Assembly (NCBI GenBank): GCA_021234155.1
Contig: JAJEKV010000005.1
Location: 27,988,689-28,052,688, forward strand
Source of the DNA: Isoetes taiwanensis
Taxonomy: Eukaryota; Streptophyta; Lycopodiopsida; Isoetales; Isoetaceae
Direction of reading: 5' to 3'
Length of the DNA: 64,000 bases
Shown: positions 1 to 64,000 of the stretch, piece after piece
Layout of the letters: each line of letters begins with the position of its first letter
Numbering within the stretch: the stretch's first letter is position 1
The notes under the pieces: model-generated
Databases searched by the model: none
Told to the model about the DNA's origin: nothing
What the model saw: only the letters and a program-made list of their open reading frames with translations
Position numbers and translations under genes: made by a program

Positions 1-1920
1 AAGATCATATGTGTGACCTAAGTACAGTGTTCAATGTGGTTTTTGTGGGGCTACCAGAATGGTATAGTAATCAAATCATTCATCACAGGCCAGTTTTGAT
101 TCTAAATACTTCGATTTCTGCATATATGCATCATTCTCATATCATTCTAGCAAATATACTTCCCTTGACAGAAATTATTCTGAATGTCCAGCTGATACAA
201 TTGCATGTGCAGCTGATACAATAGAGCTGGCACTTTTGTGATGTATGCAGTCTTTAGTAGAGTCAGATGTATTAACCTTCAGATTTCGGTATTGACAATC
301 TGCAGAATATAAAGTAATATTTTATTTAAGAAAAGCTCAGAGAGAACTGCATTTCCATTCTTGCCCTAAAGGCTTAGTTTCAGAAGCCTCTTTGAGCATC
401 CTTTAAATATCAGGGCTTATGATGAGGTTGATATGCTTACCTCTAGTCAGCTCCACAGATCAAAGGCTCAAGAATAGAATTGCACACATTAGGTCGGTTC
501 TCTCCTTGCTTTCGCATTAGAAAGCTTCTGAACCTCATGCTCAATGTCTTTCATGGAACAAGAAATATTAGAACATAACATATGCTTGGTTGAAGTGATT
601 CATCTGAGTTGATAAATTTATATCATATGCCCACAGCCGTGTTGAGAGATAAAAAAAGGCATAGGACAGTGTATACTCGTGGCAATTGTATGTTTATGTA
701 GCACCGAAGGCATGCAATATTCACATGGAACTTTAGTACCTCATGCAACTTGTTGATCTGGGTCTCCACCAGGAACAAGCTGAAACCACGTCACAACTGC
801 ATTAAAAAATCTTAAATGGCAGAATAATATCTGAGGACATCAATGATAAGCGAAACACCACACAATGTTCTAGGTGAAGCTAAGAAAAAAAGCATAATGC
901 TAGACCTGATAGACAAGGTAATGCAAGTCACAGTTGCGTACAACCATTTTGGAACAGCGCATGCCAGGGTGGAACAATGTTTTGGAACTTCACATTCTGA
1001 TATTGATTATGCTCTGTTAATGAAAACGCAGGTATTCCTTGATATAACAATGATTATACGTAGACACAAGAGAAGTAAATACTTTACCTTTAGTTGTTGA
1101 GTGTCCTTCAGATTCTTACTTGGAATTTTTCTTATGGGCAGGTCACAAAAAAGAGAATATACAAATGAAGGAGATATGGAAAAGATGATGGACAACCTGT
1201 TCTTAAATGGAGCTTATTTTGTTCCATCTAGTTCAGAGTCAGGGGTTGTTTGTGGGAAGGCATCCAGCCCCAGCCTCTATGCCAAACCTGCTACATATGT
1301 TCAGTTCCTTATTGCTAATGCAGGATCCATCTCCTGCAGTGCAGGTTGTGCATTTGCAGAGTTATTTATGGCAGCCTCTAGATTTGCTACACCAGAGCAC
1401 ACAAGCAAATCATGGAAGGAATTTATAGGACACTTATACATCATCCTGATGCCACATGTTTAGAACTATACAAATTGTACTCTAATCTCTATGGTCCCTA
1501 GCTAAGCAAGCATCAACCTCATGCTTGAATTATTTGTTAAAGTAGCAACCTCGATCAGCAGCAACTGAAGGCAAGGACTGTCTTCCTACTCTGCTGGTGC
1601 AGATGTCTTGTGATATCTATTTCTCTACCTATATTGACAAGTTTCTTGTGACCCTTTTCCATTTTCGGTTTCGTAGTTGTTGGATAAAGATATGCTTGAA
1701 CCTATAAATGTTGAAACGAACAAAAGTACAGAGGGAAAGATGGCTTTACCGTGTCTGAAACAGCATGGGCCCGGCTGGTATGCTCGTTTAGGGTGACATG
1801 CCTCCATGTGTATGAACCACGTTGGATCCCAAGCAAGGCTTAAAAATCCCTCCTTCTCAGCAATTCTTGAAAAATATATGGATTTAGCAAATGCAATGCA
1901 ACAAGATAAGTGAGACCCTA
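1..1920. other. stretch without recognisable genes
   Basis: I see no conserved domain, RNA gene or mobile element end here. Short open frames exist on both strands, the longest about 120 codons at 1101-1463, but none resembles a known family. The right end (about 1600-1920) lies just downstream of the dead PPR gene and may be its former 3' region. Confidence 0.4.
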
Positions 1921-1924
1921 AGCC

Positions 1925-3080
1925 CACCATGAGAACAGATTGCAATCAGAGTTGTCCAGGACACCAGATGTTTTTGCTTTATCTTATCAAATGTCCAACG
2001 TACCTTTCTACACTATGGCATTTTCGTACATGTTAATAAGAGAAGTCCCAACAATATTCGCTGCCTCAAGTGCAAAAGTTAGGATATTTGCAGGAATTAG
2101 CCTGCCTTCTGTAATAATTTCAGGGTCATCACAAGCATTAAGGATGCTTATAAAAGCTATCTTGTTCGATAGTATTCCCTCTCCACGCATTATTTGATAG
2201 AGGACAAATGATTCTTCTGTTTATTCTCTATAGACGCCGCGATGGTGGTGTTCCATGTCAAATGATTTCGATGACTCATCTTGGTAAATATAAGAAGTGC
2301 CTTTTCAACATACCCACATTGACGACACATATTCATGAGCACAGTTAGACCACCAGAATCCATCTATATCCCATTTTTTATTATAGATGTGCATGAAAGA
2401 TCTTCTCCTAGAGCTGCAGAGCCTGTACATGCAGGTAGCATGATAATAAAAGTTACTGGAATTGGATTCGCATGTTGAGCCAGCATTTTTGAAAATAATA
2501 GTGCCATTTCTAAACGACAACAATACCCAATCATAGCATTCCATGTTATAGTATTTCTTTCATGCATTCTTTCAAATACAATACCTAAGTCTTCCAATCC
2601 ATGCTAACAACTGCTGTTCACACTACAATGTCTAAGTCCAACCTAGCCAGAATAATTTCAGAATGAATCAACTTACCATCTGCCAAGGCTTCCGGGCTGG
2701 GCTGGTACGTGCATTAAGAAGCGTGGTAAAACAAACATTGTCTGGTTCAATACCCATCTTATGGAATAGATGGAGGGCTTCCTCAGATTGCCCAAACTCA
2801 ATGTATGATGACATCATGGTAATCCAGACTATCTTACACTGTTTGGCCTGCTGTTAAAAACTGCCCTTGCATCTTGCACACTTCCAGACCTTCTATACAT
2901 TTCCATAAGATGGTGATCTAAGTAAGTATCCTCCTCTAATGGCCTCTAATCCGTCTTTCACTATGCAAGCATGCCATCTCTTTCCGTCCCACAAGACCTT
3001 AGCATTAATATTAGACCAAACCAACATTTCCAGATAATGTTTGTGAAGAAGCAAACAGGAAATGTCGTAGAACATTTATA
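1925..3080 (-). pseudogene. PPR protein pseudogene
   Basis: Reading leftwards, three frames give successive PPR units. The stretch near 2850-2660 reads 'VWITMMSSYIEFGQSEEALH' followed by an 'EPDNVCFTTLLNA' segment. That at 2597-2364 contains 'ERNTITWNAMIGY', and 2190-2008 contains 'VGTSLINMYENAI' followed in another frame by 'FDKIKQKHLVSWTTLIA'. These are hallmarks of plant PLS-class PPR proteins, which bind organellar RNA one base per repeat and assist editing, splicing or stability. The frame shifts several times and contains stops, so it is dead. No C-terminal E or DYW domain is seen. It may have been carried by the Helitron-like element whose end lies near 4.1 kb. The family call is firm; the individual gene cannot be named. 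Confidence 0.8.
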
Positions 3081-4040
3081 GCCTGGTTTATTGTATCATA
3101 GTCACTTGCGTAGGAATGTGGAATTTGGCATAATGGGATCTATTGACCATGACAAGAAACTGTATAAGGTGTTGTGCCACCAACCCATCCAAAAATGTGT
3201 CGTCTATGATTCTGTTGCATCACCACAGGTTTATAATTCCCATAGATCACAGCTACACTTGCAATGAAAGGAACCTAAAACAAATATTTGACACATTCAA
3301 GATCTTTGTACAGTAACATTTAGTCGTAGACTAAAGAACAAGATTAAATAAGTAGCATGGCTAGATTGATAGATCAGGAAAACAAAACATGCAAAATAAC
3401 TGGAGACCAAGCTTACAGCAGCTTAAAATATGGGAAAAATTAAATCCATTATGAAATATCTGAGGGGTATAAAATTGCATTATCAATTTTCTAAGAGCTA
3501 TGATTAGAAAATAAAGCATTCTAGAGGCTTAATCAGTAAGATAAAAAAGAATACATATAAACTATGGGATACCTGGGACAGAAAACTGGGGCATGATCAA
3601 AACGCAAAATCATGCCAAGATGGCTCTGTTGGATTCCACAACGACCAAAGGATCCACAATAAGTAAAATTCCGATCCAAAGCTTTCTAGCAGCGTGGAAG
3701 ATCTCTGCTAAAAACAACCACATGAAATAAATTGCCTGCAAGAAACAAAGATTTCGCAATGTCTTAGAACAGATCAAAGTTTGTAAGATGCCTAAAATGT
3801 GCAAACAAAGAACCGGAAGCCATTTTAATAGACGATTGCGTTTGAAATAAATTATTACTTACACTGCAATGGAACTAAGGGATGAACGATGGGGGTTAGA
3901 GGAGAAGGGACGTTTTGCCAGCATTCTTTGTATACATGGCTGATCCGAGAAAGGTCGCCATTACAAGCAATAACCGAGGTGATGCGGTGCAAAAAGTAGC
4001 GCATCATCTAACGAAAAATCCAACGATTAAAATGAGAACA
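3081..4040. other. non-coding flank of PPR pseudogene
   Basis: There is no recognisable coding sequence. The stretch lies between the dead PPR gene and the Helitron-like terminus and could be interior of that element. The part near 3920-3960, read on the minus strand, loosely resembles the start of the plus-strand copy near 58.2 kb (a 'tggcga...tctc..ggctag'-like core). Confidence 0.35.
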
Positions 4041-4112
4041 ACAAAATCGACGGCTCAAAGTGCGCACAGACTATCATAAAACGCCTTTATTATTATATAT
4101 AGATAGATAATT
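4030..4112 (-). mobile_element. Helitron-like 5' terminus (-)
   Basis: On the minus strand, starting near 4110, the sequence runs through a (TCTA) stretch and TATAATAATAAAG into TTTTATGATAGTCTGTGCGCA. The same roughly 45-base sequence occurs twice in tandem on the plus strand at about 58.05-58.15 kb. A TC start, a TATATAATAATAAAG leader and insertion in AT-rich DNA are typical of plant Helitrons, rolling-circle transposons that often capture gene pieces. The matching 3' end (hairpin plus CTRR) was not located, so the element's extent and class remain inferred. Confidence 0.45.
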
Positions 4113-5060
4113 ATATAAGAGGTAATCTAATTGTGATGAGATTCTCTAGTTTATTGGGTGGGTGCTATGTGGTGACAGCCGGGAGCAGCTCATCAACAAA
4201 ACAGGGAATCTCAGACCAAATCGACTACCCTTACAATATCATGATCGGGGAGACTCAAAGGTGTTCGTTTGGTTTCTCACTTACGCTGCTGGTGATGCAG
4301 AATTGAAGGACCCAACTGGAATTCCATGTTCTTGGCTCAGTCGACATGGGCGCATGAGAATGCCCCACCCAAAATTCAAGCAACTCGATTACGATATTGC
4401 ATGTGCAACAAGCTAAATATCTCTTCCATTGTGATTTTGGCAAAGGTATGGTGGATGACCTTCCATACCAAAAGTTTCAATTCTAGAATATGTTGGAAAG
4501 GAAAATAATGCAAATTCCTCGATGTTTATCATTTATATGCCCAACAAATCTAGGTGGATCTTGATGTAAACTTGCAATACATTTTAGATCAGATAAGACA
4601 CTTGAGAAGTAGTCCACATATTCTAGAATAGAATAGAATAGAGTATAATAAGGGGCTTTCGAAATCAAAGAGGAACTAGCCACCATTTGCACGATGAACA
4701 CGAACCTAAAACTTGTGCTAATCTACAGTGGATTTTACCAAGGAGGAAATGCTGGCTTCTCGTGAAAGAGGATGGTCTAACATGATGCCGATTATAATTC
4801 ATCTTCTTGTAACTGTTGCAATAACCAAGCAACCAACAAATGTATATTAAGTTAAATGATACGGTATGCCATGATTGAGCTTTGCTTGTCCATTGAGCAT
4901 AATTATCATAATTATAGTTGCATGGCCATTGCACATAGTTATAGTCTTTAACTAGAAATTTGGTTTTCACATCATGAGTGAAGAAATGGAGGACTAGCTT
5001 GAGGTAGGTGTTAAGTTGGAAGCCATTAAAGTAAATGTGAAGGTTTTATTTTGGAACTGA
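4113..5060. other. AT-rich spacer with short (AGAAT)n run
   Basis: No coding signature is seen. A run of about four AGAAT units lies at 4623-4642. The same pentamer forms the tail of a LINE at 12.1 kb, so it may be the relic of a very short retrotransposed tail, but no LINE body is attached here. Confidence 0.35.
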
Positions 5061-5290
5061 TGGCCCTTTGTTGGTCTCAACGGACATTAAAATTCTATCT
5101 ATACGTATCTTTTGTTATATGAAGTTTTTGATGTGGACCTTACGGCCCTTTGTTGGTTTTAGTGGATGTTAAGATTCTATCTATTGGTTTTAGTGGATGT
5201 TAAGATTCTATCTATGTATCTCTGTTGTGGCGGATACTCCAGAACATTTAGAATAGAATAGATTTTTTATCGTCCACGGATTCTATCTAT
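5061..5290. repeat. cluster of LINE 3'-tail fragments
   Basis: Three plus-strand pieces (about 5061-5106, 5138-5185 and 5184-5220) share a TTTGTTGGT core, then GGAC/GGATGTTAA and ATTCTATCTAT. The last two overlap as a 32-base tandem repeat. A fourth piece at 5250-5280 is inverted and reads GTGGACGATAAAAAATC then TATTCTATTCT. The LINEs ending near 12.1 kb and 20.66 kb finish with comparable GGACATTAA or GTGGACGATAAAAG sequences followed by short tandem repeats. I therefore read these as repeated insertions of extremely 5'-truncated LINE copies. Confidence 0.5.
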
Positions 5291-5502
5291 GTAGCTTTGT
5301 TGTGGCGAGAGTGGGACAGAGGGCGGCTAACTACATTGTCTAACACGCTTGTGCTATACAGTCTTCCTTAAGTCAACATTAGACATTTCTTCGAAATTCT
5401 ACATCACCATCAAAACAAAACACACACCCTTTCATCTTACAGGCTTAGCACAGCCCAATTCCGGTTTCTAATTCTGTACAGTCATTTCCTTTCCTTTCTA
5501 GA

Positions 5503-6246
5503 ATGCCAAGCTTTCCAGTCTGTATCGCACTTCTAATCCTATTCTGTGGCGGAATAATTGGCGCAACAGCCACATGCCCTTTCAATTTCACAATTATCCA
5601 GAAATCGGCCTTCGTAAGCCACGAATTGGGCAGCCCAATTAATGAAATATGCAAAGCAGTAAGGCAGGAGCTGAATTTGTTGGTGGCAGAGAGGGCGGGA
5701 AAGACCGGATTGTTCACAGTGTCTTCGTCAGATGGAACAGACAAATTCTGCCTTTCGATGTTTAAGGCATATCTGAGTTACCAGGGCTTGAATTTAGACA
5801 TAGAATCAAGCTGCAACATCGACGCATCGGTTCTGTCAGGAACATCTTCGGCCTGTTCTTCTATGCAGTCAATTACAGATTACCAAGAGAGAATCGAAGT
5901 GGGCGAAATCCAGCGGTGGTGCAGGGGCCAATTAGACGAGCAGGAGTCGTGCAGCAGCTGCCGGACCGCTGTGCAGAATTCGCTGAGCCATTATCCGCAG
6001 AGGAGCAGTCTGTGTTTGGATTATTCAAATATATATGCTGGCGGAATCGAGAATATTGCCGGGTTGAATCATGCCAACACAGTTGCTTGCTTGTTTTATC
6101 CCGGGTACCCGACCTCTTCTCCGCCATCGCAGAGCTTCAATCTCAGTTCTACGGCTAAGACTGCGCTTTACATACTCGCTGCATTTTTCGTCCTCCTGGC
6201 CGGTGCGCTGGTACTGCGCTGCTTGAATCGAAATCCTGGAGATTGA
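5503..6246 (+). CDS. SPARK-domain membrane protein without kinase
   Basis: This is an intact 247-residue ORF. Residues 1-23 form a hydrophobic signal peptide. The mature part begins 'TCPFNFTIIQKSAFV' and continues as a cysteine-rich SPARK domain to about residue 205, with a 'CSSCRTAV' motif and a final 'IYAGGIENIAG...ACLFYP' block. A short Ser/Pro linker and one membrane helix (about 220-239, 'ALYILAAFFVLLAGALVL') follow, and the protein stops nine residues later. SPARK domains are the extracellular part of a plant receptor-kinase family, including Arabidopsis At1g11050, and of some GPI-anchored proteins. No kinase domain follows here in any frame over the next 2 kb. It is therefore either a receptor-like protein lacking a kinase, a GPI-anchored relative, or a truncated receptor kinase. 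The ATG is chosen because the signal peptide starts there. The domain call is strong; the ligand is unknown. Confidence 0.85.
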   Translation: MPSFPVCIALLILFCGGIIGATATCPFNFTIIQKSAFVSHELGSPINEICKAVRQELNLLVAERAGKTGLFTVSSSDGTDKFCLSMFKAYLSYQGLNLDIESSCNIDASVLSGTSSACSSMQSITDYQERIEVGEIQRWCRGQLDEQESCSSCRTAVQNSLSHYPQRSSLCLDYSNIYAGGIENIAGLNHANTVACLFYPGYPTSSPPSQSFNLSSTAKTALYILAAFFVLLAGALVLRCLNRNPGD

Positions 6247-7040
6247 CTTGGTCAAACTCAGTTTCAAGAAGACCAGTCGTCTAATTCAAGCAAACCTATT
6301 CATCACTCATAGATCACAATCACATGTTTGTGTCTCATAGGCCATCTGGTCTCCATAGGTCTCGCGACCTTAAAAATTCTACTCTTCTTCTCTTCTTGTC
6401 TGTATCTCATATGTGTTACTTCCATGGAATTTTCCAACACAAGGATGCTTGTCAGCCTTGCGTAAGGGCTATGCTAATTTTCTCTGTATCAGTCCAATTC
6501 TGTCGTAAGTATCCAAGGACTAACACAAGGATTCAACACCCCTATGTGTAGCATCTTACTTCTGTCGTAAGTCGCTGACTAACTACTGGGGATTCTTATC
6601 TCATAGATTGAATGCATGTCGAAAGTGCTTGCTTCTTGTTGTCTTGCTTCTTCTCAAAGTGTGTGCTTCTCCTCTGTCTTCTTCTAATCTAGAGTAGAAT
6701 TTTAGTCTTAGCCTTCTTTTAATCTAGCAACATGCTCACCCCATCCCTTTAAGCAAGAGTAGAACATGCTCATAAGGTCAACGCCTTACCACGACTGCAT
6801 CAACGTTCTCTTATCAACTTGACATCAAAGATAATGGTTTATGATTTATTTGCTTAAACAAATGATTGAATGCCCCACCAATATTATACCTTCCATTGAA
6901 GCCATCTCCATTTTCTCTTATCAATGTGACACCAAATCCCACTTCCTACAAGTTATTTTCTTAAAAAAAATGCACAAAGACAATATTTCGAATCTTCTCA
7001 CCCTTTCTTATACGTCAAGCAATGAAGACAAGTCACGTTC
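6247..7040. other. intergenic, nothing recognised
   Basis: This is probably the 3' flank of the SPARK gene, T-rich and without a conserved frame. A pair of related 'acttctgtcgtaagt'-like pieces occurs near 6500-6570, possibly a short degenerate duplication. Confidence 0.35.
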
Positions 7041-7045
7041 ATTTT

Positions 7046-7675
7046 GGGAATATGTACATACTCCTTGTAGTTGACTTAAAATGTAATAAGAGTTATCCCT
7101 TGGTGGAGCAAAGCTGCTATAGATAACGAAAGGTCCAAGATGTGATGTCCATGTATAACTCAAGACTAAAGACGTGGCCTTCTACATGCACCAATTATCT
7201 CAAATCGTACAAATCCGTCGATGCAGCACCTGCAAATCCCTCCTTTTTTTTCTTCTTTCCTTTGTGAAAAATGCAACTCGAAAGTGTTTGTTGTATCTTG
7301 CACAATCCATTGGCTAGCCTTCTAAGAAACTCCTTCTTTAGAGTCCTTTCTAGCTATGAAACATTGTTTAAAAAATCCTGTGCAAAATCCATTGGCTATG
7401 GCACCTATAAAAAATTGTTTGAAATATCTATTAGCAATGCCATCAGAAAAGTAACTGAAAAATTACCTGAAGATAAAAACCCCTATAATTTTAACGAATC
7501 GGTGGGTCCTAAAGGTTATGTACATACTTCTAGTTCACTTAAAATATTACCTCCTTGGTGGAGCAAAGCTGCTATGGATAATGAAATGTCCAAGATGGAA
7601 GATTCATATATAACTAAAGTTTTGAGTTTGACATCTATTTGTTTGTCACTTTGTTTTTCTTTTTTTGAGGGCTGA
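7046..7675 (+). repeat. duplicated unit with unknown ORF
   Basis: The segment 7046-7166 is matched by 7516-7620. Both contain 'atgtacatact', then 'ttggtggagcaaagctgcta', 'gataa.gaaa.gtccaagatg' and 'tataact'. The second copy is inside a 134-codon ORF (7271-7675) that encodes 'PPWWSKAAMDNEMSKMEDSY'; the first copy is broken. I do not recognise the protein. An ancient direct duplication of an exon or of a repeat family would both explain it. Confidence 0.4.
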
Positions 7676-8160
7676 AGGGCATATCTTTGAGACTGATGGT
7701 TGGTCAATATATCTTTAAAATTGGCTTATAACCAAGATTTGTCCCCACCAACTTCAATAATATTCATCTAAATTTGAAGATATAACTAACTTTATCAAAA
7801 AATACATACAATGCCATGGTTCTATTGTGATAGCAATAGAACCGACATTTCTTGGATGGGGACGCCCTAACCTTGCATCTCCTATTTATATCGGCTCCTT
7901 CTTCTTTTCTAGTTATCGGCGTTCTGTTGAGCTCCTTTCCATTCTGCTCATTCTCTGGCTCCACAAGTTTCCCGCCCCACTCTCCCTCTATCATATTTGA
8001 GTTTGTTTGTCATATCTACGTCTGATTTTTTGTTTCCTCATGTTACGTTCATCTGTTGAAGTTGCTTTGAGTGCCTATTTTTCTATACTTCTCGGATTAC
8101 CCTACAGTCTCCGATATCCTTCATGTTTTCTCCCTGTATTTTGAAAGTGCATATGTTCTT
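7676..8160. other. intergenic, nothing recognised
   Basis: No coding frame or repeat was identified. The sequence is rich in T and in CT runs. Confidence 0.3.
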
Positions 8161-8164
8161 ATTT

Positions 8165-8410
8165 TTTCTTTTTTCGCAGCGTGGCACTGTAGTCTCATGG
8201 CATATTATAATTTCATTCTTCCTCGGCGTGGCACTGTAGCCTCCGAGACATAATTCTTTTTCATTTTCTCTCGGCGTGGCAACGTAGCCTCCAAGGCAGC
8301 ACTAATCGGATGTTCTTTCCCCCGATAGTCATTTCTGTGGACGGTTCCCGATTGGTCGGCTATTGTTTCTTTCTCGGCGTGGCCCTGGAGCCTCCGAGTC
8401 TTACTATACA
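8165..8410 (+). repeat. degenerate minisatellite, CTCGGCGTGGC unit
   Basis: Four dispersed copies of a 25-27 base motif, consensus CTCGGCGTGGCACTG followed by TAGCCTCCGAG, occur near 8176, 8222, 8270 and 8375. Spacers are T-rich and of unequal length. Each unit is partly self-complementary, CTCGG at the start against CCGAG at the end, so each could fold. No function is apparent. Confidence 0.55.
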
Positions 8411-9000
8411 TATCTTTTATATTGCACGTTGGTGCGCATTTTTGCTTGAGGCATCTAACTTCCTGATGAGTTATTTTCTTTTCAGCCTTGACTCTGCAGG
8501 TAAGGTTTCGTGGTTCTCAGTATGCGCGAGGGTCGTACTTCAATTATTGCTTGGCGCAACGTCTTCAATTTGTCTCGATTCTAGTTTGGATGCTGTCAGC
8601 ATTCCTCAAGAGCATTGGTGATTGTTTCTCATTAGGGTTTTCCTCGAAAACCCATAAGGGCGGGGGTTTTCATCCCGATGAGAAGTGGTTCGCCAGTTTT
8701 CTCATCTTTGCATAGATCAAGCGGTGGATAAACCATCTTTTATCTTGTATTCTTTAGTTTCAACGTGCTCTCGATGATTGTCTAGTTTTGGAGCATTTAA
8801 TTTTTAAGTTTGTTCAAATTTTTTCTACCCCTAGTAGGGGAATCAATTTGTAATCAATGATTTTAAAAAGCTCAATGAGAACACCACTTCACTATCGGCC
8901 ACAATTGGTTGTATCATAGGACCCATCCTAGGAATGATTATTGATTTTTCACGACGATTTTGATTTAACACATTCCCTTTATTGTTTTGACATATGGCTC
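8411..9000. other. intergenic with LINE-3'-like hairpin
   Basis: At 8635-8653 the sequence GGGTTTTCCTCGAAAACCC is a near-perfect hairpin followed by 'GGGGGTTTTCATCCCG'. A very similar hairpin block follows the LINE C-terminus at 20538-20590. This suggests a LINE 3' untranslated remnant here, but no reverse transcriptase sequence is visible upstream. Confidence 0.4.
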
Positions 9001-9014
9001 TCAATAGTGACTTT

Positions 9015-9506
9015 TTATTGTAAGTTATCTACACTTATATAATTCATTCTCACCAGATTCTTAAGATTCGATGCCTTAGATTCCTGAGTGGGGAAAAAAT
9101 AAGAAGGAAAAAATAAATGGGTGAAAATTTGGAGAGATGCCACGTTGTTGATCTTATTGGCTTCTGGAGGACTCTGCTCCATCAAATGCTCTTCCTGAGG
9201 CTCTGCTTTCTCCAGTTCCTTTGCTCCATTCTGGCAAGCTCTACTTTCGCCCCCGCCATAACCCAGATAGTAAAAAGATTTGTTTATGTGTTGCATCTCT
9301 TGGAGAGATGCCACGTTGTTGATCTTATTGGCTTCTTGAGGCTCTGCCTTCTCCAGTTCGTTTGCTCCATTCTGGCAAGCTCTACTTTCACCCTCGCCAT
9401 AACCCAGGTAGTAAAAGGATTTGTTTCTGTGCTGCATCTCTCTGGCTATGGTTCTTTCTGGTTGCGATTTATTGCAGCCCATGTAAAAAACGGTAAGAAA
9501 AAGCAA
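9015..9506 (-). CDS. hypothetical protein with in-frame internal duplication
   Basis: This 163-codon minus-strand ORF contains two copies of one unit: DNA 9130-9300 (171 bases) and 9301-9441 (141 bases), both multiples of three. Each encodes 'NKSFYYLGYG.GESRACQNGA' and ends 'ANKINNVASLQ'. The longer copy has ten extra codons. I do not recognise the sequence. The plus strand is also open across the region (9117-9545), so the frame may be open only because the tandem duplication preserved it. It has no obvious signal peptide or membrane helix. Coding status is uncertain. Confidence 0.3.
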   Translation of the reverse strand: MLFLTVFYMGCNKSQPERTIAREMQHRNKSFYYLGYGEGESRACQNGANELEKAEPQEANKINNVASLQEMQHINKSFYYLGYGGGESRACQNGAKELEKAEPQEEHLMEQSPPEANKINNVASLQIFTHLFFPSYFFPTQESKASNLKNLVRMNYISVDNLQ

Positions 9507-9545
9507 ATCCGGAGTTGTTCTTTCTGTTTTCAGTGCATAGGCTAA

Positions 9546-9914
9546 GAGGAAAGGATTATGCAGAGATCTTTGATGCAGTCTATTTTCCTCTCACGCTATT
9601 TTCTAGTGCGATAGACCCTAAATGTTAATCAATATTTTTTAGAAGTCGCACGATTTGGGAGCACAGAACTGGTCCGCATTCTTTGCAGGCTATGGAAGTT
9701 CTCAATGGCAAATCTGGGTCATCTTGCTAGCGAAGCTGCCTATATTAGGAAGACAGCGTGCCTAAATAGAAAGGCAACATGAGCTCCTTTTATCTTTCAC
9801 CTTTTTCCTTTGATGTACCTTTTATGGTACCTATATATTGTAACACATATCATTCAATATAGTCTTGCATACCTTTCTCTCTTGTGCTTTCTTAGTAAAC
9901 TAGCAAGTTTAACA
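9546..9914 (+). mobile_element. probable 5' LTR end of copia element
   Basis: The stretch ends TTAACA at 9914, immediately before the primer-binding site TGGTATCAGAGC (9915-9926), which is complementary to the 3' end of initiator-Met tRNA and classic for plant copia. A TATA-like CTATATATTG sits near 9831. The left LTR border was not found, and no 3' LTR exists in the window because the element is truncated. Confidence 0.5.
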
Positions 9915-11970
9915 TGGTATCAGAGCTTGCATCCGGTTTTGGAGCAGTTGTGAATTTTCAAGGGCTCACTAGGAGGAAAACTTTGTACGTTTTCTCGGGA
10001 TCTGGATATCCAGCTTGGAAGATCAAGGTGGAGCTCGTCCTGCAAAGCGAAAAGCTTTTTGGAGTTGTGACCGGGAATAACCTTCCTTCCGTGCAGCCGG
10101 TTGATGCAGCTACTGGCAATCTTGTTCTGAATGGTGATGCATATGATGCTTGGGTTAAGAATGTAGATGACTGGAATGAAAAAGATCAAAAAGCTCGAGC
10201 ACTGATTCTTTATGCTCTCAAAGAATCCATTTTAATGGATGCTAAGGATTTTGTTACTTCTAGTGAAGTATGGAAGTATTTAGTAAAAACTTATATGAAG
10301 AAGACTATGCATGAAGTGATTAGTCTCCGCAAAGATCTTACATCATTGCAATATCGTTTGGATGATTTGTTTGACGAAGATATGGATAAATTTAAAGCGC
10401 TTTTAGGCCAGAAGAGCTTCAGACTCTTACAACTGTGCTAGCCAATAAAAAATCTATGGCATTAGATCGAGCTTGTGAATCACTAAAAGATGGGGTTCGA
10501 AAGTTGAAAAGGCAAACTATGCATGAAGATCAAGCTTTACTTGTTGATAATAAGAAACGAGGCCGAGAAGATGAAAAGGCCTTTGCTACTGATACAACAT
10601 GCACTCGCAGTCGTAGTAGAAGCTAGAGTCGTGGGGTGATAGACAGCAATTGGCTAGACTTGAGCAACCTAAGTCAGACATTGTTTGTGCCTATTGTAAA
10701 AAGACGAATCATGTTGAAAGCGAATGTTATTATAGACGCTTTGTTAATGAGCATAAAACTTTCCTCCAGGCAATCCGAGATGGACCTCATATTCCAGATG
10801 AACATGCAAGTGTTGCATGTGATGAAGCTTCTAAAGTTGTTTTTTCTAGAGGAGTTGTTTGTTTCCATGACTATTGATTACGGTGCAACACAGCACATGA
10901 CTTTTCATAGGCATTGGTTGAGGGATTACCGCCCACTTTGAGTTCGCAAACTTGTGTTTCTTGGTGATAACACGACCCATGAGGTCAAAGGCATTGGAGT
11001 TTTTCATGTCGATACTTCCAGTGGTGTGCAAGTCTTGCGTGGCGTCTTACATGTGCTTGGTTTACGCCGAAATCTTATCTCTGTGTCTAGACTTGCTGAT
11101 TTTGCTCTATCCATACAGTTTAATGGACGATTGTGTAGATTCATCCAAGATGGATTGTACTTGAAGTTGCCCCGAGAGAAGGTCGTCTCTACGAGCTTAA
11201 ATTGACTGATGATTTTGTGAATATTATGACTGCCAATGGAGATGAATCAAGTACACGTGGCATTGTTGTTTTGCACATGTTGACTTCCAATATTATTGGA
11301 TATGGTCTCTGATGGAACCGTGGATGGTCTATCATTGAGTAGCACTGCATCAATGGGTATATGTGAGGCATGTGCTGTTGGGAAGCAACATCGCTGTTCT
11401 TTCAATGTAAAAGGAAAACATGCAACACAGCCTTTGGAGCATGTGCATGCTGGTATATATGTGGCCCACTACCTTGTGCTTTGAGTGGTGCATGATACTT
11501 CATCTTGTTTGTAGATGATTTTTCCCGTAGAGTTTTTGTATATTTTATCTCTACGAAGTCCCAAGTCGTCACCAAATTCCAAGTGTTTAAAAGTATGGTG
11601 GAGACTCGAATTGGCAAAGTGATCAAGAGAATACGCACTGACAATGGTGGGAAATTTACCTCTGCTCAATTCAAGTGTTTTTGTGAAGAGCATGGTATAG
11701 CTTGTGAGCCTACCATCACTTATTCCCCTCGGCAGAATGATATTGTTGAGCATCAGGAACATGCGATAATCAGTGTTGTTTGATGTATGCTTATCCATGC
11801 TGGTTTGGATAAGTCATTTTGGGCAGAAGCTGTGGCTACTGCTGTTTATGTGCATCGTATAGGTCTGGGGAGCGTCACAAGTGAGTATTTATTGTCTTGT
11901 TGTGTCCTACTTGTTCGTCACAGTCTTGAGTTTTTAGAGATGGGATCACCCACATTCATTATATTCTGAA
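9915..11970 (+). mobile_element. truncated Ty1/copia retrotransposon, decayed
   Basis: Domains appear in copia order: gag (9914-10626, Ser/Arg-rich at its end), a CCHC knuckle 'CAYCKKTNHVESEC' near 10690, a protease site read as 'DYGATQHMT' near 10875, the pre-integrase zinc region ('CEACAVGKQH', 11365) and the integrase core ('FVDDFSRRVF', 'RTDNGG', 'NDIVEHQEHA', 11505-11780). Reading frames change several times and there are internal stops. The sequence is lost shortly after 'SFWAEAVATAVY' (about 11,900), before any reverse transcriptase. The gag ATG overlaps the primer site, so a downstream start is more likely. The part 11155-11805 reappears inverted at 46.4-47.05 kb. Confidence 0.85.
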
Positions 11971-12119
11971 ATAAGCTTTTGTCTTCTGCCACTAAAAATG
12001 TTTCATGTGGGTTGACCTGCCTCCAAACATGTATCTTGAAAGATCTATGGTTTTAGTGGTGAAAGAGATTTAGCTACATTTTTGTGCTTGTATCCATCTT
12101 TAAAATATCTTGAATAACA

Positions 12120-13260
12120 TATCGTGACATGACATATAGAATAGAATAGAATAGAATAGAATAGAATAGAATAGAATACATTAATGTCCCTTGTGCCGTA
12201 AGGCCTCTGGACTTGTGTAGCATGGGCGAGCTCCCTAAAAGGTGCTACTAGCACATCACGCTGTTATAATGTAGCCTTTTCTGAAGGCTGACTTTTTTCT
12301 TTTAATACCGGCATCCCGCTTTACCTCGACTTCTTGGCCGTGCAGTGATGCGTCGTTATCAATCAGCTTTTAGCTGAGCAATTTGTGTGAGGCTATATGA
12401 CCCGTTTTGTACGGATCATATTACAAGCCCTCTTTCAGCGTGTACTTCTCGTAATGCGGTCGTCATTCTTTGGATTGCGTCGCCAAATCCGTAATGATTA
12501 CGTCATCTTCATCGGCACATTAATGCTTGGTTCCCCACCTTATATTCCTATATGCGTCACGATGTCTCGTAGATCGGGCGGTCATTAATCATATGGTTCT
12601 CATCCTCTATTCTCCCCGTCCACCGGATTACGCATATCACGTCCTCCTTGTCTACCCCTCTCCACTGTCTTTTGATTCTTAGATCATGACTTCCCATCCC
12701 GAACACGGCGGTATGTCCCTTACGTTTTCCCCAATATGTTATCCGGTATATCTAGTGTCCTATTTGTTGATCCGGATTAAAAACTTGTAACGAGCAGGTC
12801 TGTCTTGGGTCATGTATGTCTTTTGACCATGCTCTTGTCATTTGTGTCGCCCCTCCTCATTCCTTTGCCCCTCTTCTATTAGGTCACTTTCGGGTTTAAT
12901 CCCATCCAATGCGGTCCATGTTGCCACCTTCCTAAACCATCCAATGCTTTTCGAGGATGTGTGATTTTTCTTGACTTCGGTGATTGCAATGCTTTGGGCG
13001 GTTTCCCTTGTATGTCTCAGCGTTGTCTCGGCGGTACCTTATGGTTCTCTCCCATGCTCTCACTTCCATCGGTTTTTTGCCTTGTTTGAGAACTATGATT
13101 GTTAGCGGCGTGTTTGTCCTTACCACAATTCACAATGCATTACCTTTGCCTAAAAATTCCTTCTGCTTTTCCCGGTTTCTTTACGTTAAGCCGGCCCCCA
13201 TGCTTACGCTCCATAACCGAGTGGTGGCTATCGCTGCTAATGAATAGATAACATTTGATG
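12120..13260 (-). mobile_element. LINE 3' fragment with (ATTCT)n tail
   Basis: On the minus strand, a frame at about 12,690-12,560 reads 'RQWRGVDKEDVICVIRW' and then 'EDENHMINDRPIYET'. This resembles the C-terminal zinc motif of plant LINEs (C..C, E.E.H, CP.Y) with cysteines lost. Downstream the element ends with CTTACGGC, GGACATTAATG and about eight ATTCT repeats (12137-12178 on the plus strand). No reverse transcriptase motif is legible, so it is old or 5' truncated. The pentamer tail supports target-primed insertion. Confidence 0.5.
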
Positions 13261-14050
13261 TCCCAATCAGTTATTCTACTTCTGTTACAGAAGTTTTTCA
13301 TGTTAAAGTAGCTTCCTATAGCTGATTGGAATCTGGCATTAGCTCCTTTGGCCCATTTCCCTGTGCCATGCGCATCATAACCTAGATACCTGTATTCTGT
13401 TGCTTCCTCTATCTCTTTATCTTTATATCTGAAAGGTTTATGCCTGTTCTTATGTCCAAAGATGACTATCTTTAGTTTTTTGCTATTTTATAGCAAAGGT
13501 TCCATGTCTGTTTTCCACATAGATTATCTCAACCTTGAGCAACTAATTATTTCATATTATTCTGACTCCGAGGCCACTGTTAATATTGATTTCCAAATTT
13601 GAGCCCCCTTATTAAAGGTTGTATTTATGAAGGCTATGCCAATAAAAATTCTGGAAGATAATCATTTCTTGCAGATGGCACACTTATGAACCCTCCAGAC
13701 AAGTTGAATCTTTCATGTGATCAGTTTATGCTTTCCAGATATAAGAGATTATTGAATTTCTCGTTTTGGTCAAAGTCTTTTATCATGATGGATACCTTTC
13801 ACGCCTATGTAAAACCAGTTTCGTCATTCAAAATTAGTAGAGTTTTGCAAGCAACTCGTTGATATACAGTACCACAACCTCAAGTTAGCTTTTGTTCTCT
13901 CTTTGAAGTATCGCAATAATGCAAATATTTAGAAGGGTACTTATTGGACATGAGAAAAAAAAGCCTTTACTAGAAGGCATATCTCTTTTATGCCGATGCT
14001 TAGAAGAAAAACTTGCTCATTTCAACTCCAAAAGAGGACGAGTACCCGTT
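13261..14050. other. spacer, absent from the second arm
   Basis: No recognisable gene is present. A 63-codon ORF at 13919-14110 has no known relatives that I can see. The stretch, with the adjacent LINE and copia end, is missing from the inverted copy at 46.4 kb. Confidence 0.35.
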
Positions 14051-14051
14051 C

Positions 14052-15730
14052 GGTTCTTCATATATCTCTCTGACATCCAAGAGTTTTATACTTGTTGGAA
14101 GCTACTATAATACTTCAGTTTGCCATCTAACATCTGTTGACTCTGACTTGTTTGAAAAGTGACCTCTTTACGTGCTTCTTGATTGTGCACAATGTTCTTC
14201 TAAGCGTTGCCAAGTCTGTCATTATGTAGATAACTAGAAATCATGACATTTCAAGAACTATTCTTAACTTAGTAGATTTGTCTAGTACTATTTGCAGACA
14301 AACTTAAAACAAGATATGTTGTTTCAATACCTGCTTGCTTGAAGCCAACGTACACTTGCCATAGGTCACATTGTCAACCTAGACATTTTTTCTGCAGAAT
14401 GTTTAAAAATGTTGCAGGTATAATGTCCTTTATTTGAACATTTTCATCTTTCAGGGTGCTCTATCAGAATAGACTGTGGACGTTAAAAAATCTATTCTAT
14501 TCTATTTTCATTAGTAATTGTCTTCAACACTCGTGTTGTAGTACTTGATGCGCATCCGCTGGGATGAATTAAGCACAGAGGAAAGGCATCAAATGGCCTG
14601 CATGGTCATTGATATGGTTCAAACTTTTGTGAAACCTGATGAGATTCCATTTGGCAATGGAAACATTTGGATTCTTGCTTCTAGATGGCACATCTTATCC
14701 TCCAATTATGTTTTGCATCACTACAATGAGTGACTATTAATGTGGCATGTCATCTGGATGTGGTAAATCTTGCTTTTTCAGACAAGTCATAATATTTTAC
14801 TGCTTCCTGTTAGGTTGCAAGAAGAGAAAGGCCACCCATTTGGAAGGACATGATGTAAACACTCTTTCAACTCGGTAGCAACACTCCCGCTCATGTAAAG
14901 GTTATGTTTTCGCTTCGCGTCATAAATTGTCACATTTCATGTAAGCAAGTTGTTTGTAACTGGTGAAGAATCTCTTCTTTAGTTATCTTAATTCATGTAG
15001 CATGTGATTCAATAGGTTGAAATAGTTGCCATGGTTCTTCATCGGCTTCCTAAAGATGTGACTGTTCATAATGAGGATCTAAAAGGTGAAAGAACTATTT
15101 TGTTTTTAGACAAACAAATATGGTCAAGTACATCGTAGATGCTTAATGTTATTCTTGGTTGCAGGTGAAAGGTGAAGGCAATTATTGCACGGGTTGGCAC
15201 AAAGCCTGTCTGAAACATTACCATTCCTGTACAAAGTAGCCAAGTTGTTGCTTTTTGTAGCTATCCTCATTTAGTTTGCTATATTCAGAGGAATTTTTTG
15301 AACTGCAGCTTTTGGATCTACACTTTACTTCAGCAAGGATAGCAGCCCAACAAAACCAATTAGAGTTAGCAAAAGAACATGCCTCTTTGGTGACAGCTGC
15401 GCTTGATGCACTCTTTGCTTATGTGGAATGGATCCCCCCTGACAGCAATGGCCCGCTATGGCATTATTGAGGCGTGAGCCTTAGTAAAATATAAAGCACT
15501 ATATTCAAATGAAGAATGAATGTAAAAAGATCGCGTAGGATCTGAGATTGTTTTGTCTCTTGCTACCAGCTGTGGCATTCTTTTGGGCTCATTGGAATTT
15601 CGGTTGGCTGCTTGTAAGTTTTTGAAGCACATTGCATCTAGATATGCTGTAATGTCCGTTAATTCATTTAAACGCATCATATGATTTCTGAAAATTTTCT
15701 CCTCTGCAAAGAACCCACTTAAGAGACTCA
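14052..15730 (+). pseudogene. HST: HASTY/exportin-5 pseudogene, arm 1
   Basis: Several exon remnants with intron-like spacers match HASTY, the plant exportin-5 that moves microRNAs. Near 14550 'IRWDELSTEERHQMACMVID' precedes 'VQTFVKPDE'. Near 14810 'VARRERPPIWKDMM' fits the segment after 'AALVAEIVRRE'. At 15020-15090 'VEIVAMVLHRLPKDVTVHNE' is the most telling match. At 15170-15240 and 15290-15470 come 'QLELAKEHASLVTAALDALF' and 'AYVEWIPP', and near 15590 'SLEFRLAACKFLKHIASR'. The order agrees with the N-terminal third of HASTY. Frameshifts, stops and a roughly 56-base deletion after 'PDE' kill it. A short LINE-tail insertion lies at 14,476-14,505. Identification is from remembered family features and should be confirmed by alignment. 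Confidence 0.72.
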
Positions 15731-15839
15731 ACAAGATGAATGTATATATACAAGAAATTTAATGCGTCCTACGGCGCATTGTTCCAGTTTTAGCATGTTC
15801 TTACGGTGCAAGGCCCTGTCATGCTCTAGATAACCAACG

Positions 15840-16600
15840 ATTCTACTGAGATTCTCTTGTGATTCCTCTATATTCTTCAACATTCTTGTACTATATTTAG
15901 CATTCATGAAGATTCCCCTAGATTCTCTTAGAATCTTCTATTTTAATTGAGGTGCTTACCCATGAGCATTTAGAACCTTCCAAAATAATCTATTTTGGAT
16001 CTGTGCAACATTTCTAAAACACTTTCTATTTTTAGACTGAGGCGCTTGCCTGAGCATCTAGAACTTTTTTTTTTCAAGATTTATATTGTACACCTTTATT
16101 ATGAAACATTTTAGAACATTCTATTGTGGCTCTTTGCAAAATCTTAAAAAAACTCTAAAATTTCATCAAGATTTTCTTAGATTCCCTTAGATTCAACTAG
16201 ATTTTAAGAGATTCCCTTAGATTTGTAAATATTTTCCTAGATTCTCATATAATTTATGAGATTTCCTTAGATTCCCTTTAATTCTCCTGGATTCGCTTAC
16301 ATTCTAGAAATTTCTAGACTATTCTAGAACTTTCTGAAACATTCTGAAACTTTCAAGACATCCTAGAACTTTCTGGAAGTATTTCCCTATTCCCTTACAT
16401 TCCCGAAGATTCCCCTACATTCTAGAACTTATTAGAACAATTTGGGACTTTCTGGAAGGATTCTCTTAGATTCCCCCTAGATTCTCTTATATTCCAAAAC
16501 ATTTTAGCATTCTGGAACTTTCTAGAACATTCTAAAAGATTTTAGAACTTTCTAGAGCTGCCAGAACATTTTAGAACTTTCTTGAACTATCTAGCATACA
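15840..16600. repeat. AT-rich degenerate repeat with TTCTAGAA motifs
   Basis: About 760 bases are made of drifting 10-14 base units such as 'agattcccttagattc' and 'ctagaactttctagaacatt'. Many units form TTCTAGAA or TTCTGGAA, identical to inverted nTTCnnGAAn heat-shock elements. With this base composition such motifs may arise by repeat expansion alone. Confidence 0.6.
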
Positions 16601-16794
16601 CATCATCTTCCGAAGCAAAACCCAATGCTTAATTGCAGCAGTTAGTGGAATCACAGAAAACAACGGAAGTTTTAAATCATTCAACTGGATTGGTCAGCTT
16701 CTAACTTCCAGGCATCAATTGACGCCAGTGGAATCTCACCCTTAATTAGAACATTACCTTAAGTATAATTGAAATATAAGTTATTCATGGAATT

Positions 16795-16860
16795 AATGCT
16801 TGGTCTAGTGGTTAAAATGGGGGTTGGGGGTTGATGACCGGGGTTCAAATCCCTCACAAA
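16795..16860 (+). mobile_element. tRNA-derived SINE head
   Basis: The sequence TGGTCTAGTGGTTA (box A like) is followed about 30 bases later by GGTTCAAATCCC (box B like), the internal pol III promoter layout of tRNAs and plant SINEs. The 3' part does not complete a tRNA cloverleaf and runs into unrelated repeats, so it is a SINE remnant and not a tRNA gene. Confidence 0.5.
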
Positions 16861-16960
16861 ACATAAAAATTTTAAAAGCCTTTCCTTAAGGGACGAGCAT
16901 TCAACATAAGCCTTAGGATCTTACACTCGATCAACGATCGAGGTCTCACCATATAAAAGC

Positions 16961-17650
16961 AACATGAGCCGTAGGATCTATTACATATAATTCCCAAAGC
17001 CATGTGGACCGTAAGATATGTGCCAAGCCACCTGAGCCGTAGGATCTCGGATCGACGATCGGGATCAAGAGCAACCTGGGCCGTTAGATCGATTACATAT
17101 AATTCCCAAAGACATGTGCAACGTAGGATATGTCCCCAAGCAACATGAGCCTTAGGATCTCGGACCGATGGTCAGGATCAAATCAACCTGGGCCGTAGGA
17201 TCATCTATACGGATCTATATATAAACTCCCAAGCCATCTGGGACGTAGGATACGTCCCTAAGCCATATGAGCCGTCGGATCTCGGATTAATGGTCGGATA
17301 AGCGCAACATGAGCCGTAGGATCTATTACATATAATTCCCAAAGCCATGTGGACCGTAAGATATGTGCCAAGCCACGGCGAGCGTAGGATCTGCGTATCG
17401 ACGATCGGGATCAAGAACAACTGGGCCGTTAGATCGATTACATATAATTCCCAAAGACATGTGCAGCGTGGGATATGTCCCCAAACAGCGTGAGCCTTAG
17501 GATCTCGGACCGATGGTGGGGGGATCAAATCAACTTGGGCCGTAGGATCGTCTATACGGATCTATATATAAACTCCCAAGCCATCTGGGACGTAGGATAC
17601 GTCCCTAAGCCACATGAGCCGTCGGATCTCAGATTAATGGTCGGATAAGC
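16961..17650. repeat. 345-base tandem duplication of GCCGTAGGATC units
   Basis: The blocks 16,961-17,305 and 17,306-17,650 align along their whole length with few differences. Each holds about seven shorter units centred on 'gccgtaggatc' or 'gacgtaggatacgtc', alternating with 'attacatataattcccaaag' and 'ggatctcggaccgatggt'. The open minus-strand frame through it is an accident of the duplication. Confidence 0.75.
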
Positions 17651-17692
17651 GCGACAAATATAAGAACATATATAGGGAGATTAGATATACAC

Positions 17693-18469
17693 ATCTACTT
17701 TTTAGTGACAAAAAATGAGCAAAAGTACTTTTGTTGTTGTGGATTGGCTATTATGCTAAGTATAGGTGCAAATATGCCCAATCAGCAATTGTGTTTCAAC
17801 CATTATTTATCTTGGTTGGTGCAGGGCACAATGTTATCAAGATTTGGTGCAAATATGCCAAACCAAATGATGTGTTTCGACCAGGTGTACAATATTGTTT
17901 ATCTTGGCTACTACTCGTTTCTTCCTGAAAGGATTAAAATAAATCTGATGGAGAAAGTATTACCTCATGAAGCGAGGGAGAAAGAAACAAAGGAAAAGAG
18001 AAAATAGGAGTTTATGTATGCCTACCGAGACACATAGGACCTAGGACCAACCAACTAAGTACAATAAGTCTTCAACTTCTAGGGGCATTCTCCTAGTTGA
18101 AACCGCTAGTTAAATCTAGCAAAAAAACAAAAATAGAAAACTTAGGGCTCATCAATGGTTCTGTATCCTATGAGTCCTATGAGCACCCATTAGGGTTTGA
18201 AGAATTCTTGTGATTCTTTGTACATGCAATGGTGCCCTCTCTAACCTATATAGAATAGTTGACACCTTAATAATTGTAAATACAATTATGTCCTACAAGG
18301 AAAACAACACCAAGATATCACTCCCTTTTGTTGTTCCAACCTTAACTTCCACATCATCCTACCCTTCCCATAGACCTCATGGTCTATGAGGATGATAAAA
18401 GTTAATTTAATTCAATTCTATCCTTCTCTCATATCCTTTTCATTCTTCATTCCTTCATCTAGCCTTCAA
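17693..18469 (+). repeat. arm-1 segment matching 43.9-44.7 kb
   Basis: This is the inverted counterpart of 43,883-44,675. It contains a roughly 75-base internal duplication ('ggtgcaaatatgcc.aa.ca') and near 18,365 a LINE-tail-like 'ATAGACCTCATGGTC...GATGATAAAAGTTAA'. I recognise no protein. It may itself be a LINE 3' region. Confidence 0.6.
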
Positions 18470-20678
18470 TCCCTCCTTGCCACAGGGGACATCACACCCG
18501 GGCAGTGGGAACAGTACTGCGGCGGCTGACTCTATGACCCGCCCGGGGGCAGCGTGCGCCCATACCCCCGGGATGGCCCCCCATTGGTTCTCGTGGGCCG
18601 AGGATGTTGAGGAGGGCACGCAGCGGCTAGCTAATGGGAAGGCGGTGACCTCGATGGTATGCAAGCCGAAGTTACTCAAGTGGGCGCAGGCGGTGGCTTG
18701 TCTTCTGGTCCTCACTACCACTGTTCCAGCGAGCATTGCGGGGAGGGTTTCCCCGACAATGGACCCTGGCGGGGTTGTTCCCATTCAGAAGCGAGGCGAC
18801 CCACACCTTTGTCCAATTATACAGGACGATCATAGTCAGTTCGGTATTTGCCAAGCTGGCTGGCCGCATTCTCAGCGGCAGTTGACCGGTAGTAGGCGTG
18901 GATATGCCACCCTCACAGGCGGGCTTTCGACCCCCGCCACTCAACGATTGACCATATCTTTACGCTGCGGGCGATTGAAGGCAGTAGGAATCACCATTTG
19001 GACTTGTATTCTTTGCTTTGTGGATTTCGCAAAGGCTTTTGATCTGATCCGGGGGAAAAGTTGTGGGCTAAATTGCGTCAAGCTGGGGCTCCCATTGCAC
19101 ATGCGAGGAATGCAATATCTGGGTTGTATGAGAGTTGTTTTGGCGGGATGCGGTCGGCGGACCAAGCATTTTACGGTGGTATCGGGGTCGGCGGGGTTGC
19201 CCCTCTCGCCAACACTTTTTGGCCTCTACATTGATGGATTAGGGGCCGGCTTCATCGAGCATGGGGGATGGCATACAACTTTTGCACTGGGTCATCGCCG
19301 GCTCATCTATGCGGATGATGTTGGCTTTCTTGGCCCACACGGAAGCTATTTGATCTCACACGGATGCCCTAGACACATTTTGTCGCTCTGAGACATGCAC
19401 GTCAATCCGCCAAGACCGGGGTGGTTCTCATATCCTCTTCCGTCACCCCATGCCTCTGCACTCACATATCGGATACCAGGCCAGGCGTCCGCCTACCTAA
19501 AGTACCTGGGGGTGGAGTTCCCCTCCTCGCTCTGCTGAGGGCGTCTATCGCTGCGGGTGACGGTGGCTGAAGCGCTTTATGCAATGCTGAGAACAGTCAC
19601 CGTGCAGAGCTATATGATTGGGGCCATCGGTCACACCGTTCGCACCGGGTCGAGCACAGTCGCTCCTTCTATCACGAGGTCGAGGTTTTAGGCCGGTCGT
19701 CTCTTTGGCGACTGGAATGACTTAGGCAGTGCGAAGGCATTTTGCCGCGGCGCAGGGTGAAAACCGGTCCCTATCGGTCTACGCTGCGGAAGCTGGATTC
19801 TTGCGCTTGGTGGCAGCCCTTGATAGACACATCGTCTATTTTGAGTAAAGTGGTTACTATGGGTGGCCTTTCGGCTCCACTTTTGGCTAATCTGGGCCAT
19901 GAGTCCTTGTGGCGGCTTAGAACTGTTGGGAGGAGGAGATGGAGTGGTTCGCCCGGATGGAACGATGCGAGAACCTGATGCGCGTCTGGTAGCGGCTGAT
20001 CGCGGATATTTTGGGGAGATTACCTAGATGCTTGTTTCCTTGGCAAGCTCGGGACCCCATTGCTCTGGGCGCAGGTCAAAATGGCCCATTACAAGGAGCA
20101 CATCAACCCGTGTTGGCGGGGCCCGCGGCTCTACACACCGCGTTCCAAACGCCGAAAAGTTTGAGGCTCATTGCCTCCATTAGCCGCGGTGCCCACCATC
20201 TTCGCGCTCGAGGCGAGGCGGTGGATTGGGGAACCCCGCCGGGACGAACTCTGTCGGTCTTTGTCAAAGCGGGTGCCATTGAGGATGAGTCTCACACTTT
20301 CGAGTTGCCAGTGTTCCGGTGGTCCGGGCGAATCGCTCCTTAGATGCGGTGGGCGTGCCCTTGGCGATGAACACCGCCGTCGATCGCGCCACGGGGTCCC
20401 ACATCCGGAGGTGCCCTGGACTGCTTGAGTCACCTTGCCCCACCGGGTCCGTGACTAGGCACTGGGGGTGGTGCATGATTTGTATATATTGGGATGTTTT
20501 ACGCATTTTATATGATTACGGTTTGTCGGGGTGATTGCTGCCACGGTTTTTCCTCGAAAACCAGCGGTGGGGGTTTTTAATCGGGGCAAAATCCCGCTTG
20601 CTGCGTTTTTGTATTGGGTCCCATAGACCGATTGGTCTCCGTGGACGATAAAAGTAACTTCCTTCCTTCCTTCCTTCC
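18470..20678 (+). mobile_element. LINE retrotransposon with reverse transcriptase
   Basis: An ORF at 18477-19391 carries reverse transcriptase motifs of a non-LTR element: 'RLANGKA' upstream, 'FVDFAKAFDLI' with the first catalytic Asp, 'GLPLSPTLFGLYIDGL', and 'YADDV' with the catalytic Asp pair. Frameshifts are evident between 18,650 and 18,950. Further on, near 20,260, 'VKAGAIEDESHTFELPVF' fits the C-terminal zinc motif of plant LINEs. The 3' end has a hairpin (20,538-20,555), 'GGTCTCCGTGGACGATAAAAG' and a (TTCC)n tail at 20,659-20,678. No endonuclease or ORF1 is seen, so it is 5' truncated. It sits where the other arm has the 6.8-kb DNA transposon. Confidence 0.85.
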
Positions 20679-20920
20679 TATTACTAATTCTTTGAATTAA
20701 CATTACTTAGGGTAAATTGAAAAGAAATCCACAATTAGACTCAATGCCAAAGAACATTACTAAAACTAGGTACCTTAAATGCAGTGGCATTATCTAAAGT
20801 ATTCAAACAACATATGCCATTTGCATTTTGAAATGGTTCACAACATGGTAGCCTCGACAATAAAATTTAATTCAATTTTTATCACTTTGTCATGCTTTAA
20901 AATAGTTTGAAAAAGAGGTA
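20679..20920. repeat. flank shared with 36.79-37.06 kb (inverted)
   Basis: From 'attactaattctttgaatta' to 'aaatagtttga.aaagaggta' this stretch matches the reverse complement of 36,789-37,057, with one internal 20-base difference. It proves that homology between the two arms continues beyond the LINE and transposon insertions and beyond the foldback element border. Confidence 0.8.
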
Positions 20921-22482
20921 GGGTATGGTCACCATGTTCACAAGGTCGCCAGTCGCACCAAATTTCACGCGTCCCTCGATCTGTCAACTAATTTGTATAC
21001 CTAATATTGTATGTAACAACTTCTCCAAAGACATGGATACCAAAAAATATCAGGCTAGAAAGTTATAATGCCTTAAAGTAAAGGGGGTCTAGCATCCACC
21101 GTTGCGAGGCCCCTAACCACACGCGTGGTACTTTCGAGGCCGCCTTTGGCGAGGGTTATTACTGCCGGTGGCGATAAGTGCCACCTACCGCTGCAGGTGA
21201 ACCTGCGCTGGCCGTCTCTCGCGGTCGGGGCACATCAATATGCTCGGTGGGCCTAGATCGCGGGTATCTGAGGCCTCTGGCGCCCGACTATCGATCATTA
21301 TCTGCTTGACTATCGAGGAACACGCCAATAGTCATCGTTGCCTTTTAGCCCTCCTCGCGCCAAAATTCGAGCGATTTTTCCACTTTGCAATAAAAAATCG
21401 CATCCAAATTGGCGAAACGGTCTGCCTCATCAGGAAGAAAGGTAATTTGGCTTTAAAAGCGGATTTTTGAAATCGAAGCCCGGCCAGCATGCGGAATGAG
21501 CATCATTACGGTTACTAGTTTAAATTGAGCTTTCGACTAGCCACTATTCCATTACGCTCAAGCATCCGGGGCCCCAAAGCGTCCGGAGGTGGCGGCCGAT
21601 GGTCGGTTGGTTTGGTGTGGTGCCAGCGACTTGGCGTTTTTCGTGCAGCATAGAAAAAGTCACCATGGATCCGAGGAGAACCAGCTATCCGGTTGGGATC
21701 TAGGTGGGATCCTCGCTCCTCACGTGATCCATGGTGACTTCTTCTATCGAATGAAAAAACGCCAAGTATGGGCACCCGACACCAAATACAATAACCGACT
21801 ACCTCCGATGCTTGGGGTCCCCGGATGCTTTGAGCCGAATGGAATAGTGGCTGGTCGAGCTCTCAATTTAAACTAGTAACCGTAATGATGCCCCCTTCGC
21901 TGCACTGGCGGTTCAATTTCCAAAAAATCGCTTTTAAAGCCAAATTACCTTTCTTCTAGATGAGGGTAGAATGTTCGCCAAATTTAGATGCGCATTTGGG
22001 ATTGCGCAGAAAAAAAATCGGCTAATTTTGGCGAGGAGGGCAAAAAAAAGGCAATCTGACCATTGGAAGGTACCGATAGTCGGGCGATACATTGGCCGGG
22101 TGCCGTAGGCCTCGCATTACGGCATTCAGGCCCACCGATATTACTGGATGTGGCCCGACCGCGAGAGACGGTCGTGTGCAGGTTCACCTGCGCACGGGCA
22201 GGTGGCTTTATAGCGCCACCGTAAAGCAATAACCCCGCCAAAGGTGGCCTCGAGTATCACGCAGTTGTGGTTAGGGCCCGCCGACGGGGACGCTAGACCC
22301 CCCTTACTTTAAGGCACCATAACTTTCTAGCTTAGTGTCCATGTCTTTGGAGAAATTGTTACATACAACATTAGGTATTCAAATTAGTTGACGGATCGAG
22401 GGACGCGTGAAATCCGGCTGCACTACTGGGCCAATTTGGGCCAATTTGCCTCTTAAGGGCGTGGAACATGGCAACCATACCC
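20921..22482. mobile_element. foldback element F1
   Basis: This is a 1.56-kb near-palindrome. The outer ends read GGGTATGGTC.CCATGTT and its complement, and the arms pair inward for about 750 bases to a centre near 21,690 ('CACCATGGATC...GATCCATGGTG'). Internal landmarks recur in both arms: 'tttggagaa.ttgttacatac', 'aaagtaa.ggggtctag', 'accgtaatgatgc' and 'aaagccaaattacctttct'. TA flanks both ends. Long inverted arms without coding capacity fit a foldback or a non-autonomous long-TIR DNA transposon. Open frames within it have no family resemblance. Related copies are at 35.5 and 53.9 kb. Confidence 0.8.
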
Positions 22483-24185
22483 TAATTTCATTGCCTTTAT
22501 TTTCTTACTTCAGGGTGTCAGCCAATACCGGGTTTTTCGTTGGGATGAAATTCACATATTAAGAACGCCAGGATTTTCGTTACAATTGAGAATGTCTAAT
22601 TAGGTATATAAAGTTGTTTGATATAAATTGTTTTGAAATTATCCTTATAAATTGTTTTTCTCTTTCGAGCTTGTTAGTGATCAGAACTTTTGCACTTTGT
22701 CCAAAGTGACTTCAAGTCTTGGCGTATAAAGGCTATCATGGAACGTCCTTAGTGCACATTGTATATTACCAATTGCAATCAGTAAATGCCGACATTTGTC
22801 GATGATTTTTTTGTACATGGCAGTTCGGTTTTGATTGCTATATAAATTGGAGAGGTCTCTTTAGTTAGTATTAGAATAGATGTTGAGTCTATTTTTTGCT
22901 TAGTGGGAGTGATATATTGAAATTGTTAGCACGTCTACTTCCTGCACCATGCAAGCATATCGCGAATAAGTTTTATGTTCAACTTGCATTTGCATTTGCA
23001 TTTTAGTTGATGCATAGAATATGACAGATTCTCTTTACGCAAGTTCAACTTGGAGAGAAATTAGTAAACAACGGAACATGCCTCTTAATGGAGTAAATTT
23101 TAATCAAGTACGATGCATTATGTGTTTGCATTTGCTTGTAGGAAAATGATTTTATGCACATAGAATAGCATTGCTGGCATCATCGGATCTGAAATTGCTT
23201 TTGTTTTTTGGCTTTGTTCTGTGCCATTGAGATGTCTTGAAATTCTTTCTGCAGGAAAAGGAGGCAACAAACATTGAAAAACATAAGCTGGAATTTTCTG
23301 AGTTGATGATGAGGTACTATCAGAAGTTGGAAATAATATATCTGCTAATTGATACATGGCTAGGGATGCCATATAGACATTGACATAAATGTAGGGGAAC
23401 TCTTTGTCAACATGTCTTGCATCAGAGGGCTTTTGCTACAAAATAGATAAAGCGTATTTCACATGTGATAGAAAATGCCTTAGATGTTCTTAGTGATGAG
23501 TAGATTGGTAAAAGAGACCAGCATTTCTTGTTGGCAAGTACTCCAATTTATCTGATTCCCAGCTAGAGGAAATGGTTAGACTTGAGCTTGGCGAGTGGTT
23601 TGGTGGATCGTTTGCGTCTTCACTTGAAATGCTTCGAATTTACATAATTCCTTATGCACAGCCCGATCAGAGGCCACCCACGATTTTGAAAAAAGAAGTC
23701 AGAGTGTTGCACAACGAGTTTGCCATTGCCAAGGAGAGCTCTGCGCTGGGTTAGCCAAGGCAATTTGTTGCCATGGGGTTTCTTGCACATTATTCATAAC
23801 AAGCTCTAGGAACATCATAGAACATTGCTACATTTCAATTCATTATAGTACATAGGTCACATGATGTTTCCAACTTGGGGAGTGGGAAACCTCAGCTTAG
23901 ACCTCAAAATCGAGGGGGATGTAGCTTGCATTGGCGTTCCTTGAATGCTTTTGCATTTTTAATGCTTCTATAGTTGGCCATACAATGCAGCTGACCCGAT
24001 GGATGGTTGTGAGACAAAGATTTCGGCCAGGGTTTTTCTTTTTGCCTTGTTTTTTTGTGTCAAGTGCCGCATCCAGGTAGAACACTTTATTTTCATCGTG
24101 GGTGCATTTTTTTTCTGTATACAAATGCGATTTTGTTCAAGTTAGAATGTCTGTTTGTTGTTATCAACAGAGATTGCTAAGGACT
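22483..24185. other. unassigned stretch with possible exon remnants
   Basis: Two short plus-strand segments look protein-like: near 23,265 'NIEKHKLEFSELMMRYYQKL' and at 23,572-23,754 'RLELGEWFGGSFASSLEMLR' followed by 'IYIIPYAQPDQRPPTILKKE'. Their composition suggests conserved exons of a decayed gene, but I cannot name the family. The rest is AT-rich. Confidence 0.35.
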
Positions 24186-25499
24186 GAAAGCAACCAAGTG
24201 GTTGCACTCAGCAATCATGTCCTCAAAAGATGATGCGCTAAAGAATTATGCCTATACCCAAAGACACTATTTTGGGCCTTGTTCAAGAGTGCACAAAACT
24301 TCAAGACTGGAAGTCGCCAGGTGTGTGTACGTTTGATGGTCTATAATTCATTAGATCGTTTCTCTCTTGTCAGACCATCTAATTCGATAAATTGGGGCAT
24401 ATGGAAGCCTTGGTGAAACAAATCAATCATTGAACAAGGTTGTGGGTCCAAGCCGGTATCATGGAATACAATTATTAATGCCCCATGCCAAGCTTAGAAA
24501 ATGAGATGGCCCTTCAATTCTATGATGAAATCCAGCGCGACGGCTCAAGAGCGGAGATAAATACATATTTTTTAGCATCTTAAAGGCATGCAAAGATAGA
24601 GCAAACCGGGAACATTCATGAGCAAATAATCAATATCGGAATAGGATGTGATGTTGTGGTAGGGACAAGTTTTGTTGATTTATATGCGAAATTTGGAAAC
24701 CTTGAGGAAGCACGCAACATCTTTGACAGGTTGCCTCAAGTCTCTGGGGTCCATCATATGTCCTCATGGACGCTGCCAATGTGGCGTGCCATAAAAGACT
24801 ATCTATCTATCTCATAGGAACTTGATGACATAGAATGCCATGATAGGAGGATATGCACAACTTGGTGAAGGCTTTCTGGCTTTGGAATGCCATGAAAAGA
24901 TGCAAGGTGATAGCTTGCAAGCGTAACAAAGTGACCTTTTGAACATTCTAAAGGAATGTGGTAGCATTTGTGCAATAGAGCATGGCGGTGCATCCATGAA
25001 CAAGTCATTCAGCCCGCCTTCAATCGACATCGCTGGGAACTACCCCCGATTGATATATATGGAAAATAAGAGAAGGTGGACAAGGCACATAGATTTTTTG
25101 ACACGTTGCCCTATGGTGGCATGGAATGCAATGATTGCAAGTTATGTGCAATGTGGAGATGGTACTGTTGCTTTGAAATGCTTGGGACATGCAGCAGAAG
25201 GCGATAAAGCCTTGCAGAGTGACTTTTATTACCATTCTAAAAGCATGCAGCACCTTGGATATAATTGAGCAAGGATGGTACATTTATAATTAAATAATTG
25301 ATTTTGGATTTGAACATGACATTGTTGTGGGAAACACTTGTTAGTATGTATGCTAACCATGGTAGATTTGAGGAAGCATATAAAATCTTTGATTAGATTG
25401 TCAAACCAAATGTGGTGGCTTGGAGTGCACTGATCGAAGGATATGCCATGCATGGTGAAGGCTGCCTTGCTCTAAGATGCTTCGAGGACATGCAACTAT

Positions 25500-25827
25500 T
25501 GAAAAGGAAAACGGATGATAGAGAAAGCAGATCGATAGATAAATGAAGTACAACTAATCAGATTGATATAGAGAAATGGAGTACAACTAGTCAGGCCTGA
25601 ATAGGCCGAATGATCGACGAACTGAGATAACCAAACAAAGAGCTTTTAAGCAATAACAAGCACACTGAATCTAGGAACCGATAAATAGGACGTCCTTCTT
25701 TCTTTTTTTATAGTCGGGTCGGATCTATTAAGGGTACTTCTATTTGTGAAACTTATCGTGACCAGCAGCGGAGAATCTTCTAACAAACTTTGTAACAAAC
25801 CTATATGTTGATCGGCTCAATATCTCA
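25500..25827 (-). repeat. 3' LTR of copia element
   Basis: This 328-base direct repeat is the partner of 29,902-30,239. Shared landmarks include 'aatgaagtacaactaat', 'aaccaaacaaagagctttta' and 'gctgatcggctcaatatctca'-like ends. Confidence 0.85.
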
Positions 25828-26023
25828 ACACCCCACTCGCAGTAGATAGATCAGCTTGACTGGTAAAATAAAAGCCCCCACTTAGAGACAAGCGGGTAAC
25901 GTAGACCAACCGCGTTTTGGACCGCCAGAGTCAATTTTGGGGATCCAAGTGGCTTGGTGAGCATGTCGGGGGCATAGTTTCGTATGGGCAATGGGCTAAT
26001 GAAATATCGAGTTTGAAACATGA

Positions 26024-26990
26024 TCACAGCGGAGAAAATGGAAGCTTAATGTCAATATGTTTTCGGGCGGGTGGTTGATAGGGTTGTGAGCAACGCAATG
26101 GCACCTTGGTCGCCATTATAAATAGAAATTTGGAGAGGATTTGAAGGTTCGGACTAGTAATGAGAGCACGTAGCGAGAGGGCTTCCCCGGTAGCATGAGC
26201 AAGGCTTATATATTCCGCCGCTGGTTGACAAGGCAATGCACTTCGTTTGGAGCTGGCCCATGTTATAGCTGCTCTTGCACGACAAAATACATAACCAAAG
26301 ACAGACTTCCGATCTTGGGAGTCTCCTACCAATCAACATCGTAAATCCGAAGAGTGCTGCCCCACTTGCTTGATACAAAGAGACCATGGTGAAGAGTTCC
26401 GCCGAGATATTGGAGTGTTCATTTAAGGGCCATACAATGAGATTGTTTTGGATCGGGCCGTAAAACGGGTGGAGTTTGCAAATGGGAAAGGCGAGATCAG
26501 GTCTAGTTGCTTGAGCAAATGGGTTGAGGGAACCTATAATGGAGCGAGAGTGGTCTCGAAAAAGTAATGAAAATCGGAGAGCAAGGAGGATCCGTGGGAA
26601 AGGAGATGTGTGGTAAGCATTACAATGGAGGAGCCGATGATAGGATAGATACCCCGCAGTATTTGTGCTGGTTTAGAAACAGAGTCCTGGATGAATATGG
26701 TCGTGATGGGAGTTGTATGCCAAGGAAATAGTGAGCCCTCGACCAAGATCTTTCATAGAGAAATGTTTGGATAACTGGTGTTTGAGGCACGCAAGATAAG
26801 CAATGGGATGAGTCAAGAAGGAGGTCGCCTACATATACTGCAAGAATGATAGGAAATGGAGTGATTTGGAAATAAAGGCTAGTGTCAGCTGGAGATATAT
26901 CAAAGCCAAGGTCACGAAGAACAGATCTTAAAGTATGATACCACGGTGATGCTTGCCGGAGCCCATAGAGTGCTTTATGAAGTCCGCAAA
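26024..26990 (-). pseudogene. copia RNase H and C-terminal RT remnants
   Basis: The frame at 26,332-26,024 reads 'VGDSQDRKSVFGYVFCRARA' then 'AITWASSKRSALPCQPAAEY', the conserved RNase H end of copia polyproteins. The first acidic residue is embedded as 'VGDSQDRKS'. Between 26,390 and 26,990 the reverse transcriptase is in short, shifted frames and its YVDD motif could not be read with confidence. Confidence 0.75.
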
Positions 26991-27797
26991 CTAAGTTAGG
27001 AGGAATTGTGAGGCCGTCTGGAGGTTCGAGTAGACCTCTTCTTGCAGTGCACCATGAAGAAATGCATTGTGAACATCCATTTGACGAATCTGAAATTTGT
27101 GAACAACTGCATAAGCGAGAAGAGCACGAATTGTGGAAAGACGAGCGACTGGAGCAAATGTTTCGTCAAAATCAATCCCTTCGATTTGGCTGAAACCTTT
27201 GGCCACAAACCTTGCTTTAAATCTTTCAGCTGTACCATTGCTGGAATATTTGAGTTTGTATACCCATCTGCTTCCAACAACTGAATGATGATTAGGCCTT
27301 GAGACAATGGACCATGTGCCATTCTTGTCAATAGATTCGAGTTCAGCCTTCATGGCTTGCTGCCACTGATTGGATTGAGCACTGTTCATGGCATCTTTAT
27401 AGTTTCTAGGCTCCACAATCTGATCAAATGTTAACATGAGGTAATCTACAGTCCATGCAGGAGGACGTCTATGGCGGATTAGACGGGTAGTAACTGGAGT
27501 TTCTATGGGAGGCAAAGAAGGAGGAGTATCAGGAGAGATACCGGTGGGTGGAGGTGTCATATTGGGTGTAGAATCATGCACTGGAGAATCAAGAGAAGCT
27601 GGAGTTGGAAAAGATTCATGGCTATCAGGCAAATTGATTTTAGAAAGGATTTCAATGAGAGAGGATCTTAGAATTGAGCAGGAAAGATTGCATGATTCGG
27701 ATTCATTGAAGGCTGCATTTGGACTGACTATGAGACATTGAGAAGTGAGATCATAGAATCTATAGGCTTTATGGGAGCTGCTATAACCAATGAACAT
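26991..27797 (-). pseudogene. copia integrase C-terminus and RT N-terminal part
   Basis: A 268-codon open stretch begins 'MFIGYSSSHKAYRFYDLTSQ', typical of the region after the integrase core. It continues through a Pro-rich linker to 'NQWQQAMKAELESIDKNGTW', 'VGSRWVYKLKYSSNGTAERF' and 'QMDVHNAFLHGALQEEVY'. This is the start of the copia reverse transcriptase domain, with the catalytic Asp of 'QMDVHNAFLHG' present. It is cut at its end by a frameshift. Confidence 0.88.
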
Positions 27798-27989
27798 ACT
27801 GAAGGTGGAAGTCCTTTGGGACTAAGTTTGTAGGCTTTGCATCCAAAGATCTCTTGAGGGTGGTGGTGTGAGACAGGCTGTTGAGTCCATACTTCATCTG
27901 GAATGGCATGATTTAAGGCTTTATGGGGGTCTAGATTGATCAGATATGTGGCTGTTTGTATGGCTTCCCCCAAAATTGATGAGGGACAT

Positions 27990-28724
27990 TCATGGAAGCA
28001 AGAAGAGTACGGGCCATTTCAAGCAAAGTTCGATTTGCCCTTTCAGCTCGACCATTTTGTTCGGACATGTGGGAGATGATAGTTCATGGTGGATCCCAAT
28101 TTGTAAAAGAGATTTTTGAAGGCATTGAGGTGCTTCGCCATCTCCATCCATTCGGAGGATGGCAATGGGGCTGGCCATAATCATTTCAGAAAGAGTTTTG
28201 AAATTTGTGAAAGACATGAATGTTTCGCTCTTGGCCCTCAGAAGATAAGTGAACAGCTTTCTGAAGTAATCATCAAGGATCACAAGAATGTACTTGGCAC
28301 GTCCAAAAGTGGGATAGCGGACTGGTCCAATCAAATCAGCATGCACAAGTGCAAGACAACGAGATGCTCTGGAAGAAGGCGGAAAGATGGCTCGAGTTAT
28401 CTTGCATTGGAGACATGCATTGCATGCATGATTTGTTGGAGATAAGTGGCAGATATGACCGGTTTTGTTGAGATGCTGAATGCGGTTGATATTGAGATGC
28501 CCAAGTCTTTGATGCCACAGATTGTGTGGCTCTTGATCAGTGCTAATGTTGACTTGCTCCTCTAGTGGAAGATGGCACAGACTTCCATAACGGGTACCAA
28601 TCAAGATGCACTTCCTATTAGTATAAAAAATTTGACACTCTTGCTTCTGAAACTGTACTTTGAGCCCTGCATCTGTAATCTTGCTAATTGATAACAAAAT
28701 CTTGGTCAGTCCAGGGACATGCAA
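27990..28724 (-). pseudogene. copia pre-integrase and integrase core
   Basis: The 244-codon frame includes 'LWHQRLGHLNINRIQHLNKT' with the HHCC zinc region ('CNACLQCKITRAIFP'). The integrase core opening reads 'LVHADLIGPVRYPTFGRAKY' and then 'ILVILDDYFRK'. The next catalytic region, normally 'RSDNGGE', reads 'LRMDGDGEAPQ' and is damaged. The second half ends in a shifted frame. Confidence 0.85.
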
Positions 28725-28790
28725 GACATTTGTAACATACTTCTTGGATCCATTTGGAAGAGAGAAGGAGATGATGCCAATACCAATACC

Positions 28791-29795
28791 TTATTGCTGA
28801 GAATCATCTCCCATTCGAACTACTCTGGGTGGAGATAAGAGTTTGTACTCCACAAAGAATTGTTGATTTGGGGTCATATGCGAGGTTGCTCTGGAATTTA
28901 AATACCATGACAGGTTGTCATATGAATCATGGGAATCTCGGCTGGTGAAGAGATACTCAGACTCATAAATAGTGATATTACTGTGCTCCTCTGGTGCTGC
29001 GATTTGCTTGGTGGAAGGAATAGGAACCTGAGTGGGTGTAGGCAAAAGAGGAGCAGTGGTAGTACCACATTCACGAGCATAATGGCCAAGCAATTGGCAT
29101 TTGAAGCATTTGATCTTACTTTTATCAGTGCGTGGACGTCGAGGCGCATTGGGATTTCTTCTGGCATTTGCAAATTGGAATGAATCATCCTTGATGGGTG
29201 AGCTGGTCTCTTTTCTCAGGTCTTTCAGCCGGATGCGATCAATGGTGGCCTCAAAGTGAAATTCTTCAAGTTTCCCTTCAAGGAACGTAACAAGATTGCT
29301 GTAAGATGGGGGCAAACTATTTAGCAACACACAAACCTTCTCATCCTCTGATATGATGGCTCCTGTGGCCGCCAGATCATCCAAAATATCCTTCATGTTA
29401 CGAATATGAAGATCTATATCATCCCCTTCACGCAATGCATCTTTTTCTGAGCAAGACCACGATTCAGCGAGTGGCAAATGCGTATCGTTTGGTCAAAGAT
29501 TTCCCATGCTTCTCTCTTTGTGGCGGCATCTTTTACCGTTTTTGGCAAAAGTGTCTCTCAAGCTTCCACAAATTAGAATCTTGGCCTTGGGGTCCACGAG
29601 CCTCCATTGCTCTAGAGTCCTCCTGCTCCTTAAGGATTTTATAGAATCCTTCTTGGGTTCTCTTCTTGAGCCACGGGTTTCACTAATTGCCGAGATTCTT
29701 ATCTTCGAATCATCGCATCCTTCACTTCGACAAATGGAAGTTTTTTTTCTTGAAGTGGTCCACCATTCTCCATTAGCTTGCGTATTCGCATACAT
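28791..29795 (-). pseudogene. copia gag and protease remnant
   Basis: Gag starts near 29,770 ('MENGGPLQEKKLPFVEVKDA', the substrate-like N-terminus) and shifts frame. It is clear from 29,477 on: 'LNSLPPSYSNLVTFLEG', a zinc knuckle 'CFKCQLLGHYAREC', then the protease region 'YLNSRATSHMTPNQQFF'. The protease active site, normally D-S-G-A, reads N-S-R-A and is therefore inactive. Confidence 0.85.
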
Positions 29796-29901
29796 GCTTG
29801 CTTAGAGGAAGAAAGAAAAAGAAAGTAATGGGTAAGAAAAAAGGAAAAATGTGCGGCGATCGATGCGGATTGATCGGAGGTGGCGTGGGCCCATAACCTA
29901 T

Positions 29902-30239
29902 TGAAAAGGAAAAGCGGATGATAAAAAAGCATTGATAGATAAATGAAGTACAACTAATTAGATTGATATAGAGAAATGGAGTACAACTAGTCAGGCTGAA
30001 TAGGCCTAGGATGATCGAACCGAGATAACCAAACAAAGAGCTTTTAAGCAAGAACAAAGCGATGAATCAGGGGAACCGATAAATAGGGCGTCCTTCTTCC
30101 TGGGATCTATTAATGCAGGTACTTCTATTTGTGGAACTTATCATGACTGCTGGTGGAGAATCTTCTAACAAACTTGTAACGTGGAGAACCTTCTAACAAA
30201 CTTGTAACAAACCTATATGCTGATCGGCTCAATATCTCA
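29902..30239 (-). repeat. 5' LTR of copia element
   Basis: This 338-base direct repeat is the partner of 25,500-25,827. It contains a small internal duplication, 'gaaccttctaacaaacttgt' occurring twice, that the other LTR lacks. Confidence 0.85.
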
Positions 30240-30645
30240 ATAAAGAAACATGAAGGCATAGAGCCTTGCAAGGTAACATTTCTAAGTACTTCAAAAGCCT
30301 GCAGCAACATAGGTGCAATAGACCAAGGAAGGCAAGTTCATGAACATCTAGATCTTCTTGCATGCTGGATCTTCTTGGCCATGCAGGACACCTAGAGGAA
30401 GCTGAAAATTTTGCATCTTTAATGCATCCGGATATTGGTTGGAGAACATTGTTTTTGCTTTTGTAGAACATAAGACCATGTCGAGCTTAGCGACGTATTT
30501 GCTTTAACCAAAGTTGTCCCATTAGATCCCCCGCCATGCGAGGGCATATGTACTTATGTCAGACATTTATTCTGATTCTGGATTATGGGAGGAGGCCTTA
30601 AAGATAGATGAGCTCAGGCAACATGCATGCGCCTGGAAGAAATGT

Positions 30646-31508
30646 TGTTGGGCGAATTCCCCATATCCACCCAGCATAAGGGGGTGTGGCAAACACAAAA
30701 TTTTACTTCTGGAATAGAGAATAACCAAAGAAAATCTAGAACCAAGAACTTAAATTGGTGCACCAAAAATTAACTCTTTTGATAACAAGGAGGAATACAA
30801 AGCTTTGGGCAGATTTGGATGTGGAGGAGGCTCTCACCCTCCTCCTTGAGCTCTGCCACTAAGCCCATATAGGCTTACATTCTGCCACGAGCCAGAGAGG
30901 GAGAGCTTTTGTTTTTTCAAAATATTTATACAAATAAAATCTAATCCAGACCATCCAAGATCTTGGCACCACTTAATCTCAACCCTCCAACGCACCACTT
31001 AATCTCAACCTTCCATCTCCACCACTTCATCTTAACCCTCTATTGACACCACTTAATCTTGGCCTTTTATCCCAATCATACAATTTTAACCATTGCCCAA
31101 ACAATTAAGTATATGATCTTACAACGTTATGGTGCCATTGTTGACAAGTTGCCTTCAACACAAGGTCTAATCTCAAGTTGCCTTCAACACAAGGTCTAAT
31201 CTCCCCATGTTCCCTCTTGCAACTAATCTAACTTTCACCATAAAATCTTTGACCATTTATCACCATCATTTACCATTGCTCAAACAATTATGTGGTCTTC
31301 AACATTATGGCCTCAACGTTGACGAGTTGCCTTCAACACAAGGTCTAATCTCCCCATGTTCCCTCTTGCAACTAGTCTAACTTTACTACCACAAAATCTA
31401 GACCATTACATCATTGCCCAAACATTAAACAATAGTGGTTTTCTAATGTTGGCCAAATGTGCCAACATTTGAGCCAACATGAATGCCCAAACAAACATGG
31501 CCGGTCCC
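30646..31508 (+). repeat. LTR-like repeat copy A
   Basis: It starts TGTTGGGCGAATTCCCC and ends near 'acatggccggtc'. It contains a 'gaggaggctctcaccctcct' stem, a pyrimidine-rich block of 'ccacttaatctcaacc' units and repeated 'gttgccttcaacacaaggtc' units. Copy B (32,595-33,409) has the same order throughout, copy C (33,595-33,845) only the first 250 bases. TG start, size near 860 bases and direct repetition suggest an LTR, but the right end lacks a clear CA. Confidence 0.6.
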
Positions 31509-32594
31509 TTCGGCCAAAAACTTCAACTTCAAAATATATGGGGCAAAGGAGCAATTCGAAAGGAAATAAATATGATGAAGCACCAAGGATTAAAGTTTTA
31601 AATGAAATGGGTGGATAGCAAGTGAGGTTATCAGCCATATGAAACGAAAAGGGCAAAGAATAGAATAGAATAGAATATGGAAGAAAAGCAACGGGAGAGT
31701 ACTTAGATATGGCGGAGCCATTCCCTACAGTCCGGCGGTGGAGGAGATGGGGAAAGCTGCAGAGCAGTCGAGTTTGTGTAGGCAAGAAGGAGGGCATCAG
31801 AGAAACAGGTGAAAAGCTTTCCCTTGATTCAAAGATATGGCATGTGTTTCTTGCAAATCTGGCCTTTGCATTGCAGGTAAGCATAGAAAAGCAGAGCAAT
31901 AGAATACATGGCTATGGCAGAATTTTGGCACATTCGGCAGGAAAGGATCTGGGTCTGAGAGCAATGTGCTTCGGAATGCCAAAGAAAAGCAGACAAATCT
32001 TATTCTGACCATATTATTTCGTTGCAGATCTGCCAGACCAGAACAATAGCTATGGCTGTTAGCATAATTTCTGCAGCATATATGGCAAGCACATGCTCTA
32101 GGTTCTTTTACACATGCGGCTAGAATGGCAAGAATCATAGAGCAAAGAAAATAGGCATGGCAGAGCATTGATTGGATGCTGCTATATTCGTTTTGACTCA
32201 TATATAATTGAAACCACCATGATAGTTTCTTCAGTTACTCTTTGCTTCAAGACCAGGTACTGCTCCATCTAAAATTCTCAGCGATCACAGATTATTTGGG
32301 AAAGAAAACCCCTGCTCATTTACTCATAAAGCTCATGAAACTGCATGGGTCTTTCAGAATATGACTCTGCTGCACCTGCTCTTCCAAGAAATCACGAACC
32401 AGGATTCTGCCCAAAGCTTTGTATTCCTCCTTGTTATCAAAAGAGTTAATTTTTGGTGCACCAATTTAAGTTCTTAGTTCTAGATTTTCTTTGGTTATTC
32501 TCTATTCCAGAAGTAAAATTTTGTGTTTGCCACACCCTTTATCTTTGGGTGGATATGGGAATTCGCCCAACATAAATGGTTTAGGAACCATTTA
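31509..32594 (+). mobile_element. interior of a non-autonomous LTR-like element
   Basis: About 1.1 kb between copies A and B lacks gag or pol. It holds an (AGAAT)n run at 31,657-31,677 and a segment, 31,830-32,008, that recurs inverted at 33,410-33,592. A reversed piece of the repeat's start lies at 32,425-32,572, head to head with copy B. A 99-codon frame at 31,709-32,008 is not recognised. Confidence 0.5.
32425..32572 (-). repeat. inverted start of the LTR-like repeat
   Basis: The reverse complement begins TGTTGGGCGAATTCCC and continues through 'cttctggaatagagaataac' like copies A and C. The bases up to copy B, 32,573-32,594, form the perfect palindrome TAAATGGTT-TAGG-AACCATTTA. Confidence 0.75.
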
Positions 32595-33409
32595 TGTTGG
32601 GCGAATTCCCCATATCCACCCAGCATAAGGGGGATGTGGCAAACACAGAATTTCTGAACCAGATAAAAGAGAAGAACACAAAAGAATTAAGAACTTTAAT
32701 TGATGCATCAAAACAGAATTTTTTTATGAGAAAACTGTGGAGTACAAAAGCTTCAGGCAGATTTTGACATGGAGGAGGCTCTCACCCTCCTCCTTGAGCT
32801 TTGCCACTAAGCCCAAATGAGGCACATTCCAGAGAGGGGTTTTTTTCTTTTTTTTCACAATATTTATACAACACAATGTTTAATCTAGGCCATTCTTATC
32901 ACCACTTAATCTAAACCCTACATTGCACCACTTAATCCACACCTTCCATCTCCACCACTTCATCTTCACCTTTTATTTCCACCACTTAATCTTAACCTTC
33001 CACTAAAATCAAACAATTTTAACCATTGCTCAAACAATTAAACATATGGTCTCACAACATTATGGTGCCTCTGTTGACAAGTTGCCTTCAACACGAGGTC
33101 TAATCTCCCCATGTTCCCTCTTGCAACTTATCTAACTTTCACCATAAAATCTTAAACCATCATCACCATCACTTACCATTGCCCAAACAAATAAATATAT
33201 GGTCTCACAACATTATGGTGGCTCTGTTGACAAGTTGCCTTCAACACGAGGTCCAATCTCCCCATGTTCCCTCTTGCAACTAGCCTAACTTTCACCACAA
33301 AATCTTGACCATTACATCATTGCCCAAACATTAAAAATAATGGTTTCTTAATGTTGGCCAAATGTGCCAACATTTGAGCCAACATGAATGCCCAAACAAA
33401 TACGGCCGG
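32595..33409 (+). repeat. LTR-like repeat copy B
   Basis: This is an 815-base relative of copy A with more divergence in the first 200 bases (a 'gaaccagataaaagagaag' variant). It keeps the pyrimidine-rich block and the two 'gttgccttcaacacgaggtc' units, and ends 'tacggccggtc'. Confidence 0.6.
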
Positions 33410-33845
33410 TCAGAATAAGATTTGTCTGCTCTTTGGCATTCCGAAGCACATTGCTCTCAGACCCAGATCCTTTCCTGCCGAATGTGCCAAAATTCTGCCA
33501 TAGCCATGTATTCTATTGCTCTGCTTTTCTATGCTTACCTGCAATGCAAAGGCCAGATTTGCAAGAAACACATGCCATATCTTTGAACCATTTATGTTGG
33601 GCGAATTCCCCATATCCACCCAGCATAAGGGGGTGTGGCAAACACAAAATTTTACTTCTGGAATAGAGAATAACCAAAGAAAATCTAGAACCAAGAACTT
33701 AAATTGGTGCACCAAAAATTAACTCTTTTGATAACAAGGAGGAATACAAAGCTTTGGGCAGATTTGGATGTGGAGGAGGCTCTCACCCTCCTCCTTGAGC
33801 TCTGCCACTAAGCCCATATAGGCTTACATTCTGCCACGAGCCAGA
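33410..33845 (+). repeat. internal piece plus truncated LTR-like copy C
   Basis: 33,410-33,592 is the inverted copy of 31,830-32,008. Copy C follows from 33,595, is nearly identical to the start of copy A, and breaks off at 'ccacgagccagagag' (33,845). Confidence 0.65.
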
Positions 33846-34336
33846 GAGTACTTCCTCTTGCAAAGGCATGGATTGAGGTTGATAATTGGGGAAAAGAGCC
33901 ATCGACAAATTGAAGAAATATACTTTATTAGGATGGCACTCTTGACATGTGCCTGTATTAACTTAAAATTGCAATCAATTTCCTGTTTGGTTAGCATGAA
34001 GTGGAAGAGTATGAGACTAAAGTATAAACACATAAGTTCCAGGAGAAATGCAAGATGCGTGGCTCATAGACCCAGCAAGATGGGCAGAATGCTCTCCAAC
34101 GTTCTTGACATTCTAAGTGTCTGAAATTGACAAATGAGCAGCGATCTAAGATTTTGCCAATGAATTATTCAATTTTCATGGACTTGTGTAAGGGCAAGAG
34201 ATTCTCCTGTATTGCTCAAGGCAAAATTATGCCAATGTATAAGGTTTCCAGTGGGTTAAAAGAAACAATCAGAAATGATCAGTTGTTTAAATATGCTTTT
34301 AGGTACATAGTATCATATTTATTTGCCATGACCAAA
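33846..34336. other. 3' flank of the CAP gene
   Basis: No repeat or coding signature was found. It lies downstream of the minus-strand CAP gene and presumably contains its 3' untranslated region. Confidence 0.35.
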
Positions 34337-34825
34337 TCAGAAAGGACGTTCACCAATATAGTTCCCGGGGGGATCATAGTTACAGACAATGAGGGTATGC
34401 TGGCCAGGACAGACTACTTGAGCACAACCAAGTTTCTGGGTAGATTTCCAGACCACCTGAGTATAATGGCCACACATTTGTCTGCAGCTATTGGTTTCAT
34501 AAGAGAAGTGCTGTTTTTCTTCAACCCAAGACTGAACAGCATCATTTGCATCCCATGCTTTGCCCTTGCTGCCCCAAAACAAATTCTCGCCATAGGGTCC
34601 GTCGGAATGGCGCATCTTACAGTCTTCAAATTGGAGCTGGCGAGTCGCCCACCATTTTGCATATGCTGCTACTGAATCGTCCCATACTAGTCCTGGCAGG
34701 CCTGATTTTTGCCTCTCTCCATTGTGCAGCCTTAGATATGTGTCAATCTGATCTTTCTTTCCTTGCCCCAATACCAGAAGCAGTGCTGCCACTGCTACGA
34801 ACATGCCCTTCCATTTGGTCCCCAT
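34337..34825 (-). CDS. PR-1-like CAP-domain secreted protein
   Basis: This is an intact, intronless 162-codon ORF. Residues 1-22 form a signal peptide ending near 'LLLVLGQG'. The CAP (cysteine-rich secretory, antigen 5, PR-1) domain fills the rest: 'LRLHNGERQKSGLPGLVWDD', 'AAYAKWWATRQL', 'YGENLFWGS', the CAP1 signature 'CGHYTQVVWKST' and the CAP2 signature 'VCNYDPPGNYIGERPF'. All six conserved cysteines are present. Length and layout equal typical plant PR-1 proteins, which are apoplastic, sterol-binding, defence-associated proteins. The ATG is fixed by the signal peptide. A foldback element lies about 650 bases upstream, and part of the upstream region is copied at 55.2-55.35 kb. The frame open on the other strand is a shadow. 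Function in this species is inferred. Confidence 0.92.
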   Translation of the reverse strand: MGTKWKGMFVAVAALLLVLGQGKKDQIDTYLRLHNGERQKSGLPGLVWDDSVAAYAKWWATRQLQFEDCKMRHSDGPYGENLFWGSKGKAWDANDAVQSWVEEKQHFSYETNSCRQMCGHYTQVVWKSTQKLGCAQVVCPGQHTLIVCNYDPPGNYIGERPF

Positions 34826-35468
34826 TTTCCTTCCATTTTTTTTGCTGCAGATTTGCTGGTTTATGTTGTATGATTTTTGGGAATATGGATCGATTCGTTT
34901 TCCAGTTCGAACGTTACAAAGGTGGTATTTTCAACTGCTAATTCTTTAGAAAGCTTGAAGGTTGTCCAAACTTGTTTTCAAAAATTGCTGCACGGTTTAA
35001 TTTGTTGAAGAGGAGGTTCCCGCTTTGTTCAGCTTTGGTAAGGAAGGGACTATTTTGTTTCACAGCTTGATCCGTTTCAGCTTCATCTGTACCAACAAAG
35101 ACCTCTATTTTCCGCTTGCATGATTCCTACTTTTTAAACTATCGATTGAGAGATGGGTCAAAAACAGCATCATATGGCTTCTTTGTTTGAGGGGAAAATA
35201 AGGAACAATCGATGGAGAAACGAGATTCTTAGGCAAAATTATGCTTAAGAAGAAACGAAAAGGAGCATCAGAGGCAACAAACCAGAGTTGAAGCCCGGAA
35301 TCAGAGTTGCAGGTAAAGTCGAAATAGGAATGCAGAGACACGAACAGAGCCATTGGAGTTGAAGCCAAAACAGAGCCATCCGAGTTGAAGCGAATATTCG
35401 GACGATTACTGGGATTTGGAATATTTGGAAGTTTAAAAGCTAGAAAAAGGCACGTCAGAGGCTAATTA
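34826..35468 (-). other. upstream region of the CAP gene
   Basis: This 640-base region between the CAP start and foldback F2 probably holds its promoter. I could not single out a TATA box. Bases 35,345-35,468 (reverse complement) are repeated at 55,200-55,349, including 'gcctctgacgtgcctttttc' and 'cgtccgaatattcg'. Confidence 0.4.
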
Positions 35469-36788
35469 GGGTGGCCCAGTGCAGCCAGATTTCACGTGTC
35501 AATTTGGATACCTAATATTATTTCTCCAAAGATATGGACATCAAAAAATATCAGGCTAGAAAGTTATGGTGCCTTAAAGTAAGGGGGGTCTAGCGTCCAC
35601 TGTCGCGAGGCCCCTAACCACACTGCGTGGTACTCAAAGCCACCTTTCGCGGGGGTTATTGCTCGCAGACGCGCGATAAGTGCCACCTAGCGCGCGCTTG
35701 AGTGAACCTGCACGCCTGACCGTCTCTCACGGTCGGGCCACATCCCATTAATATCAATGGGCGTATACGGGGCCTACGATGCCAGCTATCGATACGTATG
35801 CCGCCAGCTATCGAGGTACCTGCCAACGGTCACCGTTGCCCTTTTAGCCCTCCTCCGCCAAAATTCGAGCCGATTTTCCACACTGCAATTCCAAATCTGC
35901 ATCCAAATTGGCCCGAACATTCTCTGCCTCATCCAAAAGAAAGGTAATTTGGCTTTAAAACCTGGATTTTTGGAAATCCGGAACCGCCAGGTACGCGGAA
36001 TGGGCATCATTACAATTACTAGTTTAAATTGAGAGCTCGACCAGCCACTATTCCATTCCGCTCAAGCATCCCGGGGGCCCCAAGCGTCGGAGGTAAGCAC
36101 TGATCGTCTGTTGTGTATTTGGTGTCGAGTCGCCACTGACTTCAGGCGTAATTTCATTGCAGCACAGAAGAAGTCGCCATGGATCACGCGAGGAGAACCA
36201 GCTATCCTGGATCGGGTTCTAGGTGGGACGTCGTTAGGGGTGGCGGCTCTGATCCCAACAAAGAGGGCTTGCCCTCTTCCGAGCGCTCTGCCCTCGCGTG
36301 CGAGCTCGACAACTTCAACGACTCCTAACAGTTTCAGGGTTAGGAATTGCTTAGTAACCTCGGCCGAAATTACAACAGTCGTGGGTTCGTCTGTTAGTGT
36401 AGAGGTTTCGCTTGAGATCGTGTCCCAGGTTGAGCGGGCGAAGTCCGAAGCAGATCTCATCCATTGCCAGATAGGAGATCACAGTGAGAGACGGTCAGGC
36501 GTGCAGGTTCACTCAAGTGCGCGGTAGATGGCACTTATCGCTGCAGGCAATAACCCCCGCGAAAGGTGGCCTCGAGTACCACGCAGTGTGGTTAGGGGCC
36601 TCGGGACGGTGGACGCTAGACCCCCCTTACTTTAAGGCACCATAACTTTCTAGCCTGATATTTTTTGGTGTCCATGTCTTTGGAAAAGTTGTTACATACA
36701 ACATTAGGTATCCAAATTAGTTGCGGATCGAGAGACACGTGAAATTCGGCTGCACTAGGGCAGTGCGCGAAACATGGCGACCATACCC
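35469..36788. mobile_element. foldback element F2
   Basis: This is a relative of F1 with unequal arms. The outer 300 bases pair (left 35,469-35,745, right 36,485-36,788); the left side also contains the inner arm sequence up to about 36,200. The centre carries a 'core' absent from F1 (about 36,225-36,480: 'ccctcttccgagcgctctgc', 'ctcgacaacttcaacgactc', 'agcagatctcatccattgcc'). The right end CCATACCC at 36,781-36,788 and its flank match F1's left border inverted, as expected from the large inverted duplication. No transposase is present. Confidence 0.75.
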
Positions 36789-37066
36789 TACCTCTTTATC
36801 AAACTATTTTAAAGCATGACAAAGTGATATAAATTGAATTAAATTTTATTGTCGAGGCTACCATGTTGTGAACCATTTCAAAGTGCAAATGGCATATGTT
36901 GTTTGAATACTTTAGATAATGCCACTGCATTTAAGGCATCTCGTTTTAGTAATGTTCTTTGGCATTGAGTCTAATTGTGGATTTCTTCCCTTTTCTGGAA
37001 CAATATAATTACTATTCAATTTACCCTAAGTAAAGTTAATTCAAAGAATTAGTAATGGGGTAAGGA
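36789..37066. repeat. flank shared with 20.68-20.92 kb (inverted)
   Basis: This is the inverted partner of the arm-1 segment next to F1, up to 'aattctttgaattaac'. It ends where the DNA transposon begins. The bases 'GGGGTAAGGA' next to the transposon may be a remnant of the LINE tail that occupies this position in arm 1. Confidence 0.75.
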
Positions 37067-37083
37067 CCCGGGGGGTTCACCTC

Positions 37084-37430
37084 TATGTAAAGGGGATATG
37101 GCATGTGCGTTCCAGGGGTCGGGAGAAACCCCTCCATATACGGCTCTCCCCCCATAGAAACCCCTATGTATACAGTCTGGTGTTTGTGAAAAATAATATC
37201 TGATTCCATACTTTTACGCCTAGTCCAATCCCCATTGACCCTACCCTTAACCTTATTTTTACGTCAGGATAGCCTACCCTCTACCTTATATTTACATTCA
37301 GCCTCGTAGCATAGAGGACTGTAGAGCTCCATGAAGGTTTAGGGTTCAATGGTTCAATGGTCCCTCTTAGTTCAATGGTGGTCACCTGGGTGGTCACTGA
37401 AAAAAAGAAAAGCAGGGAACACCAACCAAC
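37084..37430. other. subterminal region of the transposon
   Basis: This GC- and C-run-rich stretch ('cccctccatatacggctctc', 'ccccatagaaacccctatg') has small inverted repeats. No frame is recognised. It may hold transposase-binding sites. Confidence 0.3.
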
Positions 37431-37431
37431 G

Positions 37432-37615
37432 GGGTTAATAGATTTTTTTATTGGGTTAATAGTTAATAGGGTTAATAGATTCTATTATTGTGTTAATAGG
37501 GTTAGGCTAATAGTTAGGCTAATAGTGTTAATAGTTATTGGGTTAATAGGGTTAATAGATTGTATTATTGTGTTAATAGGGTTAGGCTAATAGAGTAATA
37601 GGGTTTATTATTGGG
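37432..37615 (+). repeat. GGGTTAATAG minisatellite
   Basis: About 180 bases of drifting GGGTTAATAG, GGTTAGGCTAATAG and 'attgtattattgtgttaata' units lie just upstream of the 102-codon ORF. It resembles telomeric repeats only superficially. Confidence 0.7.
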
Positions 37616-37707
37616 TGGCACGCCTTTTTAGATTTTACATAATGGCAATAAGATTTTTCATTAAGGTTTATCATTAAGGTTTTGGCGGGCATTATGGCTC
37701 GGCATGC

Positions 37708-37720
37708 AGCTATATAATCC
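37708..37720 (+). promoter_or_regulatory. putative TATA box of the 102-codon ORF
   Basis: GCTATATAAT lies about 85 bases before the ATG at 37,796, a sensible distance for a plant promoter with a short leader. The leader is a pyrimidine-rich 'ctccatctccttc' tandem repeat. Confidence 0.45.
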
Positions 37721-37795
37721 GACCTCCATCTCCTTCTACTTCCATCTCCTTCGACCTCCATCTCCTTCGCCTTCTACTTCTTTCAATCTGTCGGA

Positions 37796-38104
37796 ATGGC
37801 CCGGACCAAGACCACTGCCAAACGCCGCCTGGATGAATCTGTCGGATCCGGATCTGGATCCGGTTCTGACTCCGACCCTTCCGAGCATTCTGGCGGTTCT
37901 GGCACCACAATGAAAATTGTGGCTCGATTTACCTGTGCAGAGGTGTCTCGCTTGCGAGAAATAGGAGCTTACCTTTCTGAAAAGGTTTTGCAGTGGGTTG
38001 ATCAGGTGCATGTCAATGAAGAGCGACTGTTGGAGATGAAAATTTTTGCTGAAGACAATGAACTGTTCGTGGAGCTGAAGATGCCTCCTCCTGGACACGT
38101 CTAG
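37796..38104 (+). CDS. 102-residue transposon ORF, histone-H3-like N-terminus
   Basis: This intact ORF has a TATA-like box, a pyrimidine-rich leader and a clean stop. It begins 'MARTKTTAKRRLDES'; after Met removal the first four residues, ARTK, equal the N-terminus of histone H3, followed by T-T-A-K in place of Q-T-A-R-K. An acidic Ser/Gly/Asp linker (about residues 15-38) and a predicted helical domain follow ('TCAEVSRLREIGAYLSEKVL', 'NEERLLEMKIFAEDNELFVE'). There is no histone fold. It lies inside the transposon opposite to the transposase gene, so it may be an accessory protein of the element or a captured host gene. The match to H3 is short and could be chance. I do not recognise the C-terminal domain. 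Confidence 0.6.
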   Translation: MARTKTTAKRRLDESVGSGSGSGSDSDPSEHSGGSGTTMKIVARFTCAEVSRLREIGAYLSEKVLQWVDQVHVNEERLLEMKIFAEDNELFVELKMPPPGHV

Positions 38105-38797
38105 TGGCTTGTTCCCCTTCTTAGTATCCTAGGTTTTTGCTTTCACGGCTATGTATATGAAATCCCCCGGGCTCCTTAACTTATGTTGTGAACAAGTCTG
38201 ATGTAAACTTTTGGCCCAGATATTTTTTTTTGTGAATGAAGGCCTATATGTAAACTGGCTTGGGCAGCTTGTGACGGTTCCTTTTTATGCGAATCCCATG
38301 TGAATACATAATATGATATGATATGGTTTCTGAAATTTTGTCTCTTGATTTCGTACAGTCTCTTGGTTTCTGAAATTTTGTCTCTTAATTTTGTCTCTTG
38401 ATTTTGTTTAGAAGTATAGTCTGTAGGAAAAATCGTGCAGTTATCATATGAAATCTCTTTTTTCTATTACTTAGACAGGAAATTAAAGATCTGTAGTTAG
38501 GGTTTAGGGTTATTCATTTGATACATCAGATCAATACAGTGCCTTACGAGCTGTGTTTAAATGTTTATAACCCTTAAATGTTCATGCTTAAATCAGTGTT
38601 TAGATGTTAAAATGTCCATGTAATAGTGTTAATGCTTTGCTAAAAATAATTGCATACCTCTGTTTGGTTTTCAGAAGGAAAGATACAAGTGCAGGCAGCC
38701 ATTTTTCAGCAAGACCATAAACTTTATAAAGCATATGAGTAACCATTGTTTATGCCTTAAACACCCTTAAGTAGGATCACAATCACAAGTAAAACCC
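38105..38797. other. transposon spacer between the two genes
   Basis: The 3' flanks of the convergent ORFs meet here. A tandem 'tggtttctgaaattttgtct' repeat lies at 38,325-38,408, and two adjacent TTTAGGG-like units near 38,495. Nothing else is recognised. Confidence 0.4.
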
Positions 38798-41700
38798 TTA
38801 AGTGTTTTGAACATAACGTTTAAGCAAACAGATTGTTAGTAGCAGACTATAACCATTTAGTGGCCCTAATGACATGGCTATCCTACCATTATTTTGCTCA
38901 CGTACAAACTTATTCAGTTGTACCCTATCATTATCATGCAGATGGTAAATGTTTTTGGCAGGGTCATATTTTAAACATGCAAGGGATATGATAGACTCAA
39001 GGTCTATGAGTCTATTATCGGTTAGATCGTATGTAAACCATATGGACTTGGCATCCTTGCCAACGTGTTTTCTGTAATATGCTAGATTTAGCTGAACTTC
39101 AAAGGAAGGGCGTTTAACCAAGTCCACGGGCTCTCTACTCTCTCTCCACGCACTGCCAGACTTCCTCCTCATGCTCAATACCCTTCCAAGGTACCAAACC
39201 TTTTGAATTGACACAGATTTCTGCTTCTTTTTGGCTGTAGCATGTCTAGTCTGTGGTACCACCATTTCTTCCACAGGTTCTTCAAAGTAGACCGCACAGT
39301 CTATTCCAATGCCTAGTAGAGTCAGTGCATTAACATTATTTTCTTCAATTGAATATACCAAAGTCCTAACTCTCGTCAACCTATCCTTCGAAAGCCATGG
39401 GTTTCCATTCAAATGACTTACAATGGTTGACTTAAAGATTCGCTTCCCTTCCATCTCAACATGCCAAGATATATGAGAGGGCTTTTTCCTTTCACATTCA
39501 TCCAACATTTCATCAAATACATGACGTAATTAAGAGCTGGCCACATCAGCCTCACTTACTACTTCTTCACCTTGAGGCTCCGTGCTCTCTTCCACAACAT
39601 CGGTCTCATCTCCTACAATGTTAGAACTCAAGTCTAGCGAGAAATTACTTTTAAAGCAATCCTCAAATTTCCATGGTTCATTAAACCATGGATCAGTGCC
39701 CGTGCATGTAATACCGACACTCTCGCACAATTCTTGTGCAGCAGTAAGCCCTTCCTTTAAAGCAGCAACAATCTTCTCGTCCGTATCCACGCCACTATAA
39801 TCTGCAAGGTCACAGTTCATCACTTTTACCATCAGTATTTACCTTTTTTTCTAACTCCTGCCAAATGTGCTCTTGCTTGACGTGAGTTGCCGGAAATAAG
39901 AGGGTCGTGGCAGCCTGAAATTCAGAGATATGATTCAAAGCAGAGGCACGTTCCAACAAGTCTGCCCCATCATACGACCTTTCATTACGCACCATGCCAC
40001 CCACTTTGGAGAAGAAGTTTTCGCACACGTCCGATCCTGTGCACTGTAAGGGCAACTCTAGTTGCCCAAATTTATCCCTGAAATACTTAATGAGCAGCAC
40101 AACAAAATGACATGACAATTGCACATCTATGAAGGTTTCCCGACTAATGAAGTTTGTACTCAACGAATACGTGCTTTTCAACCATAGCCTCCAATGTCTG
40201 TTATGAACAAGAGCTTGAATCATTAGCAAATTCCCAGAATTTCAGTTAACAATCCAAACTAAAAGAAGCAAAAGCTATTCTTGCACACCTAAAAAAAAAG
40301 GAGACTGTTGCAGCAGCCTTAACCCTTGCTCTCAGGTCCATAGTAGGTGACAAGAAGATGTCAATATAGGTCGCCACAATTTCCAAATAAACTTTTGTCC
40401 CCAAATTCCGAGCTGGTGGGCCTGCAGTACCATTTCTGAGGTCGTCCAAGCACCCTTGAACCTTTCTAGAGGCAAGGCGTTGGGCCGCTTCACATCTCCA
40501 AGTTCCAACCCATGCCTCCCTTGGCATAACTCAAAGACATGGTGTATGTCATTAAGAGTGACTAGCTCGTTCCCTAAGTACAATCTTCTAAATGCACTGT
40601 CCAACGGATTAACAAGCTTCTTGCCATTGTGCACGAAATCTTGATCATGCAGCCCATAAACATCATCATTAATTGAGCCACTTAAAGGCCAACCAATCCA
40701 TGGCACTTCAAATGTAGAGTCCTTAGAGCCCTTTGATGTGTAGTCCTCAAACATGCATGCTCTTCGTCTTGAATCTCCATTCGAGCTGTGGCCGATTAGA
40801 GGGCCAACAACCATTCTCAAGTGTGCATTCCACAACTCCTGGATTCGGTTCCACTGACGTCTTACTTCAAGGTGATCGAATCTATTACACGTAAGAATAA
40901 TAGCAAGGACAAGCTTGGGCAGCTTCTTGTGCAAGGGGTTTACAATAAGAACTCTTGCATAGTGAGAAATCACATTCTCCTCGAGGGCCTTCGTAATGAC
41001 ATTGTAGCCCTCTTCATTGCAGCCAACAATCACCTCAAAGGTGCCATTGCAGACATGTCCTTCCTTCTTTCCACAAAAGCCAAGTAAACAATCATCTCTA
41101 GGAATCCAACGAACAGCCCTCTTCACCACGGTCTCATCCTCGGCCACAATTGCTGGAATTCCACCCAAATCAAGCTGCTGGCGTTGCATGTGTCAAGAAT
41201 ATGAGCAAGATGCTTGAATGTGTCTTCCCTGATACCGACTTTGTAAAAGAAGCTTTCTCGTGTAGAGCGCATCGTCGTGGACATACTTGGGCCTGCAAAG
41301 TTTAGAGAAAGAAAATTGTGCATTCTTCTCCCTCCCCAAATCTTTATTGTTTCAAACAATGCTTTCGTGGTTTCTCTATATCTTCTTTTATGGCCAGGTC
41401 TGATTATGTTTTGAGCTATGTCCCTTAAAAAATCCCACAAAGCTGGCCTACCACTAAATTTTCCTTGCCGATGTGCCTCCACTATGTCTTGGCAAAATCT
41501 GTTCACATCCTTTCTGTTCATGGACTCCTCCAAACTTCCTTTAAGTGACCTTTCCTTCATTGACAATGCCACAACTCTCATTCGGGAAAACATTAACTCT
41601 GCTTTCAACTTCCTTATCTCAGACCCAGCAGATCTAGCCATTTTTTTAACCTCTATGCTATTCAGATAATCTGATCTAATACGTAATTTAGTAGTTCTAA

Positions 41701-43429
41701 GTCCCCTTGCTACCTTATCATCAGTTTGCCTATGCACTCTCATGTAAAAATCTTTTTCCTTCGGAATAGCAGCACAAAGTGAACATTGATAATTAACAAA
41801 GGGTTCACCACTAAGGCTAATCCTCTTGCACTTCGTATGCCTAAACGTGCCACTTCTGTCCAACCACTAATGTATGCTGCAATGTAGGTTCACAATACCA
41901 TTTTGTTCCCATTTTCAGCTCATGCAGAAAGGGTCTTAAATCCTTGGCTTTATCTCCATACTTCCCACCATACTTATATTTGTTTTGCCAAAAGCCCCAA
42001 CATAGTAAAGCCAAAGATGTTTCGTTGGGGGAAAGACAACGAAGTCTAAATAATCTACAAACTTACAATACAATAAATGTTACAAAGAAAGTTTTGTTTA
42101 CTCCGTGAACTATTACTTGATGATGCTTGGCTGCTTTCGTAGATGGAGGGTCACGCAAAAAACAAGGCAAAGTAAAAATCAGTGAGAAAAACAACGTGGA
42201 GGAGGTAAAGGAGCAAAGTAAAAATCAGTAAGAAAAACAAGGTAGAATATGAACACTTGTAGCAAACAAAATGTAGCGACCCTTTGCAAAAACTTAAGCA
42301 AATTCCTTGATTCGGGTCCAGTTCAACAGATTTCTTGGGCCCACCTCTTGTTCTTTGCTCATCTGAATCCTTCTCAATATTCATGACGGCATGCACGTGC
42401 CTCTTTGAGAGAATATGGTCTTTCATATGGCCAATGAGACTTCAGATTTGGGAAACGACTCAAGGAGCCTTTCACACATGACACAAATGATAATGAATGT
42501 CTTCAACACTTACAAATCCACCAATGGTATTCTCGTAAAAAGCTCGAATACTCTAGTTTCCTCTTGAAACTTTGCAATGGCAGTAAAAACGACTTTCAAC
42601 TAGAGCTTGGTTCTCTTTGGACACATGCAACTCTTCCTCTTCATTACAAGGCTGATCCTCCTTTTCCTCAATCTGCGGACCCCGGCAGACCCTTTTCCTC
42701 AAGCTTGAGGTTACTCTCATAATTCTCAAAGATGACCCTTGGAATTTAGATGGTTGCGTTCAAAGTTACACATGGTATTATCTCCACCTTTCCATACTTC
42801 TTTTCACATTCAATACACCAAATAGAAAATCTTGCTTTACCATGGACATCATAAGAGCACAATTCAAACTGTCCTTTCGATTTCTTTGCTTCAACTTCAC
42901 GCTCAACTTCTTCCACGGCATGTTGCCATCGGCAACATCAAATTTAGTTGCTAACTTGGATAGCAAATTTTGCCCTGCTGAATTCAGATCGCACATCATC
43001 TAAAAAGGAAGCATTTTCAACTAGATGGAGTTCATCATCGTTTACCTCTTCATTGGTGCGATCCTCGGCTATGACAGTTTAGTCTATCATCACAAATTGG
43101 TGATTTAGAGATGCAATGCTTTCAAGCTGCAAAGTCCTTTGCCTTTTATGTGCATGCTCCCCAACCACCTTGATAGTAATCTCGTCAGTAGAAACCTTAA
43201 ACCTTAGCTCCTACCTTGGTGTGAAGGCCACTTCCCTATCTTCAAGAAATACAAATTCTTTTTCATCCTCTAGCAACCCGTCCCGTCTTATTTCGTTTCG
43301 TACATCCACATAAGTGCACTCGTGGGAGACGATGAAAAGGCCAAGGCCAGTCACAACTCCACACCCATCATTCACCTTGATGACTACTGTCTTCTCCATT
43401 TTTGTCAACCTGCAAATAAGAAGCATCAA
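38798..43429 (-). pseudogene. decayed transposase gene of unknown superfamily
   Basis: Overlapping open stretches of 236, 100, 139, 93, 285 and 246 codons tile 38.8-41.86 kb on the minus strand, with shorter pieces to 43.43 kb, where 'MEKTVVIKVNDGCGVVTGLG' could be the start. Near 42,420 'HILSKRHVHAV' after 'CVMCERLL' suggests a zinc-finger DNA-binding part. The middle holds 'IPAIVAEDETVVKRAVRWIP', then 'LLGFCGKKEGH', possibly the first acidic catalytic region of an RNase H-fold transposase, then 'GLHDQDFVHNGKKLVNPLDS', 'YLEIVATYIDIFLSPTMDLR' and 'QCTGSDVCENFFSKVGG'. The C-terminal part has 'VWYLGRVLSMRRKSG' and 'WFTYDLTDNRLIDLESII'. Only a few frameshifts (near 41,170, 40,500, 40,240 and 39,820) separate the pieces, so it died recently. 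P-like or another DDE family is possible. Confidence 0.65.
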
Positions 43430-43882
43430 ATGTTAGAGCAGAAATATGCAGACCCGAAAACTTCTAGAAAGGACCGAAATGGAGGCATGGGAATCTCAGC
43501 AACAAAACTAAACAGACGAATCCTCAGCAATGTCTTCTGCGTTTCAGAAAAAAGTACTTCTAATCCGTTGATAAGAAACTATAAAAACAGGTTTTGTGAA
43601 GCAAAAACTGTACAAGGAAAAAAAATTTCAAAACATAACTCCGGAAATGCAAGCACCCTTAAACGTATCTGTCCGGCATTGATCAAAGAATCTAAGCCCC
43701 CTTAACGTATTTCTAGGTCCCTCCACCTGCAGCGAAAGCGCCCTGAAACCGTGGATATACAGCAGGTCCGGCGCCAAAATGTAAGACGCTCCTTAGGTAT
43801 ACGTACTTGAAAATGTCAAAAAAACCCCTTCATCGCCCACGCACATGTTTTGTACGGAAAAACAGGGTGAACCCCCCGGGGG

Positions 43883-44675
43883 TTGAAGGCTAGATGAAGG
43901 AATGAAGAACGAAAAGGATATGAGAGAAGGATTGAATTGAATTAAATTAACTTTTATCGTCCTCGTAGACCATGAGGTCTATGGGAAGGGTAGGATGATG
44001 TGGAAGTTAAGGTTGGAACAATAAAAAGGAGTGATATCTTGGTGTTGTTTTCCTTGTAGGACATAATCATATTTACAATTATTAAGGTGTCAACTATTCT
44101 ATATAGGTTAGAGAGGGCACCGTCTGCATGTACAAAGAATCACAAGAATTCTTCAAACCCTAATGGATGCTCATAGGATACAGAACCATTGATGGGCTTT
44201 ATCACTAAGTTTTCTATTTTTGTTTTTTGCTAGATTTAACTAGCGGTTTCAACTGGGAGAATGCCCCTAGAAGTTGAAGACTGTTGTACTTAGTTGGTTG
44301 GTCTTAGGTCCTATGTGTCTCGGTAGGCATATATAAACTCTTATTTTCTCTTTTCCTTTGTTTCTTTCTCCCTCGCTTCATGAGGTAATACTTTCTCCAT
44401 CGGATTTATTTTAGTCCTTTTAGGAACAAACGAGCAGTAGCCAAGATAAACAATATTGTACACCTGGTCGAATCACATCGTTTGGTTTGGCATATTTGCA
44501 CCAAATCTTGATAACATTATACCCTGCACCAGCCAAGATAAATAATGGTTGAAACACAATTGCTGATTTGGCATATGTGCACCTAATCCTGACTTAGCAA
44601 TATAACCAATCCACAACAACAAAAGTACTTTTGTTCGTTTTTTTATTTTCTGTAATATGTCACTAAAAAGTAGTC
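43883..44675 (-). repeat. arm-2 copy of 17.69-18.47 kb
   Basis: It matches arm 1 from 'ctagccttcaa' to 'actttttagtgac' with scattered substitutions and a few small indels (for example a 'tctgtaatat' stretch absent from arm 1). Confidence 0.8.
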
Positions 44676-46400
44676 TCTTAAGTTGGTTCTTTGCAGAGGA
44701 GAAAATTTTTCAGAAATCATATGATGCGTTTAAATGAATTAACGGACATTGCAGCATACCTAGATGCAATGTGCTTCCAAAACTTACAAGCAGCCAACCG
44801 AAATTCCAATGAGCCCTAAAGAACGCCACAGCTGGTAGCAAGAGACAAAACAATCTCAGATCCTACGTGATCTTTTTACATTCATTCTTCATTTGAATAT
44901 AGTGCTTTATATTTTATTAAGACTCACGCCTCAATAATTCCATAGGGGGCCATTGCTGTCAGGGGGGGATCCATTCCACATAAGCAAAGAGTGCATCAAG
45001 CGCAGCTGTCACCAAAGAGGCATGTTCTTTTGCTAACTCTAATTGGTTTTGTTGGGCTGCTATCCTTGCTGAAGTAAAGTGTAGGTCCAAAAGTTGCAGT
45101 TCAAAAAATTCCTCTGAATATAGCAAACTAAACGAGGACAGCTACAAAAAGCAACAACTTGGCTACTTTGTACAGGAATGGTAATGTTTCAGACAGGCTT
45201 TGTGCCAACCCGTGCAATAATTGCCTTCACCTTTCACCTGCAACTAAGAATAACATTAAGCATCTACGATGTACTTGACCATATTTGTTTGTCTAAAAAC
45301 AAAACAGTTCTTTCACCTTTTAGATTCTCATTATGAACAGTCACATCTTCAGGAAGCCGATGAAGAACCATAGCAACTATTTCAGCCTATTGAATCACAT
45401 GCTACATGAATTAAGATAACTAAAGAAGAGATTCTTCACCAGTTACAAACAACTTGCTTACATGAAAGAGAAAACATAACCTTTACATGAGCGGGAGTGT
45501 TGCTACCGAGTTGAAAGAGTGTTTACATCATGTCCTTCCAAATGGGTAGCCCTTCTCTTCTTGCAACCTAACAGAAAGCAGTAAAATATTATGACATGCC
45601 TGAAAAAACAAGATTTACCACATCCAGATGACATGCCACATTAATAGTCACTCATTGCAGTGATGCAAGACATAATTGGAGGATAAGATGTGCCATCTAG
45701 AAGCAAGAATCCAAATGTTTCCATTGCCAAATGGAATCTGAACCATAGGCCTCTGCCACTCAAGTGCTGCTATTTGGCTCTTCATCGCCCACTGCTCATC
45801 AGGTTTCACAAAAGTTTGAACCACATATCAATGACCATGCAGGCCATTTGATGCCTTTCCTCTGTGCTTAATTCATCCCAGCGGATGCACATAGTACTAC
45901 AACACGAGTGTTGAAGACAATTACTAATGAAAAGAGCACAGTCTATTCTGATAGAGCCCCCTGAAGATAGATGAAAATGTTCAAATAAAGGACATTATAC
46001 CTGCAACATTTTTAAACATTCTGCAGAAAAAATGTCTAGGTTGACAATGTGACCTATGGCAAGTGTACGTTGGCTTCAAGCAAGCAGGTGTTTTTTTTTT
46101 TTTTTTTTGAAGAACTGTGTCATCAATATATTAAAAGAACAACATATCTTGCTTTAAGTTTGTCTGCAAATAGTACTAGACAAATCTACTAAGTTAAGAA
46201 TAGTTCTTGAAATGCCATGACTTCTGGTTATCTACATAATGACAGACTTGGCAACGCCTTTGAACAATCAAGAAGCACGTAAAGAGGTCGCTTTTTAAAC
46301 AAGTCAGAGTCATCAGAATGTTAGGTGGCAAACTGAAGTATTATAGTAGCTTCCAACAAGTATAAAACTCTTGGATGTCAGAGAGATATATGAAGAACCA
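44676..46400 (-). pseudogene. HST: HASTY/exportin-5 pseudogene, arm 2
   Basis: This is the inverted counterpart of 14,052-15,730. It retains 56 bases lost from arm 1 that encode 'QWAMKSQIAALEWQRPMVQ', the segment matching the 'EWALKSQTAAL' stretch of HASTY; this strengthens the identification. It has its own lesions: a frameshift in the 'IDMWFKLL' region and a 50-base insertion ending in about 18 A's (46,089-46,138). It lacks the 2.25 kb that separates the copia fragment from the HASTY part in arm 1. As both arms have private deletions, neither is a direct copy of the other's present state. Confidence 0.72.
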
Positions 46401-47050
46401 GCATGGATAAGCATACATCGAACAACACTGATTATCGCATGTTCCTGATGCTCAACAATATCATTTTGCTGAGGGGAATAAGTGATGGTAGGCTCACAAG
46501 CTATATCATGCTCTTCACAAAAACACTTGAATTGAGCAGAGGTAAATTCTCCACCATTGTCAGTACGTAATCTCTTGATCACTTTGCCAATCTGACTCTC
46601 CACCATACTTTTAAACACTTGGAATTTGGTGAAGACTTGGGACTTCGTAGAGATAGAATATACAAAAACTCTACGGGAAAAATCATCTACAAACAAGATG
46701 AAGTATCGTGCACCACTCAAAGCACAAGGTAGTGGGCCACATATATACCAGCATGCACATGCTCCAAAGGTTGTATTGCATGTTTTCCTTTTACATTGAA
46801 AGGACGGCGATGTTGCTTCCCAACAGCACATGCCTCACATATACCCATTGATGCAGTGCTACTCAATGATAGACCATCCACAGTTCTATCAGAGACCATA
46901 TCCAATAATATTGGAAGTCAACATGTGCAAAATGACAATGCCATAGTGTACTTGATTCATCTCCACTGGCATTCATAAGATTCACAAAATCATCAGTCAA
47001 TTTAAGCTCGTAGAGACGACCTTCTCTCAGGGCAACTTCAAGTACACATA
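46401..47050 (-). pseudogene. copia integrase fragment, arm 2
   Basis: A 172-codon open stretch carries 'FVDDFSRRVFVYSISTKSQV', 'RLRTDNGGEFTSAQFKCFCE' and 'NDIVEHQEHAIISVV', the integrase core with D, D and a recognisable third acidic region. It is better preserved than arm 1 (GGE kept, where arm 1 reads GGK). Upstream is the pre-integrase zinc region ('CEACAVGKQH'). Homology to arm 1 starts near 'tgtacttgaagttgcc' (47,050). Confidence 0.85.
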
Positions 47051-47690
47051 AGTCACATTTAATTAAAGTGGGTCTCATGCCATTCCCACTTTTTTTTGGA
47101 ACCCTGTTATTTTACACAAAAAGGACGAGGGAAACTTTTAAACCCGCATTATTACTTTAGAAGATGCATGTTTTTCTCTAAGAAAGAAAATGTTAAGGAA
47201 AATTAAGTGGTCTATTTTTCTCGGTTAGCGAGTCGAGAAGATAAAGAGCACAGCTAAAACCAATGAAAATGCTATCTCTCTGTAAACAAAGTGTTGATCT
47301 GCCCTGAAATTTTATTCATAAATAATTTCAATACATTGAATTTTATAGTGGTTGAAGATACCATGATGGTCGGGCTGGCACAAATATTACATCATCTTCG
47401 CACACAGACTACCTACTGGGAACAGCATGCAGAGCAAGGTCCGAGGTGTTCCAAGCCACGAGAGCAACTTGAAGAGAATAGAAATCTGAACACGCTGACC
47501 TGACCAATGCATGTCACCAACCTCTTCTCGTCCTCCTTCTTCAATGAACGGGTCTTTCCATGGCTCCTGATCATGTCCTTTTTGTTCGCGATCTGTACTG
47601 CGAAAGGCAAAATCAAGTTAATGCAAGTGATGCTACAGACAACACAAATAAGAAAACAACCAGTTCTAAGGGCCATTTCTGAAGAAAGTA
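47051..47690. other. unassigned stretch beyond the duplication
   Basis: No recognisable gene was found. 'tctcggttagcgagtcgaga' near 47,220 is an outlying relative of the palindromic minisatellite to the right. Confidence 0.35.
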
Positions 47691-47694
47691 GGTC

Positions 47695-48075
47695 TGAGGC
47701 CCTTTCTCGACTCGTGAGTCGAGAAAGGCCCTGGGCCATTCTCGACTCGCGAGTCGAGAAATGTAGCTTAGAGCCTCCAAAAAAACCTCGGATGGCCTTT
47801 CTCGACTCGCGAGTCGAGCCAGTTTTGAGGGCCTTCCTTGACTCGCAAGTCGGGAAAAGTAGCTCAAGGTGAAAAATGCAGTTCTGAGGGTCCAGAAATG
47901 CAGTTCTGAGGGCCTTTCTCGACTCATGAGTCGAGAAAAGCAACTCAAGGTGAAAAATGCAGTTATGAGGTCGAGAAACGCATTTCTGAGGGCCTTTCTC
48001 GATTCGCGAGTCAAGAAAGACAGATCAAGGTGAGAAACGCAGTTCCAAGAATCGAGAAACGCAGTTCTCTCACAC
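47695..48075. repeat. palindromic minisatellite, CTCGACTCGCGAGTCGAG
   Basis: At least six copies of the 18-base perfect palindrome CTCGACTCGCGAGTCGAG or near variants lie at about 47,708, 47,740, 47,803, 47,840, 47,920 and 47,998. They are embedded in a roughly 60-base unit with 'gaaaaatgcagttctgaggg' and 'agctcaaggtg'. Frames open on both strands (for example 47,413-48,101) derive from the repeat and are not genes. Confidence 0.75.
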
Positions 48076-48127
48076 AGGTGTTGACTGTATTTATAGTCCA
48101 AAAGGTAACCTAGACAGGGGAGGTGGA

Positions 48128-49457
48128 ATGCATAAATGGGAAAGAGAAAATTGTCCCTGGTGGATTGATTTCCCTTTAGGGTCTTATCCAGAAGAAGAAG
48201 AGTCAGATTACAATCGGATCCGTGGAGGGCAGAAAATTAAGGTGGATCCAAATGAGGAAAAAGTGGATGTTGACAAAAGAAAGAGAAGCAGGAAAGACAA
48301 GCCAAAAGTATCTGATGCAACTAATGAGGAAAATGAGGAAGAGGATCTCATTGTCTTTATCAAACACCTCCACAAATGCATATGTCTGATGTTGTACAAG
48401 TTCAAAAAGAATGCCACACTGAATTTCGAGTTGTCCAAGCAGATTGTGGTCTCTAGGGCTGTAACATTAGGCGGCCATGAAGTGTTCACAGCGTTGAGAA
48501 ATTTAGGAAAGGAAGTCAAGAAATCATCCATGTACTAGGGGGAATGGAAAAGTCGAGATTGGGGTGCTAACTTGGTTCTTGTTGATCTCGCCTACAAATG
48601 AGCCTACAAGAAGTGACTCAAAGCGAAACACCATCTTTGGAACAAACTTGACACACAACTAGTAGATGGATGTTTGAGTTTAGGTGAACTCGCTTTGGAT
48701 GATAGTGGATGGTTAGGTGTGCATTAGCGGTTTTGAGTTTCAAAAGATGATAGATATGGCAGCCGGGGAAGAAGAACCTTGAACTAGGAAGATCATACAA
48801 ATTGATTGGGGACAGACCATTCAGTTTTCATAACGATAAATACTGAATTCTATCAAGAAATGTGATGATAGTATCTCTCTACAAAAGAGTTGGCACAAAT
48901 CCGATATTTAAATCCAAGGAGGTATTTAGTCAACATGAGTTGGATTATAGCAATTGAACGTTTGAGGCATTACTTAGGGCCGGGTGACGAATGAGATCAG
49001 CAAAAAACATCATTCATTTGCGGCATAATTAGAGAAGAGCACACGCTTTAATGAGTTTTTACTCCAACTGCTATGTGATTGTGGTGATTATGTAAATTGG
49101 ATTTATTGGCAGTGCAGGGGTCTATGGTTGAGGCATCGCGCCAGGTGCATTGCTATGCAATGGATTTTGATGCTGATATTTGTGATGTGGTCAGAACACT
49201 TCGAATGTCTACATTCAAAAAACCATTGGCAGAAGGGGCTCCTTCTATGCAGCTGGATTTGGAGGAAGAAAATGAGATAATCAGGGACGTGATTGAAGAA
49301 CCGGTTGATTAGTTAGTGAGCTAAAATTTCTATTTTTTGCCCGTCTATGCTGAGCAACATGCCACAGTGTTGTCCTCAATGTCAAGTATTGAGCAAAAAG
49401 TAAAGAAACGCAAAAGATGTCTTTACATCGATGACGAGGCACAAGAAGATACTTGAT
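48128..49457 (+). pseudogene. unknown decayed gene
   Basis: The first part, 48,128-48,538, is an open 136-codon frame: 'MHKWERENCPWWIDFPLGSY', then a Lys/Glu-rich segment ('DKRKRSRKDKPKVSDATNEE') with a nuclear-signal look, then 'LGGHEVFTALRNLGKEVKKS'. Beyond a stop the same frame continues with 'KLDTQLVDGCLSLGELALDD', and 49,097-49,312 encodes 'AMDFDADICDVVRTLRMSTF' and an acidic end. A few stops separate coherent pieces, so it looks like one recently lost protein. I do not recognise it; a transposon-encoded DNA-binding protein is one possibility. Confidence 0.4.
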
Positions 49458-50453
49458 TTGAAAATATAAAATATCTCTGTTATTTATACAGTGACATAAA
49501 ATATTATTATCTGACATAAAACATTATCTGACATAAATATCTCTGTGTAGTCTATACAATTATTGCAGTGACATAAATTACTATGCTATTTCTAATACTG
49601 TAATCGATCTATCTACTTTCTAAGTGTAATTCTCCAATTCTTCTTGTTTATATTATTAAATGTTGTTGTTATCTAGATACCAACGTTGTTCTATGGTTAG
49701 GTTGTTTAAGTCTACGGTGCAAGGTGCTGTCCCTTTTGCAGGCAAACATTGTATCCTGTCGATTCTTGGAATATTAAGAATATTCCATAAAAACTCAAAA
49801 AACATGTTTCAAAAAAACCTAAAAAAAAATTCCCCCGTGCGCTAACCCCTCACGCGCATCCATCCAGAGATACCTGTAGAAAAACAGTGAAGGAGCACTA
49901 CTAGAGTTGAAAATGAATATTTACAAACCCCAAATGTCTTGGATTGGTGAGGTTGAGGATACAAACCCACAAGCTATAGAAAAATAAAGATATGCTTTAA
50001 ATATAAAAAGACCAGAAGAAATCCAGAAGAACGAAATGGATGCATTAATTTATTGGGTTGAGACATAGGGTGTCAAATAGAGGATCAACATTAGAGAATG
50101 CTACATAAGCAATAAAACATAGGCCGAGTTCGTACAAAATGGAAAACACACCGCATGACATCACACGTCACCCATGTGCAAGAACAGATAATGCAACTTC
50201 GCGAAGCAACAAAATAACTGTGCTAATAAAGTGAACAACGGAACCAACAAACACTAGAGTTCCCGGATGATCATGCCAAAAACAAAGAAAAAACCCTTAA
50301 ACGCGACCCCAAATATTCAAATTCAAGTATAGGTCCAAAACCAAATACATAATATACTGATAAGAAATTTAGCCACAAAGAACAAAGAGGTGGAAACATG
50401 TCGCAAAATACTTTTAAAGGAACAAAAAAGGTCTCAAAAAATTTAAACTGAAT

Positions 50454-50456
<3 letters not shown>
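49458..50456. other. AT-rich spacer
   Basis: There are short repeats of 'atctgacataaaatatta' near 49,490-49,530 and an A-run near 49,800. Nothing else is recognised. Confidence 0.35.

Positions 50457-50529
<73 letters not shown>
50457..50529. repeat. (GA)n microsatellite
   Basis: About 35 uninterrupted GA units lie at the 3' end of the SINE (minus-strand sense). Confidence 0.95.
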
Positions 50530-53390
<2,861 letters not shown>

Positions 53391-53884
53391 CCGGGTTTTC
53401 CCCCCCCCATCATTCGACCTCAAAGTAAATCAGGATCATTCTAGTGGTCGCTACAATGCAAAGCGGAATGGATTGACAAAAGCAAGAAATTAAGAACAAA
53501 TCACGGGCCCAAAATAATCTTCAATCTATAAGAATAAGAGAAGGAAATACAATGCAAATTGCCCTCCATGCCTCCAAACATGGAGGGCTCTGAATCCATG
53601 ATCAAGAGGTCTCGAACCCTCTCAAGAATCTTGGATCGAGGAGAGAGCTGAACTTCGTGTTCCTCAAAAATTTTAAATACTTTGCACCTCATAATCTTCA
53701 CCTTCCATTCCAACCTCTTCATCTCAACCTTTGATTTATGCCCCTTCATCTTAGCCTTCTATTTTCACCCCTTTATCTTAGCCATTTAAAATAATTGTAA
53801 TAAACATCCCAAAGGCCCTTATAAATCTAGGCCCTTAGGTTACAAATACTCCTTCACGCCCCCTCCTTTCTTATGTTGACCGGG
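53391..53884. repeat. degenerate relative of the LTR-like repeat
   Basis: The pyrimidine-rich block 'cttcaccttccattccaacc', 'cttcatctcaacctttgatt', 'cttatctta' at 53,690-53,790 resembles the internal block of copies A and B at 30.9 and 32.9 kb. The match is weak and limited to this block. Confidence 0.35.
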
Positions 53885-55184
53885 TGCCAAAATCCCGCTC
53901 AACAGCCCTCTTCCGAGCGCTCCGCCTTCGCCTGTGAGCTCGACAACTTCAACGACTCCTAACAGTTTTAGGGTTAGGAATTGTTGAGTAACGATCGTGG
54001 GTTTGTCTGTTAGTGTAGAGGTTTCGCCTGAGATCATGTTCCAGGTTGAGCGGGCGAAGTCCGAAGCAGATCTCATCCATTGCCAGACATGAGATCACAG
54101 AAGGAGACCACGTGCTCTAAACTCTTCCATTATCTTCCTTCTGTGATCTCCTATCTGGAAATGGATGAGACCGCTTCCGGGGACGATCTCGCAAAAAACC
54201 TCTACACTAACGGGACGAACCCATGGTGTAATCTCGGCGAGGTTACTAAGCAATTCCTAACCCTCAACTGTTAGGGGAGATCGATTGAAGTTGTCGATTT
54301 CCTCGCGGTGGGCCTTCGCCGAAGAGGCCGAGCCCTCTTGCTGGGATCAGAGCCGCCACCCCTAACGACGTCTCACCTAGAACCCGACCCAGGATAGTTG
54401 GTTCTCCTCGCGTGATCCGATGGCTTACTTTTTCCTGGCCGCAATGAAAAACGCCGGAAAGTCGATAGCGACTTCGACACCAAATACACAACGGAGGCGA
54501 TCACGCTTTGGGGCCCCGGGATGCTTTGAGCTGAATGGAATAGTGGCTGGTCGACTCTCAATTTAAACTAGTAACGTAATGATGCCCCTTAGCATCTGCA
54601 CCAATTTCCAAAAATCCGCTTTTTAAAGCCAAATTACCTTTCTTCCGATGGAGACAAAGAATGTTCGGGCCAATTTGGATCATTTGGGATTGCAGTGTGG
54701 AAAATCGGCTCGAGTTTTGGCGGAGGAGGGCTAAAAAGGCAACGATGACTGTTGGCAGGTACCTCGATAGCTGGCGGCATGCATATCGGTAGCTGGTGCC
54801 GTAGGCCTCGTATACGGCATCTAATCCCACTGATATTAATGGGATGTGGCAGAGGCCCGTGAGAGCGGTCGGAACGCATGCAGTTCCTCAAGTGCTGGGT
54901 AGGTGGCACTTATCGTCGTCGTGAGCAATAACCCCCGAAAGGTGGCCCGAAAGTACCACGATTGCAGGGTTAGGGAACCTACGCTTGGGACGAATAGACC
55001 CCCTTACTTTAAGGCACCATAACTTTCTAGCCTGATAATTTTTGGTGTCCATGTCTTTGGAGAAATTGTTACATACAACATTAATACAATATTAGGTATC
55101 CAAATTAGTTGACGGATCGAGGGACGCGTGAAATCCGACTGGGCCAATTTGCCTCTTAAGGCGCAGAACATGGCGACCATACCC
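53885..55184. mobile_element. foldback element F3
   Basis: The 'core' of F2 occurs here as an inverted pair (53,900-54,090 and 54,130-54,330) around a centre near 54,110, followed by one full arm (54,360-55,184) ending CCATACCC. The outer left arm is missing. Landmarks shared with F1/F2 include 'aatggaatagtggctggtcg', 'aaagccaaattacctttctt' and 'ggcaccataactttctagcc'. Confidence 0.75.
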
Positions 55185-55349
55185 TAATTTCATTGCGCCT
55201 TTATTTCTTATAGCCTCTGACGTGCCTTTTTCTAGCTTAAACTTCCCAAATATTAAATCACAGTAATCGTCCGAATATTCGGTTGCGACTGCTCTGTTGG
55301 GATGGCTCAACTAGGATGGCTCTGTTTAGGCTTCAAATTCCAATGGCTC
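55185..55349 (+). repeat. copied CAP-gene upstream piece
   Basis: The segment matches the reverse complement of 35,345-35,468 ('gcctctgacgtgcctttttc', 'agtaatcgtccgaatattcg', 'ggatggctctgttt.ggcttc'). Foldback plus CAP upstream DNA are thus in the same relative arrangement as at 35.3-36.8 kb. Confidence 0.75.
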
Positions 55350-55591
55350 CACTTTACTTCAGCAAGGATAGCAGCCCAACAAAACCAATTAGAGTTAGCA
55401 AAAGAACATGCCTCTTTGGTGACAGCTGCGCTTGATGCACTCTTTGCTTATGTGGAATGGATCCCCCCTGACAGCAATGGCCCGCTATGGCATTATTGAG
55501 GCGTGAGCCTTAGTAAAATATAAAGCACTATATTCAAATGAAGAATGAATGTAAAAAGATCACGTAGGATCTGAGATTGTTTTGTCTCTTG
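55350..55591 (+). pseudogene. HST: HASTY exon fragment, third copy
   Basis: These 242 bases match 15,321-15,562 without an indel and, by eye, with one substitution (gatcAcg against gatcGcg; the arm-2 copy also has A). They contain the exon 'QLELAKEHASLVTAALDALF' and the following intron start. The join to the CAP-upstream piece is abrupt at 'ggctcc'. Confidence 0.85.
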
Positions 55592-55599
55592 TGTCTGAA

Positions 55600-55740
55600 G
55601 TCATGTAAGTGGTCCGGCCTACGAGGGTTATGGGGGCGTGGCAAAAAATATAGCAAAGTATGGCAAACATTTTATGGCAAAGGGATAAGTATTGAAATTG
55701 GAAGGGAGATACACATCACTAAGGACCTTTTTTGAGTCAT
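55600..55740 (+). repeat. partial LTR start, extra copy
   Basis: A 140-base copy of the repeat start ('gggttatgggggcgtggc', 'acattttatggcaa', 'ggagatacacatcactaagg') precedes the longer copy at 55,741. It is also found at 57,888-58,035. Confidence 0.7.
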
Positions 55741-58035
55741 GTCCTACGAGGAGTGGTCCACATCGCCCGGGGTTATGGGGGCGTGGCAAAAATATGGCAA
55801 AATATGGCAAACATTTTATGGCAAGGGATAAGTATTGGAAATTGGAAGGGGAGATACACATCACTAAGGACCTTTATTACTTGATATATATTAATAAAAG
55901 GTGATCATATCATAAAATGGGGTCGTGGTGATAAAAGAAGGCCTCACTATTTTGCACAAAAGGGCCAAGGGAATAATAGCAATGGGCCTTTCTTTGAACA
56001 AAAGGGAACGTGAGCATATATTAAAAGCAGCATCGGATCTATGGAAAAAGGTTGGATATTTTGGGGGCAAGAGAAAAGGACGATGGGATATTTCTAAAGA
56101 TAAGGGCCTTTTCCTTATAAAGATAAGGGCCTTTTCCTTATAAAAGGGCGTTGACGAATATTAGGCGAAGGAGGCATTTTAAAATAAGGGTGGACGCTCA
56201 AAAAAGGGGAGATATTATTATGGGCAATTGCCTTTTCAAAAAAGGCAATGAAGATATAAGAAGGCATCGACTTGTAACAAGGGACATACAGATGGAATTA
56301 GAGCAAGTTCCTTTCTTGTGTGAAGGGTGAATATGAAAAGTTGAGGAGGAGCCTTCTTATCGATAAGTGGATTATCGTCTTCCTTTTAGAGCCTACGATG
56401 GAGTAGCTAGAATTGCTCGCCATAAAGGTTGTCATTACCTTTTGCCATAACCTTGTGGACCGGGTTGGGTGGTTAAGCGTGCTTAGCAACGTATTTGTCT
56501 GTAACATATGTGATGTAATCGGATCATGTTATACAATGAAGATGTTGTTGAGTAATTTCTGTTTTCCCATAAACATTGAATCGTATCAAGTGGTATCAGA
56601 GCGGAAGTTTACGATTCTTTTGGGAATCTATGGGCTATGGAAACATCACCGGGATTTGAATTCCTACTTTGGATTTGAATCAAAGAAGATGGAACTAGTG
56701 GTGGTATTATACTCTAAGGCTGCGACACACCAAGAATCTTGCAAGTTTGTGCTGCAAGTACAATTGGGTTGAACTTTGTTAAAAAGTGTGTTGGGGGCCA
56801 AATATATGAGTGAACTGGCAAATCCTTGGAGCGTGGCGTCCAAGTAAGGAGGATTTGACGACTACTATTTACCAAGTGGGGGCACGATGTGAGATAAAAT
56901 TGATTGCTTTAGGTGGAGAATGCTCGAAGCGTATAGGGACCGACTTGTTGAGAACGAGTTCGGAGTATTAGGGAAATTCCTATGATCCTTTGGGGGATTA
57001 TGGAATAAATAAAAGCATCTTGCTTGAGATTGCGAAGTCAGATCGTGGTGATCTGAGAGGCCGATTGGTCGTGGTATAAATATTTGACTTTAGAAGTCAT
57101 ATTAACACTTGACCTTATTTGCAGGTTTGCTTAGTGTTAAGCGTTGGGAAGGAACTTTACGGACAAGCTATCAAGGGTATGGATGTAAAGAAATTTGGAT
57201 GCGGAATCTCAAATTACTTCCTATGGGACAGACTTATGGGTAAAGTTCCTAAGTTAAATTTCTTTATTTGGAATAAAGAATAGATACTTTTGTTGTGTAT
57301 ACCCATGGTAGATTAGTGACTACGATTGCAACGTAGCCGGCTTGAACATGGTACACTAGATAGGGAATGCCTCTTGGTAGATTAGTGGTTGTGTTTGCAG
57401 CACAATCGGCTTGAACAAGAGAGCATAAGATGTAACTTCTTGGAAGATTAGTAATTGTGATTGCAACACAATTGGCTTGACAAAGTTACATCTGTATCTT
57501 GCAGATACACTGTATCGTGGTGGCGATACAATCAAGTAGTACCGCGGAGGTACGAAAGATAATAATGTACCGCAGAGGTACAAGGATATATCGTACTGTG
57601 GAAGTACGCGAATATCTATAACTGCTTCTAGAGTTTTGCAGGGATCTAAAATAATGGAAACGTGGAGGTTCCAAAATGGATCTAAAATAATGGAAACGTG
57701 GAGGTTCCAATGGGTATAAGGTACTGTGGAAGTACAATAACTTATATAACCATTCTTGAGTTCGCATGGTCCAAGAAACTCCCAGGTGTACGTTGATGTG
57801 GAACAACCGCCTTGAGAAGGGATGGCCCAAATTGGAGCGAGCTTGGACGATCGCGGACGATCTCTTTTTGAGAAGGGATGGACTGATACGGGAGTGGTCC
57901 ACGGCGCCAGGGTTATGGGGGCGTGGCAAAAATATGGCAAAGTATGGCAAACATTTTATGGCAAGGGATAAGTATTGGAAATTGGAAGGGGAGATACACA
58001 TCACTAAGGACCTTTATTACTGGACCTTTATTACT
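55741..58035 (+). mobile_element. non-autonomous LTR retrotransposon
   Basis: The 5' LTR runs from TGTCCTACGAGGAGTGG (55,741) to about 56,588 and is followed after AG by the primer site TGGTATCAGAGCGG (56,591). A truncated 3' LTR begins near 57,888 and keeps the first 145 bases. The 1.3-kb interior has no gag or pol. It contains a repeated 'gtagattagtg.ttg.g.ttgca.cac' unit (57,305-57,480), repeated 'taaaataatggaaacgtgga' units (57,648-57,710) and two 'gagaagggatgg' purine tracts before the 3' LTR. It resembles large non-autonomous LTR elements mobilised in trans by copia enzymes. Confidence 0.6.
56591..56604 (+). promoter_or_regulatory. tRNA-iMet primer-binding site
   Basis: TGGTATCAGAGCGG is complementary to the 3' end of plant initiator-Met tRNA and marks the end of the 5' LTR. 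Confidence 0.75.
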
Positions 58036-58049
58036 TGATATCTATCTAT

Positions 58050-58147
58050 CTATATCTATATATAATAATAAAGCCGTTTTATGATAGTCTGTGCGCAATT
58101 ATATATAATAATAAAGCCGTTTTATGATAGTCTGTGCGCAATCTTGC
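58050..58147 (+). mobile_element. Helitron-like terminus, tandemly doubled
   Basis: Two adjacent roughly 45-base units read TATATAATAATAAAGCCG then TTTTATGATAGTCTGTGCGCAA. The same sequence on the minus strand lies at 4.03-4.11 kb. A terminal duplication like this is seen when one rolling-circle element inserts next to another's end. The 3' end was not found. Confidence 0.45.
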
Positions 58148-59985
58148 GCGTTGAATTTTTTTAGGTTTTCTTGTTCGTTGATTAGCTCCACGTTAGAAGA
58201 GAAACCGTTTTTTTTTCCATGGCGATGTCTCCTCGGCTAGCTGCTCTTCCGGTTCAATATATGTATTTCTAGAATTAAAGGATCTCTGGTTATTTCTCAC
58301 GCTTAAAGGTTTTTAGACAGATTCCAGTGCCATTCTCTTATATCACAGTTTCTACGCTTCTTTGCAAACAAAATTCGTTAGATCTAAAAGCAGTTTGAAA
58401 GGTTTCGTGTGGATTCATTGGGCGTTTTGAATCCCCGCTCCTTGGTCTTGGTCTTAGGGCAATAAGATTATCCCTCCTGGATGAGGAAGGCATTAAAGAT
58501 CAAACCAATAGGAAGTCGTTTTTGTTAGACACAATAGGGAGCTTAATTCTCCAAGTGAGTAATCAAGTTTATGAATTTAGAGTGCAATTGTGATTTATGA
58601 TCCAAAACATATTTTGCCAAGCCATCTGGCATTGGACCACGACACAGAAGTAGTCACATTTCTATTGTGTGAACAATACTTCTTTTCTTATGCAGGGACC
58701 AAGAAACACTGCCAAACTAAAATTCAGAAGGATAATCAGAAGAATACAGGGACCTCCGGCATCTTATCCACTGTATTTATAAGTATTCTAAGCTTGCTTT
58801 GATTTTTCCTTTTCAGTTTCTTTCTTAGTTCTGATGTTTTTTAATCTCTTTTTTGAAGGAATGAAGGCACTGAATAGCAGAACCTAGGCTTAAGGTCATA
58901 CCAGTGCAGGTTTTCTAACATATACAATTTTCTAGGTGAGGTCCGGGAAGGTTTTACAGATTCGTTCGTGCTAAAATATATGCCTTATAACTAGGTTTCA
59001 TTATGAATCCACTTGAAAACGGAAAAATGAAAATGTGGAGAGTTTAAAATTTCTATGTAATTCTGATGAATAGGGCAGTAGATTGTTGAAAAGAATAAAA
59101 GTGCAGGTTGTCTATTTTTCCTAAATCTGTGTTTGTGATAATGCCGTTGATTGGAGACATATGGAGCTAGGCAATTTCGATGGTTTCTATCTTTCCTTTT
59201 GTGCTTTCCTGCATAGAATTTGTGAATGACCTTATTGTAGTTACAGAGAGTTATTTGTCACTTCAAACGGAAGAACTATTGCTCTTGATTGGCTGTACCC
59301 TTTTACAAGCCACGATTTTTAATTTCATTATTGTTTTTTACCTCTAAAGTTAGAAAAGAACTGGCACGTACTCTTGGAGCACATAGCTGTTGAGCTAAAT
59401 GATTTGAAGCACACCTTGCAGCGTGTCAATTTTGGAGCTCAGATACGCCTTTGAGTAGAGATATGCTAAGATATTTCTGTTATGCTGAGATATTTCTGCT
59501 GAAGATATGCCCTTGTTGGAGTGAGCCTGCATCATTTTCAATATGCAGCTATAAGCTGTAGCGATTGTTGTCGAGCTACCAGAGAGTTAGGGGAACATCA
59601 CAGGTAAGCATCTTATGAATCTGCCTTATTTTTTTGCTATAAAAAGGCTTGAAAATATGATTGTATTTGGATCTATTTACGACTGCAAGACAATTCTAAA
59701 ACCGAGATGATTGCAGGGGAGGTTTAAGTAGAAAAGATCTTGGCGATCTTCCTCTTACTCATCCGGCATAACTCATGTTGATTTTTAAGGAATTGTAGTT
59801 CTTCTTTGACGATTTGGGTATCTTCTTCGGGAAGCCTGAACTCTTTATTCATGGGCATACCAATGGAAAAGAATCAAGCATTATACCAGGCATGAGATTC
59901 ACTGGCTTCCACGGAAGACCTCAACCCATATTTGCAATTCAACAGATAGGATGATGTTCTGAGTTGCAAGGAATTCAGCAAAAAC
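58148..59985. other. stretch without recognised genes
   Basis: This is probably interior of the Helitron-like element. Short frames (for example 58,590-58,802) are not convincing. Confidence 0.3.
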
Positions 59986-59989
59986 ATGC

Positions 59990-61370
59990 AACCTTGTTAA
60001 AAGATGTTCCAAGACCTCCCAGCTTGCAGGATCCTGATATGCTCTTTTGTGATGAACTAAGCTGAAGCATGTCTCAATTCTGGTGAAGTCATGGACATGC
60101 ATTCCTGATAGTCTGCATGGGACAAAATCAACTGTGCTAGCAGATAACCTTGAGGCACTTATGATATTTTGCATGGGCATTTGGTCAAAAAATTGACAGC
60201 CACTCTTAATGCATCTGGATTTCGCATACATGCCAATGAGTGTATTGCCAATATCAAGATTCAACTGACATCCACCTTTTGCAATGATCACATGGGTTAG
60301 TTTTCCCTGTTCTATTGCTGCAATGCTAGCACATGCAACCAACATGATTGTTTGGCCTTACTTCATTCTCCCGCATCCGTTTAAAAAATATCAATCAATG
60401 TTTTCTCCTGATCCTGGTGGGCATATCCAGCAATCAAGATGTTCATGCTGGAATTATAGATTAACTGCCTTGTGCAAATCAGGAATGCTTGATTGAAGAT
60501 GCAGTAATGCCTCTCAAGCACGACACATATCCACTGTTGTGGGCCAGTTCCAAGCCACAATATTGAAGATGGCCAGAATAAAGACATGGCATGAGAGCAA
60601 AGAATATGTCAAGTCTAGAACTTAGAAATAGTGGAAGAAGCTGTTTATTATGAAACCTAGCTGCCCTATAAAAGCTCATAAATGCAGGACCAGGGATGCC
60701 ATTCATGAAAGGAAGATCATATTCATGTCCATTAGGAAGGGGACGTCGCACATAACCTGGTACATTGAGATGGCCCTTAAGGTTAGCAATTGAAATTGGT
60801 TGTTTGATATGCAAAACAATCTGGAACCAACCCAAACATGAGATTTAATCACTTTGCAAAAGTGCGCAGCTCATAACTGGAGTCAAATAGCAGAAAACGT
60901 GCAGACCAGTCTGAATTGGTATTGCAGAAATATGCCATGAGACAATTCAGTCTGATTATCAGTTGGATTCCAGACTACTTTGCTTGAAGACAATAGGTGG
61001 CTATGATGTGAGCTTAAAAAGAGAGCTACTTGGTCGCTTGCAAAGACTAATGTTCCTGATGCATTAAAAAAGTGTTTGTTGGATCTAACCTCGACTTCTC
61101 TAGATCGAGAATAATCAGCACTGGGCAACTCCATACTTACCCAATAATCTATTGCAAGATACTATTATCCCATCAAAATCTATAGCCACCTTTGGCATGC
61201 ATTCCAAGAAGAGCACTTTCCACAAAGACATCTAATTCACAGCCAGCAGTTAAAATATCCATATGGAGCTGCCTTCCACTCTCTAAGGCAGTCAAGTGAG
61301 TTGAACATGCACTCAAACCACTGGCAAACATAATTTTATCAGGTTGTCCTTGGATTATTGGGCTTCTATT
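59990..61370 (-). pseudogene. PPR protein pseudogene
   Basis: Reading leftwards: near 61,330-61,170 'PDKIMFASGLSACSTHLTAL' then 'ESGRQLHMDILTAGCELDVF' and 'VESALLGMHAKGG'. Near 60,440 'MNILIAGYAHQDQEKTLIDI', and at 60,340-60,150 'ACASIAAIEQGKLTHVIIAK', 'GNTLIGMYAKSRCIKSGCQF' and 'FDQMPMQNII'. These are classic PLS-class PPR units. The part between 61,140 and 60,600 is scrambled. Stops and frameshifts show it is dead. Confidence 0.8.
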
Positions 61371-61379
61371 GAACGCTTC

Positions 61380-62970
61380 ACGATTGTCAGGCCTAAACGG
61401 TTAGGGAGAGAATCTTTGGCCTTCTTTATGCAAAGGTAATTGCATTTTTGTTCACACTTGAGCCAGTTCGATTTCTCTGCTGCGAAACCTTCTTTGTCTC
61501 TAATCTAAGCTAAAATCTCTGTCTCTATTCTAGGTTAAAATATCTGTTTATTTTGCATTGGTCCCAAGGGACCGGGCCGCTTCGAGAACATACATGGTAA
61601 GAGAAAACGGGCTTCTAAATATTACCACGATCATGGATTTTATCATTTGCTTTTGAATTTTTGTGCTTTAGATTGTATGGTAATTGCTTAGGTGCTTAGG
61701 TAACCCGTGATGACATTTTTCTTTCTCGCTTGATATTGATGGCTTAAGTATTCTTGTCTATTCGGACTAGGTTGGTGGACCTATTTGCCGCTACCGCTTT
61801 AAGATGTCAATCCATTTTTGCTCGGGCTAGAGATGTGTCGTATTTTAACTTTATAGAGGTGGCAACAATACCATATGCAAGAATAAAAAGAACTTAAACA
61901 AATTGAATGTGCACATTTTTTCTACCATCCGACGATTCTTCCTTCTAGATGATGGAATTTCGATTCTCTTCCTTCTAGACGATGGAATTTTGATTTCTCA
62001 CAGACTGCTATAGCCAATCCGTTTCCGGGTTATTCCTTCCTCCTATGCAATGTTGGTGCTTTGTAGTCCCTTTTAAAGATTGTGCCGGATAACAACAAAT
62101 TATTGATATTTTGTGATATCTACTCGGCATTAGAGACATCTTCAAAAGCTTCCACTTTGACCTTCTCAATTAGGCTTTACCTGGTTTGTGAAGGATGCAC
62201 TAGGGTTTTTCATTTCCGTCGAATTTGCAAGCTAAAGAAGAATTATGAGCCCCACAATTTGGTTTTCCTTTTGTTTGATTTTATCATAATGAGCTCTTGC
62301 TCAGTGTCAACCGCCTACAAGAAGGGGTATGCCAAAAGGCATTATGTACACCGTCTATATACACATAACAAGGTATAAGCGCCTCTAATAATATATAAGG
62401 TGTCACAATTAAGACCATATTCAAGAGTTCAATGAAGCATAGAAAAATAGTTTATATTATGTGATGGCTCATTAAAAATTCCAATCAATAATTACATTTA
62501 TAAGCAATACTGAGATTTTATAATTATCAAAATCATATCTAGAAACTAGGTCCCCTGAGATCATTGGCGGCCAGAGATGTGGGCGATTACACACTAATTT
62601 TATTGGTAGATGAATTTTTGTGATTTATTTGCAAAAGGATGTTAATTATTTCCTTTCAAGGTATGCTTTTGGAACTTTTTCAAACTGTATAATGATAGCA
62701 TTTTGGATTTTTCATGTATGGTTTTATGCATGAATGATGATAGGTACATGTGGGCTGCACAAAAACGCCCCACATCCGCTTTTAGCTTGAGCCAGGGAAC
62801 TTAATGAAGTTGTTGTGCACAAACAACTTGACAAGGTATGCACTCAAGTGCATTTTTTTATCATTCATTCTCTCGTTTTGTTGCTCAATAGGTTCATTTC
62901 TTCAGAGGATGGGAAGAATTATTGCTATATTTATTGAATTTTGTGAACTATTCATTTGATAGAATGGAGA
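61380..62970. other. stretch without recognised genes
   Basis: Nothing is identified apart from a 35-base tandem pair ('ttccttctaga.gatggaatt') at 61,935-61,995. A 98-codon frame at 62,082-62,378 is not recognised. Confidence 0.3.
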
Positions 62971-62974
62971 AACA

Positions 62975-63629
62975 ATGTCGGTTCTAGCTTCCCTTTGTTG
63001 TATTGCCGATACTCAAGCAATGTGCCTCGTGATAAATAGTGACCGGTTTGAACATTTTATATGCATATATGCAGATGCCAAATCGAGTTGGATTATATGG
63101 TGGGAAACCGCTCTCATCAATATGTATGGGAAATGTGGTAGCCTAGAAGATACAAGAGTTACGTTTGGTAATTGATCGCCAGGATGATATTTCATGGTCA
63201 ACCATGATACCATCATATGCACAAGAGGAATATAACAAAGAGGCCCTTCTACAAGAAATGAAACAAGAAGGCTTGAAGCCAAATAAAATTGCCATGGTAA
63301 GTACATTTGATGCATGCTCCAATTTAGCTGATACAGCCAAAGGTTTTCTGATCCACAAAACCATTATTGGCACTGGGCTAGAGCTTGGCACTTCTATTGA
63401 GGATGCACATATTAACATGTATGGTAAGTGTGGACATTTACAGATTGCACATGATATATTTGACAAAATGCTTCACCACAATATCGTTTTGATTGGAATA
63501 AGTGTGCAGAAACGTTTGTATGTATGTATGGCTCAAGTTCTAACCGCCATATTACCTTTTCGTATGCCTCTAAAAAAAAGCAAGGATAAGGAAAAACAGG
63601 CCAAGAACACGACTTTACATCAAGCTTGA
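62975..63629 (+). pseudogene. PPR protein pseudogene
   Basis: The first frame (62,975-63,175) ends 'TALINMYGKCGSLEDTRVTF'. After a frameshift the second (63,165-63,629) continues 'DISWSTMIPSYAQEEYNKEA', 'MKQEGLKPNKIAMVSTFDAC' and 'INMYGKCGHLQIAHDIFDKM'. These are two to three adjacent PLS-type PPR units of one gene, broken by one shift near 63,170. The sequence after 63,490 is no longer PPR-like. Confidence 0.8.
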
Positions 63630-63639
63630 TTTTCTTTAA

Positions 63640-64000
63640 TAAATGAAAAAATCAATACATTGGCAGGGGTTCAATCCCATGGGCTACATATATTAAACCA
63701 TTATTGGAATTGGAATTCAAGTTGAAGAAATGATTATTTTGTGGATTCTTGGTATATTTTGGCAATTACATTGCTCCGGGCCAGTTGAGTGTTTTTCATA
63801 AATGTAGCTCGACAATGCACGAGACAATTTGCACTACTTGCTTTTCGAATGTTCACTTGCACGCTATACAACCCTTGCAAACGTAGCCCTAGCAACATCA
63901 GGACATAAACAATGAAACCTTTTGTTCAATTGTCCTACATTTAGTAATTTTGTTTTTTGACTTGAAAGCTTGATTTGCTTCTAATGCGCAACATGCTGGT
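63640..64000. other. window end, nothing recognised
   Basis: A box-B-like GGTTCAATCCC at about 63,667 has no box A at the right distance. Confidence 0.3.

Follow-up and report, generated by a model that had tools for sequence, protein, structure and literature searches.

A transposon-rich locus of Isoetes taiwanensis with at least three inverted and direct copies of one segment

When two arms of a genomic segment lie close together in opposite orientations and differ throughout, do they record one inverted duplication? The window, the whole stretch of 64,000 nucleotides of Isoetes taiwanensis DNA analyzed here, raises this question, since it had been read as a single inverted segmental duplication whose arms were remodeled independently. 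We found that the segment is indeed duplicated, with one copy inverted and the arms remodeled independently, while the two-copy history is not upheld.

Inverted blocks within the window

BLASTN of the window against itself recovered the predicted blocks in the predicted order and inverted, with E-values from 0 to 4e-126. The features are listed below; copy 1 is arm 1 of the original prediction, and S1 and S3 are copies of a sequence termed S.

9724..11854, plus strand: truncated copia of copy 1 (from alignment), with gag (PF14223) at 9899-10438 and the integrase part from 11156
11880..18481, plus strand: HASTY-fragment repeat of copy 1 (blocks B and C), collinear with a dispersed 4.6-kb element (L041+L013+L042)
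12140..13488, no strand assigned: insertion in copy 1 by comparison with the dispersed relatives, its ends overlapping by about 5 bp, within the stretch deleted from arm 2
15750..17690, no strand assigned: 2-kb repeat block of copies 1 and 3, with a 112-bp tandem repeat at 16956-17644
18482..20660, plus strand: LINE-like insertion with a (TTCC)n tail, in copy 1 only; empty site in copy 3
20661..20950, plus strand: block D of copy 1, which forms the 3' portion of the HASTY-fragment repeat and matches element positions 4214-4455 at 68%
20951..22507, no strand assigned: foldback of copy 1, a near-complete palindrome with arms of about 0.75 kb and a loop of about 6 bp
23705..31065, plus strand: S1, most of the spacer, an inverted duplicate of 68949-76299 (S3) past the window
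31066..35342, no strand assigned: stretch from S1 to the arm 2 foldback, with repeats and a CAP/PR-1-like ORF; not in copy 3
35343..36790, minus strand: arm 2 foldback plus roughly 120 bp of flanking sequence in common with the fragment at 53.9-55.3 kb
36791..37066, minus strand: block D of arm 2
37067..43878, minus strand: 6.8-kb DNA transposon with inverted termini CCCGGGGGGTTCACC, in arm 2 only; empty site in copy 3
43879..46399, minus strand: blocks C and B of arm 2
46396..47046, minus strand: block A (copia integrase) of arm 2, its outer edge at 47046-47049 inside copia
53905..55346, plus strand: fourth copy, partial and more divergent, with the foldback loop, one arm, the 3' end of the repeat and flank
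55347..55591, plus strand: first part of copy 3 (HASTY fragment), which resumes at 64975, past the window end
55592..64000, plus strand: LTR retrotransposon in copy 3, ending at 64974, with a 5-bp target-site duplication, TCTTG

Identity within each of blocks A to D was 92 to 97% with gaps excluded. Block A (11156-11805 versus 47046-46396, inverted) matched at 95.7% by BLASTN, block B (14052-15728 versus 46399-44672, inverted) at 88.1% with gaps and 47 substitutions in 1,620 sites, and block C (17710-18473 versus 44643-43879, inverted) at 92.4% with gaps and 35 substitutions in 752 sites. Block D with the left foldback arm (20672-21220 versus 37066-36486, inverted) aligned at 85% with gaps, block D by itself having 20 substitutions in 266 sites between arms 1 and 2, and the right foldback arm (21716-22385 versus 36195-35501, inverted) aligned at 76%. 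In copy 1 the foldback, which is nested in the HASTY-fragment repeat and has unusually divergent arms, is self-complementary at 76% across 20962-22413; no target-site duplication was recognized by eye in the foldback flanks. Because the foldback family recurs at 53.9-55.3 kb, a foldback match by itself is not evidence of duplication; the junction between block D and the foldback, common to the copies, is such evidence.

The copia label given to block A was borne out by PF00665 in arm 2 and by PF14223 gag to the left of arm 1, while the one arm 1 frame scanned (11155-12400) yielded no family. We aligned the copy 1 copia to six dispersed copies (L003 to L008, of which L005 spans only 10764-11854), and because copia extends to the left of block A, the edge at 11156 is the edge of arm 2. 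Blocks B, C, and D, counted among five separate items in the original prediction, are one dispersed repeat that carries a 5' gene fragment of HASTY, an exportin of the miRNA pathway, and that holds the nested foldback. For the HASTY label, none of the six frames of block B matched a Pfam family; the label is supported by the linkage of relatives to exportin-5 exons. No exportin was matched by Pfam in 11880-15760 (three plus frames), in 11880-13600 (three minus frames), or in the dispersed relative L012 (six frames), and PDB searches with the HASTY exon gave nothing convincing. A single HASTY locus has, in its 5' region, 344 exact 21-mers in common with arm 1 and 298 with arm 2. Across all of these Pfam scans the sole matches were two to unrelated families, both at chance level.

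Pack-type and Helitron elements capture gene fragments, and the HASTY-fragment repeat resembles them in being dispersed and 4.6 kb long and in having apparently intron-bearing HASTY 5' sequence, CTAG near its 3' end, and T-rich flanks; unlike them, it has no clear target-site duplication. Helitrons have a 5' TC, a 3' hairpin plus CTRR, an A/T insertion site, and a helicase in the autonomous partner; in the repeat, by eye, the 3' CTAG is present, a 5' TC was not seen, and the hairpin is weak. In copy 1 the repeat is broken by the 12140-13488 insertion and by the 2-kb block. We considered a 106-bp stretch at 18268-18373, missing in L013 to L017, as an insertion common to the local copies and discarded it because the stretch and its neighbors also occur on other contigs. 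Block C ends in 230 bp that also occur as a short repeat elsewhere, with matches of up to 92% on further contigs.

Copies beyond the window and their relationships

Past the window end, the two arms turn out to belong to a set of at least three copies. Copy 3, in direct orientation relative to arm 1, occupies 55347-55591 and 64975-68924 in window coordinates, and the fourth, partial copy abuts it directly. The spacer, predicted to be unrelated, has no match to blocks A to D within the window, but most of it is duplicated in inverted orientation at S3, outside the window; a copia at 25496-30240 in S1 is nested at the identical place in S3. The main inverted repeat thus pairs arm 2 and the spacer (23.7 to 47.0 kb) with copy 3 and the flank of copy 3 (55.3 to 76.3 kb), arm 2 with S1 and copy 3 with S3 lying in opposite orientations on one assembled molecule. 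The 31066-35342 stretch was probably deleted from copy 3. Taking segmental duplication to mean collinear homology across several different elements, over more than 1 kb and at about 90% identity or more, we found copia, the repeat, the foldback, and S in order at 88 to 97% with gaps, and a substitution-based identity of 92 to 97% in blocks A to D and S. Among the 40 of 138 genome candidates that were scored, block C had three full-length copies, each at 92% or more and all at this locus, the other matches being partial (81 to 86% for longer ones, up to 96% for shorter ones); among the 40 scored of 1,615 candidates, full-length matches to 23705-25495 were at the locus only.

By sequence comparison, the sister of arm 1 is copy 3, not arm 2. 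A tree rooted with seven dispersed or parental sequences had the form ((1,3),2) with a bootstrap value of 100, and copies 1 and 3 share 15 derived substitutions, compared to 1 for copies 1 and 2 and 0 for copies 2 and 3. Pooled substitutions were 79 of 3,045 sites (2.6%) between copies 1 and 3, 129 of 3,288 (3.9%) between copies 1 and 2, and 66 of 1,459 (4.5%) between copies 2 and 3. The tail of block B alone runs counter to the tree in divergence, with 2.7% between copies 1 and 2, slightly below the 3.2% between copies 1 and 3, and it supports the tree by only 4 shared derived changes to 1.

Divergence between the two LTRs of the copy 3 insertion is 3.1% (by BLAST with gaps included) to 3.6%, which equals or exceeds the divergence of copy 1 from copy 3. 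Because this insertion must be younger than the copies, yet its LTRs diverge as much or more, the copy divergences are no clean clock, and that of the foldback arms is wholly off it. Between copies 1 and 3, 16% of sites differ in the left foldback arm, compared to 1.6% and 3.8% in blocks C and D; the foldback changes fall essentially all on the copy 1 branch and are concentrated in G+C-rich patches. Divergence between S1 and S3 is a mosaic, from 0.4 to 6.8% per 500 bp, with a variance-to-mean ratio of 3.36 compared to a maximum of 2.11 in 2,000 permutations. This mosaic suggests gene conversion, and given it, the copies look like the recombination substrate that they had been proposed to be.

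Insertions and deletions specific to single copies

The LINE, the 6.8-kb transposon, and the 9.4-kb LTR element each inserted into a single copy, and for each of them another copy has the empty site. The 6.8-kb transposon is thus confined to arm 2, as predicted; of the content assigned to arm 1 alone, the LINE is specific to copy 1, whereas the 2-kb block is also in copy 3. The LINE label comes from a sub-threshold RVT_1 match (E = 0.0074). For the 6.8-kb transposon, the boundaries are ambiguous by a few bases, the target-site duplication is not clear, and the four ORFs scanned gave no family above the cutoff. The copy 3 element combines its 5-bp duplication with TG...CA ends, LTR stretches at 55887-56588 and 64274-64974, and the motif TGGTATCAGAGC, which we take to be the primer-binding site; the first 295 bp of its 5' end are without a reported counterpart at the 3' LTR. 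The 12140-13488 insertion has an RT-like ORF (13143-13487), seen by eye only and without a Pfam match.

Differences between the arms had all been attributed to insertion. Two are instead deletions from arm 2, one shown by outgroups and one probable; the remainder are insertions. The pieces that arm 2 lacks are best read as microhomology deletions. At its A/B junction, outgroups reveal a 2.2-kb deletion with a 4-bp GGTT microhomology. At the site of the 2-kb block, arm 2 also lacks about 28 bp of ancestral sequence, with a 2-bp CT microhomology, and the block, which is shorter in copy 3 than in copy 1, was probably deleted from it; as a counterpoint, the block is missing from all six dispersed relatives aligned at the site, as it is from arm 2.

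Proposed history and rival explanations

We consider it probable that the locus is a local, multi-step segmental duplication reshaped by deletions, insertions, and exchange between copies. The duplicated unit would have comprised the truncated copia, the HASTY-fragment repeat with its nested foldback, the 4-kb stretch, and S. We infer that inverted duplication of this unit would have produced arm 2 with S1 and copy 3 with S3, and that direct duplication of the left part of the copy 3 lineage would then have produced copies 1 and 3. Later, arm 2 would have undergone microhomology deletions and gained the 6.8-kb DNA transposon, copy 3 would have lost one foldback arm and the 4-kb stretch and gained the LTR retrotransposon, copy 1 would have gained the LINE, and S1 and S3 would have undergone gene conversion. 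As the most likely mechanism we tentatively favor replication-based template switching near the foldback palindrome, giving it somewhat less than an even chance, because three of the observed junctions fall in or beside a foldback.

If the window is viewed alone, the blocks and their order also fit a single inverted duplication that gave arms 1 and 2, with every difference an insertion in either arm, but the third copy, the tree, the duplicated spacer, and the ancestral sequence missing from arm 2 make that history very improbable. We give the least credence of all to a history in which the HASTY-fragment repeat, as a single transposon family, inserted independently each time without segmental duplication: blocks B, C, and D are indeed part of a repeat that is dispersed elsewhere in several copies, and the end of block C recurs on other contigs, yet copia outside the repeat is common to copies 1 and 2 and the S flank to copies 2 and 3, the foldback is nested at the same place in copies 1, 2, and 3, and the dispersed matches are partial, the long ones at 79 to 86% compared to 92 to 97% among the local copies. 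Allelic haplotypes or misjoined nanopore contigs set side by side could leave copies only 2.6 to 4.5% apart in what is apparently a nanopore assembly, built with miniasm, optical-map scaffolding, and gap filling (PMC8566536). We hold such an artifact to be quite improbable, since edges, deletions, and nested insertions differ among the copies, the compared flanks have only short dispersed repeats in common, the divergence is a mosaic, and the sole N run in 264 kb is at 148110-148209, with none in or near the copies. As far as the copies themselves are concerned, the earlier dismissal of an artifact holds, but the arm 1 foldback may owe its excess divergence to one. A nanopore base-calling artifact on inverted repeats (PMC7229812) would explain the copy 1 foldback divergence, not the junctions; at a second palindrome (32406-32761), compared for this artifact, divergence stays high past the palindrome too.

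The foldback itself might play a larger part. It is unlikely that the palindrome is the engine of the locus, its repeated breaks or replication stalls seeding the inverted and direct duplications and the intact palindrome of copy 1 mutating 4 to 10 times faster than its flanks. A shade less likely is alternative transposition, in which foldback ends on different copies act as a composite transposon and yield inverted and direct duplications. Foldbacks do mark the inner edge of copy 1, occur within arm 2 and copy 3, and sit immediately to the left of copy 3, and maize Ac offers a precedent for both kinds, its reversed-ends transposition giving direct duplications and sister-chromatid transposition being able to give inverted ones (PMC3744419). 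However, arm 2 homology continues past the foldback into flank and S, the copy 3 breakpoint is inside the foldback loop rather than at a terminus, and by eye no target-site duplication was recognized at the ends of the foldback or at the outer edges, and neither a foldback nor a duplicated target at edges 47046 and 23705/76299. The locus is like the maize Ac system in having duplications beside inverted-repeat transposon ends and unlike them in that no target-site duplication or transposon termini were recognized at its edges. We also considered that S might represent the terminal inverted repeats of some giant element, since in sequences C922 and C996 relatives of S occur in convergent pairs separated by about 25 kb; past the S match, the two members of the C922 pair have at least 108 bp in common with each other and not with S1.

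Local transposon-rich segmental duplications with inverted copies are a known kind, and this locus is an instance of it, ordinary biology for a transposon-rich plant genome. It is like them in that both inverted and direct copies are packed into 65 kb and carry nested transposons, deletions at microhomologies, and signs of apparent gene conversion, and unlike them only in its particular history and in having some junctions at a foldback palindrome. Inverted-repeat transposons can also give rise to duplications through fork stalling and template switching (PMC8277862), and those duplications resemble the present locus in their cis location, short microhomologies, and breakpoints inside an inverted-repeat element; here, however, the units are 10 to 23 kb and not enclosed by one transposon, and the microhomologies are at later deletions. 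Possible recent segmental duplications are mentioned in passing in the Isoetes genome paper (PMC8566536). In literature searches on plant template switching and Isoetes segmental duplication we found no published description of the locus, and nothing that combined foldback, inverted duplication, palindrome, plant, and transposable element.

Read from one window, an inverted duplication can be misleading: only the third copy reveals which copy is closest, which arms are the true ones, and which state is ancestral for each difference. The locus also provides an ordered series of transposon insertions in a lycophyte genome. Because two of its HASTY fragments are inverted relative to each other and have 21-mers in common with HASTY, small RNAs that arise from the locus and act against HASTY are a testable possibility.

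Inverted and direct copies at the locus

Comparison of the window with itself bore out the original prediction that blocks of 11.15-22.5 kb (arm 1, or copy 1) recur, collinear and inverted, at 35.4-47.05 kb (arm 2, or copy 2). With gaps excluded, the arms differ at 27 of 650 sites in block A, 47 of 1620 in B, 35 of 752 in C, and 20 of 266 in D, and ungapped identity per 100-bp window is 89-100% in these blocks and 81-93% in the foldback. Because E-values of the block matches range from 0 to 4e-126, there is no room left for chance as their source. Block A is copia integrase sequence, with PF00665 matched in arm 2. Blocks B, C, and D align collinearly with a dispersed repeat (about 4.6 kb), of which three copies on other contigs have 95-97% mutual identity; the foldback is nested in the 3' part of this repeat. 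Block B holds HASTY 5' sequence, apparently with introns: two exportin-5 (PF19273) gene loci each have a relative of B (L011 and L012) 2.7 kb to their 5' side on the same strand, and an open exon within L011 reads like HASTY. Two exportin-5/HASTY loci are found 3.5 Mb apart on one contig (C1018:25382249-25394913 and 21913249-21927427), and six-frame reading of both places stop codons within some matched stretches, which may be intron. The end of block C (18243-18473) is also a short dispersed repeat, with 78-92% identity on at least eight other contigs.

The picture of only two arms did not survive examination of 100 kb on either side of the window: arm 1 recurs in direct orientation to the right of arm 2 as a third copy (copy 3), which begins inside the window at 55347 and runs past the window end to about 68924. 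Its order is block B, a 2-kb repeat block (one tandem unit shorter than in arm 1), C, D, and foldback. A 9.4-kb LTR retrotransposon interrupts this copy; the element has TG...CA ends and a primer-binding site and is flanked by a target duplication of 5 bp. Copy 3 lacks both the arm-1 LINE and the arm-2 6.8-kb transposon and therefore provides an empty site for both, which sit at equivalent positions no more than about 10 bp apart. When four ORFs of the transposon were scanned against Pfam, no family scored above the cut-off.

Features of the locus (window coordinates)
-41795 to -27142 (left of the window, same contig): tandem array of ~3.1-kb units, 94-95% identity
5449-6243: SPARK-domain ORF (PF19160, E 1e-14), a domain found in plant receptor-like proteins
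6426-6526, minus strand: U6 spliceosomal RNA gene or pseudogene (55 bits)
34340-34930: CAP/PR-1-domain ORF (PF00188, E 2e-20), within a stretch absent from copy 3
37067-43878: 6.8-kb DNA transposon of arm 2, inverted termini CCCGGGGGGTTCACC, several long ORFs on the minus strand

Most of the spacer between the arms, which was previously described as unrelated, also proved to be duplicated. In a comparison of a 264-kb region with itself, 23705-31065 (S1) was an inverted match of 76299-68949 (S3), with 3.5% substitutions and 116 gaps across 7222 aligned sites. A copia element is nested at the same position in S1 and S3, and the S relatives on four other contigs (C1089, C922, C996, and C1027) end at that position. 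Arm 2 read outward has the order A, B, C, D, foldback, S, and copy 3 has the same order from B on; thus, the two halves of the large inverted repeat span 23.7-47.0 kb and 55.3-76.3 kb, with a center near 50-51 kb, and arm 1 lies just outside its left end. Probable losses from copy 3 are one arm of its foldback, the 4 kb separating foldback from S, and all sequence to the left of B position 1267; at that position, copy 3 is joined to a partial, more divergent fourth copy of the foldback and flank. Elsewhere, S relatives form convergent inverted pairs ~25-26 kb apart (C922:1317993-1343416 and C996:7491706-7518083).

Relationships and remodeling of the copies

Seven dispersed or parental relatives (L011-L017) were used as outgroups to polarize the B tail and block C. 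Copies 1 and 3 share 15 derived substitutions, compared to 1 for copies 1 and 2 and 0 for copies 2 and 3; the other sites comprise 37 single-copy changes, 7 that were not polarized, and 3 with another outgroup state. Copies 1 and 3 are also sisters in trees (FastTree, 0.997; IQ-TREE, 100). Block C supports this pairing strongly (11 to 0). The B tail does so less well (4 to 1), and by raw distances copies 1 and 2 are the closest there. Pooled substitution differences are 2.6% for copies 1 and 3, 3.9% for 1 and 2, and 4.5% for 2 and 3. The LTR insertion in copy 3 must be younger than the split of copies 1 and 3, yet its LTRs are 3.1% (BLAST) to 3.6% (25/699) apart, so these divergences do not behave as a clean clock.

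The A/B join in arm 2 has a 4-bp overlap, GGTT. All six other copia copies aligned run on 49 bp beyond this join, and sequence missing from arm 2 is present in dispersed HASTY repeats (L013-L016, L018, and L019), so arm 2 has a deletion between A and B. The 2-kb block is absent from all six dispersed relatives aligned at its site, five of which (L011 aligned poorly) retain a short stretch of ancestral sequence missing there from arm 2, and the arm-2 join has a 2-bp overlap. The simpler reading is that a single deletion took the 2-kb block and its flank from arm 2; it is possible that the block was never in arm 2 and that 28 bp were lost at exactly that place.

Mosaic divergence and origin of the duplication

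Divergence between S1 and S3 ranges from 0.4% to 6.8% per 500 bp, with clustering of substitutions that exceeds that of all 2000 permutations and a longest substitution-free run of 420 sites, compared to at most 305 in 300 permutations. Such clustering is expected under gene conversion between the copies; uneven mutation rates are a possible cause of the same mosaic. The arm-1 foldback (20951-22507), the only one of four to keep a near-complete palindrome, is anomalous. Between its left arm and copy 3, 16% of sites differ, compared to 1.6% in C and 3.8% in D, and the copy-3 branch in the foldback arm tree has a length of zero. This excess divergence is concentrated in patches of high G+C (rank correlation, 0.43; P = 0.005; 40 windows), while a control pair gave a rank correlation of -0.16 between divergence and G+C (P = 0.34; 39 windows). 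Nanopore reads are known to be miscalled at inverted duplicates (PMC7229812), and the Isoetes taiwanensis assembly is nanopore-based (PMC8566536), so we favor an artefact over hypermutation of the palindrome. Against an artefact, the fragment at 53.9-55.3 kb, although short of a full palindrome, likewise has a divergent arm (about 20% from arm 2, versus 7.8% [9/115] in the flank). At a second palindrome (32406-32761), used as a test of miscalling, divergence is still high outside the palindrome, which favors neither reading.

These comparisons demonstrate the duplication, the order of its parts in the assembly, the sisterhood, the insertions, at least one microhomology deletion, and the mosaic divergence. 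The first inverted copy may have been made by template switching near the foldback. The support is circumstantial: three junctions fall in or beside a foldback, namely where copy 1 ends on the right, where the foldback meets S in copy 3, and where the partial copy ends on the left. Neither 47046 nor 23705/76299, the outer edges, lies in or beside a foldback, and no target duplication was seen there by eye. The inverted duplication is real, extends beyond its earlier description, and is unexceptional for a plant genome rich in transposons.
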